Source: Apostichopus japonicus (Eukaryota; Echinodermata; Holothuroidea; Aspidochirotida; Stichopodidae). From it: a stretch of 64,000 nucleotides of DNA. Both the position numbers and the translations under genes were made by a program. Shown piece after piece: positions 1 through 64,000 of the stretch. Under the pieces are notes generated by a model that ran no database searches, was not told where the DNA came from, and worked only from the letters and a program-made list of their open reading frames with translations. Numbering within the stretch: the first letter of the stretch is position 1; every line of letters begins with the position of its first letter. The DNA lies in contig NC_092572.1 in NCBI RefSeq assembly GCF_037975245.1, positions 23,108,489 to 23,172,488 of the forward strand, in the 5' to 3' direction.

Positions 1-851
1 CATCTCTTTCGATATGTTACAAATTAGGATCTGGCTTTTTGTGTCTTGGATGTTGAAGAGTATGAATTGAAGTACATGTGGTGCAAATATTGAGGTACTT
101 TTTATCACTTAAGGCCTTCCAAGAGCAGCATTCGAAAATCATTACTATTAAGTATAAAGGTTTGTTTAAGAGACGAAAACTTCGGGATTTCATAACCAGA
201 AATCTACATGGACATGATACGGAAAACTGTAGTTGCCATGAATGGTCAACATGTCAGCTATCCACTGACGTGTAGCATTAAGCTAGTGAGAACTTCTCTA
301 AGAACTTACATTAGACACCATTTTTATAATTAAGTGTGTGAGTAAAGGGTATTTATATGGAGTATGCTACATTATAGAGAAACTCTTCCATAGCAATCAC
401 TTACTACATTTCAGTTTTGACATATACTTTATAATAACATTAAAACCTATGTGCTCTAAAAACATAAAACATTTATTCAGAAAAGCAAAGACTTGATTGG
501 GTTGTCTCTGCTCTCCTAACAAACAATAGGGTATCCAAGGGAGGACTAAAAAAATATCCTCACTCTCTCTTTCAACTACCCATACTCCAATTCTTCCTCT
601 CAAATGTTAACATACTTTTACAAATCATAGTTTAGAATGAGCTGTAAAGATATTGTTCTTATTCACTGTCATGATATTTTAATATATATAATTGTTTTTC
701 TGTAAATTCAGAACTCTTAAGTTTAATAATGTAATAATTTACTTCCTCCTCACATCTCTAAACCATGGCAACTTTCAAATGCAGTTGCAAAATATGAAGT
801 TATTGAACTACAAATATTACATGTGGCAAGAGTGAACCACAGTATTCTTAC

Positions 852-903
852 CTCACTATCTGGTTGATCTCCTTCAGGAGGAGCCGGTATATTCATTGCA
901 TAT
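852..903 (-). CDS. Exon 8: proline-rich, acidic tail exon
   Basis: 52 nt, entering in phase 2 and leaving in phase 0 (acceptor attctctatag, donor gtaaga). Encodes Q-Y-A-M-N-I-P-A-P-P-E-G-D-Q-P-D-S-E. Two related exons exist on the plus strand (22621-22675 and 24868-24910), sharing the P-x-P-P-E-x-x-D-Q core. The next exon would map left of base 1. Confidence 0.6.
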
Positions 904-3900
904 CTATAGAGAATAAGGAAAACATCGAATTGAGCTACATACAGCTAGATGAATGTGTCAATTACAACTGCATTTCAGTAGAAACTGATCATATTTCTCA
1001 CCTTAAATTGTTAACTTGTCCAAAATCTTTTATCAGTTGCTTTGGTCCTTCATTAATGTAAACTTTGTAAAGCCCAACCAAATTTTCCAACTTTGATGGT
1101 GAGGTATTGAATCGTTTTTTTATTTATTTTTTTTTTATTCTTCATACTCATATACATCATTATTTTTATAATAAATGAAATCTGTTGAATGTTTCATTAC
1201 ACAAACTGCACAAAATGCTGTGGTATGTCGCAGGAAAGTTGGAGAGAAAACCATCATCTACAATAAGGTCTTTGATTTTGAATGCATTAGAGACTGCTTG
1301 CTCTGAGAACAGCTGTAGCAGTGTAAGCATCAAAAACACAAGGGAAAATCAGATGTAAACCCACCCCCCCCCAACCCCCCTCAATAAATGAGCAAGAGTC
1401 ATAACTCTCATTTACCCAGTCAAGTGGTTCTATAGTCATAACTTTTATCAAGTTTAACATTGTATGTGCTGGCAAACATGATGGTAGCAACACAGAGTGG
1501 ACATATTTTAGGAAGAACATATGCTAGATATTACAGTAGATTTTCCACACAGCCCTACCATACAACAGAAAGCCTCCATTGTTTGTGTTTAACCTTTGTT
1601 TGAGACCAAACTTCAAAGAACTGAAGGCTTTCAGCACAAAGGCCTAACTACCTGTACACTTAATATTAATTAGCTCTTAAATAAACTTCAATTCCATTTA
1701 GTCATAATAAAATGAAAACAAACTTTTGAGGAGACTTAAACTGTTGTAATGTATAAGTCAACATAACACCACATAGGCACATAGTTAAAATGATAATGTC
1801 AACATAAAGAACTTGCCATATATTTGCTTGAATTTGTTGTTGTTTTCATCTTTTAAACTTCTCAAAAATCCATTCACAGCAACAACACAAGTGAACTACA
1901 CAATTATTCATTTAGTAGCATCTAATGAAATAGTAACAAACGTTTTTACTACCAAATTTCATCAGAGAACACAATAGATAGTTTTGAAAGGATCTTCAAG
2001 GTGGTCAATATTACACAGCTATTTCTCTTTGATTTAACTTGTAATAAATTGCATTTAAAACCCATTAAAGCCCTGGAACTACAAAACTAGCTCTTTTACA
2101 TACAGTATGTATAAGATGGGTCCCAATGATGAATAAACAGATGTTAATAATAGATCATATAAGAAAACTGCATAAGTTGCTTCTGATGATCTATATTTCT
2201 CAGCATTTTACCTTCTACAAAGAATTCTCAATGACTGTTAAGTCTTAATAGTACAATAGCAACTAACATAAAAGTATGACAAGGACATCAATATAATGTG
2301 TTCTGTTTTACAAGTTCAAAGAAGTATAAGTATTAGCATTATTAATTAAAACAGGAACCTGGCTGCAGAATTGATGGTATGTAATACACACATTATACTA
2401 TGAAGTCATACAACTGCCACATCAAAAGATTTTTTTTTCCATGAAAGACAAAAGTGCTTGTTGTTTTATCATAAAGTACATGATTTTATTAACATATCAC
2501 TATTTGCAGCAGCATGTGCAGTTCAAACTATTCAGTATTCTGTCAGTTTTACCAATGTTAAACATAATAATAAATTTCTGTAATTCTTGTCCATGTAAGC
2601 AGCTCGTCAACATCAAATTTGAGTTTTCAAATAGCATTCTTGACAATGCTGTGATACTGTAATATTACATATACTCATACAATGGAATGACTTTAATTCA
2701 TGGTAAGTAATAATCAATGGTCTTCTATTACCTACAAGTAGAAACATAACTTATAACAGAAAAAATGTTATAAATGTCTGGTTTAAACAAACAAAATTCA
2801 TAAAACTCATTACTGTACAACAAACTGCATTGCTGAGCAGCATAGTGAGACTTTTAGGTAACTAGATCCCTCCAGTTTATATGAATACTTTGATTAATTT
2901 TAAAATTAATCCATTTAATAAGGATTCAAACAGTAGTATATATCAGCAAAGAATGAGGTGTATATATTAGAAAGCCAGGAGGAAGTGGCCATAATGGTAA
3001 TACTCACTGTAAAGATTTGTCAGTGTATCCCTTTCTAGAGCAGAAAAAGAAAGGAATGAAATGAAGTTATCACAGACAGAGACACAAACATCTCAGCAGA
3101 TAAGTGATTTCAGTTACCAATGATGGTGCCAACCCCATCAAATCATTATCAAAAAATAGTTGGAATTGAAAAATATAACACATGCCTCCAAGACTGTTTA
3201 AACCAATCGATGTCAATTAGAAAGTTATTGCATACAAGTTTTCACATACAAACAACTTATCATATTTTCAGTTTTGTGACTCTTTTGGGCCAAGTTTGGA
3301 AGTCAGGCTAGGAATCACAAAATTAACTCAAGAGGCCCCTTTAAAGCAACTTTATGTAATTAGTGGACAATTTACAGTGAATTACACAATATGAGATTCC
3401 ATTGATCAAACTAATGCATCCTCCTTGATAACACCTAAAAGGAAATCTTGATGGGAACGTACAATTCAACCCAATTCTCAACATTTTGTGGTAAGACATT
3501 TTCATACTAGGATTAATCCCATGCAAATACCAGAAACCAAAAAATTGACAAAAAAATGTCCTTTATTCTTGAATCAATAATTATGTAGCCTAAATATGTC
3601 ATTGTGACATGTAATTTAACTATTAAAATAAGTAAAAATCAATCCTCGAAACTTTTGCATAAAAAAAAATGCTTACTAATATTGGACAAAATATGGATAG
3701 AGTGATCCGTAACTAAAAAGACCATTCTAAAATTAGTCTATTGTCAGAGTTTAATACTCCTTTCCAACTTCCATGTTGTAGTCCAAATACTGTTTATATA
3801 ACTTTTGCTGTTGAATAAAATGGCTTATTGTACCTTTCAAGCACCAGTTAAACATTACTTTGTAACTTTTCAGATTTAATGTGAGCACCACTGACCACAT

Positions 3901-6900
3901 ATTTTGTGATTTATTTTTCCAAGGTAAAGCAACCTATCCCAACTCCATCATGTTCTGAATTTCAGGCATATTATGTAATCAATGGCGGCTTACTGTGTAT
4001 TATGGTGAGGTCTTAGGAGACAATTTTCAAAGCGAGCGTATTCAGTCAAACAAGAAGCAGTTCACTTAAAAATCGAATATAAGGAAGTTTTTAGGTTAAA
4101 TAGTATCAATCATCTTTGATTCCTGCCTTTGTTATTTCTTAAATGTGTGCACCACTGACAAAATATGTTAGTAGAGCACTCCAAAACAATAGCCATGCTG
4201 GGTGAAATGTGATCTATACACTGGGTACACTGTGCAGTCTTATGTTTACATGGTTCTATAACTTTGATTTACAAACACTAGTTTCCAAGCATACAATTTA
4301 GTGTTTCAGAATATTATGAAAAAGTGAAATAATTTCATGGATATAACTGGTATTGCCTTTGTATGGAAAGTAAAACTAAAAGCTGAAACCATGCAACTTA
4401 CGATTTCTCAGCCCTCCGTGCTGTGGAAGTAAAAACAACAGAATAATTACACTTCGATGTGACAATTTATGGTGTTTGATTATTCTTGTTTATTCAATGT
4501 GACAATATGGCTCTTGTTCATTCCTGAGTCTATTCCATACCCTGTCACATCAACAGAAGCTTCAGCAAGTTTTAAAGGAAAAGAATTTGAATGTAATAAT
4601 GTTAGCAAAGCCACAAGATAATAAACATCAAGATTATGGTCTGACTTGATAATTCAACTTGATTATTACACTCCCCGTTTGGCTGTAACCACCAGTCTGC
4701 TATTTTGAATTGTTGTATTTTGCTATTTTGAATTGTCTACACAGAAATGTATGTATACACCTATTAGTTTATTGATAATTCCCTCAACTATATTACACAT
4801 CCTGAAATATCCACTGCGACCAACCGTAGACAATGCAAGTGAACAAAGTAAAGATAATAAGTTCAGAAGAAATAGTTAACGATATTCCATTTGATTGAAA
4901 CATTGATGAGCAATGCATTACAGGCCTTTCACTAAGCAAATGTCAGCAACTTAGATATAACTTAACAAATATAAGGACAAACCTCTTAGATAAACAACAA
5001 GAAGTACTATGCCAATAACAAGTACAATGAAAACTGCTGGAATAGCCACGATGAGAGCAACTCTTGTTGTTGAAGGAGGTTGATCAACTGTGTACAAGAA
5101 AATACATAATATTCAATGTCTTACTGATACCGTACAAAATAACATTAATGTAAAGTTAACATGTGATTGATAGCCTTGATTCTCGCTCAATATCATCAAA
5201 ACAATAAATGTAATGCATGAGATCTTTCTAAAGTACAAGCTAACATAAAGCACATAAAGTCAAATTATGAATGAAACTATAAAATGACATACAAATTCAA
5301 GGTACTCAATAACTTCTGTTTCTTTTACATCTTTACACCTTTTACATCATGTCAGCATTCACAAGTTCTGATGTCAGTTTCAAAATAAATTAATTGTAAA
5401 AAATAAGAACACACTGTAGACCCAGAATAGCTGAACTGAAGTCTGAGGCCAACAGGGCAAATGCAGAAAACACTATATGAGTCTTGTCATCTCTATAAAC
5501 AGACTGGGTTGAAAAGCTTAAACCAACTTCTCAGTTGTCTAAATACAACAAGATTGGTTAAAACTTCAAGTTGATCAACCAGTTGTGCTTATGCTTCTGT
5601 TACTGCCAATTATCCAATTTGCTAACAAAGCAAATATACAAACAGATGTACCCCAACAAATCAGTAATCCAACATTCTTGCTTCTCACATATTTGCTCAA
5701 ATTTAATTGATTTTAAACTGTCCACACTAGTGTTCGACCGATTGTATGACAATCGGCCGATTACCGATTACCGATTATTTCAAAATTTTCATGGAACTGG
5801 CCTAATGTAGGATTTAGTGTTATGCATGATTACCAACTTCTAGGCCAATACAATCAAAGATGTAAATGAACGACTTAACTTTTCACAGTAAAGATTAATG
5901 GAGCAAGTGAAGAACACTGTTATACATACATAGGGCGATGTACGGTTATAGCGAGGAGTCGCAATATTGCAATCCCGCCACAACACAGTATTGTACAGAC
6001 TACAGAAGGGGGAAAAATAGTAGCCATTGGCTCCGAAATGAAAAACGAAAAAGTTAGGGACAGCTTTTACAACTGCTATTAGAACCATTATCAGTGTTGA
6101 AACTCCAACGTAACTAGAGTAAAAAGTTTATCGCACGTAAATAAAATATTCGTTATTTCGTTAGCTGATATTGAAATATAATTTGATATGAAAAATAATG
6201 TGCAGGCCTATGACTAGTAAGAGTAAGTTGGCCTGACGTTTCGATCCTAGCAGGATCGAAATGTAACGCCACATTACTTAAAACATATTCTTACACAGGC
6301 TTTTTAGTGGATAAGCAGTTTGCTAACAATTTTATTTTATTATCAAAAATCAAACAATCCCGAACGTTTGCTTCAAGTTTTCAATGATTACAATCTGCGC
6401 GGTAAAATTTCCGATCGAACGAACGTTGTTTCAAACGATCTTACACAGTAAGTCAATGGCGCCTCTCCATTGACTTAACTACATGTGGGAGAATTCGCAC
6501 ACTAAAGTCCCATTGACTTTGTCGCGGCGTGTCACTGGAAATCAGGCTTGCTTTTAGTTGGTTGCGGTAAGGAGTTTGGTTACTGTTAGCAACTTAGCAC
6601 ATATGGTACATTCGGCATTGGAAAAAAGTTGCTTCGGGTTTTTCGCAAAAATATGCGTAAGAATGTTTGCCTAATCACAAAATAATGTAATGCAGTAGAA
6701 CTACTGAGAACTGTCGCCAAACGTGTTTAGGGATTTTTAGTAGTATTTGGAGCCTTGATTTCATCATTTTATCATGTCATTTGTAAAATCTTGGGCGCAT
6801 TTTCAAACTTAACAGTTCTGAAGCTCAACCGTTCTTCAGCCAGACTAGCCTAATGTACGTAGATCTCACAATGAACAAAGTCTAATGTTACTGTCTTCAC

Positions 6901-9900
6901 TTTCCAGTTTTCACCTACGGTGAAATGGCCAAAGTGTAAAAAAGTATATTGATTTGGTGTTTTTATTTAGTATAGACAATTAATCTTTCTTATCAATCGT
7001 TTAACATGATGACAGGTGGTTTTGTTAGATGTAACAATCGAAGCAAAAAAATATATGTCGTCCCCCTAAGCTTATCGCGGGTATACTGTATGTTGTTACG
7101 CGGGTATACTGCATAATGTTAACTGCCATAACTGGATAGTGCATCGAACAGCATTTGTACAAACTCGCGTGAGGGACTTGTGGTACCGTTACACGGTAGA
7201 TTAGCGCACCTTCCCCGGCTATGAATAGCATTGAATCAAAAGATCAAAATTTTTCTCCTGTTGTGGTTGTGGTGTATCAAAAGCGCGGAAAAATACAATC
7301 CTTTATGTGGAACGTAATAATCAGTTCCAAATAATCGGTAGCGCAATGGATTTTGCCGATGCCGATTATTTACCGATTGTCTGATAATCGGCCCGATGCC
7401 GATTGTCTAACCGATTATCGGTCGAACACTAGTCCACACTAGAGCTTTTGTTTATCAAATCACTTTTCGGAAGCAATTGTCTCTTATCACAAATGCACTG
7501 TCCTCGAACAACACATATAAAAAATCATCAATCGGTTCTTTAGCATTTTAAACAAGCTATTGTTATGTTGTTTTATGCTAAAAGTATTGCAAATTTTCCT
7601 TACCATGAAATGGTTCCAGTTTCATTTCTTCTGATGTATCTGTTCCTACATCATTAGATGCACTACATGAAACTATTGCTGGATCGGTTGACGGTAGAAA
7701 CACTTCCATCGCTTCTCGATAGAGGGAGTTATTCACCCATATTTTATAACCACTCACTACTGGATTTGCGTCACAGGCACAAATGACTCGAAACTGATTG
7801 CTTGTTTCATTGGTAACCAGTATGCTACAAGAAGGTGCATCTGTGAACAAATTAAAAAGCCATTAATTACTGAACACATAAAACACAACATTACAGACAT
7901 GATGGTGCTCGTGTAGCAGAATGATAGCACCAGCACTTGAACAACATGCAAGTATGAGTACAAGGATCTAAGGAGTATGAGTACTTGCTATTAATAAATA
8001 CATATTCTAGATTACAAAATACACAGAGTAACAGTAAAAATCAACAAAGGCTAATATGCTAGAATATGAGTGCCAGTATGCAACTCACTAAAAGTCTGCG
8101 GTAAAATCATTTGTTTCTCTCCAATATAGCAATTACATATATATTATAATAATATTAATACAACTAGAAGTACAAGTACAACTGTGATTACAAGGCTATA
8201 AGGAGTATGGGTACTCAATATTATACGGTACTTATTCTAGATTCCAAAATACCCAGAGTCCTAGTACAAATCTACAAGTACAGGTTACTATGCTAGAATA
8301 TGAGTGCCAGTATGTGACTCACTAAAAGTCTCAGGTAAAGTCATTTGTTTCTTTCCAATATAGAATTACTTTTTATAATAATTTAAATACAACTAGAAGT
8401 ACAAGTACAACTGTGAGTACAAGGCTGTAAGTCCCAAGTCCAAAAGTTTCATTGTCACATGAAGCTTTTATTGGTTTATTACTTTCCCAGCCAAGCCTTT
8501 GATCATGATGATATGTGATACTTCTGTTTGCAATTAACTATATTATGACATGAATATAAATCTTAACAAAGTTAACACCTAGTACAAATGTCCATGCACT
8601 GGCAATATACATCATCAGCATGGTCTGGATTGAAGTTCCAATTATTCTTTAATTTCTCTTATAATTACTATTTACTCATGCTAAACAGCTGACAATGATA
8701 CTAGTATGAACTAGCTAGCTTGAAATTATGTCCACTGGTATCACATGTCAGTATATCAAACTGGTCTGTAGTTTTATGTACTTGTTAACTTATTCTCTCA
8801 TCTATTTTATGTAGTTGTAAACTTATTATCACTTTTACACTCGCAACACTCAAAACCAATGTGAACTGTAAGTGTTTGTTCTGTCACTGGTAAAGTAGAG
8901 TTTTATATTTGGTTTGCAGTTGAATCTACTTGATAGTATTCCCATATTTAGTATTAGGTAGTACTTACACATGACATTTATACTAACAGTAGCCTGTTGG
9001 CTTGGTATGACCTCCTGTCCACTGGTAATACATGACAATGTTTCATCATCTTTGTTTGGTATGTAATTTATCATACTGCTGATTATTCTCTCATCTTCTC
9101 TCGACATATCTGTAGTCACCCCTGCAGTCTTCTCCTCTCCATTTACCTGCCAACTCAATGAGACTGATGGTTTCCCTTCTGCAGCGACACACTGGATCTG
9201 AACTTCCTCGGTAAATACAACATCAATGGATTCATTCAGCTTAACCCCATCTTTCTTTAACATCAACTGTGGAGGAACTGAGGGAAAGGAATAAGGAATA
9301 TTAACAACTTCAAAAATGTGCATGAACTAATAATATATGCAAACATAGAAATAACTCTTAGAATTCAAAAATTAACTACTAATACCCATGCAATATCTCA
9401 CACAAATACCATCAGACAACTGCATCTCGATATATGTACATTTATAAATAATATTAAACAGTCAATGATATAAGGAAAGGTTCTGTAATCATTTTGAAAA
9501 CCAGATACAATTCTGGAATGGATATTCCAGAGACAGGCAATGTATCACTCATCTAAAAGAGAACAAAATATTCTACTTTGTTAGTTCAAGCCCTTCATCT
9601 TGACATCTTTCCCATAACTCACAATGTGGTTTTGATGAGGTTAACGCTCCCTTCCTCCAGGAAGTGGATTAAATTTGGCAGTCGGTGATGTCATCACATC
9701 ATATGCTTCATTTTCTTCTTTTAATTTTCATTCATTTTCTTCAATTGCTTCATTTTCCTCCTTAAATCTTTTTTTGAGTAATGTGTTATGTACTGACCAG
9801 TTATAACTACATGTCATAGGATATGTACCGACCAGTTATACAAATAATGTGTTATGTACTGCCCAGTTATACAAGTAATATGTTATGTACTGACCAGTTT

Positions 9901-12900
9901 TACAAATAATGTGTTATGTACTGACCAGTTATACAAGTAATATGTTATGTACTGACCAGTTATACAAGTAATGTGTTATGTATTGACCAGTTTTACAAAT
10001 AATGTGTTATGTACTGACCAGTTATACAAGTAATATGTTATGTACTGACCAGTTATACAAGTAATATGTTATGTACTGACCAGTTATACAAGTAATATGT
10101 TATGTACTGACCAGTTATGCAAGTAATATGTTATGTACTGACCAGTTATACAAGTAATAAGTTATGTACTGACCAGTTATACAAGTAATGTGTTACTGTA
10201 TGTACTGACCAGTTACAACTACATGTCATAGGATATGTACTGACCAGTTAAACAAGTAATATGTTATATACTGACCAGTTATACAAGTAATGTGTTATGT
10301 ACTAACCAGTTATAAATTATTCTATGTACTGACCAGTTATACAAGTAATGTTTTATGTACTGACCAGTTATAGAAGTAATATGTTATGTACTGACAAGTT
10401 ATACAAGCAATGTGTTATGTACTGACCAGTTATACAATGTACTGACCAGTTATAAAAGTTAAGTGTTACAGTATGTACTGACCAGTTATAAATACAAGTA
10501 ATATTATGTTATGTTCTGACTAGTTACATCTGGACTCTATTGATCTCTTCATGCTAACATTGAGCCAGAGGTAGCTTACATACCAGAATTGACATTACGC
10601 CAACAACAGTGGTTAATTATGTATGTATGTATGTATGTATTTAGATCCTCCCGCAAGCAGGAACACGCGAAGCCGCCTCATTGGCTTATCAAAGCCGCAA
10701 GCTGACCGAAGTCAGTCTCTTACATTCATATTTTACAACCATGATTATAAATTGTTAGTTGTCAACAACTCTGTAACTGGACGACATACATTAATCTGGG
10801 AGTGACTCGAACCGGGAACCTTATGATTGAAAGGCAATTAACCATGACATAGGCCTTGTTCTGAGGAACCTATACAATGGATCCTGGCAGGACTAGAAGT
10901 GATAAGATGAAATCGGTCTTACTTTCTACTATGAGGTTTCCAATGACTATGTCATTGCCTTGTTCTTGGCAAGAGTATTGGCCTTCAGTTTCTTCATCTG
11001 CTGATATTACCTCCAGAGTCATTGTAACGGTATTGTCGGGATTGGTTATCGTCGTAACAGTGTATTTCTGCTTATCGTTAGGCTGATCTCTTTGCACAAT
11101 AATACTGCCACCACTTGACTGTCCTCTTCTTAGAAATGACCACGTGGTGAAGTCTACTTCTGCCACAATGCATTCAAAACAGGCAGAAGTATTGATCTCG
11201 ACCACTTCACGTACAGTCTCTGTTGAATAAATTTAATAAATTGTAATAAGAACAAATTACAACCCATTTTGTTTATGGCAGGACTTATTAGAAGCCGTCT
11301 TGGATATTTTGGTTGTAATATGTTGCTGTGTAGAGTTTGCCTTATAAACTGCATCACCTTCTAATAAAATCTCCAGACATTCCCTAAATAAATAGAGGGC
11401 GCTGTGATATTGGTTCTGAGAAACTTGAAAAGCTGCAGTCTCTGAAATCACGTGAGAACTCCTTGGAGGAATCTCTGACGGAAAATTCATAATAATTTGT
11501 TTCTATTTTTGTGTGTTATATACTGTAGATAATCCATTGCTTCTTGTTTTCTTTAATTCTTGTCTAAACCAGGTTTTGAGGTCAGTTTCTTCAACTGATA
11601 TAGTAAACCAAATTACATAATGGATCTATGTGTGTAGACATGAATATGGAAATTATAACATCAAATGTACCCTGCCAACATATTATGGCATATTTCTATT
11701 TCACTGAGACCTTTGAAGGAAATTCAATGAGATTAACATGAACAATATATAATAATTAAATGGAATTTATATATTTTAAGTTCTTTCACATGTTTAAATA
11801 CATACAAAGAAAAAAACACTACGTCATACTCATATCTCAACTAAATTTCTTCAACTTTTCAATTGCGTCACACACACACACTAAAATGGGTCAATCCATG
11901 CCAAATCAACAGTAGCCTCCACGTCCAATTAGGGCCAGAAGTGAGATTTCTTAAGGTTGAGGGCGCTGTTTGTAAAACGTACCACCCCCTTGACTTTATT
12001 TTGGCACTTTTCCCGTACAACTACCACTGGACAAGGATCCTATGCAAATTAAAACTCAAATATGCCTTTGCTTGTGAATATAAAGCACACTCAAAGTAGG
12101 GCCAGAAAAGGCCCCTATCTCATTTTCTGCCAAATTACTTGTTACAAAACATTGACACCGTCAATTTTGCGCAAAATTAGCTAAATTCCAAGACTGGTCA
12201 TATGTCTTCCACAATATCTGCAATATCAGACATAAAATACTTTACATTTATTCAAAAGATGCCTCCAAACTTGACACAAATTTAGGGCTCTTAAAATGCA
12301 ATCTGGGTTTTGCTTGCTAGGCGATGTCGTATCCTAGCAACCAAAAAGTTTTCAAAAGTTTTTTTGCCCAATTTCATCCTTTGAGACATGTGGCAAGACA
12401 CCATATCAATTTCAGGCGATTCTCGCGAGGGTCGACGTGGAATTGACCAAAAAATCTGTTGATTTCGCATGGATTGACCCAAATGTAACTTTCACAAAGT
12501 ACCAGATGTTTGGCTCACTTTGCTACTTCCATGGCTGGATATAAATATGCTTAAAAGTATGATTTTGGAAGCTTGCATTTCATTTTCCACTTTGAGAGAA
12601 AACAAATTGGTTAACACTCTTATGCTGACACCTTACCCTGACATTACTTGAATTTTCTCTTTTATTACTAATTTCTAAGTTAAGTTTTAGAAACCATTTC
12701 TGTTTTTGCTTTATGTGCTGAAAATCTATGAATTTGTAGTACTCTATAGCTGTGATTGAATCTCCAGGTAGAAGGAAATGAGTATTAAATGTACATGAAA
12801 ACTGTGGTTAAATTTCACATTACAGACAGTATCTCGTAATACCACCAGAGCATCACTTACCTACGGAATACGACTCTGTTACCAATAGCAACAGCACCAA

Positions 12901-12927
12901 CAGAGATACTTCGCAGAAATTTCTCAT
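852..12927 (-). CDS. Three-Ig-domain type I membrane protein (eight exons visible; 3' end outside window)
   Basis: Spliced gene assembled by eye from GT-AG exons: join(12927-12861, 11219-10923, 9277-8969, 7840-7604, 5087-4983, 4420-4402, 3034-3008, 903-852) on the minus strand. The lengths 67+297+309+237+105+19+27+52 give 1113 nt, an open frame of 371 codons that leaves in phase 0 towards the window edge. Predicted order: signal peptide, V-like Ig, Ig, Ig, short stalk, one TM helix, small cytoplasmic tail. One-exon-per-Ig with phase 1 borders is the standard layout of animal Ig-superfamily surface receptors and adhesion proteins. Sequons (NTS, NES, NET, NNS) in all three Ig domains fit an extracellular location. 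The stop and 3' UTR lie beyond base 1. The inverted partial copy at 17.2-28.6 kb supports the exon model, because exons 4-6 and 8 recur there with the same borders. No named family member is recognised. The extracellular part is reliable; the tail exons are less certain. Confidence 0.8.
3008..3034 (-). CDS. Exon 7: 27-nt cytoplasmic exon
   Basis: Acceptor ctgctctag and donor gtgagt frame 27 nt that keep phase 2 and read S-K-G-Y-T-D-K-S-L across the joins. The equivalent exon in the plus copy (20202-20243) is 42 nt and also preserves phase 2. It uses an acceptor nine bases earlier in the alignment plus extra sequence, so length differs by whole codons. Confidence 0.5.
3341..3434 (-). other. 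Possible alternative terminal exon in intron 6
   Basis: A good acceptor (gatttccttttag) is followed by an open stretch. Joined to exon 6 in phase 2 it reads C-Y-Q-G-G-C-I-S-L-I-N-G and continues about 31 codons to a stop at 3341-3343. If spliced from exon 6 it would give a short alternative tail. In the plus copy (from about 19934) the acceptor is kept but one base is missing, and the same frame stops after about eight codons. This could equally be fortuitous intron sequence. Confidence 0.25.
4402..4420 (-). CDS. Exon 6: 19-nt cytoplasmic microexon
   Basis: Between acceptor ttccacag and donor gtaagt lie 19 nt that shift the frame from phase 1 to phase 2 and encode about six residues (A-R-R-A-E-K). 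The same microexon with intact splice sites occurs at 19222-19240 in the inverted copy, where flanking intron is more diverged. It is short and basic, as expected just inside the membrane. Confidence 0.6.
4983..5087 (-). CDS. Exon 5: transmembrane segment
   Basis: 105 nt, phase 1 at both ends (acceptor gtacacag, donor G|gtttgt). Encodes a short hydrophilic stalk (V-D-Q-P-P-S-T-T-R), then about 23 hydrophobic residues rich in Val, Ile, Leu and Ala with a central Pro (A-I-P-A-V-F), ending in Y-L-R-G as a stop-transfer signal. The copy at 18565-18669 is the same length and keeps the hydrophobic character. Confidence 0.87.
5728..7431. mobile_element. hAT-like non-autonomous transposon, 1.7 kb, in intron 4
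   Basis: Ends are inverted repeats TAGTGTTCGACCGAT and ATCGGTCGAACACTA, extended by AATCGG-rich inner repeats. An 8-bp target duplication GTCCACAC flanks both sides (5720-5727 and 7432-7439). 8-bp duplications and TAGTGTT-type ends fit the hAT superfamily. No transposase frame is visible; the small open frames inside are not coding. The homologous spot in the inverted copy (about 17895) is an empty site. A hairpin (gtttcgatcctagcaggatcgaaa) lies at about 6238. Confidence 0.85.
7604..7840 (-). CDS. Exon 4: third, membrane-proximal Ig domain
   Basis: 237 nt, phase 1 at both ends (acceptor tttgttcacag, donor G|gtaagg). About 79 residues, a short Ig domain: V-I-C-A-C-D-A-N-P, then G-Y-K-I-W at the C-strand Trp position, and I-V-S-C-S-A-S-N-D-V-G before the last strand. 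The D-A-N-P and S-A-S-N-D-V-G patterns are typical of I-set domains. Two sequons (N-E-T, N-N-S). The plus-strand paralog at 17483-17719 has exactly the same length and borders, but its Trp is replaced by Leu. Confidence 0.88.
7944..8425. repeat. Tandem duplication, about 240-bp unit, two copies
   Basis: Landmarks ctagaatatgagtgccagta at about 8049 and 8290, aaagtc..ggtaaa..catttgtttct following each, and aactagaagtacaagtacaactgtga at about 8163 and 8392. It lies at the edge of the inverted duplication (border about 8137), and only one copy is seen in the right arm (17220-17400). Confidence 0.75.
8969..9277 (-). CDS. Exon 3: second Ig domain
   Basis: 309 nt, phase 1 at both ends (acceptor tttccctcag, donor T|gtaagt). 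About 103 residues starting P-P-Q-L. Core signature: Q-I-Q-C, then S-L-S-W eleven to twelve residues on, then E-T-L-S-C. This resembles the second (C2-like) Ig of nectin-like or kirre-like adhesion proteins, in which the Tyr before the last Cys is replaced (here Leu). An N-E-S sequon lies near residue 15. No copy of this exon is seen on the plus strand, so it lies outside the inverted duplication. Confidence 0.87.
9778..10528. repeat. 31-bp minisatellite in intron 2, about 24 copies
   Basis: Head-to-tail units of the form ttatgtactgaccagt plus tatacaagtaatatg. Units differ by a few bases, with a higher-order variant (acaactacatgtcatagg) at both about 9807 and 10213 and shortened units near 10310 and 10430. 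No spacers, so not a CRISPR-like array. Confidence 0.93.
10619..10850 (-). mobile_element. tRNA-derived SINE copy 1
   Basis: Closely related to 39706-39944. Read on the minus strand, a B-box-like GGTTCGAGTCAC near 10805-10816 lies at the head and a (GTAT/ATAC)n tail at 10620-10640. The A-box end is truncated or degraded relative to copy 2. Sits in intron 2 next to the minisatellite. Confidence 0.7.
10923..11219 (-). CDS. Exon 2: N-terminal V-like Ig domain
   Basis: 297 nt, phase 1 at both ends (acceptor ttcaacag, donor A|gtaaga). About 99 residues with the Ig core: Cys in A-C-F-E-C, Trp ten residues later in T-T-W, and the late motif E-T-E-G-Q-Y-S-C, the usual (D/E)-x-G-x-Y-x-C before the second core Cys. 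A second Cys two residues before the first core Cys is unusual. An N-T-S sequon lies near the start. Spacing between the core Cys residues is long enough for a V-set or I-set fold. This domain has no counterpart in the plus-strand copy. Confidence 0.87.
11888..12480. mobile_element. MITE with about 25-bp inverted termini in intron 1
   Basis: Left end GGGTCAATCCATGCCAAATC and right end (reverse complement) GGGTCAATCCATGCGAAATC, continuing through ...AACAG, with weaker matching further in. Flanks share AAAT (11884-11887 and 12481-12484), a possible 4-bp target duplication. No transposase. Superfamily not assigned. Confidence 0.75.
12861..12927 (-). CDS. Exon 1: start codon and signal peptide
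   Basis: Minus-strand ATG followed by 22 codons (M-R-N-F-C-E-V then a Leu/Val-rich core, ending E-S-Y-S-V) and a phase 1 donor (G|gtaagt). This is a classic secretory leader exon. The ATG sits directly after a good splice acceptor (pyrimidine/T-rich tract ending in ACAG), so a separate 5' UTR exon must lie further right (above 12930), not identified here. No equivalent exon is visible in the inverted copy. Confidence 0.8.
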
Positions 12928-14344
12928 CTGTAAAACAATATAAAAGCATTTATGAACACAATCAATATTACTGTACCTTACTTTGAGATACCTTGTCAAC
13001 ACCTCTTAAAAAACGAACGATAAACATTCCTGAAAAATGCCCTCAAATTTTTCTGCAGACATGGGCATCTTTTCACTATCCTACTCCCCATGCCCACTCA
13101 TCTTCCAAACGCCCAAACCCCCACCCACCCCCAACTCCCCACTCTCCCTCCTCTTCAATTAGAATTTGGTGTCCTTTTGAGATCAGATGAGACCAGGTAG
13201 GGTAGCCTATGCAAGCAATAATTTATGAAGAGAAATGTGAATGAGGCACTATCAAATAGGCAAACTGCTATACAAATAAAGAGACAGCTAAGTTTTTGCA
13301 TACATGTACAGAACAATGCCATTTTCAGTCAATTGTAGAACAAGAAACAGAATCCATCTACTTCAAACCTGCTATGTACATCAATTGAGAATTAATTCCT
13401 GCTCTGGTCATCTACAATCATTTCAATTTTATTTTCAAACAATACTTCAAGCCTTGAAGGTGCAAAAGTTCACCTGCAGTCAGTCCAATTTTGACCAACC
13501 ATGAAACAAGAAACACATGACTTTGAACACGGAACAACAGCATCCTACCCATGCAAGCGTGTCCACCGTCAACCTGTCTGTGGACGTTTTGATATTAAAG
13601 CTTTCACCATACTGCTGGTAACATTAAATATGAATGGCATAGCATTGAACATGTTGTACAGTACATATTAAAGTGTGTACCTTTTTTCCTTAGTTTAGGT
13701 GTTCCAGCAGTGAGTGTTCATCTACACATGCCTGTTACAGGATCAAGACTTGCGAGGTTGATGTTATAATCAGGGTTTCACTGAGTTTCAATGGTTAAAT
13801 TTACTGTAATTCTCTGAATCAATTCATCTGTTGAAGAAGAAAGGGGGGAAAACAGTTACTAAGAGACAAACTGAATAAACTTGAGCTACTTTGACTTTCT
13901 CTCTTTCAACATTTATAATTTATTTACCTAATCATTGAAGCAGGTACCAAAAGTGAACGAGGTTTCATGTTTGATGCAAGCTATGCTGCCTGTCTCTTGT
14001 TTGTAAGTCAAATGCAAAACATGATATTTTCAATCGCTATTGGTGCCCCTTTCACTTGCTCAGGTTACATTCATCCCTTACCATGGCAACAACTGCTACA
14101 GTTATTGTATGTCCCTTCAAGTGTCAACTACCACCTCAAAACATTCCAGAAATATTTGTGCCGAATAAAAGCTAAGCAGCAGAGCTAAGCTTCACAGAAA
14201 TGTTCACTGTTTACAAACAATTAAAATGTTTTCTTTAAGGGTTGTTTACCTTCCAAATTTTGGAAAACTGCCTTAGTGCCCTTTTGAAAGCTGAAAAAGG
14301 AAATTACAAAGCAATTTAAAATCCCCACTCCCCAGTCCGCACCC

Positions 14345-14395
14345 CCTTGATTATACCGGCATGAGACTTTCTTTGTGCGCGAGTCTTCACACCCT
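14345..14395. mobile_element. Fragment: one end of a TTAA-type MITE, inverted
   Basis: Reverse complement of the left end of the elements at 14563 and 34774 (AGGGTGTGAAGACTCGCG...CTCATGCC), abutting TTAA at 14396-14399. It lies only 160 bp from the neighbouring copy in opposite orientation, forming an imperfect inverted repeat. The open frame on the minus strand at 14221-14682 runs through both and is not considered a gene. Confidence 0.55.
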
Positions 14396-14562
14396 TTAAG
14401 GATTTGATCAATGATATCTATCAAGGTTATATCCAAATCACTCAACTGTATGTATTTTTTATAGTTCCTCAGAAATGTACATAATGATCTCAAAATATTT
14501 ATTGTTCTGTTGCAATGAAGCAGAATTTGACCACAAAATGGCTGCCGTGCAAAGTTCTTTAA

Positions 14563-14920
14563 AGGTTGTGGAGACTCACACACAAAGAAACTTCTCATGC
14601 CGATATTCTGACCTAGTTTCAAATGAGGTGTAACAGAACTTACAGAAGTGTAAGACACCACCATCGATCCCAGAAAATACACACACGGCTTGCTAGCTTC
14701 TGTAATTAGACACTATTGTAGAGTCAATACATACAGGCACAGCTACGGTCAATACCCACAGCACAGTGCACATAGCAGCGAGGTCTAGATAAAGATAACA
14801 AGGTATCAAGTTTCATTACTGTCTGCATTTTGTAGCGACAAGAAGAAAACTTCACTTGCAAGCAATGGAAATTTTACTTTTCAGAGGGCGGCACGCAGTT
14901 TGGGGCGAGTCTTCGATGCC
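14563..14920. mobile_element. TTAA-target MITE, copy 1 (358 bp)
   Basis: Flanked by TTAA (14559-14562 and 14921-14924). Termini AGGTTGTGGAGACTC and CGAGTCTTCGATGCC are imperfect inverted repeats. Nearly collinear with 34774-35120. TTAA duplications occur in piggyBac and Kolobok families; which applies is not clear. Confidence 0.68.
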
Positions 14921-15065
14921 TTAAATACGTACCTGAAGTGACGAATACTGTACGACGATAAGCTAACTGTTAGCATACATCCATTGACTCTGCAGGATGC
15001 GCTTTGCTACTGTATATGCTTTGAGACTCTTAATTATCTCATATCCCAGAGAGCAGTGGTATCAT

Positions 15066-15591
15066 CAGACCTGTCAACCTATTTGACCCTAAAATAGGGA
15101 GAATAACATTTTTCATGGCCAAAAAGTAGGGAGAACAAAGGAAAAATAGGGGGGTTCGTAATTTTCAACTGAAATGATATAAATAATTCTAAATAACAAT
15201 AGTCAACTTATGCAATACAGTGAGAGAATCATCCAATCAGTGTTTCTTGTTGTAGTTTACAGCAGCTCCCTTCGCTTTCTACAGGGTTTCTTTAGTAGGC
15301 TTCCATTTGCAACAGGGAAGAGTGGACTCTGGGTACTGTGACTTCATGGCTAGTACTAGATAGAGTCCCATCAAGCTTGAGACTTGACGGACTGTCTGTC
15401 TTGTTCTTGCGAACTACACTGAATAGCCTTTCCTGTTCAGCATAGGACTAATTGTTGGCTATAATTTCAGAAATGTCGCAAGTGATGAAACATTAAAAAA
15501 AACGGGAGAATAGAATATGAAACCGGGAGGCCGGGAGATTCAGGTAAAAACCGGGAGTCTCCCTGTAAGACCGGGAGAGTTGATAGGTCTG
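15066..15591. mobile_element. hAT-like MITE, 526 bp
   Basis: Termini CAGACCTGTCAAC and GTTGATAGGTCTG are inverted repeats; flanks share TATCAT (15060-15065 and 15592-15597). Sub-terminal GGGAG/CGGGAG motifs repeat on both sides. The target duplication is shorter than the usual 8 bp, so the hAT label is tentative. Confidence 0.65.
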
Positions 15592-16329
15592 TATCATGTT
15601 GAGATAACTTTGGTTATTTTTAGGGAGTAAGTTTTCCAAATGTCAAACATGTATACGTAAAACCTGGGCGGGAGGGGGTTGACCACAAGTTGATCGGCAC
15701 ATATCTGAAATGGATTAAAACCCATGAAGTATGTAACTCTGCTTTGTTGAAAAAAGTTATGGTTGCCTGCTGTACAGTTGCTTGAAGGTGCGTCAATTAC
15801 GAAGGTGTGTCAATTATGGAGCCACTTTACTGTACTTATGGTAGGTGCATGAAGGCTACATATTGTAGGAATCAAGTCACATACTGTACGGTGCTTATCT
15901 CGAACTTTTTACCCGAAATGATATCGTAAGCACTACGCTAAGTCTGTGCTAATTTATTATGGGCCTGGCATTAGCTGGCCATATGCATTACACTCGTATG
16001 AACAATCTGTGTAAGTGTATTTAAACGCGGTAAGTCCTATGTTAGGAACAAGACAGGCTAGCCTAACCTTGAATTGACAAAGAATTACGTGCAAATTGTT
16101 CGGCTTTAGCCTAACGTTAGTGGTGTGTTGGCGGAGTAACGGATGACCAGAAACCAGTCTATTGATTTTGCGTGAAGAGATCCCTGTGGATCATAAGATC
16201 ATGTGGATCATAAAGTTTTGGCCATCACAGATTTGAAGAAAAAAAATCCCCCAAGATGTACCAATTTTACAAGCCTAAGACAGACTTACATTACAGTTAC
16301 AGGATGATGACTGCGCGGTAGAAAAGGGA

Positions 16330-16460
16330 AATCCTCGGGTGAGTCACAGCGTTACCAGCGAATCGGGCTGAAGTTGGCGGCCAATAACAGCGACCAATAG
16401 CAGCGAACGTTAAGCATTACCAGCGACCATTACCAGCGAACAATAAGAGCGAACACTAAG
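16330..16460. repeat. Degenerate short repeats of an ACCAGCGA-type motif
   Basis: At least seven spaced occurrences of (a/t)accagcga, aatagcagcgaa or aataagagcgaac within about 120 bp, in the region between the two inverted arms. Function unknown; could be transposon sub-terminal repeats or a protein-binding cluster. Confidence 0.5.
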
Positions 16461-17482
16461 GGGAAAATGATACTACGGAGAAGTTTCAGGGCAATTCCAA
16501 TGTTACAAGGGGAAAAGTAAAGTTTTAAAAACTAAACTAATTGACACACTTATTTAACAGAGTCATGGGTGTGTTATCAGACAATAAAAGTTTTCAAATT
16601 GCGCAAGTAATAGCTGGCAACCCTCTCTATCACCCCATCAAAACCACCTTGAGAAAAGATGTCATCAGAGAGGGAGTTAATAACGCCCAAACTCGACGCG
16701 AAGTCTCCTCTACCGTTTATATGGGGGTTTTCAACACGATTTTTGGCTAACAAATCAAATCTGTAACTCAGTATCATTGGGGTCCCCAAAGTAGCTGACG
16801 TCACGAGCTATCACCCCATACCAACATACCTAGGTCAATTAGTTTCTTGTACACCACCAACCAGAAGCTTCACATTCCCAGGAAACAGCAAAAATAAATC
16901 TTTCAATAGGTTAATATGAGTAGTTATAGTTTCATATTGGAGGGACATCTGATGGCAGTTAGGCATACCAAGAAGTCCAAATGTTTAAAGGACAAACCTT
17001 TGTTTTGTCTTTTGTAACTTTGAGTTCAGGGTAGGGCTGGGCAAAGGTTAAGTATCCTTTTTGGGTAGTTCATGTTAATTTTCATTAATAGAACAAAAAT
17101 CAAAACTACAAGAAACAACCATAGTTTGGACTCAAATGTTATTGAACTAAAATGATTGTTTTTCTATTGTTAAGCATATTGAGAACAAAATGTGATTGCT
17201 ATATTGGGGAAAAACAAATGATTTTACCGCAGACTTTTAGTGAGTCGCATACTGGCACTCATATTCTAGTCAGCATTGTAGATTTGTACTAGTACTCTGG
17301 GTATGTTGGAATGTAGAATATGTATTTATTAATAGCAAGTACTTATACTCCTTAGAGCCTTGCACTCATACTTGCATGTTATTCAAGTGCTGGTGTTGTC
17401 ATTCTTCTACATGAGCACCAACATGTCTGTAATGTTGTGTTTTATGTGTACATTAATTAATGGCTTTGTAATTTGTTTACAG

Positions 17483-17719
17483 ATGCACCTTCTTGTAGCA
17501 TACTGGTTACCAATGAAACAAGCAACCAGTTTCGAGTCATTTGTGCCTGTGACGCAAATCCAGTAGTGAGTGGTTATAAAATATTGGTGAATAACTCCCT
17601 CTATCGAGAAACAAAGGAAGTGTTACTACCGTCAACTGATCCAGCAATAGTTTCATGTAGTGCATCTAATGATGTAGGAACAGATACATCAGAAGAAATG
17701 AAACTGGACCCATTTCATG
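17483..17719 (+). CDS. Ig domain exon of the truncated paralog
   Basis: 237 nt, phase 1 both ends, same borders as 7604-7840. Core Cys residues kept (V-I-C-A-C-D-A-N-P; I-V-S-C-S-A-S-N). The C-strand Trp of the left copy is Leu here (G-Y-K-I-L). Other replacements are few (for example A-M-E-V-F to T-K-E-V-L, and E to D near the end). Confidence 0.8.
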
Positions 17720-20700
17720 GTAAGGAATAATTTGAAATCCTCTTAGCAAAAAACAACATACCAATAGCTTGTATAAAATGATATAGCATCAATTGATGAT
17801 TTGAAATATGTGTTGTTCAAGGAAAGTGAATTTGTGATGAGAGAAAATTGCTTCTGAAACATGATTTGATAACAAAAATGCTTAAGTAAGGACAGTTAAA
17901 AATTAATTAAATTTGAGCAAATATGTGAGAAGCAAGAATGTTTGATTACTGATTTATTGTGGTACATCTGTTTGTTTATTTGCTTTGTTAGCAAATTGGA
18001 TAACTTGCAGTAACAGAAGCATAAGCACAACTGGTTGATCAACTTGGAAGTTTTAGTAGGTCTAGTTGTATTTAGAAATATTTAGACAACTGAAAAGTTG
18101 GTTTAAGCTTTTCAACCCAGTCTGTTTATAGAGATGACAAGACTCATAAAGGATTAGTGTTTTCTGCATTTGCCCTGTTGGCCTCAGACTTCAGTTCAGA
18201 TATTCTGGTTTTACAGTGTGTCTTTATTCTTTGCTAGTAATGACCTAAATTAAAATCATTAAGGCTGTCGTCATGTATTTTGAATCTGACATCAGAAACT
18301 GGTGAATGTTGGCAGATGTAAAAGAAACATAGGTTTATTGAGTACCTTGAATTTTGATGTCATTTAGTTTCATTCACATATTTCAAAATTTGCTTTATGT
18401 TAGCTTTTTCTTTAGAAAGATCTCATTCATTACATTTGTTGTTTGAATAGCTCAGTGATATTGACAGAGAATCAAGGGTGTCAATAGCATGTTAACTTTA
18501 CATTAATAAAATATTGAACTGTACCAGTAACACATTTAATATTTATGTATTTTCTTGTACACAGTTGATCAACTTCCTTCAACAACAAGAGTTGCTCTCA
18601 TCGTGGCTATTCCAGCAGCTTTTATTGTACTTGTTCTTTGCATAGGCCTTATATTCACTTATCGCAGAGGTTTGTCCTTATATTTGTTAAGTTATATCTA
18701 AGTTGCAGACATTTGCTTAGTGAAAGGCCCACAATGCATTGTACATCAATGTTTCAACCAAATGGAATATTGTTAGCTATTTCTTCTGAACTTAATATTG
18801 ATACTTTTTCCACTTTCATGTCTACAGCTGGTCACAGTGGATATTTCAAGATATGTAATAAAGTTGAGGAACTTATCAAATGGGTTAATAAGTTGATAGG
18901 TACATTTCTGTATAGAAAGGTTAACTTGTTGAGTTAAGTGAGTTTAATAACAATCAAAAATGCAGAAAGTTGGTTATGGAATGTACTGATCAAGATGAAT
19001 TACGAACTCAGACCGTAATCTTGATGTTGATTTGCTAACGTTATTGTACTCAAGTTCTTGTCCTTCAAAACTTGCTGAAGCTTCTGTTGATGTGACAGGG
19101 TATGGAATAGACTCAGGAATTAACAAGAGCCATATTGTCACATTGTAATAGACTCAAGAATAAACAAGAACCATATTGTCACATTAGAAATGTAATTATT
19201 CTGTTGTTTTGATTTCCACAGCACAGAGGGCTGAGCAATCGTAAGTTGCATGGTTTCAGCTTTTAGTTTTACTTTCCAATATCAATACCAATATCAGTTA
19301 TATCCATTGAAATTATATCACTTTTTCATAATATTCTTAAACACTAAATTGTATGCTTTGAAACTAGTGTTTGTAAAGCGAAGTTATAGAACCATGTAAA
19401 TATAAGACTGCACACTCAGGGTACAGATCCCAATAAACCCAACATTGATATTGTTTTGGAAAGCTAATATAACAAATGTGGTCAGTGGTGCTCACATTAA
19501 GTCTAAAAAGTCACAAAGTAATGTTTAACTGGTGCCTGATAGGTACAATAAGTCATTTTATTCATCAGCAAAAGTTTATACAAACAGCCTTTTTACTACA
19601 ACATGGAAGTCGGAAAGGAGTAATAAACTATTACATTTGTCTCGTGTTAGAATGGCGTTCTCAGTAAAGTATCACTGTACCCATTTTTTTAAGCAGTTTT
19701 TAAGTGATTATAAGCTTGACGAAGATTGACTTTTACTTATTTTAATAGCCAAATCACATATCACAACATACATATTGAGGCTACATAAGTTTTTATTCCA
19801 GAGTAACAGACAAGTTTGTTTCAGTTTCTGATATTTGCATGGAAGTAATCCTAGTATGAAAAATGTCTTCCAACAAGATATTGAGAATTGGGTCGAATTC
19901 AGCGTTATGTTCTAATAAAGATTTCCTTTTAGGTGTTACAAGGAGGATGCGTTAGTTTGATCAATAGGAAGAATAGGAAGAAAATTGTATGCAATAACTT
20001 TCTAATTCACACGATTGGTTTGAAAAAATTCTGTTATTTTGTCTCAATTGCAACCTTATTTTGATTAATATTTGATAGGTTTGGTGCCATGATTGGTTAT
20101 CAAACTCACTAAAGCTTCTAAGATATTTGTGTTTCTGTCCCTGATAACTTTTATTTTATAACTTTTATAACTTTGATAACTTTTATTCCTTTCTTTTTCA
20201 GCATCATGGAGTTTTTGTGGATCGATCACATCTCAAATTTTGTGTGAGTATTACCATTATGGCCACTTTCTCCTGGCTTTCTCAGATAAACCTCATTCTT
20301 TGTTGATATTTACTACTGTAAGAATTCTTATTAACTGAATATGTTCTAAGATCAATCAAACTATTCATATAAACTGGAGGGATCTAGTAACCTAACTTAT
20401 GTTGTGAAATTAAGTGGATATTAAAAATGAAAACTTTAACAGACATTGATAATTCTAATTGTTCCGATTTTCATCGTAGAAGTATCCATTTGTCACATTA
20501 ATGGGTCGCTTTTAAGCAGTTCTTGTTAATTTACACCTGTAGGCCCTTGTAGTCTTTGTATTTGTCAGTGTGATTTTTAGAGATTGTATGAACTTAAAGA
20601 CATGCTTGAAACAAACCTATACTGTTTACCTAATACCAACGTTCTCAGTAGTTTTAATTGTATTAAGCAGTGTTCTAGCAATGGTATAATGTACAGCCAA

Positions 20701-23700
20701 AGAAACCCAACGTAAAATGCTACACTAGCTATTTTTGCAATCTAAAGTAAGTTATAGTGGTTGTGCATTCATACTGTGTAGCATTTCTCATCACTTGTTT
20801 CCTTTTTGTTCTCTTTTTTAATTTTCATGTTTTAGTCCTTTTGCTTCTTTTTAATATTTGCATAATGTTTGTAACTCAATTGGAAAGATGGCTCTTTTGT
20901 TTGAATTTTTATTAAATTGATATATTCCAAAGATTAATCAATGTACTTATGTACACCGGAGGGATCTAGTTACCTAACAGCTTACTGTTCTGCTCAGCAA
21001 TGAAGTTTTTTGTACAGTAATGAAGTTTATGAAGTTTGTTTTTGTTTGAACCAGACCTTTGTAACATTGTTTCTGTGTTAAGGGATTTTTACTTTTACAA
21101 TGAAAGGTCTTGTAGGTAATAGAAGAACTTTGCTTATTACCTACCAAGGATTACAGTAATTTCATTGTATGAGTATATGTAATATTAATTTATCAAAGCA
21201 TTGTCAAGAATGCTTTGTGAAAACTCAGATATGATTTTGAGGAGCTGTTTACATGAACAATATTACCGAAAATAATTAAAATGTTTAAATTGGTAGAACT
21301 GGCAATACTGAATAGTCAGAACTGCACATTCTGTCTTTAATAGTGATATGATAATGACATAAAGAACACATACCAAATGGAATAAAAAATTCAAATAAAA
21401 ATGGTGTATGCCTAACTGTCATTGTCATTGCATTTATTACATTTATAGCAACTTACATAGTGTCCATTTACCTGTTTTCCAGCTTCATGATTGGGACCCT
21501 TGTTACACATACTGTATTTACGAGAGCGAGTTTATAGTTTCAAAGCTGCAGTGGTTTTGCATGCATTTTGTAACAACAAGTTAAATAAAAAAGAACTGGC
21601 CATGTACTAGCAACCACCTTGAAAATATTTCTTGTGTTCACTTGGTTAATGAAATTGTATTGGTTTTGGTAGTAAAAACTTTGTTACATTTTCATTAGGT
21701 GCTAATATATGAATGGTTTTCTAGTTAACTTGAGTTGTTGCTGTGAATGGATTTTTAAGAAGTTATAAAGGTGACAACAACCACAATTCAAACAAAGATA
21801 TGGCAAGTTCTTTACTTTGACATCATAGCTATGTGCCTATGTATAAATGTTAACTGATACATTAAAACGAATTGATTCTCCTTAAAATTGTGTTTTCATT
21901 TAATCATATTTGTATTATGACTAAATGGAATTGAGTTGAATTCATAGCTAATTAATAGTAAGTGTACAGGAAGTTAGGCCTTTGTGCTAAAGTCTTCACT
22001 TCTTTGGTCTCAAACAAAGGTTTAACACAAACAATGGAGGCTTTCTGCTGTAGGGTTGAGCTGTGTGGAAATGTACTGTCATATCTACAGTATGTTCTTC
22101 CTAAAATATGTGCACTCTGTATGGCTACCAACATGTTTGCTAGCACATACAATGTTAGAGTTTGTAAATGTTGTGACTACAGTAACACTTGGCTGGGGAA
22201 ATGAGTTATGACTCTTGCTCATTTGTGGGTGGGGGGGGGGGGGGGTGAGGGAGGTTTTCTTTACAACTTTCCTGCAACATATCGCAACATTTAGTGCAGT
22301 TTTTATAATGAAACATTTAACAAATTCCCTTTTTTATAAAAAATATTGATATCTATATATATATATATGAGTATGAAGAATAAAGAATATATGAAAGAAT
22401 TTTTCAAAATACCTCACCATCAAAGATGGAAAACTTGGTTGGACCTTACATTTAGGAATGGCCAAACAACTGATAAAAGATTTGGACAAGATAAGAAGTT
22501 TAGGTGACAGTAGTATCTTTTAGCAGAAATATGATCAGTTTCTACTGGGATGCAGTTGTAATTGACACATTCATCTATGTTTCACATAGCTCAATGGATT
22601 GTTTTCCTTTTTCTCTTTAGAGGTGCAAGGATGAATAGACCACCTTCTCCTGAAGATGGTCAACCAAATAGACCGGTAAGAATACTGTGGTTGATTCTTG
22701 CCGCATGTAATATTTGTAGTTCAATGACTTCATGTTTTTTAACTGCATTTGAAAGTTGCAATGGTTCAGAGATGTGTGGACGAAGTACATTATTACATCA
22801 TTAAAATTAAGAGTCTTGAATTTACCAGAAAAAACAATGATATATGTTAATATATTATGACAGTAAATAAGAACAATTTGTTTACAGCTCATTCTAAACT
22901 ATAATTTGTAACAATATGTTTGAAAGGAGAGACAGAATGATTGGAGTATTTAATTTACAGGGAAAACAATTAATATTATAACAGTTAATACAAACAATAT
23001 GTGTGCATCTCATTCTAAAAGTTAATTTGTAAAAGTACATAAACATTTGAAAGGAATGACAGAAGGAGTGGTATATGGGTAGTTGAAAGGGAGAAGAGGG
23101 TCTTTTCTCAGTCATCCCTTGGATAACTTAATGTTTGTTAGTAGAGCAGAGGCAACACAATCCAGTGTTTGCTTTTCTAAAGAAATGTTTTATTTGTTTA
23201 GAGCACATAGGTTTTAATGTTATTAAAAAGTATATGTCAAAACTGAAATGTAGTAAGTGGTTGCCATGGAAGATTTTCTCTGTAATGTAACATACACCAC
23301 ATAAATGCCCATGTACTCACAAACTAAATTATAAAAGTAATTTGGTGTCTACTGTAAGTTCTTAAAGAAGTTCTCACTAGCTATCACTACACATCACTGG
23401 ATAGCTGACATGTTAGCCATTCATGGCACCTTTGGTTTCCCGTATCGTTAACATGTAGATTTATCGCTATGAAAAACCTGAAGCTTCTGTCACTTTAAAA
23501 AACCTCTTTACTCTGTAGTTGCAAAGTTTTGAATGCTTGAACAATATACAGTAGCCTGGACATGTTATATTTTTACTTACCCATTGTGTTCTAGAGGTGG
23601 TGAGGTATTGCCAATGCATTTTGCTTACCTCTGGACATTGACAAAACAACAAAGTCAGGGACTTTTGCAATCGTTAGTCCTAATTATGATGGTATATACA

Positions 23701-26700
23701 TGTAGGTATGGTAGAACCTCAACAGTCACCAATGTTTGGCATCTGGTACTGACAGCAATGCAAATTATTGGTCAGACTTGTTTCTGTGTGAATTCTAATG
23801 GTTACAATGTAGGTATAACTTGCAATATGATTTAAGGCAGTTGGCTTCATTACAAAGTAAAGTTGTAATGAAATAACCTTTCATGACCATGGTTGCAACA
23901 ATGTGGATGGCATCTTTGATCGATATCTTAAAGAAGTTGAAAACACAAGATAAAACTCTTTGTTACTTTTCTAAAGAGGAGGTACTTATTAGCAATGAAT
24001 AATGAGTAAAGTCTGGAAGCAGAAATAGCAGCTAGAGTGTCACTGACTAATGTGTGTATCGTGAAACTTATATATCTCTTTATTTTGGCAGATGTTGGTT
24101 CAGGTTGATTCAATAGTGTAAGTATTATGTTCTGATGTCTTGCTATAGGAAAATGTTTGTATCAGTTAAATATATGCTTTCTAAATTTGAAATTTGTTGG
24201 AAAATGATTTTTCCACGACTAACAGAATAGTTTGAGAAGAAAATACAGGAGTGCACCCTCATTATATGAATGATTGCACCTTTGGAAATGATTACTCTAA
24301 ATTGTGGTTACAGAATTCATAGAACTAACTGGATATTAAAATGGAAAACTTGAAAAAACATTGATAATTCTTTGTTTATATGTTCATCATAGAAGTACGC
24401 ATTTGTCACATTAATGGATCGCTTTTATGCTATTCATGTCAAATTACATCAGTAGGACCTGGTAGTCTTTGTATTTGTGAGTGCACTACTTAGATATTGT
24501 ATGAACTTAAAGACATGCTTGAAACAAACCTGTATTGTTCACTAAAATCAATGTTTTCAGTAGTTATAAATGTGGTAAGCAGTGTTCTAATAATGGTAGA
24601 ATGTACAGCCAGCCCAATAAAAACCCAGTGAATTGTTAGCTATACTTGCAATGTAAAGTTAGAAATAGTGGATGTGCATTCATTCTGTGTGACCTTTCTC
24701 ATCACTTGCTTTCATTTTGTTCTCTTAAATTTCATGTTTCATTCATTTACTTCTTTGTAATCTTTGTGTTATGGTGGTACTTCAATTGGAAAGATGGTGC
24801 AGTTGTAATTGGCACATACATCTATTCTTTACGTGGCTCAATTGGATGTTTTCCTTATTTTCTTTAGTGCTGCACCTGAGCCTCCTGAAGAAGATCAATC
24901 TCCTGGTCAGGTATGAATACTGTCGTTGATCCTTGTCAAAAATTTGTAGTTAAATGACTTCATGTTTAGCAACTGCATTTGAAAGTTGGCATGTTCAGAG
25001 ATGCGAGGAGGAAATAATTATCACATTATTAAAATTAAGAGTCCTGAATTTACAGGAAAAATAAATATATATATATTAAAATATAATGACAGTAAATAAG
25101 AACAATATGTTTACAGCTCATTCTAAACGATGGTTTGTAAAAGTATCTAACCATTTGAAAATATGGGTTTTTGAAAGAAGGAGGAGGCTCTTTTTATAGT
25201 CCTCCCTTGTATACCCTAATGTTTGTTAGTAGAGCAGAGACAAGACAATCAAGTCTTTGCTTCATTAAATGTTTTTTGTGTTTAGAGCACATATGTTTTA
25301 ATGTTATTATAAAGTAAGTTTATGTCAAAACTGAAACGTAGTAAGTGATTGCAATGGAAGAGTTTCTCTATAATGTAACATACTCCATATAAATACCTAT
25401 TGACTCACACACTAAATCATAAAAGTACTGTGGTGTCTACTGATAGTTCTTACAGAAGTTCTCACTAGCTAAAAGGCTACACATCACTGGATAGCTGACA
25501 TGTTGGCCATTCATATGCACCTTTAGTTTCCCTAATCATGACCATGTAGGTTTATCGCTATGAATAACGCCTGAAGCTTTTGTCACTTTTAAACAAACTT
25601 CTTTACTCAGTAGTAAATAGTTTTGAATTCTTTGAACAAAATACAGTAGCCTGGACGTATTATATTTTTACTTACCAAGTGTGTTGTATAGGTGGTAAGT
25701 TATAAGCCAATGTATTTTGCTTATCTCTGGACTTCGACACAACAACAAAGTCAGGGACTTTTGCAATCATTAGTCCTAATTATGATGGTATATGTAGGTA
25801 TGGTAGAACCTCAACAGTCATCATTGTTTGGCATCTGGTACAGACAGCAGTGTAAATTATTGGTCTGACTTGTTGCTGTGTGAATTCTAATGGTTACAAA
25901 GTTCCTGTTAAACACAAGGCAAATCACTTTGAATGTAGGATAACTTGCAAGTATGATTGATGGCAGTTTGGCTTTCATTTCTAATAAAGTTTAAAGAAAT
26001 CATCTCTGTGACCATGGTTGCAAAAATGTGGATGAAATTTTAGATCGCATACTTTAAAGAAGTTGGAAACGCAAGATTAAACTCTTCATAACTTTTCACA
26101 ATTAATAATGATACAGTTGGAAAGCAAATATAGAAGCTAAAGTGCCACTGACTAAAAAGTGTTTAGTAAAACTTATCTATCTTTAATTTGGCAGGAGTTG
26201 CAACTAATGGTGTTAGCATGATTCACCAGTGTAAGTATTATGTTCTGATTTCTTGCCAGAGACTAAAGAAATATATGCAATGGTGATGGCATGTGTGTGT
26301 TACTGTATGTGACACCTGATTGTAAACACTGTGACTCAAATATTCCATGTTGGATTAATTTTATACTTGGTAAGATCTGTCTTAATGAGTACAAGCACTA
26401 TATTCCTTTCTGAGAAAGGTGTTGCTGTCTGTAGGACAATCTCCTGATAATGCTTACAACATGAAGTGTCATACTGTTACTTTCAGTAAGAGAAACTATC
26501 AGCAAGATCTCAGCAGAAGAGATTGAAACACACAAAATGCTAAAAGTTGTACTCTAACTCAAAACTGATTACTCCAGATTGTAGTAACAGATTTCCTAGA
26601 ATTTGGCTAGATATTGAAATTGCAAACTTTAAGAGACATTGATAATTCTTTGTTTATAGGTTCATCATAGAAGAATCCATTTGTGATATTAATTGGTCGC

Positions 26701-28576
26701 TTTAATGCAGTTCTTGTAAAATTACATCTGTAGTCCCTTTTAGTCTTTGTATTTGTCAGTGCAATATTGTATGAGCTTAAAGACAATGCTTTAAACAAAC
26801 CTATACTGTTTACTAAAACCATTGTGTTCAGTAGTTATAACTGTGGTAATCAGTGTTCAAGCAATAGTAGAATTTGCAGCCCAAAGAAACCATAAGTGAA
26901 ATGCTAGCTATTCTTGCAATGTAAAGTTTAAAATAGTGGTTGTGCATTCATTCTGTGTGAACTTTCTCATCACTTGTTTCCATTTAATCCTCCTTTGTCA
27001 TTTCATGTTCCTTCTTCCTTCTGCTTCTTTGTAATCTTTGCGTTATGGTTGCAGTTCAATTGGGAAGATGGTTCTTTTGTTTTCTTGTGTATTAAATCCT
27101 TCAAGGTATTAATATATGCTGCACATTACTGTATTTATGTTAAACAACTCTGTGTCAGGGATTCAGTTGAGATACCAAAGGAAAAGTACTTGAAAACTTC
27201 AGGCAACAGTTTCCAACAGTTTTCTGTGAATTTATCTTCAAAATATACAAGAAGAAAGACAGAGAGACAAGGTGTGTGTGATGATAAAGGAACACTATAT
27301 GAAAGCAGACCAGCATTTGTCTATGTATGAAAGGTGTGTGATGATAAAACAATTCATAACAGCAGACAAGCACTTGTGTATGAATGAAATTCTAGAAATG
27401 CCAAACATGTACGTTGGAAGTTTGTTGCTTGAAATAAAAGTCCTTGTTGGTATGCTCAGCTACTAAACTGGACAAAAAGGATTTCTTTGAAAGATTTTTC
27501 TGTTCTTATGTTTATGATAGCTATCATGCATTCCTACAGTTACTTGGAAGCTTACGAAAAGTAGTCTTTGGATCTTTTGGAATCCATTTATTTACAATCC
27601 CTTTAAATAACAATCTCATCTGTTTTAAGATGACAAATAGTTTTATAAAAATCAGTGATAAATCATTGATAGGTTATTGTTTGTATCACACATTCTTCTA
27701 TCTCTCAGTTTCCATTGTCTGCTGACATTTCTTGTTTTCATTTCAAACTATTCGATTCCATCCCTCATTTCATAATTTATTTCAAATTTCAATTTTGATT
27801 TCCAACCTTATGGTGCCCATTAGGTTCAAAAAACGTAATTAATAATTATTCAAACTATTCCATTTGTTTTCTGCAGCTAAAGTAGATAGTAGCAAGTGAC
27901 GTACCAGTTTTCTCCAAATTCTCAAATCTTTTATTGGTACTGCATGCTTTGCCAAATTGCAAAAGGGCCACTTTTCTCTCTTTTTGCCGTATAAATGCAA
28001 ATCGTAATATGTATCATACGAGACATTAGTAATTATTGTAAGATTTGTAGCTTTCTTACCATCTCTCTGTTAATGACACAAATCGGTCACATCCATTTGG
28101 TGTCGTGATGAGCATAGAAGAACAATTTCCTTACTAATCAGTTGCTCGGTTTAGTTAATTTCACCTGTGACAGCTATCACTGGCTTCATACATTGTTAGG
28201 TTCTTCAGTTATGTCTACTGCGTCAGTCTGATATGAATGCTTTCATTATTCAAGCTTGTTGGTGATGAGTTTGAGTACTACATATTAAGCATAATTACTG
28301 GATGTTTCATTTGCTAAAATGATTACAATATTCATACATCACAATGACTTCACTTCATAGCTAAATAAATATATACTCAGAGCAGGTGTTAGATACAATA
28401 CCTATATGTCATATAGGGGCAAATATCACCAGTATTTAGACAAGCTCACCCAGATCAAAGACCTGAGAGGCTTTGATGTTCATTTTCTCTGATTATTTGT
28501 TTTAATGTTACTGACAGTGTTATATTATAATTATTTTTATTTTTTATAGATCACTGGAGAAGAGAAAAAGGAATAA
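17483..28576 (+). CDS. 5'-truncated paralog: Ig3-TM-cytoplasmic tail gene copy
   Basis: Plus-strand exons: 17483-17719 (Ig), 18565-18669 (TM), 19222-19240, 20202-20243, 22621-22675, 24092-24117, 24868-24910 and a candidate last exon 28550-28576 with stop. The phases join without a stop (1-1, 1-1, 1-2, 2-2, 2-0, 0-2, 2-0, 0-stop), about 184 codons. No signal peptide, Ig1 or Ig2 exon is visible upstream; the duplication border (about 17193) lies just before Ig3. It may be a pseudogene kept open by youth, a partial gene using an unseen leader exon, or a source of tail exons. Intact splice sites argue against long neutral decay. Not recognised as any named gene. Confidence 0.55.
18565..18669 (+). 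CDS. Transmembrane exon of the truncated paralog
   Basis: 105 nt, phase 1 both ends, acceptor gtacacag and donor G|gtttgt as in the left copy. Stalk V-D-Q-L-P-S-T-T-R, then a hydrophobic run (V-A-L-I-V-A-I-P-A-A-F-I-V-L-V-L-C-I-G-L) and the basic stop-transfer end Y-R-R-G. Substitutions are mostly hydrophobic for hydrophobic, and the basic end is strengthened. Confidence 0.8.
19222..19240 (+). CDS. 19-nt microexon of the truncated paralog
   Basis: Same length and splice sites as 4402-4420 (acceptor tttccacag, donor gtaagt). Reads A-Q-R-A-E-Q in phase 1 to 2. Arg to Gln and Lys to Gln changes make it less basic. Confidence 0.55.
20202..20243 (+). CDS. 42-nt cytoplasmic exon of the truncated paralog
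   Basis: Acceptor ctttctttttcag and donor GT|gtgagt, phase 2 to 2, reading S-I-M-E-F-L-W-I-D-H-I-S-N-F. Aligned to 3008-3034, the left copy has ctg where this copy has the acceptor cag, so a single base change accounts for the different 3' splice site. The encoded residues differ almost completely from the left copy. Confidence 0.45.
20404..20900 (+). repeat. Intron block A of the tail-exon cassette
   Basis: About 480 bp starting near a motif gacattgataattc and containing tcacattaatgggtcgc. Direct copies lie at about 24330-24800 and 26610-27080. The block is absent from the left inverted arm and is flanked by a short duplicated stretch (ggagggatctagt at about 20382 and 20960), so it looks like a secondary insertion by local duplication. 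Confidence 0.7.
22621..22675 (+). CDS. Proline-rich tail exon, cassette 1
   Basis: 55 nt, phase 2 to 0 (acceptor ttctctttag, donor gtaaga). Reads V-G-A-R-M-N-R-P-P-S-P-E-D-G-Q-P-N-R-P. Homologous to 852-903 and 24868-24910. A Pro/acidic motif with Ser-Pro could be a docking or phosphorylation site, but this is inference only. Confidence 0.55.
24092..24117 (+). CDS. 26-nt tail microexon, cassette 1
   Basis: Acceptor ttattttggcag and donor GT|gtaagt. In phase 0 it reads M-L-V-Q-V-D-S-I and leaves in phase 2, exactly the phase required by the next proline-rich exon at 24868. Its duplicate is at 26195-26230. Confidence 0.4.
24868..24910 (+). CDS. Proline-rich tail exon, cassette 2
   Basis: 43 nt, phase 2 to 0 (acceptor ttttctttag, donor gtatga). 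Reads A-A-P-E-P-P-E-E-D-Q-S-P-G-Q. Read in phase 0 it would stop at once, so it cannot directly follow exon 22621-22675. It must follow the 26-nt microexon or be used instead of 22621. Confidence 0.5.
26195..26230 (+). CDS. Tail microexon, cassette 2 (possible alternative end)
   Basis: 36 nt between acceptor aatttggcag and donor gtaagt, duplicate of 24092-24117. In phase 0 after exon 24868 it reads E-L-Q-L-M-V-L-A then a stop, giving a possible short C terminus. An inner acceptor (gtgttag) would leave 14 nt reading H-D-S-P in phase 0 to 2. If skipped, exon 24868 can join the exon at 28550. Confidence 0.3.
26565..27085 (+). repeat. Third, partial copy of the tail-exon cassette
   Basis: Matches 24290-24800 and 20404-20900 up to the stretch reading caattgggaagatggttcttttg, then diverges before the position where a proline-rich exon would begin. 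No third proline-rich exon is visible. The open stretch 26974-27330 reads through this block and is not thought to be coding. Confidence 0.7.
27086..28549. other. Intron sequence, no exon recognised
   Basis: AT-rich sequence between the third cassette copy and the candidate last exon. A short direct repeat (aaggtgtgtgatgataaa, at about 27269 and 27330, with similar flanks) is visible. Nothing else stands out. Confidence 0.4.
28550..28576 (+). CDS. Candidate last coding exon
   Basis: A strong T-rich tract and acceptor (tttttttatag) precede ATC ACT GGA GAA GAG AAA AAG GAA TAA, i.e. I-T-G-E-E-K-K-E then stop in phase 0, matching exons 22621 and 24868. In phase 2 it would read S-L-E-K-R-K-R-N-K then stop, also open. 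Short and hydrophilic; supported only by splice signal and phase. Confidence 0.35.
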   Translation: MTGEEKKE

Positions 28577-28757
28577 ATGACTCTACGATATAACCCTTTA
28601 TGAATGGATTGCAACAATCAGATCATTGCACTCCTGCTCATAAGAGAGAGTCATTTGTTATACATCACCATGGAGACAGAATATATCATGCTTACCTAGG
28701 ATGAGCGGATCATTTAAATTTGAAACGAAAATGTGATAAAACTGTTTTGGTGTACAT

Positions 28758-29103
28758 CAGTGGCGTAGGAAGGTACTTTTGAGTGGGGGGGCTGAAGACT
28801 TATGGCCGGCCTGGGGGAGGGGTCTAAGGGGAGGGGGTGTCCCCCGCGCCTTTGGAATTTTTTGCATATCCAGGTAGCCTCAGATGCAATTTGGTGCAAT
28901 ATAGCACACTTCAACACCGATTCCATTTTGTAAACTTAATTTTGTATTTTCACCTGGCCTTAGATGCAATTTGGTTCTCCAAATGAGATTTTTTTCTCAT
29001 TTGGAAATGAAAAAGGGGTTTTCTGACTTGCAAAGCGGGGGGGCGGAATGATACTTCCGCCCCTCCACATTTTTCACCAGCCCCCCCGGTTCCTACGCCC
29101 TTG
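28758..29103. mobile_element. hAT MITE, 346 bp
   Basis: Termini CAGTGGCGTAGGAA and TTCCTACGCCCTTG (inverted, two mismatches), 8-bp target duplication GTGTACAT on both sides (28750-28757, 29104-29111). Interior is rich in G and C runs (cccccgcgcc, cagcccccccgg). No coding capacity. It lies 180 bp after the candidate stop of the plus-strand gene, perhaps in its 3' UTR. Confidence 0.85.
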
Positions 29104-29111
29104 GTGTACAT

Positions 29112-30730
29112 TACCACAAACCTTTCAAAGTACGTGACAAATAAGTCATTCCAGATGGAATGGATTAGTATGATCAATTAGTGTGTGAAAATGTTTTGAG
29201 GAGATGTATAGTTGGTATCCCATGTTCTTTCTGATAACTCAAGTGCAATACGACTTATCTAATATTTTTGGATTTCGTTGCCAACAATGACATAACTTGT
29301 CATTAATGGATATTTAGTTTCTCTTAGTGCAATTACATTCTAAATATGCAATAAAATGGTGTGCCAAGTAATGTTAAATGTAAGGATATATTAAACAATT
29401 TTCAAATAGATAACTATGATTTAATGTGTCGGCCATAGGTTGTAAAAGTCTTTGGCGACATTAAAGGAATGATTCTATTATTACTTTGTATGTTTCTAAT
29501 ACTTCTTATTGTCGACATCTTTCTACTTAGATTATTCTCAATTTTACCGAAGCAGCTGTTTGTGGGTCATAACATATATCATAGTGTCCGTCTAAGAGAT
29601 GGACTAATTTTTCAACATGTTAACTTGTTAAGTTTTCTACAGGAATGCTTAAAAACTAAATTACTCACCTTGCCCACAGTTAAGGAATCAAGTGGTAATA
29701 ATTAGACTTACCAAATAATGGCAATGAATGCACAATGTTCATATCCTAATTAGGTTTTGATTATACTTGTACATCTAAGTTGAATGTATTTTAGGTATGG
29801 GCTAAATTCTGATGCCACAATTAAGAGACTCATTGTCTCTCAAAGTCTGCTTTGTACCATAACTTCAAAGATAATCCCTCTATGTGGACTGATGCAGTGG
29901 AAGAGCCATGTCAGGATAGCATTAGCAGCTGTTTAAAGGAACCGACAAAAAAAATCTGACTTTTAGTCTGTATCTGTCATGGCATAAAAGGAACCGAATG
30001 AGGGCTGGATGATTACAGTCAGAAATATTATGGTATCTTAATTGAAATGATATGTTTCAGACTGACTGATCTGACTGATCACATTTACGTGAAACATTAA
30101 GATAGGAAGAGGTTGACGTGCCATTGTTTCAATAATATTTTTATCTTTTAAATGTAATTACTCTGCAAATAATTATATGCAAACACTGAAATAGATTTGT
30201 AATGATTTTCATAAATTGAAATTGTAGATTATGAAAGTCGCGTCCCACAAAGCAGAAATGTTTTAGATCATAGCAAAGCCACTGAAATAGGGATACATAA
30301 AGATCCTGCTATTAACATTTCTTCATTTCATTGTATGCTGTGGGAAATGTTTGTTACTAAATGAGCATAGTTTAGTAAAGCAACCATTCTTTTGTCTATT
30401 GTATCATGTGGAAGTTTATTCTGATATGTAGTTCTAGTATTTGCATGTTTTGTTTGTTGTTTATTTGCTCTGTTTGAAAATAAGAGCCAAAACCATGTAA
30501 AATATAAACAAAAATTCAAGGTAGGAATCAGGGATATTCCTCCTACTTGGTGTGTGGATGCATCACAGTGAGTACAAGACCCCTATTGTTTTGGCGGAGG
30601 TGTGTATTACTGCAGTAGACTGACCTGTGTTTACCATGCCATAGTGTAATTGTACATCAAAATAGTGGTTCGGGCCATTCATATTGTAACAGCTATTTCT
30701 GGTTAACAGGCAGAAGTCCAGTGTAAAGAA
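29112..30730. other. No gene recognised
   Basis: AT-rich sequence following the plus-strand gene. An AATAAA-like site (gcaataaaatgg at about 29349) could serve as a polyadenylation signal. No exon, repeat array or transposon end was recognised. Confidence 0.35.
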
Positions 30731-30734
30731 GTCA

Positions 30735-32140
30735 TCGCAACCTCAATGCATTCTGGTTAAACTATTTTATTTACAAGTCTTCTAGACTTTGACCTCTGGT
30801 TATCTCGGTGACCTTTGACCTCCATAAAAGACCAATCTATATGTCATGAACTAGAAGGCTGATCTATACGTTATGTACAACGTTTTACATTCAAGCTTTA
30901 CCTTTAGATGTATTGTATCTATAATGTTTCTAGAGTTTGATAGTTGTTAAGTTCTGTCGATTTAATTTCAGTTGGGAAAATATAAGATCAATTGCATGGG
31001 ATCATGTGCTCAATATAAGATGGATCCCCACATGCCAAGTATCAGTTCATCCATGTTTTAATGTTGGAATTATTGAGTTAACAAAGTTGTCAGACATTGA
31101 CCTCTAATGAGATCGAATGAACTTTGACTTCTACAAACAGCAATAATTTGTGGTAATTTGCACAGTTGATCAAAATGCTAAGTATGAAATCCATTCAACC
31201 TATTGGAATGCACACCCCAATGACATCAGGGCAGCTCCATCATTAAATGTTTTTAAGGCACACCTTAAAACTCACCTTTTTCGAAAGTAGTATTCTTTTT
31301 AAGCCTCCAGTCATATTGATTGTGTTACCATCTTGCCATGTTTTGATTGTTTTATATTGAAATTTATTTTCTATTTATGTTTTGATAGTCTTATTGTTGC
31401 TATTTCTTCGGCTGTAATAGTTTAGTATTTTAGTTTTATTGTATGCTGTCATATTTTATTGCTTTTGTCTTTAATTTCTGAATTTTATTGTTTTTTAATA
31501 ATTATTGTTAAGTTATTTATTTCTGTGATTCTTAGGATGCAATATTTTTAGATTGTATTATTTTTTAGCTGTAATACTTGTATTTTTGTATCTTGTATTT
31601 TGTACTTGTATTTTGTAATACTTGTATTTTTAAGCTGTAATAGTTGTATTTTTTATGCGTTTCTGTGAAGCTGCTTTGAGATCATTCTTTTGATGTAAAG
31701 CGCTATATAAGAATAAATTATTATTATTATTTATTGAAAGATATACTGTTTACCTCTCTTAACCTGAAATGACTTTTAGCTACAACTCACATTGGTGGGT
31801 CCAGATACCAAGTATGAAGTTAAATCAAAGTTAAAACAACAGATAACCATCATTGCAAAGTTTCCTTTTGCCTTTGGCAAAGAGTAAAAAAGGAAGTTAA
31901 ATTAGTCCTGAAATATTAGTAAAACTATAAGTGTTCTTTTATCTGTACAATATGTAATCACTGTTCTTGCCGTTCACGTACTTGTCAACTGAAATTGCAA
32001 CACTAATAATTCTAAGTATGTGTCGTAATTGTGTTTATAGTAATGTAATATTTTGAGTTATTTTTTAGTCTTAAGTGTAACTTATTTGAGGAGTAATATT
32101 TGCAAATAAACTGAAGTTATGTTCACAGCTTTGTAATTTT
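30735..32140. repeat. Direct repeat copy 1 (interrupted by LINE fragment)
   Basis: Matches 33505-34290 from gcaacctcaatgcattctgg through landmarks gacctttgacctccataaaa, gatctatacgttatgtacaac and gagttaacaaagttgtcag. The match resumes after the LINE fragment (tattgaaagatatactg; gtcaactgaaat). Probably two copies of an old dispersed element; identity unknown. Confidence 0.7.
31195..31737 (+). mobile_element. 5'-truncated non-LTR retrotransposon (LINE) 3' end
   Basis: Begins with the last codons of a reverse-transcriptase ORF: W-N-A-H-P-N-D-I-R-A-A-P-S-L-N-V-F-K, then a short basic stretch ending T-H-L-F-R-K and stop (about 31202-31290). This is the typical C terminus of CR1/Rex/L2-like ORF2 proteins. 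A T-rich 3' UTR follows, ending gcgctatataagaataaattattattatt. Sits inside the direct repeat copy 1; copy 2 lacks it. Dead fragment. Confidence 0.8.
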
Positions 32141-33504
32141 GCGTAGCCTTTGTATTAATGATAATGTATGATACCATCATCTTAAGGCACTCTTCTTGAT
32201 ACGGTTTATAGAGAACATGTTATCATGTATTCCGAAATCCTCTTATGGCTCTTAATTTCCTCCGTAGTATCCTCAAAACAACGGTGGTATTATGAGTTAC
32301 TTACGGTCCAAAAGCGGGTCCGAAGCCTTATTACTTTGAATAGAACGGAAAATCAAATTAAGCCGTGCAGTGCTATTCCCGTTTGCCTATGATTGCATCG
32401 GGCGTAAGGAAAGGGTCTTCCAAATCCCAGGATGAAGTGAATAAATAAATCAAAACTATGCTACCATACCTAATTAGCCTAGGTATCACACAGTATTACT
32501 GTCTTCGATTACAAATACTGTTCATGTTTTGCACTAATTCCAATTGTTCTTTTTGACGGGCATATAGTATCGATAATCAGAAACGACTCCCCGACGAAAA
32601 CAAATCAATTTCAAATCATGATCCTGGTGCTCTAACGACCGCAGAATAGGTTACGTATACTTTTCACTTTTCAAAAAAACGAAACATGATACACTAAATT
32701 TTTGAGAAGAACAATATATGTAGGGATAAGCATGCAGGTGATTCTTGGGCACTAGGATGCAAGCATGTGAAATAGTAAGCCTAAAATGTAATTGTCATGT
32801 ACAACATGTATAATGGGGTGTATTGCATCTGTTAATATACATGTTATCTAACACCGAAGGAACTGTCCAGTTAAATATAAGTGGAAAAAGGAAGATAAAA
32901 ACGAAAGAATAGGGCGCCCTCTATTTATGGCTAAACTGGAATTGTGCAGTATCATTGTAAAAACAAATAGATAACATTTTGAGTAATGTGATTCCGTTGA
33001 CCATTTGTACGTATCATTCATTTGGTTACCATTAAGCTTCGGTAAGCAGTTCACTGTGTTTTAACGCATCACATTGTCTTCAGGGACCATAGTTTAACTA
33101 ATTAGTCAATGAAGTGCACCATATACGGTGTATGCCTATTCTTCCACGTCGTGAGAGGAATCTGTTACAGGCGAATTTAACCGATTGTGGCCAACGTTTT
33201 AAGATACCAATGCGTGCGTCGGGAGGGGGTGAGGGAATGGGACATTGGCTTCTACGACTGACCCCTGGTTCACATCATGAAATCTTTATGACATTCCTTA
33301 ATTCGTCTAGTCATTCTCTCTTAAAAACCTTATCCTTACTCCCTTATACACGCCCGATGCCAATAGCAAATTAAAGTCGATATCCAATTTCGTTTTGGTG
33401 GTAGATTAGGGGGAAATTGTCACCTTTTACTCAGGTCGGTCCTTAGGGCCTTAGGCCCTTCTCGACGTTATTTGGGCACTTCAATAAGGGATCTGTCTAT
33501 TGTA
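32141..33504. other. No gene recognised
   Basis: Sequence between the two direct repeats. Slightly richer in GC near 32280-32420 and 33110-33260, but no exon, RNA gene or transposon terminus could be supported. Confidence 0.35.
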
Positions 33505-34290
33505 AAAAATTCATCGCAACCTCAATGCATTCTGGTTAAACCAAATTATTTACAAGTCTTCTAGACTTTGACTTCTGGTTATTTCGGAGACCTTTGACCT
33601 CCATAAAAATACCAATATATGTCATGAACTTAGAAGGCTGATCTATACGTTATGTACAACTTTCAAGCTTCGCACTCAAGCTTTACCGTTGGATGTATTG
33701 TATCTATAAGGTTTCTAGAGTTTGACTTGTGTTATGCTCTGTCGATTTAACTTCAGTTGGGAAAAAAATATGATCAACAGCATGGATCATGTTCTCACTC
33801 TAAGTATCAAGTTCATCAATGCTTTAATGTTAGAATTATTGAGTTAACAAAGTTGTCAGATATTGACCACTGATGACATCAATTGACCTTTGACCTGTAC
33901 AAACAGCAATCAGGTTCTTGTAATTTGTACAATGGAACAACCTGCTAATTATGCAATCTATTCAGGGTTAATTGAAGATAAACTGTTGAAAGAGTTTCAG
34001 ACTTTAACCTCCGGACTTGAAACCACTTGTAATTGCGACTCACTGGCACTCACATAGATACATAGACACACATAACTCTACCATTGCCTTGGGTAAGGAA
34101 TAAAAAACGAGGTAAAACCAGCCCAGAAATATTAATGAAATGTTTTGTATTATGTCCAATCTTTAATCGCCTTTTCTGCCAGTCATGCATCTGTCAACTG
34201 AAATAGTTATTAATACTTATGTATTGTATCATTGTGTTAATAATATATCAATCTATTGAGTTGTTATTTGTTTGGCATTTCTGTAAATCA
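33505..34290. repeat. Direct repeat copy 2
   Basis: Uninterrupted counterpart of 30735-32140 lacking the LINE insertion. Contains the same tgaccttt-type motifs (gagacctttgacctcc at about 33584, attgacctttgacctg at about 33884). Confidence 0.7.
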
Positions 34291-34773
34291 TTTTGTAAAA
34301 TATGATATTTGCTCACAATTATTTTTTTTCACAGCTCATTATGTTTGCATCGTGTTTTATTATTTTTTTATTTGTTTTATTTTTTATCCTTTTTATCCTT
34401 CATGTTACCACCGAAAGAAAATAAGCAGTGCCAGAAATCCAAAATTATAATTTGTACTTTCTATGTCAGTTCTCTTTATCATAAAGTGTTTTAGTGCAAC
34501 AAAAGTGAAGGAACTCAAAATGGGAGGCACAGGTTGATTAACTCAGTAAGACGTTAGTGAGTAACATATTCAGCCGGTCTATGCAGAAATGACCTACTAG
34601 GAATGACAATCACCGAATATCTCTAAATACACTACATTTTTCTTTTGAGCTTCTTCTTATTGCTCTCCTAAACATATGGTATTACAAATTAAACATCAAT
34701 TTACAGCTGTGAATGAGACCGTTGCCATGTAAATACAACTCTGCATATCCTAAACTTGGAACCACGAGTTTAA

Positions 34774-35120
34774 AGGGTGTGAAGACTCGCGCACAAAGAA
34801 TTGTCTCATGCCGGTAATCTGACCTAGTTTCGAATGAGTTGTAACAGAAGTGTTAGACACCACCATCGATCCCAGAAAATACACACACAGCTTGCTACCG
34901 TCGGTAATTAGACACTAGTTTACAGTCAATACATATAGCACGGTCAATACCCACAACACAGTGTACATAGCAGTGATGGACATCTCAGGTCTAGATAAAA
35001 GATAACAAGGTATTACGTTTCATTACTGTCTGCATTTTGTAGCGACACGAACAAAACGTCACTTGCAAGCAACGGAAAGTAGACTTTTTCAGATGCGGTT
35101 TGGGTCGAGTCTTCAATGAC
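34774..35120. mobile_element. TTAA-target MITE, copy 2
   Basis: Starts AGGGTGTGAAGACTCGCG after TTAA (34770-34773) and follows copy 1 through landmarks accaccatcgatcccagaaa and tctgcattttgtagcgacac. The right end (cgagtcttcaatgac) is degraded and no TTAA follows. Confidence 0.65.
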
Positions 35121-35786
35121 TGACTTTCACAGCCTCGTAAAGTAAAACAAACTGACAGGGGGTTAAATATAGGCAGCTGTTAGTATACTACTTGAGAAAT
35201 TCCACTTTTGTAACTTCACGTCTTCGAAAATCAATACTGCTAAAGTTGTATCTGAACTGTGTCACAGCCACCCACCCTCACCTCGAGAAAAACTCGGATA
35301 TCCCCCCACCCCACCCCGTGAATGGTTTCTTCTTATTACACTTCAAGAAAATTGTTAAAATCACTTTTCGTTTAGACCTCAGATCCAAGTTATTGTCTAT
35401 AAATGCTCTAGAATGAATCATTGAAGTCTAAACATTTAAATTTGGGTGATCGCCCCCTTCCCCTAAACCCCAATGCGTTAAAATCATGAATGCAGTGGGG
35501 CGTAGGTTACGGTTGAAACAATAACAAAACAGTGCTACTACCGAATTTGGAGACAATGACCATAATACCAGACAGCTATCAAATTTATTTCGTGAACATA
35601 CATATTCTGCAACTTCACAACTAACTGTTAGATACACTGGTCCTATAGGTTTTGGAATACCCAATAGATCCCAGGTCAATAGTTCAAAATCGCTTTGACA
35701 TTTTAAAAAACAACTAAAACGGCCTTTATTAAATAAGCACGTGTAAAGTTTCTAGTTTCTTTTCCTATGTTTAGGTGTAATTTGGT

Positions 35787-35801
35787 GGGGGGGGGGGGGG
35801 G
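35787..35801. repeat. Poly-G tract (15 G)
   Basis: Uninterrupted G run followed by ttgtgag. One of several G or C homopolymers of ten or more bases in the window (others near 22228, 44017, 45446, 51612, 59956, 61226). Confidence 0.95.
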
Positions 35802-36293
35802 TTGTGAGTGTTTTTTGTTGGTGGCCTAGGCTTGATAAGCTCTGTTTCTGCCAGGTCTCCCCCCACTTCACATCATTTGTATATATCAATTGTTTAATTC
35901 CTATGGAATGTATTTGTAATGTATATTGAAATGTTATTTGTTCACTTTGTCTATGTTATGGTGAAGTGGAAATACATAGTTTTCAATTTCAATAAATCGT
36001 TCCACGGAATGTCTTCCATATGTTTATCCTAAATAATAGTTCACCCCATACAAAACACAATGTAATTATCAAATTGTTTTCAGACGAGCGTCCTCAATTT
36101 TGGAACCAGCTTATCCAATCCTGATACTACGTAAATGGTCAGATCAAACGATAAAATCAACCGTTGTCAGTTATATTACTCATTGCAATATTATTACAAC
36201 CACAGTTGAACACCACATTACGGAGGCAAACAAGTGTTTAAAAACAGCGCGTTTTTTTTTACAATTTCTTTCGCCACACTTTATCTTACTAAA

Positions 36294-36351
36294 ATGGATC
36301 ACCGTTTTTGGATACTTGCTTTTCTAACTAGTACTATGTTTATTACGTCGG
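36294..36351 (+). CDS. Isolated first coding exon with signal peptide
   Basis: ATG in a good context (actaaaATGG), then 19 codons: M-D-H-R-F-W-I-L-A-F-L-T-S-T-M-F-I-T-S and a split codon, with phase 1 donor G|gtaagt. A basic start, a hydrophobic core and small residues near the end make a signal peptide, and leader exons of Ig-type genes end in phase 1, like 12861-12927. Downstream coding exons were not recognised in the remaining 27.6 kb, so this may open a gene with a very long first intron. The product is unknown. Confidence 0.6.
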
Positions 36352-38005
36352 GTAAGTTAAATGTAGATTCCTGTAATATCTCCCAACCGAATCTTGTATT
36401 TTCGTTGACCAACTAACAGGTTTTTTGGTTTCTTGTTTTGACAATGGAATGTAAGTTACATTGTAACGTAGAACTGTTATTAGTTACTACTTAGGTCTAT
36501 ATTCTTGTACGTGTAAGTTAAACTTAGTTTCTAGGCCTAATATAGCATTTTGACCATTTTTTATGCAAAGTTCGATTAGGCTGCAAACAGTAGGGTTCAG
36601 GAGACAAGTAATAATTTTTTGTGACAAGACTTCGGCCTAGTTTAATTAAGTTACAGTAGGCCTAGGCCTAAAAGTGCTTGAAATGAACTAGCCTATGCCT
36701 AAGGCCAAACAGTTCTTCTAATTAGTCTATTGAAACTATGGAAGCAGCTAAAAAATGAAATGATGTTGGTCACAACAACCATTGCCACAGTTATAATCAA
36801 TACTTTTATTTTAAACTAGTCTAGCATTACGCTTAAGCCCTCTCAGCTAGATTTACTGTAGGCCAGGTCAGGTCTAAGTGACATAACCGTAAACATTAGT
36901 CGCAGGGCTAGGCTAGGTCATTGTTGTACACGTTTGTTTTTTCTTTCTTAATGTTAATTGAAATTTTGGTAGAATTGAATGAATGTTTTAACAGTCCTAT
37001 TCTAGTAACCTGCTTAGGCCTACAGTAAGCTTTTCAGTTACAGTGGCATGGAAAGTCCCAAATTATTTTCCTTAAGCATCTCAAGGTCAGAAGAAATGCT
37101 AACCTTTGGTCACATCGTACTGTTGGAAAAACTCTTTTATAAGGAAAATACATCAATTAGGTGATTGAGGTATGTCTCACAAAGATTTTTATTACAATGG
37201 CCTCGTTGAAGTTTTTGCTTTCAAAACTCATTTTGGTAAATATCATGTTGGAAAACTTCTGCCACCACATACATGCCAAGTTAATAATTCAGTAACTTCA
37301 TCAAAATCTTCTCGAAAGACTTATTAATGTACTAACAGTAACAGCAAAGCATCAGTTTTCACTTCAAAATTGGTTCTTCTTGAATGAGATAGTTTGAGTC
37401 AATTACCGTAACTCATTGCAACACAATATTGATACAGTACATGTTAACAATTTCCTGTATTACTAGCAGTACTCTATTTAATGAGATTATAGTGCAGTGT
37501 ACTTGGTATCCTGAACAACTGAATGGATTGGACTCTGAGCAGGAAATTAAGACACCGATCATTGTAACAGCTGAACAAGTTATATATATACGGTTTCTAT
37601 GGTTACTATCGTTTCTATATATATACGGTTTCTATGGTACACCATAATTTAACGAAAAAAATGTGAGCACTATAAGGTGACGGTATGCCAACTATGCAGC
37701 ATGACCCAGTCTTCAGTACTGGATTAAGAAACATTTTTCCTGCAGTCCTGGAGTAGCAGTACAAGTTTCAAACTATAATATAAACATTGCAACTAACAGT
37801 TCCATTTACTCAATGCTGTTTTATCTTGACCAGTCCACATGCAAATAAGGGAATGGGATGTATTAGTCTGGCAGCAAAGCTGATACTGGCAAGGACTAGA
37901 AACTTCTTCCTGATTGTATGTATGGAACTGAATAACATGACATGTTTCCTTACTTCCCCTGGAGACAAAGAAATAGTCCTGATTTCTATCCAGAGGGTCA
38001 GAATA
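36352..38005. other. Putative intron 1 start; no further exon recognised
   Basis: AT-rich sequence with repeated aggcctaggcct-like stretches at 36640-36720 and a duplicated tatatatatacggtttctatgg at about 37578 and 37616. No Ig-like or other recognisable exon. Confidence 0.35.
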
Positions 38006-38009
38006 TCTT

Positions 38010-38281
38010 AAGTGTCCACTACATTAAGTCTACATTAAGTGTACATTAAGTGTAAATGTTAAGTCTTCATTAAGTATACAAATGTCTACGTTAAGTCTAT
38101 GTTCAGTCTACATTAAGTCTGCATGAAGTCTAGGTTAAGTCTGTATTAAGCCTACACTCTGGTCTATGTTATGTTTACATTTAAGTATATATGTTAAGTC
38201 TATGTTAAGTCTACACTAAGTCTGTGTTAAGTCTACGTTTCGTCTACATAAAAGTCTTTTGTTAAGTTGACATTCAGTCTG
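38010..38281. repeat. Degenerate 11-12-bp minisatellite (TTAAGTCTACAT-like)
   Basis: About twenty imperfect units such as attaagtctac, gttaagtctat and attaagtgtac in head-to-tail order. Units vary in length and sequence. Confidence 0.88.
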
Positions 38282-39705
38282 ATGATAATGAAACCACTGT
38301 TCTATGTATGAGGGTCTGCAAAGTTTGCAGCAAGCCCCAATGGTAGGTTGAGAACAATTGTCATTGGGTAGCATTGGTCGGTTTGGTCCTGATATCTTTT
38401 CCAGCAGTGAGAATAACTATCTATCTACAGTTATTGTAGCTTGTATGTCCTTATCAATAGTCTAAGTCACATAGAGCTGTTGTGCATTCTGAGTACTGGT
38501 TCTGAAGTTTCACAGTGTGACCTTAGTCCTCATGGAAGCGCTTGGGCTGAAATATTCGAGATACCCCTTCAAGATATTCATTCAAGATACCCATTCAAGA
38601 TATTATACAGTACTTAAAATACACAGAAACATCGATACCAGGTAGTACATGTATTGCAATGATGTTTAAATATGCTATTTGCACTGTTAATGTCTTGGTA
38701 CAGTCGGCCCTAGTGTATGTACCAAGATGAGCCAGCTTGGACATCAACAAGAGTCCTTCAAACCTTACCTAACAGTTTGATCTTGATGCAAATCTAAATT
38801 TTAGAGCATTTTTTTTTAAATTCTCTCTTAGTCACCGTGTACCCTCCACATATGCATCCCCTCCCCCTCCCCTCACTCTTTTCCTCATCATCCCACTCCC
38901 TTCCATCCCACACCCATTCCATGTTCTCAAGCAACATTGTATTCACCATACAGTACTGGCACACTGTATTCAAGTACAGTACATAAGTACTTTTAATCTA
39001 TGGTTCATCTTTCCCAACACGTAACGTACAGAGTCTGTCACAAGTCATTGAACAACAACTTTGAAATTATGATTTCAGCAGCTTTTATAGTTCACTATAT
39101 TACTCTCTTATGTATAGTGCTAATATATATTACAAATTCCATAACATTTTTTTCCTGGTAACACCTGCTGTACCAGCAACTCTTTGCTCTGGAGTGAAAT
39201 TTGTAGATCTATCTTTGTTATTATCACACAGCAATGTTATCTCTCTCGCTCTCTCTGTTGGAGGAATTTTGCAATCAGATTTTTGAACACAAGTTTAAAG
39301 TGAAATACAGTAGTACTACTAGAAATGGGGACCTTCGAAGTTTCTGCTTAGGGCGCTGTAATGTCGGTGCCAATGCGCACGATCTATACTGTTTCAGCAT
39401 GATCACCAAAGGTGTATCGCAATCTATGTCCTAGGTCAGTAGTTGTGGAAAAACATGTTACAAAAGACTTCGTCTTTGACAGTAATTATTAGCAAACCTG
39501 TACACTGGTTAGTGATCAACTACAGTGGGAATTTAAAATTAAAAAAAATTCCAGTTTATAAATTTCAGAGAAGATATACAGAAGGTTTACTGACACTTTA
39601 AAGCTGAAGCTCGGGCTAAGCGGAGAACTGTAGATGTGAAATTGAATAGACAGTAGCTGGAATATGTCACACTCTGTGTGAATAAGGGAGTCGGGTGGTT
39701 AAGTG

Positions 39706-39944
39706 CATGTATGTATTTTAGATCCTCCTGCAAGCAGAAACTCGCGAAGAAGACATCAATGTTGGCTTATCAAAGTCGCAAGCTGAGCGAAGTCAGTCTC
39801 GTAGATTTGTATTTAACGTCCATGATTTTGAATTGTCAACAGCTCTGTAACTGGATGACATACATTGATCTTGGAGTGACTCGAACTCGGGACATGTTAT
39901 ATGATTGAAAGGCACCGGCGTTAACCACTGAGCTAACACTCCAC
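39706..39944 (-). mobile_element. tRNA-derived SINE copy 2
   Basis: On the minus strand the head reads GTTAGCTCAGTGGTTAAC (A box) and, about 40 bases on, GAGTTCGAGTCAC (B box), as in a tRNA-type RNA polymerase III promoter. An unrelated body of about 170 bp follows, then an ATACAT-type tail at 39706. Body matches copy 1 (cgcaagctga.cgaagtcagtctc). Not a functional tRNA: the acceptor stem is not formed. Confidence 0.78.
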
Positions 39945-40227
39945 AGATGTGTGCCCAGGATTGTCGGTCCGTCCAAGATTCCTCATTTGAGGAATTCTCT
40001 CACCTTCAGTATGATTGCTTGACTCAAGACAAAAAGTCTACAAATGTCAGATAATGTTTTCTTTATCCCTTCTTAATATAACTTATTAATTTTGGGGATA
40101 TTTTGAGAATAATTTATCAGGACTGCAGAATTTGTATATTTAGTCAACTATAGTTTACAACTACAGTTCTCCACATACTATGTAACTAACATATGTAAAC
40201 ACCCTTAATACTGTATGCTGTTGTTGT

Positions 40228-40335
40228 TTCAAGGCTAGAAAACATAATCACAGACTGCTAGTTTCAAGGCTAGAAAACATCACCACAGACTGCTTGTTTC
40301 AAGGCTAGAAAACATCACCTCAAGCTGCTTTTTAT
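40228..40335. repeat. Three tandem units of about 37 bp
   Basis: Unit begins gtttcaaggctagaaaacat and ends cacagactgctt; three near-identical copies, the last diverging after aagctgctt. Confidence 0.88.
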
Positions 40336-40339
40336 GGCT

Positions 40340-43300
40340 GTACAATTTGTACATAAAATACTGTCAAAGTTTCTCAACACTATGAATCCATTAGCTTTGT
40401 TGTGTCTGTAAGTAGCTATTGTAATGTATAGTGTGAACAGTGAATGATTGGAGCCTACAATCTAACCCGCCTGATAAGTGTACAGGTCAATGGTTCTGGT
40501 TCACTGATCTGGTAAAATATTAATATCAAAGTGATCTTATCCTATTTGTAAGTAAAAAGTTTGTGTTTAAATGTGTGTCTTTCTTTTGCCCTACATGTAA
40601 GTGTTGATTGTGCGGTATACATGTAAGTGTTGATTGTGCAGTATACATGTATATTATATATGTAGGGTTTGTTGTAGAACTAGGCATCAGTACAGACTAA
40701 CAAAATACATGTTCTTGGTCTCCCTGCAAACAGAACTTTGTGAAGAGGTTTTAGTAAAACTTAAATCCTAATGAAAGCCCTAAGTTACATGTTTATTGAG
40801 CCTGTAAGTACTGTTTGTACAGTAAGAAACTGTGCAGTCAATATGTTCATTTAGTGCTGTTTGAAACCTGGGAAATTTCACCAGCAAAACTTAAAGAAGT
40901 TTATTTCGGATTTCAAAAACAAAATTTAAAAAATTGGTTTCAGACTAGAGTAGTGTGCAGCATGCTGATTGGTTAATGTGTATCACCATGACAATTAAAT
41001 CAGTTCTCAAGCATCCAGACTGCCAAACTAACATGTTTCCTTCAAATTTAGTTCTTTAGATATCTTACAATTGACTTTCCATCTACTCAACATTCTTTGC
41101 CCAGAAATCTCTTCAAATCAGAACAATGAGCTCTTTTCATTGGACGAATTGACCAAATCCTAATGTGGTGACTAAGCTAGATGATTTATGGGGTCATAAA
41201 ATGCCAAATTTTTCCTTACAGTGTATAGATAGAGCCCTGTACCACAACACCCTCCCTCCTTGCTAATATTACACAAACACCAGGAAAGTGACTTCTGTTG
41301 TGGACAAAAGAATTCAGACAATGCTGCAGGATTAAGTGAATTGATTGCAGATATTATTTATGCTATTGACATATTTAAGGTTTTGTGGGGAGGTCAATGG
41401 GTCTTCATAATTGCTGGTTGTTAAGTACTGTGAATATATGTGGTGGGTGTTTAATGACAGATAATTTGTGGTTCAGATAGAATTATTCTATCCTGAGAGT
41501 TTAAAAACTGATATATTCTTTTTTAAATTTCTTTGAACAATATGAGCCCTCTCTCAGGGGTGTACATTTATTCCAAAATTTTAGGTGAGCTACAACTTGC
41601 TCAAATTGTTTAAAATGTTCTCAAAAGTACATTATATCTTGTGTTTGCAATTTTTATTTTTTAGATATTGGAAGCACCTTTCATTATCTGACAGTAAGGA
41701 AATAAAAATAAAAAAATTATGAAATATGAACTGAGCGAGTTATGATGTACCCTGTGCAGTCCCTACTGTATGCACTTCAGGTACAAAATATCCTGTAGAA
41801 ACAGTCAAGAGTTGAGTCATTTATGGAACATTTGTGGAATAGAATTGCCATTTCATCGACTGACTTTAATTGCAATGTTGTTACAGTACAGTATGTACAG
41901 TTAAATGGTACATATACAGTAAACATTTATCTTGTTGCATTCAAAACTGTGAACTTGAAGTAAAGTTTATTTCCATATTTAATACAGATTAGTGTGTTAG
42001 ATGGACAAGTCCACCTATACTCCTTAGTCTCGATTAACATACATTCAGTTTGACATTTTAAAGTGCATTAGTTTAATAGGGACCTTTGATTTATTACCTG
42101 CTCCCTTTGGTTGAGTACTATCTCCAGTGATGTTTTGATACAGGTCTGTAGGCTAAAGTTTATGTTGGATTCTGTTGTGGTTTTTATGCACTGTAGACAT
42201 ACAGTAGGCTATATATACTGTACATTTCAAAGGCAGTGACTAACGTTTGTAGTGCCTGAAGGAAAAGTGAAGTGCTATGCAAGTGTTTTGATTAAGTTTT
42301 GTATATCATTGTTTCAGTACTACTGTTGATAGTCTACACGATACAAACAAAAGCATGCTGTTTACACTGTACTGTAAGGTAACACTGTCCTTACTAGTAC
42401 AGTACTTAATGACAGTGTACTGTGTGCCTGCCTTATTGCACAGTGTACTATAGTATGTGGAAAGGTATATATTTCCCATTGTGCGGCAGACAATTGATAT
42501 GAATTGTATGCAAAATATTCTACACAGTTTAGTGTCTGATTCATAATTCTATACACACCGGTGGTTGGGGGTGGCAACCTTTTCTATAATTTACCCGGTA
42601 AAGTGGGTCATACAGCTGTACTTAGGTGGCAAGTCACGACCGATATTTTTCGAAGGCGGTTCTGTACTTTCCTAAATTTGATAATATTACATTATTATCG
42701 TTGATTTAATAATAAACTCCAAATGTGGTGAACATTGATTGAGAATGCTTGTAACAGTATACTTGTCAAAGATGTTTTGCTGCATAATTTATCATAACTG
42801 ATGTATGGCATACTCCTTCACTTGTTTGTAAGAACAGAGATTTACAGCTATTTATTCGTAACCCATCGCAAAATGATACTGAAAATTGGCAATTTGCTCT
42901 AACAAATGCAAAAATATGTAGCAGTTTCAGTAAATCATAGAATTAATGTTAGACAATGTGTTCAAAACTGCCAGCAAAATTAAAACACTAAATCAGAAGA
43001 ATATTTAATATTTTCGTGTTGGATGAAGCATCTAGACATTGTGAAGACAGGTTTAAGACAATTCTTCACTTTATTGCGGGTGGTATTGACATCATTAACT
43101 CGGCATGGGCTGTTGTTTTGTGTCACCAACTCTTCAAAATCTATTTGTCAATCTCCACCATTCAAAATCCTGAACAGTACTGCACTAAACTCTATACTAT
43201 GGGTCTGTCAGGAGTTGAATCTAATTAGATTTTTCATTTCATATTATTAATAAAGTATTGCTTTCCTCCTGTTTTGATCACCTCAGTTTCCAAAGAGAGT

Positions 43301-43650
43301 TTGTCCCAGGGAGTAAAATTTGCTGGTTCTTAGATTGGCGTTGACAGATATAGTACAGCAGCTCAAAACGTTTAGACTTACAGTACTGCCAAAAGCAAGA
43401 TAAGACATATTTACTGAACTGTTAATCCAAACGGGAGCTTGTTAAAGTTTACAAATGGTGTCAAATGACTTGTAAATATCAATTATGATATTTCCTTATG
43501 TTTGTGTATGTACAGTACATAGAGAGAGAGAACAGTTATAAATGTACTGTTTTAATGTATCTGTTTTTCAACTTTTTTGATTCATAATGTTATGACAGTA
43601 ATTTCAATTCTACTACTAAATAAAAGTCAGTTGAATTTAATTAAAACTGA
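40340..43650. other. No gene recognised; TACTGTA-rich
   Basis: Non-coding in appearance. Short palindromic motifs (gtacagtac, tactgtaca, tacagtaa) recur, for example 41885-41930, 42360-42430 and 43513. The two overlapping open frames at 43016-43250 have no recognisable domain. Confidence 0.35.
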
Positions 43651-44154
43651 AGAGCAAATTTTTCGAACCTTTCAATTTTGCAGGTAGTTGAGCTGCAACA
43701 ATATCAGTTTGAATTTTCTGTTCATATTCTTTGTTGTACATAGTACAGTCTACGTGTTGTACGTGCTACTGTACTGCATGGAGACTGTACTGAACATGCT
43801 CACAATTAGTTGTCAAATTTTAAATGAAATGACTGTAATCATGGAGCTATCCCAGTTTATAGCTCCATGCTGTAATAAAACGTGGCAGCCTGATAATTTT
43901 GCAAAGTTCAGATGGTAGTCGATCTTTCGGAGTACAGAGTTATTGAATGAAGGGTAATAAATATATATGATGGTGAGTTGATTGTTTCTGCCTGAACAAC
44001 AAATTTTTTTGGCGGGGGGGGGGGGGGGATGTCAGTCCATTGGCTGTAAGGTATATAAGATGCCCTCTATGTACAAAATTATGGGGTCTTTAAACTAAGT
44101 ACCCTTGACAGAAGAACAGGTCCTAATGCCAGGGAACAATTCATCCGGTATCTC

Positions 44155-44285
44155 ATGTAGCAAAATGAGGAAATTGCTTTGTATTGCAAAGCAAAATTTA
44201 TGCCATGCAAAATTGGGAAATTGCTTTGTATCGCATATATGCAAAATGCTATGCAAAATGGGAAATTTGCTGTGTACAAGTGCAA
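44155..44285. repeat. Short tandem repeats of a GCAAAATGGGAAATTGCTTTG-like unit
   Basis: Three imperfect copies of a unit containing gaaattgctttgtat and atgcaaaat(t/g)gg. Open frames across this stretch are a by-product of the repeat. Confidence 0.7.
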
Positions 44286-44689
44286 GTTTTTGTACACAGG
44301 AACCATAATTATTTTATTAGAGACAAAGTTCAGAACCTTCAAAACTACTATAAATGCAAACTTTGAACACTAAAAATTATTTCCTGAATTTCTGTCAGAA
44401 GTCTGAATTGAGTCTGCTCAAGTTTGTGCCCCTTAAATTTGTGATTTTCTGAGAAATTATGGATAGATTCAAAATCTCATACATACAACTTACCCCTCTC
44501 AAATGGTTTAATCCCCAGCCTCCTCCCCCTCCCCCCCCCGCCCCCACCATGCGCCTCCAGCTCTGACAATTCTTTTATCTTGCCAAAATAAACAAGCTTC
44601 TGAAAGGATTCTTCCCATTTTCTTAAAATTTGGAACTTAGAAGAAAAGGAAACGGTGCAATATATGTGCTTTTTACGTGCAAAGAAACG

Positions 44690-44930
44690 GACACGGACCA
44701 AAGGTCAACAAAACCAAAAACAATCCCAGTCTGTTTAACAACCACCAAAAACCCAACTGAAAACCCACAAACAGAAATCTCTCACTAACCCACAAATGTA
44801 TAAAATATAGCGTTTAACGTGACGTGAAAAGGACAGGGACCCAAAGGCTAAGAAAACCAAAACAATAAAGCTCCACAAACCAGCCCCAAAAAGCCAACAC
44901 CAAACCACAAACAGAAAACCCCCAACCCAT
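44690..44930. repeat. Tandem duplication, about 130-bp unit, A/C-rich
   Basis: Two diverged copies sharing ggacac(g/c)ga..aaaggtcaa.aaaacc, caaccac..aaaagcc and cacaaacagaaa. Strongly depleted of G after the first 20 bases of each unit. Confidence 0.65.
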
Positions 44931-47900
44931 ATTATGTAAGGACCACAATGTGCAATATATTACATGTTCCACTGCACTGTGTTTGATTCGCAAACTACTT
45001 ACTTACAATACAGTACCGTGCTATCCAATGACTGTACTACAAGTGCTAGAGGTTCCACTGTAATGCACTGTATTGTATGTTTGTGGCAGCCCTGGATATC
45101 ATACAGTAGTAACTGACTTGTAACTTAGATATATCAAAGAACTTTGGGTTCTACGATAAAAGCAAACCACAAAGATTGAAAATAACAGCATGGGAGAAAT
45201 TATGGAGAAAATACAATCACATTAACAGCACTGGTAATTTTAAATCAACTGAATCCGCCCAAAAAAAGGAGGGAAAAAACAAGGAGACAAATTGTGGAAC
45301 AAAGATCTGAGGTCGAAAGAAACGGGGATGTTATGCTCGCCTCCTCCTCATGTTAGGCAGCCTTTAAACAAATCAAAAAATGTTTCTGCTACTTAAACCA
45401 AGACATCTCTCATCAGTTTGAAGCCTCTAATCCATTTAGTTCTCCCCCCCCCCCCCCCTTTTCGATGGAGATCTAGGAACACATTCTTTATTTTGTATCT
45501 AGCCTGGTGTCCTGATCCATTCCCCACCAGAAGGACACAAGTTGGTACCTGAACCTCCATCCAATCAAATCCGCTTTCATATGAACTTGTAAGCAATGAG
45601 TCATTCGGGAACAGGCAACAAAGAAAGCCATTGTGGCAGTAACATTCCATGGATTCCAACATGTTTACCTTATCAGTGGTAATGACAGATTTAAATCATC
45701 CATGAGTCCAGTTAATGTGTATTATAAATAAAGCTGAAGTTTATCAGGAGGAACTGAAGTAGAGATCTCTATTAGTTAACACATACAGTACTGTAACCTA
45801 TGAAGAGAGAGCATGAGGTGGGGCATGACGCTCCAGCAATTAAGAGTATTGGTGGAAACATTACAACCTATTTATGCAATTACTTGTGGTCAATAAATCT
45901 TTAGGTTTAAGTACTACAGTCGCACATCCGTGCCAGGGGTGCTAGACTTCTGCTTTTATGTGGGGCCAATACTATTCTTGGGAAGGGGGGAGGGGGTTGG
46001 GGGGAAAGGCATGACCTACTTTCTTAAGGAAAAATTCTTACCATTATATGTTGGGGTTTGACAGATCTGTATGCCCCTCCTCCTCTTCGACAGCTGCTTC
46101 CACGCACAAAACTTGAAGAGAAATTAATTGGTGACATTTAGCATCAGTCACAGTCTATATTAATATGATGTAAAATGGTACTCATCTATCTCCCCCTCTC
46201 CTTGTCATCTGATGGAGGTGAAAGGTCGTCGTTCGTGGATATTATATACTGTTCCCAATTAGAGTTTACATCTGTATGCAAAGTTGTAAGTTACGTTTTT
46301 ATCAGGCTACAAAGAATGCGACCGAAATATATATAACAGACATTCATAACCATGAAGGTTAAACATGTTTCTATTACCTCAGCTATTTTACATATAATGT
46401 ACAGTTATGTACCCATATCAGTGGGTAACATAACCTAATGTTCCCTGCAGTAATATTACTAAAGAAAACCACCTTCTAGATCTGTCTTCTTCTTTTTTTG
46501 GCCTTTTTTTTCCTTTTAAAAAAACCTTTTTTCAACGAAAAGTTTGAAACGTGGATTGAAATTGCAGTCTCCATACTGTAGGTCTTGCATGTGAGATCGT
46601 CTCTTCTGGGAGATCGAAGGATGGAAGAAGCTAAGTGAAGCTTGCTCAACTTCTGTACAGTACTTGGATGAGTCAGGACTTTCAACTTCATCCATGAACC
46701 TCAAAACTGAAAGTTAAAAGAGATGCTGCAAGCATTTTGACTAAATCTGGTTTCAAAAGGACTCAAAGACTGTTACATTGAGCAGGCAGGGTAGCAAAGG
46801 CATTAACATACATTGCATAATAAACCCTCTTTAATACCTCTTAGAATTTAAGGTTCTTTTCCAGGAGTATCTTTAGGATACTTACTTTAAATAGTCAATC
46901 TTGCATGTTTTGCCCCTTTGTTAAATGTCCTGTGACTCACACAAGAGGCTTACAGTATTATTAAACTGTACAGATGAGGTTGGATTGAGATGAGAGTTAA
47001 TTCAGGTCTAGCTTTATAGCTGGAAATCTAATGATTCCCCTGCTTTGATCAATCTCTCTAGGATTTGCCTGGTTTAGGTAGACTTAGCATGCCAGATCGC
47101 ATTAGGGTTATCATATCTGTAAAGATGGGTTAGATCTTCAATTGTCCTCAACATTCAATGGCTGCGAGAAATAAAATAAAATTTTCCCCCGCAGCAAAAT
47201 GTATGAATCGCCTAAATTTGGACAACTAGACCTGTATCAGCAGGCAGCAAGTATGGTGACCAGTTCGCTAAATCCCTTTCTAGCCAAAAAATTGTTTAAA
47301 ATTTCATAATAAATTCTTATTGGTTATGACATCAAGTGTACATGCATTAAAAAGTTGGAAATTTCAAAAATATTAAAATTATGCAAAAATTGAAATAATA
47401 ATCCACAATTCGTCAAAGCGATTTTCCTAAAGTATATATAAATATAGAGAGATGATTGGTTGAGGAATGAGGTAGGAATTTAATCAAGTTTTTACATTCC
47501 CTTAAATTTATTAGTATAATAGATTTACAGTGCTATATAAGCATAACAAAGTACTGAAATATTATAGTTACAGTACGTGCTTAATTAATTCATATGCATA
47601 GAAAGCGGGGCGTTTTGACATGGGCTGAGCCTGTTTTCACATACATTCAAGAGTTACAAAGTTTGAACTTGCACCACTCCCACTGTACAGATCTAGATAC
47701 CATCCACTATAATGATAACCGATATGTATGTAAAACCCTTAGCTATTGACAGTTGCCAACGCAGATCTCGTTCTGTGTACATCTGTGCATTAGTGAGGGT
47801 TGCACGTTGGTACAGTAGGATTCTTGTGAATACTCGTGCAAGCTTCGCCCCCCGATGGCAAGATAAAAGAATCTAGATAACTTGACAGCCCCGGCAAGTT

Positions 47901-48512
47901 TGTAAACAGATAATGATTCTAAAAAGAACGGTAGTACCTACAATGAGATTGTTTTAATCGGCGCCAAAAGTTAAGAATTCTAATGTAAAAAATGGGGTGT
48001 CTTTGATATAATGGTCCCAGATGGTATTAAATGTAAACAAGTGACTCATATATACAGGAAGGAAGACTTCAGCTTTTCTGTGTACATCACATTTTACCCT
48101 TCACACTCTCCCCTGCCCCAGCCCAACCCAATCCCACCCCAACCCCCTCCCCCTGTTCTCATCCATTACCCAACCTCTACTTGTGAGCAGTGCAGTTTTA
48201 TAATTTAATTAGCTTCAATATATTCTCCATATTGCTGAGATGTCTTTTATAATTCATTAGCATGTAAAGTTTCTTCCATTCAGGTAATAAAGATAATTTA
48301 ATTAAAAAAAAAATATACATGGAAAATTGCCAATTCGGTGGTGAAAACACAATTAGTTCTACTAACTTTGATCATTGGACATTTTTATTGTGATTAAATA
48401 TTCTGTTGCTTTGGTGGAAAAAAAATAGAAATTATGAAGTAGTCATCTTGATGTTGTTAACTACTTTTAAGATTGGGAGCTAGAAAGTGCTTATAAGATG
48501 ACCTTTATCTGA

Positions 48513-48560
48513 CCTTCTAGCATATCACATTCTAGCATATCACATTCTAGCATATCAACT
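48513..48560. repeat. Three copies of a 15-bp unit (ttctagcatatcaca)
   Basis: Two exact and one final shortened copy in direct tandem. Confidence 0.9.
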
Positions 48561-49772
48561 AGCAGATTAATAAATTGCCGTCAGTGATTTTATATCCATT
48601 AGAGCTCTGTACAGTGTTAAGTTCCTTTCACATTAATAGACGCTGCTGCAACACGATAAAACATGTTGAAATCATTTTATTACTTTGAATCTTTCACACT
48701 AAGCCTTTAATTGATCCATGCATTATTACTGTCCCATGTTCATCATGAATGGGTTGGGTATATATACATGTTAAATAAATCAACACCAAAAGTCCCAAGT
48801 CTCTGAGGTTATATTGCATAATATGTTTGTCTGTTTGAATGATGCTAATTGGTACAGGTCTATGTAGCAGTACAGTAGTAATATATGGAGTTTCAACCTT
48901 GTTGTGTAAATCCCACCTGCACTTTATACTTACAAGTGTTAAGGTGTGTTTGCATAAGATCTGTTGTGTGCTATCCTCCACACTAAAAGTTATCATATGC
49001 ACATTACCTCATCCAGTCAACAATCTACTGCTATCAAGATCTCAAATTTCGGTTAAGTTTTGGCTCCATTTCTCTCCTTCTTCAACTCAAATTCAAATTT
49101 CAAACTGTGTTGACGTCGCACACCTTTCCTCAACCAGCTTTGTTCTCGCTTTGATTAAAAGATTGCCAAAGGGCAAATACATACATAGGAGCTCTCTCTT
49201 TTGAAACTAAAACCACATGTTGCTATTTCTGGGTCATTTAAAACAAAATTTTGAAAAAAAATGTCTGGTCTTTTTTAAACTTGTTTGGGGATAACTTTCC
49301 CATTAAGTCAGTTTTGTGTTTTTCTTTCTTTGTCTTAAACATGAACTTGCCTGTTCTGGTTCATGTATGTCTGAGGTAATCCATCTGGACTCTTCTGTAG
49401 GGGATTGGGGACACTATATATCTACTGTACAGTGTTAATAATGTTTAATGGTACTACTGTTGACCCGCAGTGATGTATTGATCATATATGGTTACTGGCA
49501 TCCAGGCATGTACAGTACAGTAACTGGTAGGCTTCAATCTGGCTAATAACTCAAATCTACATCAGGGTTAAGACTCCTCCTTGAAAGTTTGAGTAGCTGA
49601 TCAATTCAGAGTTGAGTAGCCACTCCTGCTTTTATTGAAATCAAAATTAAATTTTCTCTAAAAGCAGCTTTTTTTGGGGTTTCTTTTTTCGAGTTGAAAA
49701 TGTCCACAGTAAAATCTTACAACAAAAGTTACTGATTAGTTTGTTAGGCAGGTGCCATATCAAGTTTAAGTG

Positions 49773-49833
49773 TTCAAAGCCAAAGTTGAAAATTTTGAAC
49801 TTTGAAAGCCAAAGTTGAAAATTTTGAACTTTG
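49773..49833. repeat. Two tandem copies of a 30-bp unit
   Basis: aaagccaaagttgaaaattt followed by tgaactttg occurs twice head to tail. The unit also contains an imperfect palindrome (gttgaaaattttgaac). Confidence 0.88.
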
Positions 49834-50145
49834 TAATTTAAGTGTGTTTTATATATTTATACAACCATGTACTGTAGGATAAGTGTCTTCCTGATGAAAT
49901 GTTGAGGATTTCATGAATTTCACCCAATCACATAATTTGGTGGAAAAATCTAGAAGGAATTCGTAGTTTGGTTGATTACAATCCTTTTTTTCAAGAAATA
50001 CTCATATGTTTGGAACTCAGAGAGCTACTTTTAATCCTAAGAAATAGTAATAACAGTATTTGTTTTGTAAATTCATTATCTTTTTTCAAGTGTTGATCAA
50101 ATGTTCAAATAGTATCAAACTAATCAAAACATTTCTTGAAGTTAA

Positions 50146-50170
50146 CAACAATAACAACAACAACAACAAA
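50146..50170. repeat. (CAA)n microsatellite
   Basis: acaacaataacaacaacaac followed by aacaaaaaa. Confidence 0.9.
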
Positions 50171-50636
50171 AAATTCAAATTGATCAAGAAAAGGGTAATT
50201 AATCTTCACAATTTCTCATTCATTAATATTGAATTTATGCAAGAAATATGAAGATTGGTGACTTGTTGAAAACGAAGAGAAAATCAATTTCTTGGTTAAA
50301 TTTTGCAAAATATGAATAAAATACTATACCACACATGATATACCCTGCCTGGATGTCATTAAGAGCATGTGCAGCTCTTTGGAATAACCTGTTCATGCTA
50401 CTGTTGGTGCAGGGAGCTGCCAACAGCCTAAGCTAAAGAACAAAACTCATAAAGGTGATGATAATTTTAATCTCTAGATTGTTTTGGTGTTTGACCTTGA
50501 CAAGGTGTGTGACCCCTGAGGCCTAAAAGCATTCCCTACTCTGGATTGACATCTGTAATGAATCTTACTGTCTGCCTTGAGGTGGTTTCCGCGGTTACTA
50601 ACTGCTTTCATTGCAGGTCATGTAGAGTTGGATTGC

Positions 50637-50772
50637 ATGAACTCTCCAGGTTGCCTGTGTGGCTAGCGACAGTATTTGTGAGTTGCTGTTTGAACTCTTC
50701 AGGTTACCTGTGTGGCTAGCTACTGTACAGTACCTGTGAGTTGCTGTATGAACTCTTCAGGTTGCCTGTGTG
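50637..50772. repeat. Two and a half tandem units of about 60 bp
   Basis: Unit atgaactcttcaggttgcct, then gtgtggctagc and gtgagttgctg; the middle unit carries an inserted gtacagtac. Confidence 0.85.
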
Positions 50773-53096
50773 TATTACAGCTTTTTACGAAACTCTATTT
50801 AACAGAAGTTGACAAAGTTTCATTTTCGAAATAACTCACTTTTGGCAATGTATGAAAACCAAAGCAAACTTCAAAAGCTTAAGATAGACTTTGTTTTGAT
50901 GCCTGTCTTTCTGTTCTATATCATGTGCTTGTATTACCTCTGTAGTACTGATAACATCTCCCAATCCAAGACCATCACACTGCAGGTATTTTTAAGTGGT
51001 ACTTGAGCAGCCCTGTGATTGGTTAGGATTACCAGCCAGTGTGACATGTCAGGTTTACTACAATCACTGAGGATTTAAGCTACACTGTCAAATAGATGTT
51101 GTGAAGGGTCATCAACACACTACTGTACAGTATATCTCTCATAATATCACTCCAATCTCTTCCCATTCTAAGGAGGGTAATGTCACCAGTACACCTCTCT
51201 TAAGCCTAGGGGTGCTGCCTTTTAATAGGTGTTGGTGACTCACTACTTGAGCATGATGGTTGAGAACGGTGGAGAATTGACAGGGCTAAAAAGACAATGG
51301 AGGAGAACACACTATTGCCTACAGCTTAGGCCTTTAATTAAGTACAGTTACGAACTATACTTTCAAATTTCTAACCTAGCAATGAGCTAATGGTGACCAA
51401 TTTAAAGACCTCAAAATATGCTAACATTTAAGTTAGGTAATATGTTGCATGTATCAAAGTGCTGTGTATTCTTTGTAGAGTACCATCAGGGAACTGCTAG
51501 ATATAATAGCAGATCTCGGGTACAGCCACATGTATGTTGTTTTGAGAAAATAATAAATAAACAGTAATGTCAGATAGACAAGAAAGATTCATAGCAAAGG
51601 GGGAGGGGCTGGGGGGGGGGGAGGTGGAAACCAGAATGTTCCATCAGGGATAATAACATTGTGAATCTTTGTAAATCTGACTCTATTGTCTCCTTGTGAG
51701 ATTTGAACAAACAAAAGATGAATTTACTGCAAGTAAAAACAAAGAGAAATTTAAAGAAAAAGAGACTCCATATGGTCATGATTCAGCAATAGTATTTTGT
51801 ACATGTTCCAGCTTTAGTCATTAATGTCAATATTTCTTTTCAACATCGCATTCTCTGTGAGATTCTTGTAGAGTTGAACCTTTTATTACAGATTCACACA
51901 TTGTACTGTTTGTTACTTTACCTAAGGTCCTGGGGTATTGGGTGTGAATTGTGAACTGTCATGTTTAATGACTATTTTTGTCTCTACTGTAAGAGGGGGT
52001 CAAAGGTTGACTTATTCCTGTATGTACGGGTCAAAGGTTGAAGACTTATAATTCCTGTATGTATGAATTGCTTCATTATTATTGTGTTTATATATCAGGG
52101 TAGGTATTAACTTACTGTTCACCATACAGTACATGTCTGTATAAAATGAAAACCTTAATCTTGCAGTTCTATCTAATCAGTCACGGATGTTAATCCCCAT
52201 CCTTCCCCACCGGCCCATATCACCCCTGAGTGAGTGAGGGAGGGGGAGGGATGGGTGGAAGATGTGGAAAGTTGACACTTGAGTTGTGTGTCTGTAGTGT
52301 GGTATCTCTAGTTACAAGTAGAACAGGGTGCAGGAGGGGGTGTAATGGTTGACTGTTTCACTTTGTAACCAATATCTCTACTGAGAGGACCAAGGTGAAG
52401 GGATACAGTATATCTATACATATACTGTTTATTTATTAATTTACTATGTCCTTGTACCTGTGCAGTGCTATTTTTAGTGTGAGTGAAAAGAGGACCAGCT
52501 AGGGGGGCATATAAAGGGATGACAGGACCAGTATCTTTAATGAATATCTAAAGTTAACCAGCAAGGGAGATCGAAATATAATGGATTAGTTGTTTAATGG
52601 TGTAATAAATATCTCTAAATGTAGGAGTGTGTGGGAGCTGTACCCCTGGTACTCGTAAATACTGTACAAGACTTTAGTTTCTTGTACTAGTAAGTACTGT
52701 AGGGTATGTCATTGCACCTAGCATATGTATTCCCCTAATCTACTGTAACACTCAGATACAGTAGTTAGCATACAGTGTGTACTGTATATATTGCAGTACA
52801 CATTTGTACAGAGGTTCCAGTGTGTCTAGTCATGTAGTAAGTTTGTACCATCATGATTCACACTTGACCCTGTGTCTACACGCTGTGCACAGTTGATCCA
52901 AAAAGTACAAAAAAATGTTACCGGTGAACTTCATACAGTTAATATTCATTATATCTGGAGACCCATATTCTTGTTTACTTGTTTTCAGCGTACATATATA
53001 TCTATAGGTTAGTGTTTTATACTGGTAGTTGGATGTTTTGCATTTGTCTAGGAGGCAAGCAAAACACTGAGTCTGAAATATAATACTATATTGTGA

Positions 53097-53175
53097 CTTC
53101 ACACATGAATGAATTTATAATATATACATCTCACAATATTTGGACTTCACACATGAATGAATTTATAATATACAA
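53097..53175. repeat. Two tandem copies of a 47-bp unit
   Basis: cttcacacatgaatgaattt followed by ataatata occurs at about 53098 and 53144 with similar spacers. Confidence 0.88.
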
Positions 53176-53885
53176 ACAACAACTATATATCTTGCCTACT
53201 GTATACCGTACACAATTTCACATTTAGGGTTTGTGACAAACATCCCTTATTAACAGTGTGTTACATGTTTGTAAATGTGTTATAGGGCCTATTGATACCG
53301 CAGAAGTCACATGACATGTGAAAACATCCAGATATTCTGGAGAAAGCTGACCAATCAGATGATAGCATTTTTAGAGTACCAACGCTCTGCTATTATTTGG
53401 GTTTAGTGACCCCAAGCAGTTGATTACTATCACTTTAAACTTTATTTACTGAACCTTGGAGTTCAGTAGGTATGATATAACTGAGTAGCAGAATACACAT
53501 GGGAGATGTTTTAGGACAACTCTTTGAGGTTCCTGACAGTTGTTGTGATTCGAATTACTTTTTGTTGAGAATATGAACCAATCACATTGTAGTATTCGGA
53601 GAGTCAGGGATTATCAATGAGTGAGTTATAACCCCTGAGCAGATAGTTAAATCTCAGATCAATGGTCTTCCTCCAGGAAGCAAATCCCTGGCTGATGTGA
53701 CAGTTTCAAGTGTTTATAAGTTTATAATATTAATGGCTGGCCTGCCTGTGATGATAAGAGACTAAAACCTTCTAGGTTATTCCTGTGTGAAAGTTGTCCC
53801 ATATTACAGTACATCAGCTGATGATGTAAAAACTGTAATACTGTTTGAAGCTATGATAGGAGTGGTGAATATCTATCTACCTTAA

Positions 53886-54498
53886 AGCAGCATTTTGCGT
53901 TGGGTCGCTTTTTTCCACTTTTTTAACATGTGCATCGATTTTTTTACATGTATCAATCATAAAACAGCTAAGATACCATCCAAGTTTCACCCTGCCAAGA
54001 GCGTTAATTAGCGAGTAATTAACGATTTATGTCGATAAATGAGAAGAGTGTCCTCGACAAATTTCACAGTTAAAATTAATCGCATACAATTCCGCTAAAA
54101 CCCAGTAGTTTGAATTCAACCAATCAGAGATGCAGGTTTAGTTATGAGCCGTTGCTAAAAATAGATTCAAGACTTCGTGTTGGTTGTACCAGGGAGTTGT
54201 TATGCAACTCCCTGGTACAACTGCCATATAGACTGTACACAAATCAAGCGTGGTGTTATATTACGTATCTGTCAATGACGTTCGTAGTGTTTAAATATTC
54301 ATATTATGGGCGAGGTTTATTGGGTTCCCAACGGAAAATATCTTGGAGAACAACAAAGTTGAAAGTTGCAAATTTTTCGACTTTTATGCCACCATTTGAA
54401 GTAAAATATAAATAGATTAGCTAGTTATGTATGTCGTTATGGCAAAGTGGAATCAGTGAGGTTGAGAAAAATCATAGAAAAGGACGCAAAATGCTGCT
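53886..54498. mobile_element. TTAA-target MITE, 613 bp
   Basis: Perfect 15-bp inverted termini AGCAGCATTTTGCGT, each abutting TTAA (53882-53885 and 54499-54502), so 19 bp match including the target. Contains a near-perfect hairpin at about 54187-54222 (accagggagttg / caactccctggt). TTAA target duplication suggests piggyBac or Kolobok. The open frame at 54110-54415 crosses the hairpin and is not considered coding. Confidence 0.85.
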
Positions 54499-54502
54499 TT
54501 AA

Positions 54503-57140
54503 TATGTGCTTATATGTAACACAGTATATCCTAAGAGAGACAGGAAAATTGAGCAAGAGGAGGAGGTGAATGAGAAATAAGGAGAGATGTACAGTAGATG
54601 GAGAAGGTGAGGGGGAAAAGGGGAGGAGTAGGAGGAGTAACATGTTACATGTCATTGAATATTCATAGATGAAAATTAACATATGATGTAACAACTTTTC
54701 CAAACGAAAATTAAATATTGAAAGTTAATCTGACTTTTAAATCTTTTAAAGCACATTAAACTTTGCCTGTTTCAAATTTGTTCAGAATTTCCCAGTCGGC
54801 TGTCCATTTTATCATTCAAAATAAAGGAAACGAACTTGCAACTGTTTTCAGAATTGAATTGAAGCTTACTGGATGCTTAGATAGCAAGTTATGTTTCCTA
54901 TTTAATTGTAAACATAAATATATACTTGTTTTTATATTGTTTTTCATGATTTTTTAACAATATATATATTGTTTTTAATGACAGTGAATTCATAATTTGG
55001 AGGGCCTAATTTACTCAACGACAAAACATGGAAGGAATACCCACATACACATCTTACTTATCATCAAGAAATAACAGATCCATATCATTGCAAGAGCATC
55101 TCTCTATAAAATAATGACTTCAAGGATATGTTGGTGTGTATGGACTTTTTGCTGGTATTCTTACTTTCCAAATAGTATAAAAGCTGGATGGAAGGGTTCT
55201 ACCAGCATATGGGTGTGTTCTATCATAATTCACCTAATAGTCACTGAAATAATACACCAACATGCATGTATTTATCTTTCATCACCTACAGCAAATGTCT
55301 AATAAGGGAATGGTGTTGTTATTTCTTATGTTTCAGAGAGAGAGAGAGAGAGAGACAGGTTAAGAAGCTGACCTTAGGAACGACCTCGGAATTTGTTTAG
55401 GTTGCTGGTGAAAAGTGATGATAGGTTGTTGATCACTCAATAAATAATCTTATATATGATATTTTCACTGGAGATGATGAGAATAATTTAATTTCCATAT
55501 TGATTGGTATAATGTGACATAATTTTCATTTCTTACACATCTATCGAGAGTGTTCCGTCACAAGAAAATCTGTCATTTCTTGGACAGATGTAACAAGAAA
55601 CCTGGACAATATTTTGATCATTTAATTTTAGAATTTGCTGGTCAATAAATGTCATCCTCTGCTTACCTTTGTGTCCAGTCAATTGCAAGCTCAATATTAG
55701 CTTGGGGGGCGGCTGGGGGGGCTGGTGGGGGAGGTTGTGATCTCACCTGGTGTGGGGGGGTAAGGGGTTTGGGGGCCATGGTCATCTGTTAAACAACACA
55801 ATGTCAATCAACCCACCATTAAATTAAAATAAAATGCCATGTTTAATTTGTAGAAGGGTTTTAATTTGTTGCTAATCAGTGTTCCCAGTCAATTTGTTTC
55901 AATGTCAGATGATAGCATGGGTTAAGAAAGTTGGATTGCAATCATGCAATTTTTATTCCTTCCTCTGAAACAGTGAGGCAGTGATGTCGGCAATATTTTT
56001 GCGAGGCGGTCGCAGGGAACAGAGAGGTGGCCGCCTCACACAATGAATACCAGCCTGGGAAACCCTGCTCTTTTCACTTTCTGTGCCTTTCCTTTTTCCA
56101 ACATTTTTTTCTTCTTTCATTTTTCGCACTTTTCCTTTTCTCTCTGCTTATTTTCCTCTATTCAAACATGTTTTGAACATGAAGTCTAAAATTTCCAAGA
56201 TTTTCTTTCTTTTTACATGTCATTAGTTTTTGACATGACAACTTCATAAGTTGATACCAGAAAATACAGTGTGGCAAAGATTATCAAATATCTCTGTTTT
56301 TGTCACTGAATAAGCAGACCAGACAGACATACAGTATTTGTGCTCCCATAATATGCTTGAAACAAAATGGCCATCATTGGTCAAATACGTCGGCTTTTGA
56401 ACATTACAAAGACTTACTGGTGGGCGATGTTTGTTCTTCCTGACGTTTGAGTGTGAAACTTTATACCCACCTGTTCTCCATCTGGGAACCATTTGGCACT
56501 TTACAACATCCAAGTAAAGTAGTTACAACTTTTGACATAAAATTTGGCTACATTTTAATAGCATCCTGTACATGATGAACTCATGTAGGAAAAATCAAAT
56601 ACTTTAAATCCCTCTTTCCCATTTACAGTATTTATCTGTTTATTTATGTATTTTTGCTGATTATGTTTAGGTGTTAAGGGAGGAAGTAAATAAGGAAAAT
56701 AGACATTTATTTGTGAACAGCTGAACTTTCCATTTACACTTGTTCCCTCTGTGTATAGACTTGCTTTCAATTTCAAATTGTCACTGTTATCATTTGTCTG
56801 TCTAACAGGGCAAGAACCTCCCCTTCCCCACTTTTGCCTATTCATTAATGATCAGTTAGCCACAAAGATATGTTGGAAAGTCAAATAATGGTCACCGAAT
56901 GTTCACACTTCTATGAACCTTTTACCTTTGCCATGCTTCACACAGCATTTGCCTTCTTCTTAATTCTTATTGTCTTATTTAACACAATTAAACACTTAAA
57001 AAATAATGTGGAGAATGAGAGCCTCACTCAGTCGATAAAGCAACTTTTGGACAGTTGTTTTATCCATAGCAGGCGATCATGTGAGGCTTGAAGGGTACAC
57101 CACTAGTAAATGCCCCTAAATATGCTTAGATTGTCAAATA
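54503..57140. other. No gene recognised
   Basis: Contains a (GA)n microsatellite at 55336-55356, a GGGG-rich stretch at 55703-55785 and a short inverted repeat gaggcggtcgc / gtggccgcctc at about 56012-56038. No exon supported. Confidence 0.35.
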
Positions 57141-57153
57141 ATATTCACCCATA

Positions 57154-57512
57154 CAGGCGCGTAGCCAGGGGGGGAAGGGGGGCAACTGCCCCCTTCCCGT
57201 TTAGCATATTTTGTGTATTTTTTATGATATCGCTAGTAATTACAAAATAAAAAATGCTTAGATGCAACTTACAAGGCCTGGGAAGTGTCATTTCCAGCGA
57301 TCTGGGAGGCATTTTCGGGCAAAATTTTCTTGTACGCTTCGCGTTAACCCATGGTCCTGGGAAGTGCCATTTCCAGCGATCTGGGAGGCATTTTCGGCCA
57401 AAATTTTCTTGTACGCTTCGAGCCAACCAGTGGCGCTATGCTTAGTTTGCCTACGATAGTATGCCTACAGGCTTTGCTCCTCCCTTGGCAAATTCCTCGC
57501 TACGCGCGCCTG
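57154..57512. mobile_element. hAT MITE, 359 bp, with an internal tandem repeat
   Basis: Termini CAGGCGCGTAGC and GCTACGCGCGCCTG (inverted) and a perfect 8-bp target duplication CACCCATA (57146-57153, 57513-57520), typical of hAT. Inside, an 83-bp unit (cctgggaagtg.catttccag, cgatctgggaggcattttcg) is repeated twice at about 57278-57423. Open frames here on both strands come from the repeat. Confidence 0.9.
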
Positions 57513-57574
57513 CACCCATATAATATTCACCCATATGCTCACATTTGGACAACATGTTAATAACTTAAATACCA

Positions 57575-57645
57575 CTTCTGACATAGACTTTTGGTGAAAG
57601 GCACTATATGAGAATAAATTATTATAATTATTATTGTTGTTGTTA
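57575..57645 (+). mobile_element. Probable LINE or SINE 3' tail remnant
   Basis: aaaggcactatatgagaata followed by aattattataattattatt closely resembles the tail of the LINE fragment at 31700-31737. Nothing recognisable precedes it, so only the extreme 3' end is left. Confidence 0.5.
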
Positions 57646-57649
57646 TTCC

Positions 57650-60600
57650 AGCCTGAGATAGTTAATGGTCTTTTCTATTTTCGAATGTTCAATACTCAAT
57701 GTCCTCTGAGAGTTAATATGGAGAGAATCAGTTGACCGCCACCAAAGGACATGTCTAGCAAATTTGACACAGTTTGCTAAATTTGGTGCCAAAGAATACT
57801 GAAGACCTCTATAAGATCTGACAGCCTTTGATGGCAGGTTTGGTCATGGCACAATAAATCTATACAGTTTACACAAGAGGCAGACATTTGTATTTATCTA
57901 CTGTGCAGTGTTTACCAGGTTAAACCTATTACAATCACCTTACAATAACTACAAGCTCTGATAATAATACCCTTCATAGCCTAGTTAAATCCTGATAGGA
58001 CTCCCTTGATGACTGTTATATTCAGTTAGCCTTGATGCAGGATTAAAGTAAAGGCAAATACTCATCTAGAAAAAGTCACATGGGATTATCATAGTGTGGG
58101 TATATATAGTAGTTCAACCTTGTTGAACCCTCCCCCATCAAAAATATTTAAATAGCTATCTGATAGACAGTCTGATGATGGTCCTCCATGCTCAAATTTG
58201 AAGGGAAGAGAAAGCATGTAGGTGCAGCCACTATAAAAGCATTGATTCACACCGAGATATATACTTTTGAAAACTGCTGGCAATTTTTAGAGATCTTGTC
58301 AAATTTGGGGGCAAAATAATTATATTAATTAGCCTCATATAATGCAGAATAGGAGTCACTTGTACTTCAGTTTCTTAGGAAAAAGGTTCATAGAAGAAAT
58401 TTGCTACATTGCCATTATGTGTCGTTAGACCTCCAAGATGGGCTTATCAGTTCATATCTTTGTCAATTATCATAAGCAAAATTGCATATATTTAGTTAAA
58501 ATGTTGAATTGGAAGCCACCCAATGTGTAAGTTGGAATCTAAAGCCCTTGCGGGTTTCTCAAGAAATGTTGTGGTCGCTTAAGCCTCTTAAATATAACTG
58601 ATTATTATATATTATTATTATTATTTGTGCAGGAGACTTTCAGCACAGTATACAAAGGGTGATTCTCATCACTGTTAATGAAGAAGCTACATGGAGAGAC
58701 TATAAGAGGCTGTTTTCACAACAGATAAAATTATAAACCCATTATAAATGTTTCCTGGTACTCTTGAGATTGTAAATCAACATTTGTAGTGGCTTAATGT
58801 TTCATGAGTGTCCCGATTACAACTGTTTAATGTACACGTCTAGTCTACAGGTTTTTGGAATCAAGCTTTTGACACTAATTGGCCTCTAGCAGTCAATAAC
58901 TACCGGCATTGACACAGATATGATGAACATTAGTATATGATACTGTGTAACATGTGGTTCATCCGTCGATGTACGTTATCATTTTCAGGATGTAAAACAT
59001 ATGAAGTAGGCTGGTTTGAAGTACCTTTTTGCATTTCGATGAAGGGGAGGGTGGGGTAAGGGGTTCCTTTGCTGGGTTTACAGGTGTTCACTTTTAAAAT
59101 ATTGTTCAATCAGTTTGAACTGTGTATATTTATAAGGGAACTCTTAGACTAAAAACATTGGTTGCCTCTTTTTTTTCGGCTTCAATCAATTTTACTAAAA
59201 TTTGTAAAAAGTGCCAGTTCACGAGTGTAACAACCTCTACATTTGTTTCAATCTCATGAATAGTCGCAGAAATATTGACATTGCAATCTTTCTCTGATCA
59301 TATTTCTGTGAATCTCAGTGCCTGGTGGATGATTAATTTATGAAATAGAATAATGAAATGAAAACAACTCTCTGTGTTTATACAGGCTCAAAAGGTGATG
59401 ATGACAGGTCATTAAGATATTTGAAAAGTCTAATCTGCTTCATATACAGTATAGAGTCAACACTTGACTACACATAACTTTATAAGTCAAATATTTAAGT
59501 CAATTGCTGAGCTACCAAAGAATAAGAGCAAAAAGTCCAAAGGTTGAAATTCATCGTTCAAATTTAGGTGAATCATAGTCATACCAAATATAGATGAATC
59601 ATATCATATTTGTTTAAGCTTATTGAGGGCCAGATGTTTGTTCAATGTACCTCAATATTTCATCCCACATACAGTGGCAGTCAAATAATTGCTTAGCTCT
59701 CTCGCAAAAGTTTACAGTACTACTCAATTGACCTTCAAGATCCCACTAGGATTCGAAATGTCTGGAAATCTTTCAATTCCCAGTCAGTTTTCAGTCCATG
59801 CAGGATTAACAGGTGTTAGCCAATAATAATGTACCTTGTAGGAATTCCATGGAGTTGTAAAAAAAAATTAATTAAAAATGAAGTGACTAAGTTTGATATA
59901 GTGGTATTTACTTACATTGTAGGTTTTAAAGAAACAACATGAGAATGTAACATTTGGGGGGGGGGGGAAGGGGGGCAGAAAGCTCAAATAAAGAGTGACT
60001 GACATTGAAATAACTCAGCTGTAAATATGGGCTCCAGGTTGTTTTTGTTTTACCGACTTGGTTACATTCCTTAGCAATTAATTCTAAATTCTGTTATATG
60101 ATAGCTGGAATAACAGTGGGAATAAAAAAATATATGAAGTTCAATTAATTCAAATTCATTTGAAATTCAATAAGCTGATTCCAAAATATAAAAACAAAGT
60201 GCTTTTACCCTGGGCACTGTTATTCCTGTGACAGTTAATTCAAATAAACGTACTATAGCATGCATGCTAGGTCCTTTTGTTTTTAAATGTATAAAAAATA
60301 GCTCGGACTGATTTTAATATTATGGTTGATTGAAAGCGATAAAAATATGAATCTGAAACCGAACCTATTTTCCTAATTATGACTAATAATTAATCAATGA
60401 TTAAAAATATTTACAGCTCTGTCCTTGAAAGACAGTAGGCATGAAACTACACCTTTCAATAGCTTCCCAACAATATGGGAAATTTATTGACAACTTACGT
60501 TACGCCATGATACTGTACAGTGCAGATACCCCAGCACTCTACGTAATAACACCAACAAGACACTGGTACAACTTACAGTATGTAGTAAAAACTGTAAGTG

Positions 60601-62895
60601 GAAGGCATAATTCCTGTGTTGAACAACAGTTTTCAAGGCTTTGAAATGTTTTCTCTCATAAAATATATTTATACAATGGTTCTTGTGTACACAATCTGAG
60701 TCGATGCAACTTAACACAGTTTGTGTATATAACCGCAACCTGACAATATTGCACAGCAGTTTGCTTTGTGATGCCAGGTAACTTATTCCCTCAAGTTGTA
60801 GTACCATACTCTAGACAGTAATATACTACCTCTAATGCAGTGCACTTTAATTACTTGTAAAACTGTAATTAATTGTAATTACATCACTGCACTGTTCTAA
60901 AACCAATACCGTTTGTATTGACACCAACACCATATATGCATATTTAACACACCAACAGTATAAGAAAATGTACAACACTGCTATATACTATATAGGAAAC
61001 ATGTTAACCTTTGACCTAAAGCTAGCTCAATCAGGAAGCAACTGCTCTGTTCAAGATTGATGAATAAGAGGCCTCCATTTTCAATTTGTCATCATTATCA
61101 CTGTACAGTATATATACTGACATTGTAAAATGTTAAGAGCCAACAATTACAATTTGCAATCACCAGAAATATGTGCCCTGGTATTTATTAGCTGACCAAA
61201 TGGTCAATGAATATATGTAAGTAAGGGGGGGGGGGAAGAATATCAGAAATTGCTAAAATAAGACAAAGGGTCTTCTGTGTCACTCCATGTAAAGAGAGTT
61301 TATATTTGTAATTTAACTGGGCTATAGCACTGGAGGTGATTAATATTGATGATAAGGAGGACAGTATTTGAAGAGTGGCTTTGGTTCTGATCGAGATGAT
61401 ATTTACTCCATCAAAGTACTCCAAGATGGTAGAAGCAGCAGGGAGTTGTTAGGGAGGAACATCTCCCTGGTAGCAGAAGTACCCGTCAGTTACTATCTAG
61501 CTGTTCATGGCAGTATGGGAAGAGTTATATAGTAGCCCTGCTGGACCACTATAAGATGTTTATATTACTGGGTGGTCTGTCCTTAACTAATAATAGATTA
61601 TCTAATCATCTGTACAGTATAACTGTCATATATACAGTAAGAACTGCCATTAAATCCTAAATCTCTATAAGCAGGAACCTGCAGTAAGGGGATGAATGAC
61701 ATCTCAGCTACAAATTGGAAATTTAGATATGTGGATTGCTTTAGTCTTGTCTGCTTGGAATCATACATTAACCATTTATAATTTATTGATAGTATTGTAC
61801 AGTATCTCTCATTCTATTCAGTAGCTACAAGGTAAGTGTAGTGATGTAACTGTTATGTCACATACAGTACAGTACCCACGCTAATAGTGGAGCGTGTCAC
61901 ATAGTGACTAAGATATTGCACCTCGCCATACTGTTAAGGTAAAACAGAAGTGCCTTTGTTCTCCAAGTGGTCCCCCTTCCCCATCCCCCCCATTCTTTCA
62001 ATTCACTTTTATGAAGTGTCACTCTCAAAACGTGTCTATAATTAGATCTCAAAGAACAATTGTTAATTTTTTTTAAAAATAATTTAAGGATACTTTTATC
62101 TAAACTGGTTTACTACAATGGGCTCTTTTGTTAATAGCAAAGGACGTTGTGGGTAAACATAGAGCATTCATATTTTCTGGAAGCTTTGAGATTATTTTGT
62201 GGTTCCCTCTCCCCCCTCCCCTACTCCAGATTCAGTCTTCTTCCCCCGCCCCAGTGTATACAGTATGTGCATTTATAACCACCATGTCAGCTGACATAGA
62301 GTGCTGTGTCCGGCCCATTAATCTACTTTCAGCAAGCCCCTGCTGAAATGACAGTGTGCAATCAATTACACTGTAATATCAAGATTTATAAGCAGGTTGC
62401 TGGTATAGTAGTACTACTAGCAGCAGCCCCCTGTTATCTAACATATAGTGCATCACCACTCTGCTTTATCTTTGGTATCACATACACATGTGCAGTATAT
62501 TATACATGTATACACTGTATGTATACCTTAGACTACAACACACATACACCAGTTATCTTCATTCCTTGAAATGTTTCAAAACTCTACAAATGGTTGAACT
62601 TTGATCAGACTTAATGGGGGGACTTGAGAAAGAATGAACTCGGCTAAAGAAACAGCTGCCGACTACATACAGTAGTACACAGTACTTAAACATTGGTAAG
62701 AGGATCACTGTATTGTTACCGTCTTCTTATCATCGGCTTTAAAGATGACTCGGTAGATTTACTTTTTAAGTGAAATATGTACTTTACTGTACTTTTAAGA
62801 TGTTGTGACAAGGTCCTGCATTGCAATGTAGTCAATACCGTATTAATAGGACATTCTACCATGTACAGTACTTCCTGAAGCTTAATGTCGTAATA
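57650..62895. other. No gene recognised
   Basis: Non-coding in appearance. Holds an ATT microsatellite (58605-58626), poly-G tracts (59956-59968, 61226-61235), a C-rich tract (61973-61992) and frequent tacagtac motifs (61600-61880). Open frames are short and without recognisable domains. Confidence 0.35.
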
Positions 62896-62902
62896 TACTT
62901 AA

Positions 62903-63442
62903 AGGATTGGTTCAAGTGTCTGACATGTCCGTCTTGTATGAAAGAGCTCAAAAAGGCAAACAGAACAGTGAAGAAACTACACTTTGAAGATTTCAAAATT
63001 TCTTTGCAAATGACTGGTGTAGAAAGACTAACTGTGAGGGTGTGATGTCACATCCTCACTTTCTGAACATGTGTGAATATATTTCAATAAAAATTAATTA
63101 CATTTTTTTTCACAAATCTAAAGAAATATAATCAAAAATTCTTCAGATGTTTAGTCTCTGATACTTCCCTCGACAAATATGAGATCCACATGACATATCT
63201 TTTGGTTGTAAGTCATAAAATCTCACAAAATATTTTAATAAAATAACAAAGACTTTTCAGAAATGTGAGGATGTGACATCACAGCTAGTCTGATTTCAGC
63301 AGTTTCTACACAATCAGATAGAACTTTAAACTTGAATATCTCCATAACGGAATAAGATATTTGAACAGTTTCTTCATCACTGTGTTTCTTTTATTGTCTT
63401 CTTTCATATAAGATAAACATGTATGACACCTGAACTAATCCT
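62903..63442. mobile_element. TTAA-target MITE, 540 bp, long inverted termini
   Basis: TTAA at 62899-62902 and 63443-63446. Termini start AGGATTGGTTCAAGTGTC and (reverse complement of the right) AGGATTAGTTCAGGTGTC, with imperfect pairing for about 45 bp, and inner stretches gatgtcacatcctcac / gtgaggatgtgacatc also pair. The open frame 62821-63045 runs across the left terminus and is not considered coding. Confidence 0.85.
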
Positions 63443-63902
63443 TTAACATTAACTGTGTATGGCCACTGTACACTTGAATACAATACAACTTTATTTACAG
63501 TCCAATAAATATATATGTACTTAGTGTCCTTTGCGTCAAACTGTTTTACTTTATGTTCCAATACTTTACGTCAATGTACAGAAGCATTTAGTATATAGTA
63601 CTGTATACTTACTGTATAGCAAACTATGTGTCTTTCCTACAAAATGGAACTTAAATGACAAAAGGATTTTTAATCGAGCACTGCCATGGCATTAAACTGG
63701 TGATGTTCCTAAGTATTATTAGCTGTTATGAGGAAGTTTGTTTGATCAATGATAACATCACCACTGGTATGTACTGTATATGTAGGTCATAGGTTATGGG
63801 TGGTAGTACGTGATCTTAAAGACAGAGTAACTGCAAAAAACTCTGTAAAACATTTAGAATAAATCAAGCAGAAAATATAGACTGGTAGCTTCTACCTTTG
63901 TC

Positions 63903-63905
<3 letters not shown>

Positions 63906-63937
<32 letters not shown>
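63906..63937. repeat. Poly-T tract (32 T)
   Basis: Uninterrupted T run; could be the A tail of a reverse-strand retroelement, but no body was recognised to its right. Confidence 0.9.
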
Positions 63938-63938
<1 letters not shown>

Positions 63939-64000
63939 AGGTTTAGCAAACTAGTTTAGATTGGTGGACCACAAGTGTAGGCCTTTCAGGTCAACAACTC

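Follow-up and report, generated by a model that had tools for sequence, protein, structure and literature searches.

The 64,000-nucleotide (nt) window that we analysed in Apostichopus japonicus (C12:23108489-23172488; window position p is C12 position 23108488+p) carries a partial inverted gene duplicate, a known kind of locus whose orphan half is here unexpectedly intact. A three-Ig receptor gene can be modelled on the minus strand, and its Ig3, transmembrane (TM) and tail exons recur on the plus strand with open frames. Judging from sequence comparison, we give a probability of about 0.47 to the reading that this right copy is the orphaned 3′ half of a sister receptor that has lost its 5′ half and would not reach the cell surface by the ordinary route. 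The locus offers a clean snapshot of an echinoderm receptor-gene cluster producing partial mirror-image copies, and raises the measurable question of why a headless half has kept its frames.

Arms, break and spacer of the duplication

BLASTN self-comparison of the window links 127-8138 to 17190-25631 through successive inverted matches, for example 7446-8138 against 17877-17190 at 90.8% identity and 4142-5723 against 19498-17890 at 82.0% identity. These matches bear out the head-to-head inverted duplication proposed by an earlier, sequence-only reading, and they place the break at 8138/17190, in agreement with its estimate of about 8137/17193, just upstream of Ig3. Its end point at 23650 does not hold: with 40 kb of left flank added (in window coordinates, 0 being the last base ahead of the window), the left arm reaches out to about -12516 and the right arm to about 33491-33987 (33.5-34 kb), giving a left arm of about 20.7 kb, a right arm of about 16.8 kb and a spacer of 9.05 kb. 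The inverted homology is long and collinear and takes in coding and non-coding DNA, as in an inverted segmental duplication. The stretch described earlier covers less than half of each arm.

1-8138, minus strand: inner part of the left arm, from inverted BLASTN matches; about 12.5 kb more lies beyond the window's left end
8139-17189, no strand: spacer with the sole 5′ half found (leader, Ig1, Ig2) and dispersed repeats (about 11925-12486 and 16361-16834); no inverted homology across it
17190-33987, plus strand: right arm, from BLASTN with the left flank; collinear to about 33491
7949-8431, no strand: tandem duplication of about 230 bp at the inner end of the left arm, from BLASTN; a single copy seen in the right arm
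5728-7431, no strand: hAT-like insertion of 1704 bp in the left Ig3-TM intron, with 15-bp perfect terminal inverted repeats TAGTGTTCGACCGAT

Divergence was measured in 10 collinear blocks chosen from 37 inverted matches of at least 150 bp, with cross-matches among tandem tail units, matches beyond the arms and some smaller collinear matches set aside. The arms were aligned block by block, because one single alignment misplaces the first kilobases on account of the left insertion. Identity is 86.0% over 10,759 aligned non-exon columns, with a Jukes-Cantor distance of 0.155 and 0.014 gaps per site; individual blocks span 82.0% to 88.7%, the highest being the block that adjoins the spacer. By its non-exon divergence of about 0.155 per site, the inverted segmental duplication appears to be old.

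Two marks of history are visible within the arms. The insertion in the left intron is flanked by an 8-bp target duplication (5720-5727 and 7432-7439), and its site is uninterrupted both in the right arm and in a third, degraded Ig3 fragment in the left flank, indicating that it postdates the duplication. Compared by its termini alone, it shares an 8-bp target duplication and short terminal inverted repeats with hAT transposons, which we take to be the marks of that family and for which we name it. Tandem tail units are present in both arms, so that their amplification probably began ahead of the duplication; there are now three units on the left and two on the right. We infer that the left arm is the original and the right arm the copy.

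The left gene and the right copy

The left gene model joins 13 exons in one open frame, from start to stop, on the minus strand. It is a model of a type I membrane protein, with the features of an immunoglobulin-superfamily receptor: a signal peptide, three Ig-like exons, one TM segment and a cytoplasmic tail made of three tandem pairs of short exons (8 and 9). The entry phases from Ig1 onward are 1-1-1-1-1-2-2-0-2-0-2-0.

12861-12927, minus strand: left exon 1, signal peptide MRNFCEVSLLVLLLLVTESYSV; phase-1 donor gtaagtga, splices in frame
10923-11219, minus strand: left exon 2, Ig1; genome search and phased gene model
8969-9277, minus strand: left exon 3, Ig2; Pfam CD80-like C2-set_2 above cut-off
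7604-7840, minus strand: left exon 4, Ig3-like domain; gene model and seven-strand structure model
4983-5087, minus strand: left exon 5, transmembrane; gene model and protein search
4402-4420, minus strand: left exon 6, 19 nt; gene model
3008-3034, minus strand: left exon 7, 27 nt, phase 2-2; optional, the frame being open with or without it
852-903, minus strand: left exon 8.1, first tail unit; gene model
-1321 to -5998 (left flank), minus strand: left exons 9.1, 8.2, 9.2, 8.3 and 9.3; stop in the last

In the left protein, two Pfam families pass their cut-offs, C2-set_2 (E 4e-7) and ig (E 1.2e-4), with the best stretches in Ig2; no family above cut-off has its best stretch in Ig1 or Ig3, and none scores above cut-off in the right-copy protein. 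A structure model of Ig3 from two sequences shows seven strands, with a mean pLDDT of 79 in the best of five models and 73 to 41 in the others. Foldseek with this model reaches a best E of 1.8e-3, with no match below 0.001 and a mixture of FN3, PKD, enzyme and Ig chains, so that 'Ig3' is a label by position and by relatives. A PDB sequence search returned 453 matches at E up to 1, the best 60 of which are Ig-containing chains of a generic sort, such as those of titin, contactin, antibodies and T-cell receptors. Outside the locus, a search with the TM-plus-tail protein found nothing but two matches at E of about 0.3.

On the same contig there are relatives of all three Ig exons, many of them clustered, and relatives of Ig2 occur on other contigs too. 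One clustered paralogue (L002, C12:22996000-23005999) has reading frames in the order Ig1-Ig2-Ig3-TM, like the left gene, with Ig2 37% and Ig3 33% identical. Its tail, judged by eye, is unlike that of the left gene, and it has no inverted half copy in a 10-kb self-comparison, in which inverted matches reach 151 bp only.

The right copy consists of Ig3, the TM exon and a tail of two exon pairs, the last exon containing an in-frame stop.

17483-17719, plus strand: right Ig3 exon; 8/237 positions differ from the left
18565-18669, plus strand: right transmembrane exon, 105 nt; gene model
19222-19240, plus strand: right exon 6, 19 nt; gene model
20202-20243, plus strand: right putative exon 7, 42 nt, unrelated to left exon 7; same phase
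22621-22675, plus strand: right tail exon 8.1; gene model
24092-24117, plus strand: right tail exon 9.1; gene model
24868-24910, plus strand: right tail exon 8.2; gene model
26195-26230, plus strand: right tail exon 9.2, in-frame stop; gene model

The right exons have open frames, with AG and GT dinucleotides at each modelled splice border, and neither frame nor splice sites are disabled as they would be in an unprocessed pseudogene. Even the putative exon 7, whose sequence is unrelated to that of the left arm, is bordered by AG and GT, reads open and keeps the phase. The frame had been described as open throughout and the phases of exons 4-6 and 8 as identical between the arms, and the gene models agree on both points. 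Identical exon lengths had also been claimed; this is right for Ig3 (237/237), TM (105/105) and exon 6 (19/19), and exon 8 departs from it by one codon (52/55). The frame upstream of right Ig3 reaches a stop within 30 bases with no Met between, and the first in-frame Met of the copy lies near the end of Ig3.

As the sequence-only reading had described, searches for a leader, Ig1 or Ig2 belonging to the right copy came back empty. Leaders were sought by scoring a start codon together with a hydrophobic core and a donor site in phase 1, the weights being approximate. A strict scan of both strands of 11222-17480 (6.26 kb) returned a single candidate, the minus-strand left leader, the plus strand giving none, while eight control scans of equal length gave one weak candidate in total. 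Relaxing the scan added one weaker minus-strand candidate and still none on the plus strand, and a plus-strand leader for the right copy was rejected after both scans. Strict candidates are likewise absent from the plus strand over the 30 kb upstream of right Ig3 (-12516 to 17480). The same scan finds no leader in the 3.3 kb upstream of Ig1 in L002, where it either misses the leader or the leader lies further off; the right copy's lack of a signal peptide is thus the result of a scan that can miss leaders.

Across the 671.6 Mb searched (the genome; 671,581,487 bases in 35 contigs), Ig3 has two close copies, and Ig1 and Ig2 have one close match each, the next best being 27% and 41% identical. 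A hidden second Ig1 or Ig2 for the right copy was rejected, none being close among the genome matches scored. On the plus strand, 12951-17189 holds nothing above chance that resembles the left 5′ half: BLASTN gave matches of 11-24 bp only, at E 0.06 or worse, and tblastx gave none at E 1. The right copy therefore has the form of a partial gene duplicate, without exons that the left gene has and without homology past the break.

These results bear on what the right copy could make. The birth of a short membrane protein, suggested earlier, is not borne out: the upstream frame closes within 30 bases without a Met, and no signal-peptide exon was found in 30 kb. A decoy is unlikely without a leader. 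A tail-only product, also suggested, would have as its start the Met near the end of Ig3, from which the frame is open to the stop, and lacks a leader candidate. At best, the right copy would give a TM-plus-tail product from that Met. Overall, the locus had mostly been read rightly; its interpretation is partly supported, and the duplication is larger than described.

Constraint on the right copy

We simulated drift of the right exons and splice sites at the observed substitution and gap rates (20,000 runs), omitting exon 7, at which the arms are unrelated, and scoring the last exon for its acceptor alone and not for its frame. With half of the divergence placed on the right branch, exons and splice sites stay intact in 0.245% of runs (P 0.0025). 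This rises to 1.9% (P 0.019) with the local divergence beside Ig3 and to 5.0% (P 0.050) with a quarter of the global divergence, and falls to 0/20,000 with all divergence on the right branch.

As a control drawn from the locus itself, we took AG-to-GT stretches that are open in left-arm non-exon DNA and counted the share still intact in the right arm, a stretch counting once per open frame, so that these pseudo-exons overlap and are not independent.

200-270 nt: sense 5/58, antisense 0/20 intact
95-120 nt: sense 57/294, antisense 8/190 intact
49-60 nt: sense 87/393, antisense 47/268 intact
38-48 nt: sense 114/464, antisense 94/324 intact
23-30 nt: sense 186/563, antisense 106/397 intact
17-22 nt: sense 203/492, antisense 123/365 intact

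Multiplied over the six internal exons, these shares give 5.8e-5 along the full path with strands pooled, the square root of which, 0.0076, stands for one branch; on the sense strand only, the values are 1.2e-4 and 0.011. Had the right copy drifted freely on its own branch, its intact state would thus have a probability of about 0.002-0.011, or up to 0.05 under the mildest assumption, suggesting that the copy was probably under constraint for part of its life. Because the exons were chosen with the conservation of both arms in view, these constraint probabilities are optimistic.

The exons differ in how far they have diverged. Ig3 differs at 8/237 sites, compared with 51/450 in the sequence flanking it (P 0.0003). 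Taken together, the exons that have a left counterpart differ at 56/517 sites, compared with 1509/10,759 non-exon columns (P 0.043); without Ig3 they differ at 48/280, a divergence no lower than that of non-exon DNA (P 0.14), and the four tail exons diverge faster than non-exon DNA (31/156, P 0.048). The dN/dS between exon pairs, which had been proposed as a check, was computed: between the arms, Ig3 has dN 0.028 and dS 0.058, TM has dN 0.146 and dS 0.192, and the two together have dN 0.061 and dS 0.103. With dN/dS of about 0.5-0.8 at few sites, these values indicate weak constraint at most, and we rejected strong protein-level purifying selection as the reason for the conservation of Ig3.

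The third Ig3 fragment in the left flank served as an outgroup and gives polarity for about 285 columns only. On the right branch, 4/116 exon columns and 18/169 intron columns changed (P 0.025), with 7 intron columns unresolved; on the left branch, there are 2 exon and 7 intron changes (P 0.32). The right-branch result varies with alignment, four of six alignments giving P 0.025 and two global ones giving 4/116-117 vs 14/169 (P 0.14). Derived intron changes number 18 in the right arm and 7 in the left (P 0.043), or 14 and 7 in a global alignment (P 0.19).

Origin of the right copy

If the right copy is the remaining half of a sister receptor, a three-Ig type I receptor gene would have been duplicated in its 3′ portion, the inverted copy standing head to head with it. 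That portion would begin shortly before Ig3 and comprise the TM exon, the tail and several kilobases of downstream DNA. For part of its life the copy would have been translated as the membrane-and-tail half of that sister receptor, whose 5′ half would since have been lost, either by deletion or because the 4.3 kb of repeat-bearing DNA that now separates the left leader from the right break took its place. The phased 13-exon left model, the arms, the intact right exons and the failure to find a right leader, Ig1 or Ig2 argue for this history; against it, exon 7 is not conserved between the arms, and the former right 5′ half has left no trace and is hence deduced from constraint alone. The copy may instead have met an ordinary fate of partial duplicates and been partial at birth and neutral, its 5′ half never duplicated, its exons never expressed and its open frames a matter of luck. 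The clean end of homology at one break with no 5′ remnant fits such an origin, as do TM and tail exons whose divergence equals or exceeds that of non-exon DNA and a right intron that may have evolved faster than the left one. The intact frames and splice sites, with their low one-branch probabilities in simulation and pseudo-exon control, and an Ig3 so much less diverged than its flanks count against it, and we regard it as somewhat unlikely. The partial gene duplicates of Katju, in the accessible portion of that work (PMC3449122), resemble this locus in having a truncated paralogue, homology that stops inside the gene and a missing part without a nearby homologue, and differ in that here the 3′ half is kept, inverted and with frames intact. 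The definition given there also wants the ancestral and derived copies to be set by an outgroup genome; the third fragment contributes polarity for its roughly 285 columns only. More improbable is a functional protein driven by a promoter in the right arm or spacer, starting either at the Met near the Ig3 end (MKLDPFHVDQLPSTTR-TM-tail) or in an unrecognised first exon. Between that Met and the stop the frame is unbroken, basic residues after the TM segment would fit N-out C-in insertion, and the leader scan likewise found none for L002; but no leader candidate was found here, and a start at that Met would leave most of Ig3 untranslated, although Ig3 has diverged less than any other exon stretch compared. 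Assembly across inverted repeats is difficult, and yet an assembly artefact is scarcely credible: the arms are 14% different with indels, one has a private hAT-like insertion and their tail-unit numbers are unequal, differences that HiFi reads should separate. The probable source assembly is, by the consulted extract of its report, a HiFi assembly with a contig N50 of 17.2 Mb (PMC10344927). Collapsed haplotypes, named earlier as a possible cause of the junction, were rejected on the 14% divergence and the private insertion.

Long identical runs between the arms introduce a further alternative. Runs of at least 40 identical columns number 19, compared with a mean of 3.9 and a maximum of 10 in 1000 shuffles; the longest, ignoring gaps, is 99 columns against a shuffled mean of 53, and the longest exact match is 71 bp. 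Gene conversion between the arms, which the sequence-only reading had envisaged, may account for this excess, and patchy constraint fits it equally. The spacer ends at the two arm breaks, either Ig3 exon can be entered in the same phase, and inversion of the spacer would join its 5′ half in frame to the right Ig3, at a distance from Ig2 close to the present one on the left. The spacer might be an invertible front end, a putative promoter with the leader, Ig1 and Ig2, that recombination between the arms flips toward either Ig3-TM-tail half. Flipping, whether in some animals' germline or in immune cells, would switch between two membrane and signalling tails, and a cassette that faces now the three-unit and now the two-unit tail would keep both 3′ halves intact. 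The excess of identical runs, two open 3′ halves, and a spacer whose exons are those of the leader, Ig1 and Ig2, with no 3′ exon among them, favour this possibility, which we nonetheless consider very doubtful. One spacer orientation is seen, in one assembly, and the arms, at 86% identity, are not the long, near-identical arms of NAHR-mediated recurrent inversion; the 71-bp run exceeds the figure of about 50 bp for E. coli and falls short of the identical stretch of up to 300 bp for mammalian NAHR, both as given in the accessible portion of PMC3449122. The likely exchange region of human HsInv0209 is 782 bp at 99.9% identity, according to the excerpted text of PMC3961182, and a review holds, in the section available, that echinoderms do not owe their recognition diversity to somatic genome rearrangement (PMC13428168), which argues against a somatic switch. 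Among the paper titles listed in literature searches, none concerned this locus or such a tail switch in sea cucumbers. Human inversions offer a parallel: in the extracts consulted, HsInv0030 exchanges the first exons of CTRB1/CTRB2 (PMC6748972) and HsInv0241 those of AQP12A/AQP12B (PMC3961182). In these cases, as here, paralogous gene parts flank a segment whose inversion swaps 5′ ends; there, however, both genes have a first exon and the inversion is observed, whereas the single 5′ half of this locus can serve no more than one arm. If the spacer does flip, the locus would be an invertebrate case of receptor tail switching through DNA inversion.

Coding differences between the arms

The position of exon 7, the short exon before the tail pairs (putative in the right arm), is open in both arms, with AG/GT borders and phase 2-2, even though the sequences at this site (20202-20243 in the right arm versus 3008-3034 in the left) are unrelated. 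The tail itself, made up of exons 8 and 9, is encoded by tandemly amplified two-exon units (negative coordinates lie in the left flank).

22551-27097, plus strand: tail units of the right copy
-1321 to -5998, minus strand: tail units of the left gene

These units, three on the left versus two on the right, encode short Pro/Glu/Asp-rich segments and have phase 2-0-2, so that the tail can vary in length while the frame is kept.

Differences between the arms are also clustered in the second half of the transmembrane (TM) exon (18618-18669 versus 5034-4983), and the stretches on either side of this cluster are nearly identical. Either a small conversion tract donated by another gene or rapid change of the membrane segment could account for the cluster.

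A third Ig3 fragment

L003:5207-5563 (window -14793 to -14437, outside the window), orientation of the left gene: degraded third copy, 3′ half of Ig3 plus intron

This fragment, on a piece of left-flank sequence (L003), sits past the left arm's outer end, is 73.6% identical to the right copy and carries an in-frame stop. It is a partial duplicate of older date.

Mobile and repeated elements

5728-7431, left arm only: insertion; 15-bp terminal inverted repeats, 8-bp target duplication
9777-10526, Ig1–Ig2 intron of the left gene: tandem array, 31-bp unit, approximately 21 copies
14354-14921, spacer, and 34769-35121, just past the right arm's outer end: two copies of one element, same orientation
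16361-16834, spacer: dispersed repeat, ending approximately 360 bp short of the right arm's break

From its family marks, we take the left-arm insertion to be hAT-like. The two element copies share 80% identity; the element has a short inverted end and matches a further stretch on another contig of the assembly (C16:68205-68559). The dispersed repeat has at least 13 copies on other contigs (420-475 bp, 94-96% identity), and several of those listed are followed by repeated copies of their own 3′ part.
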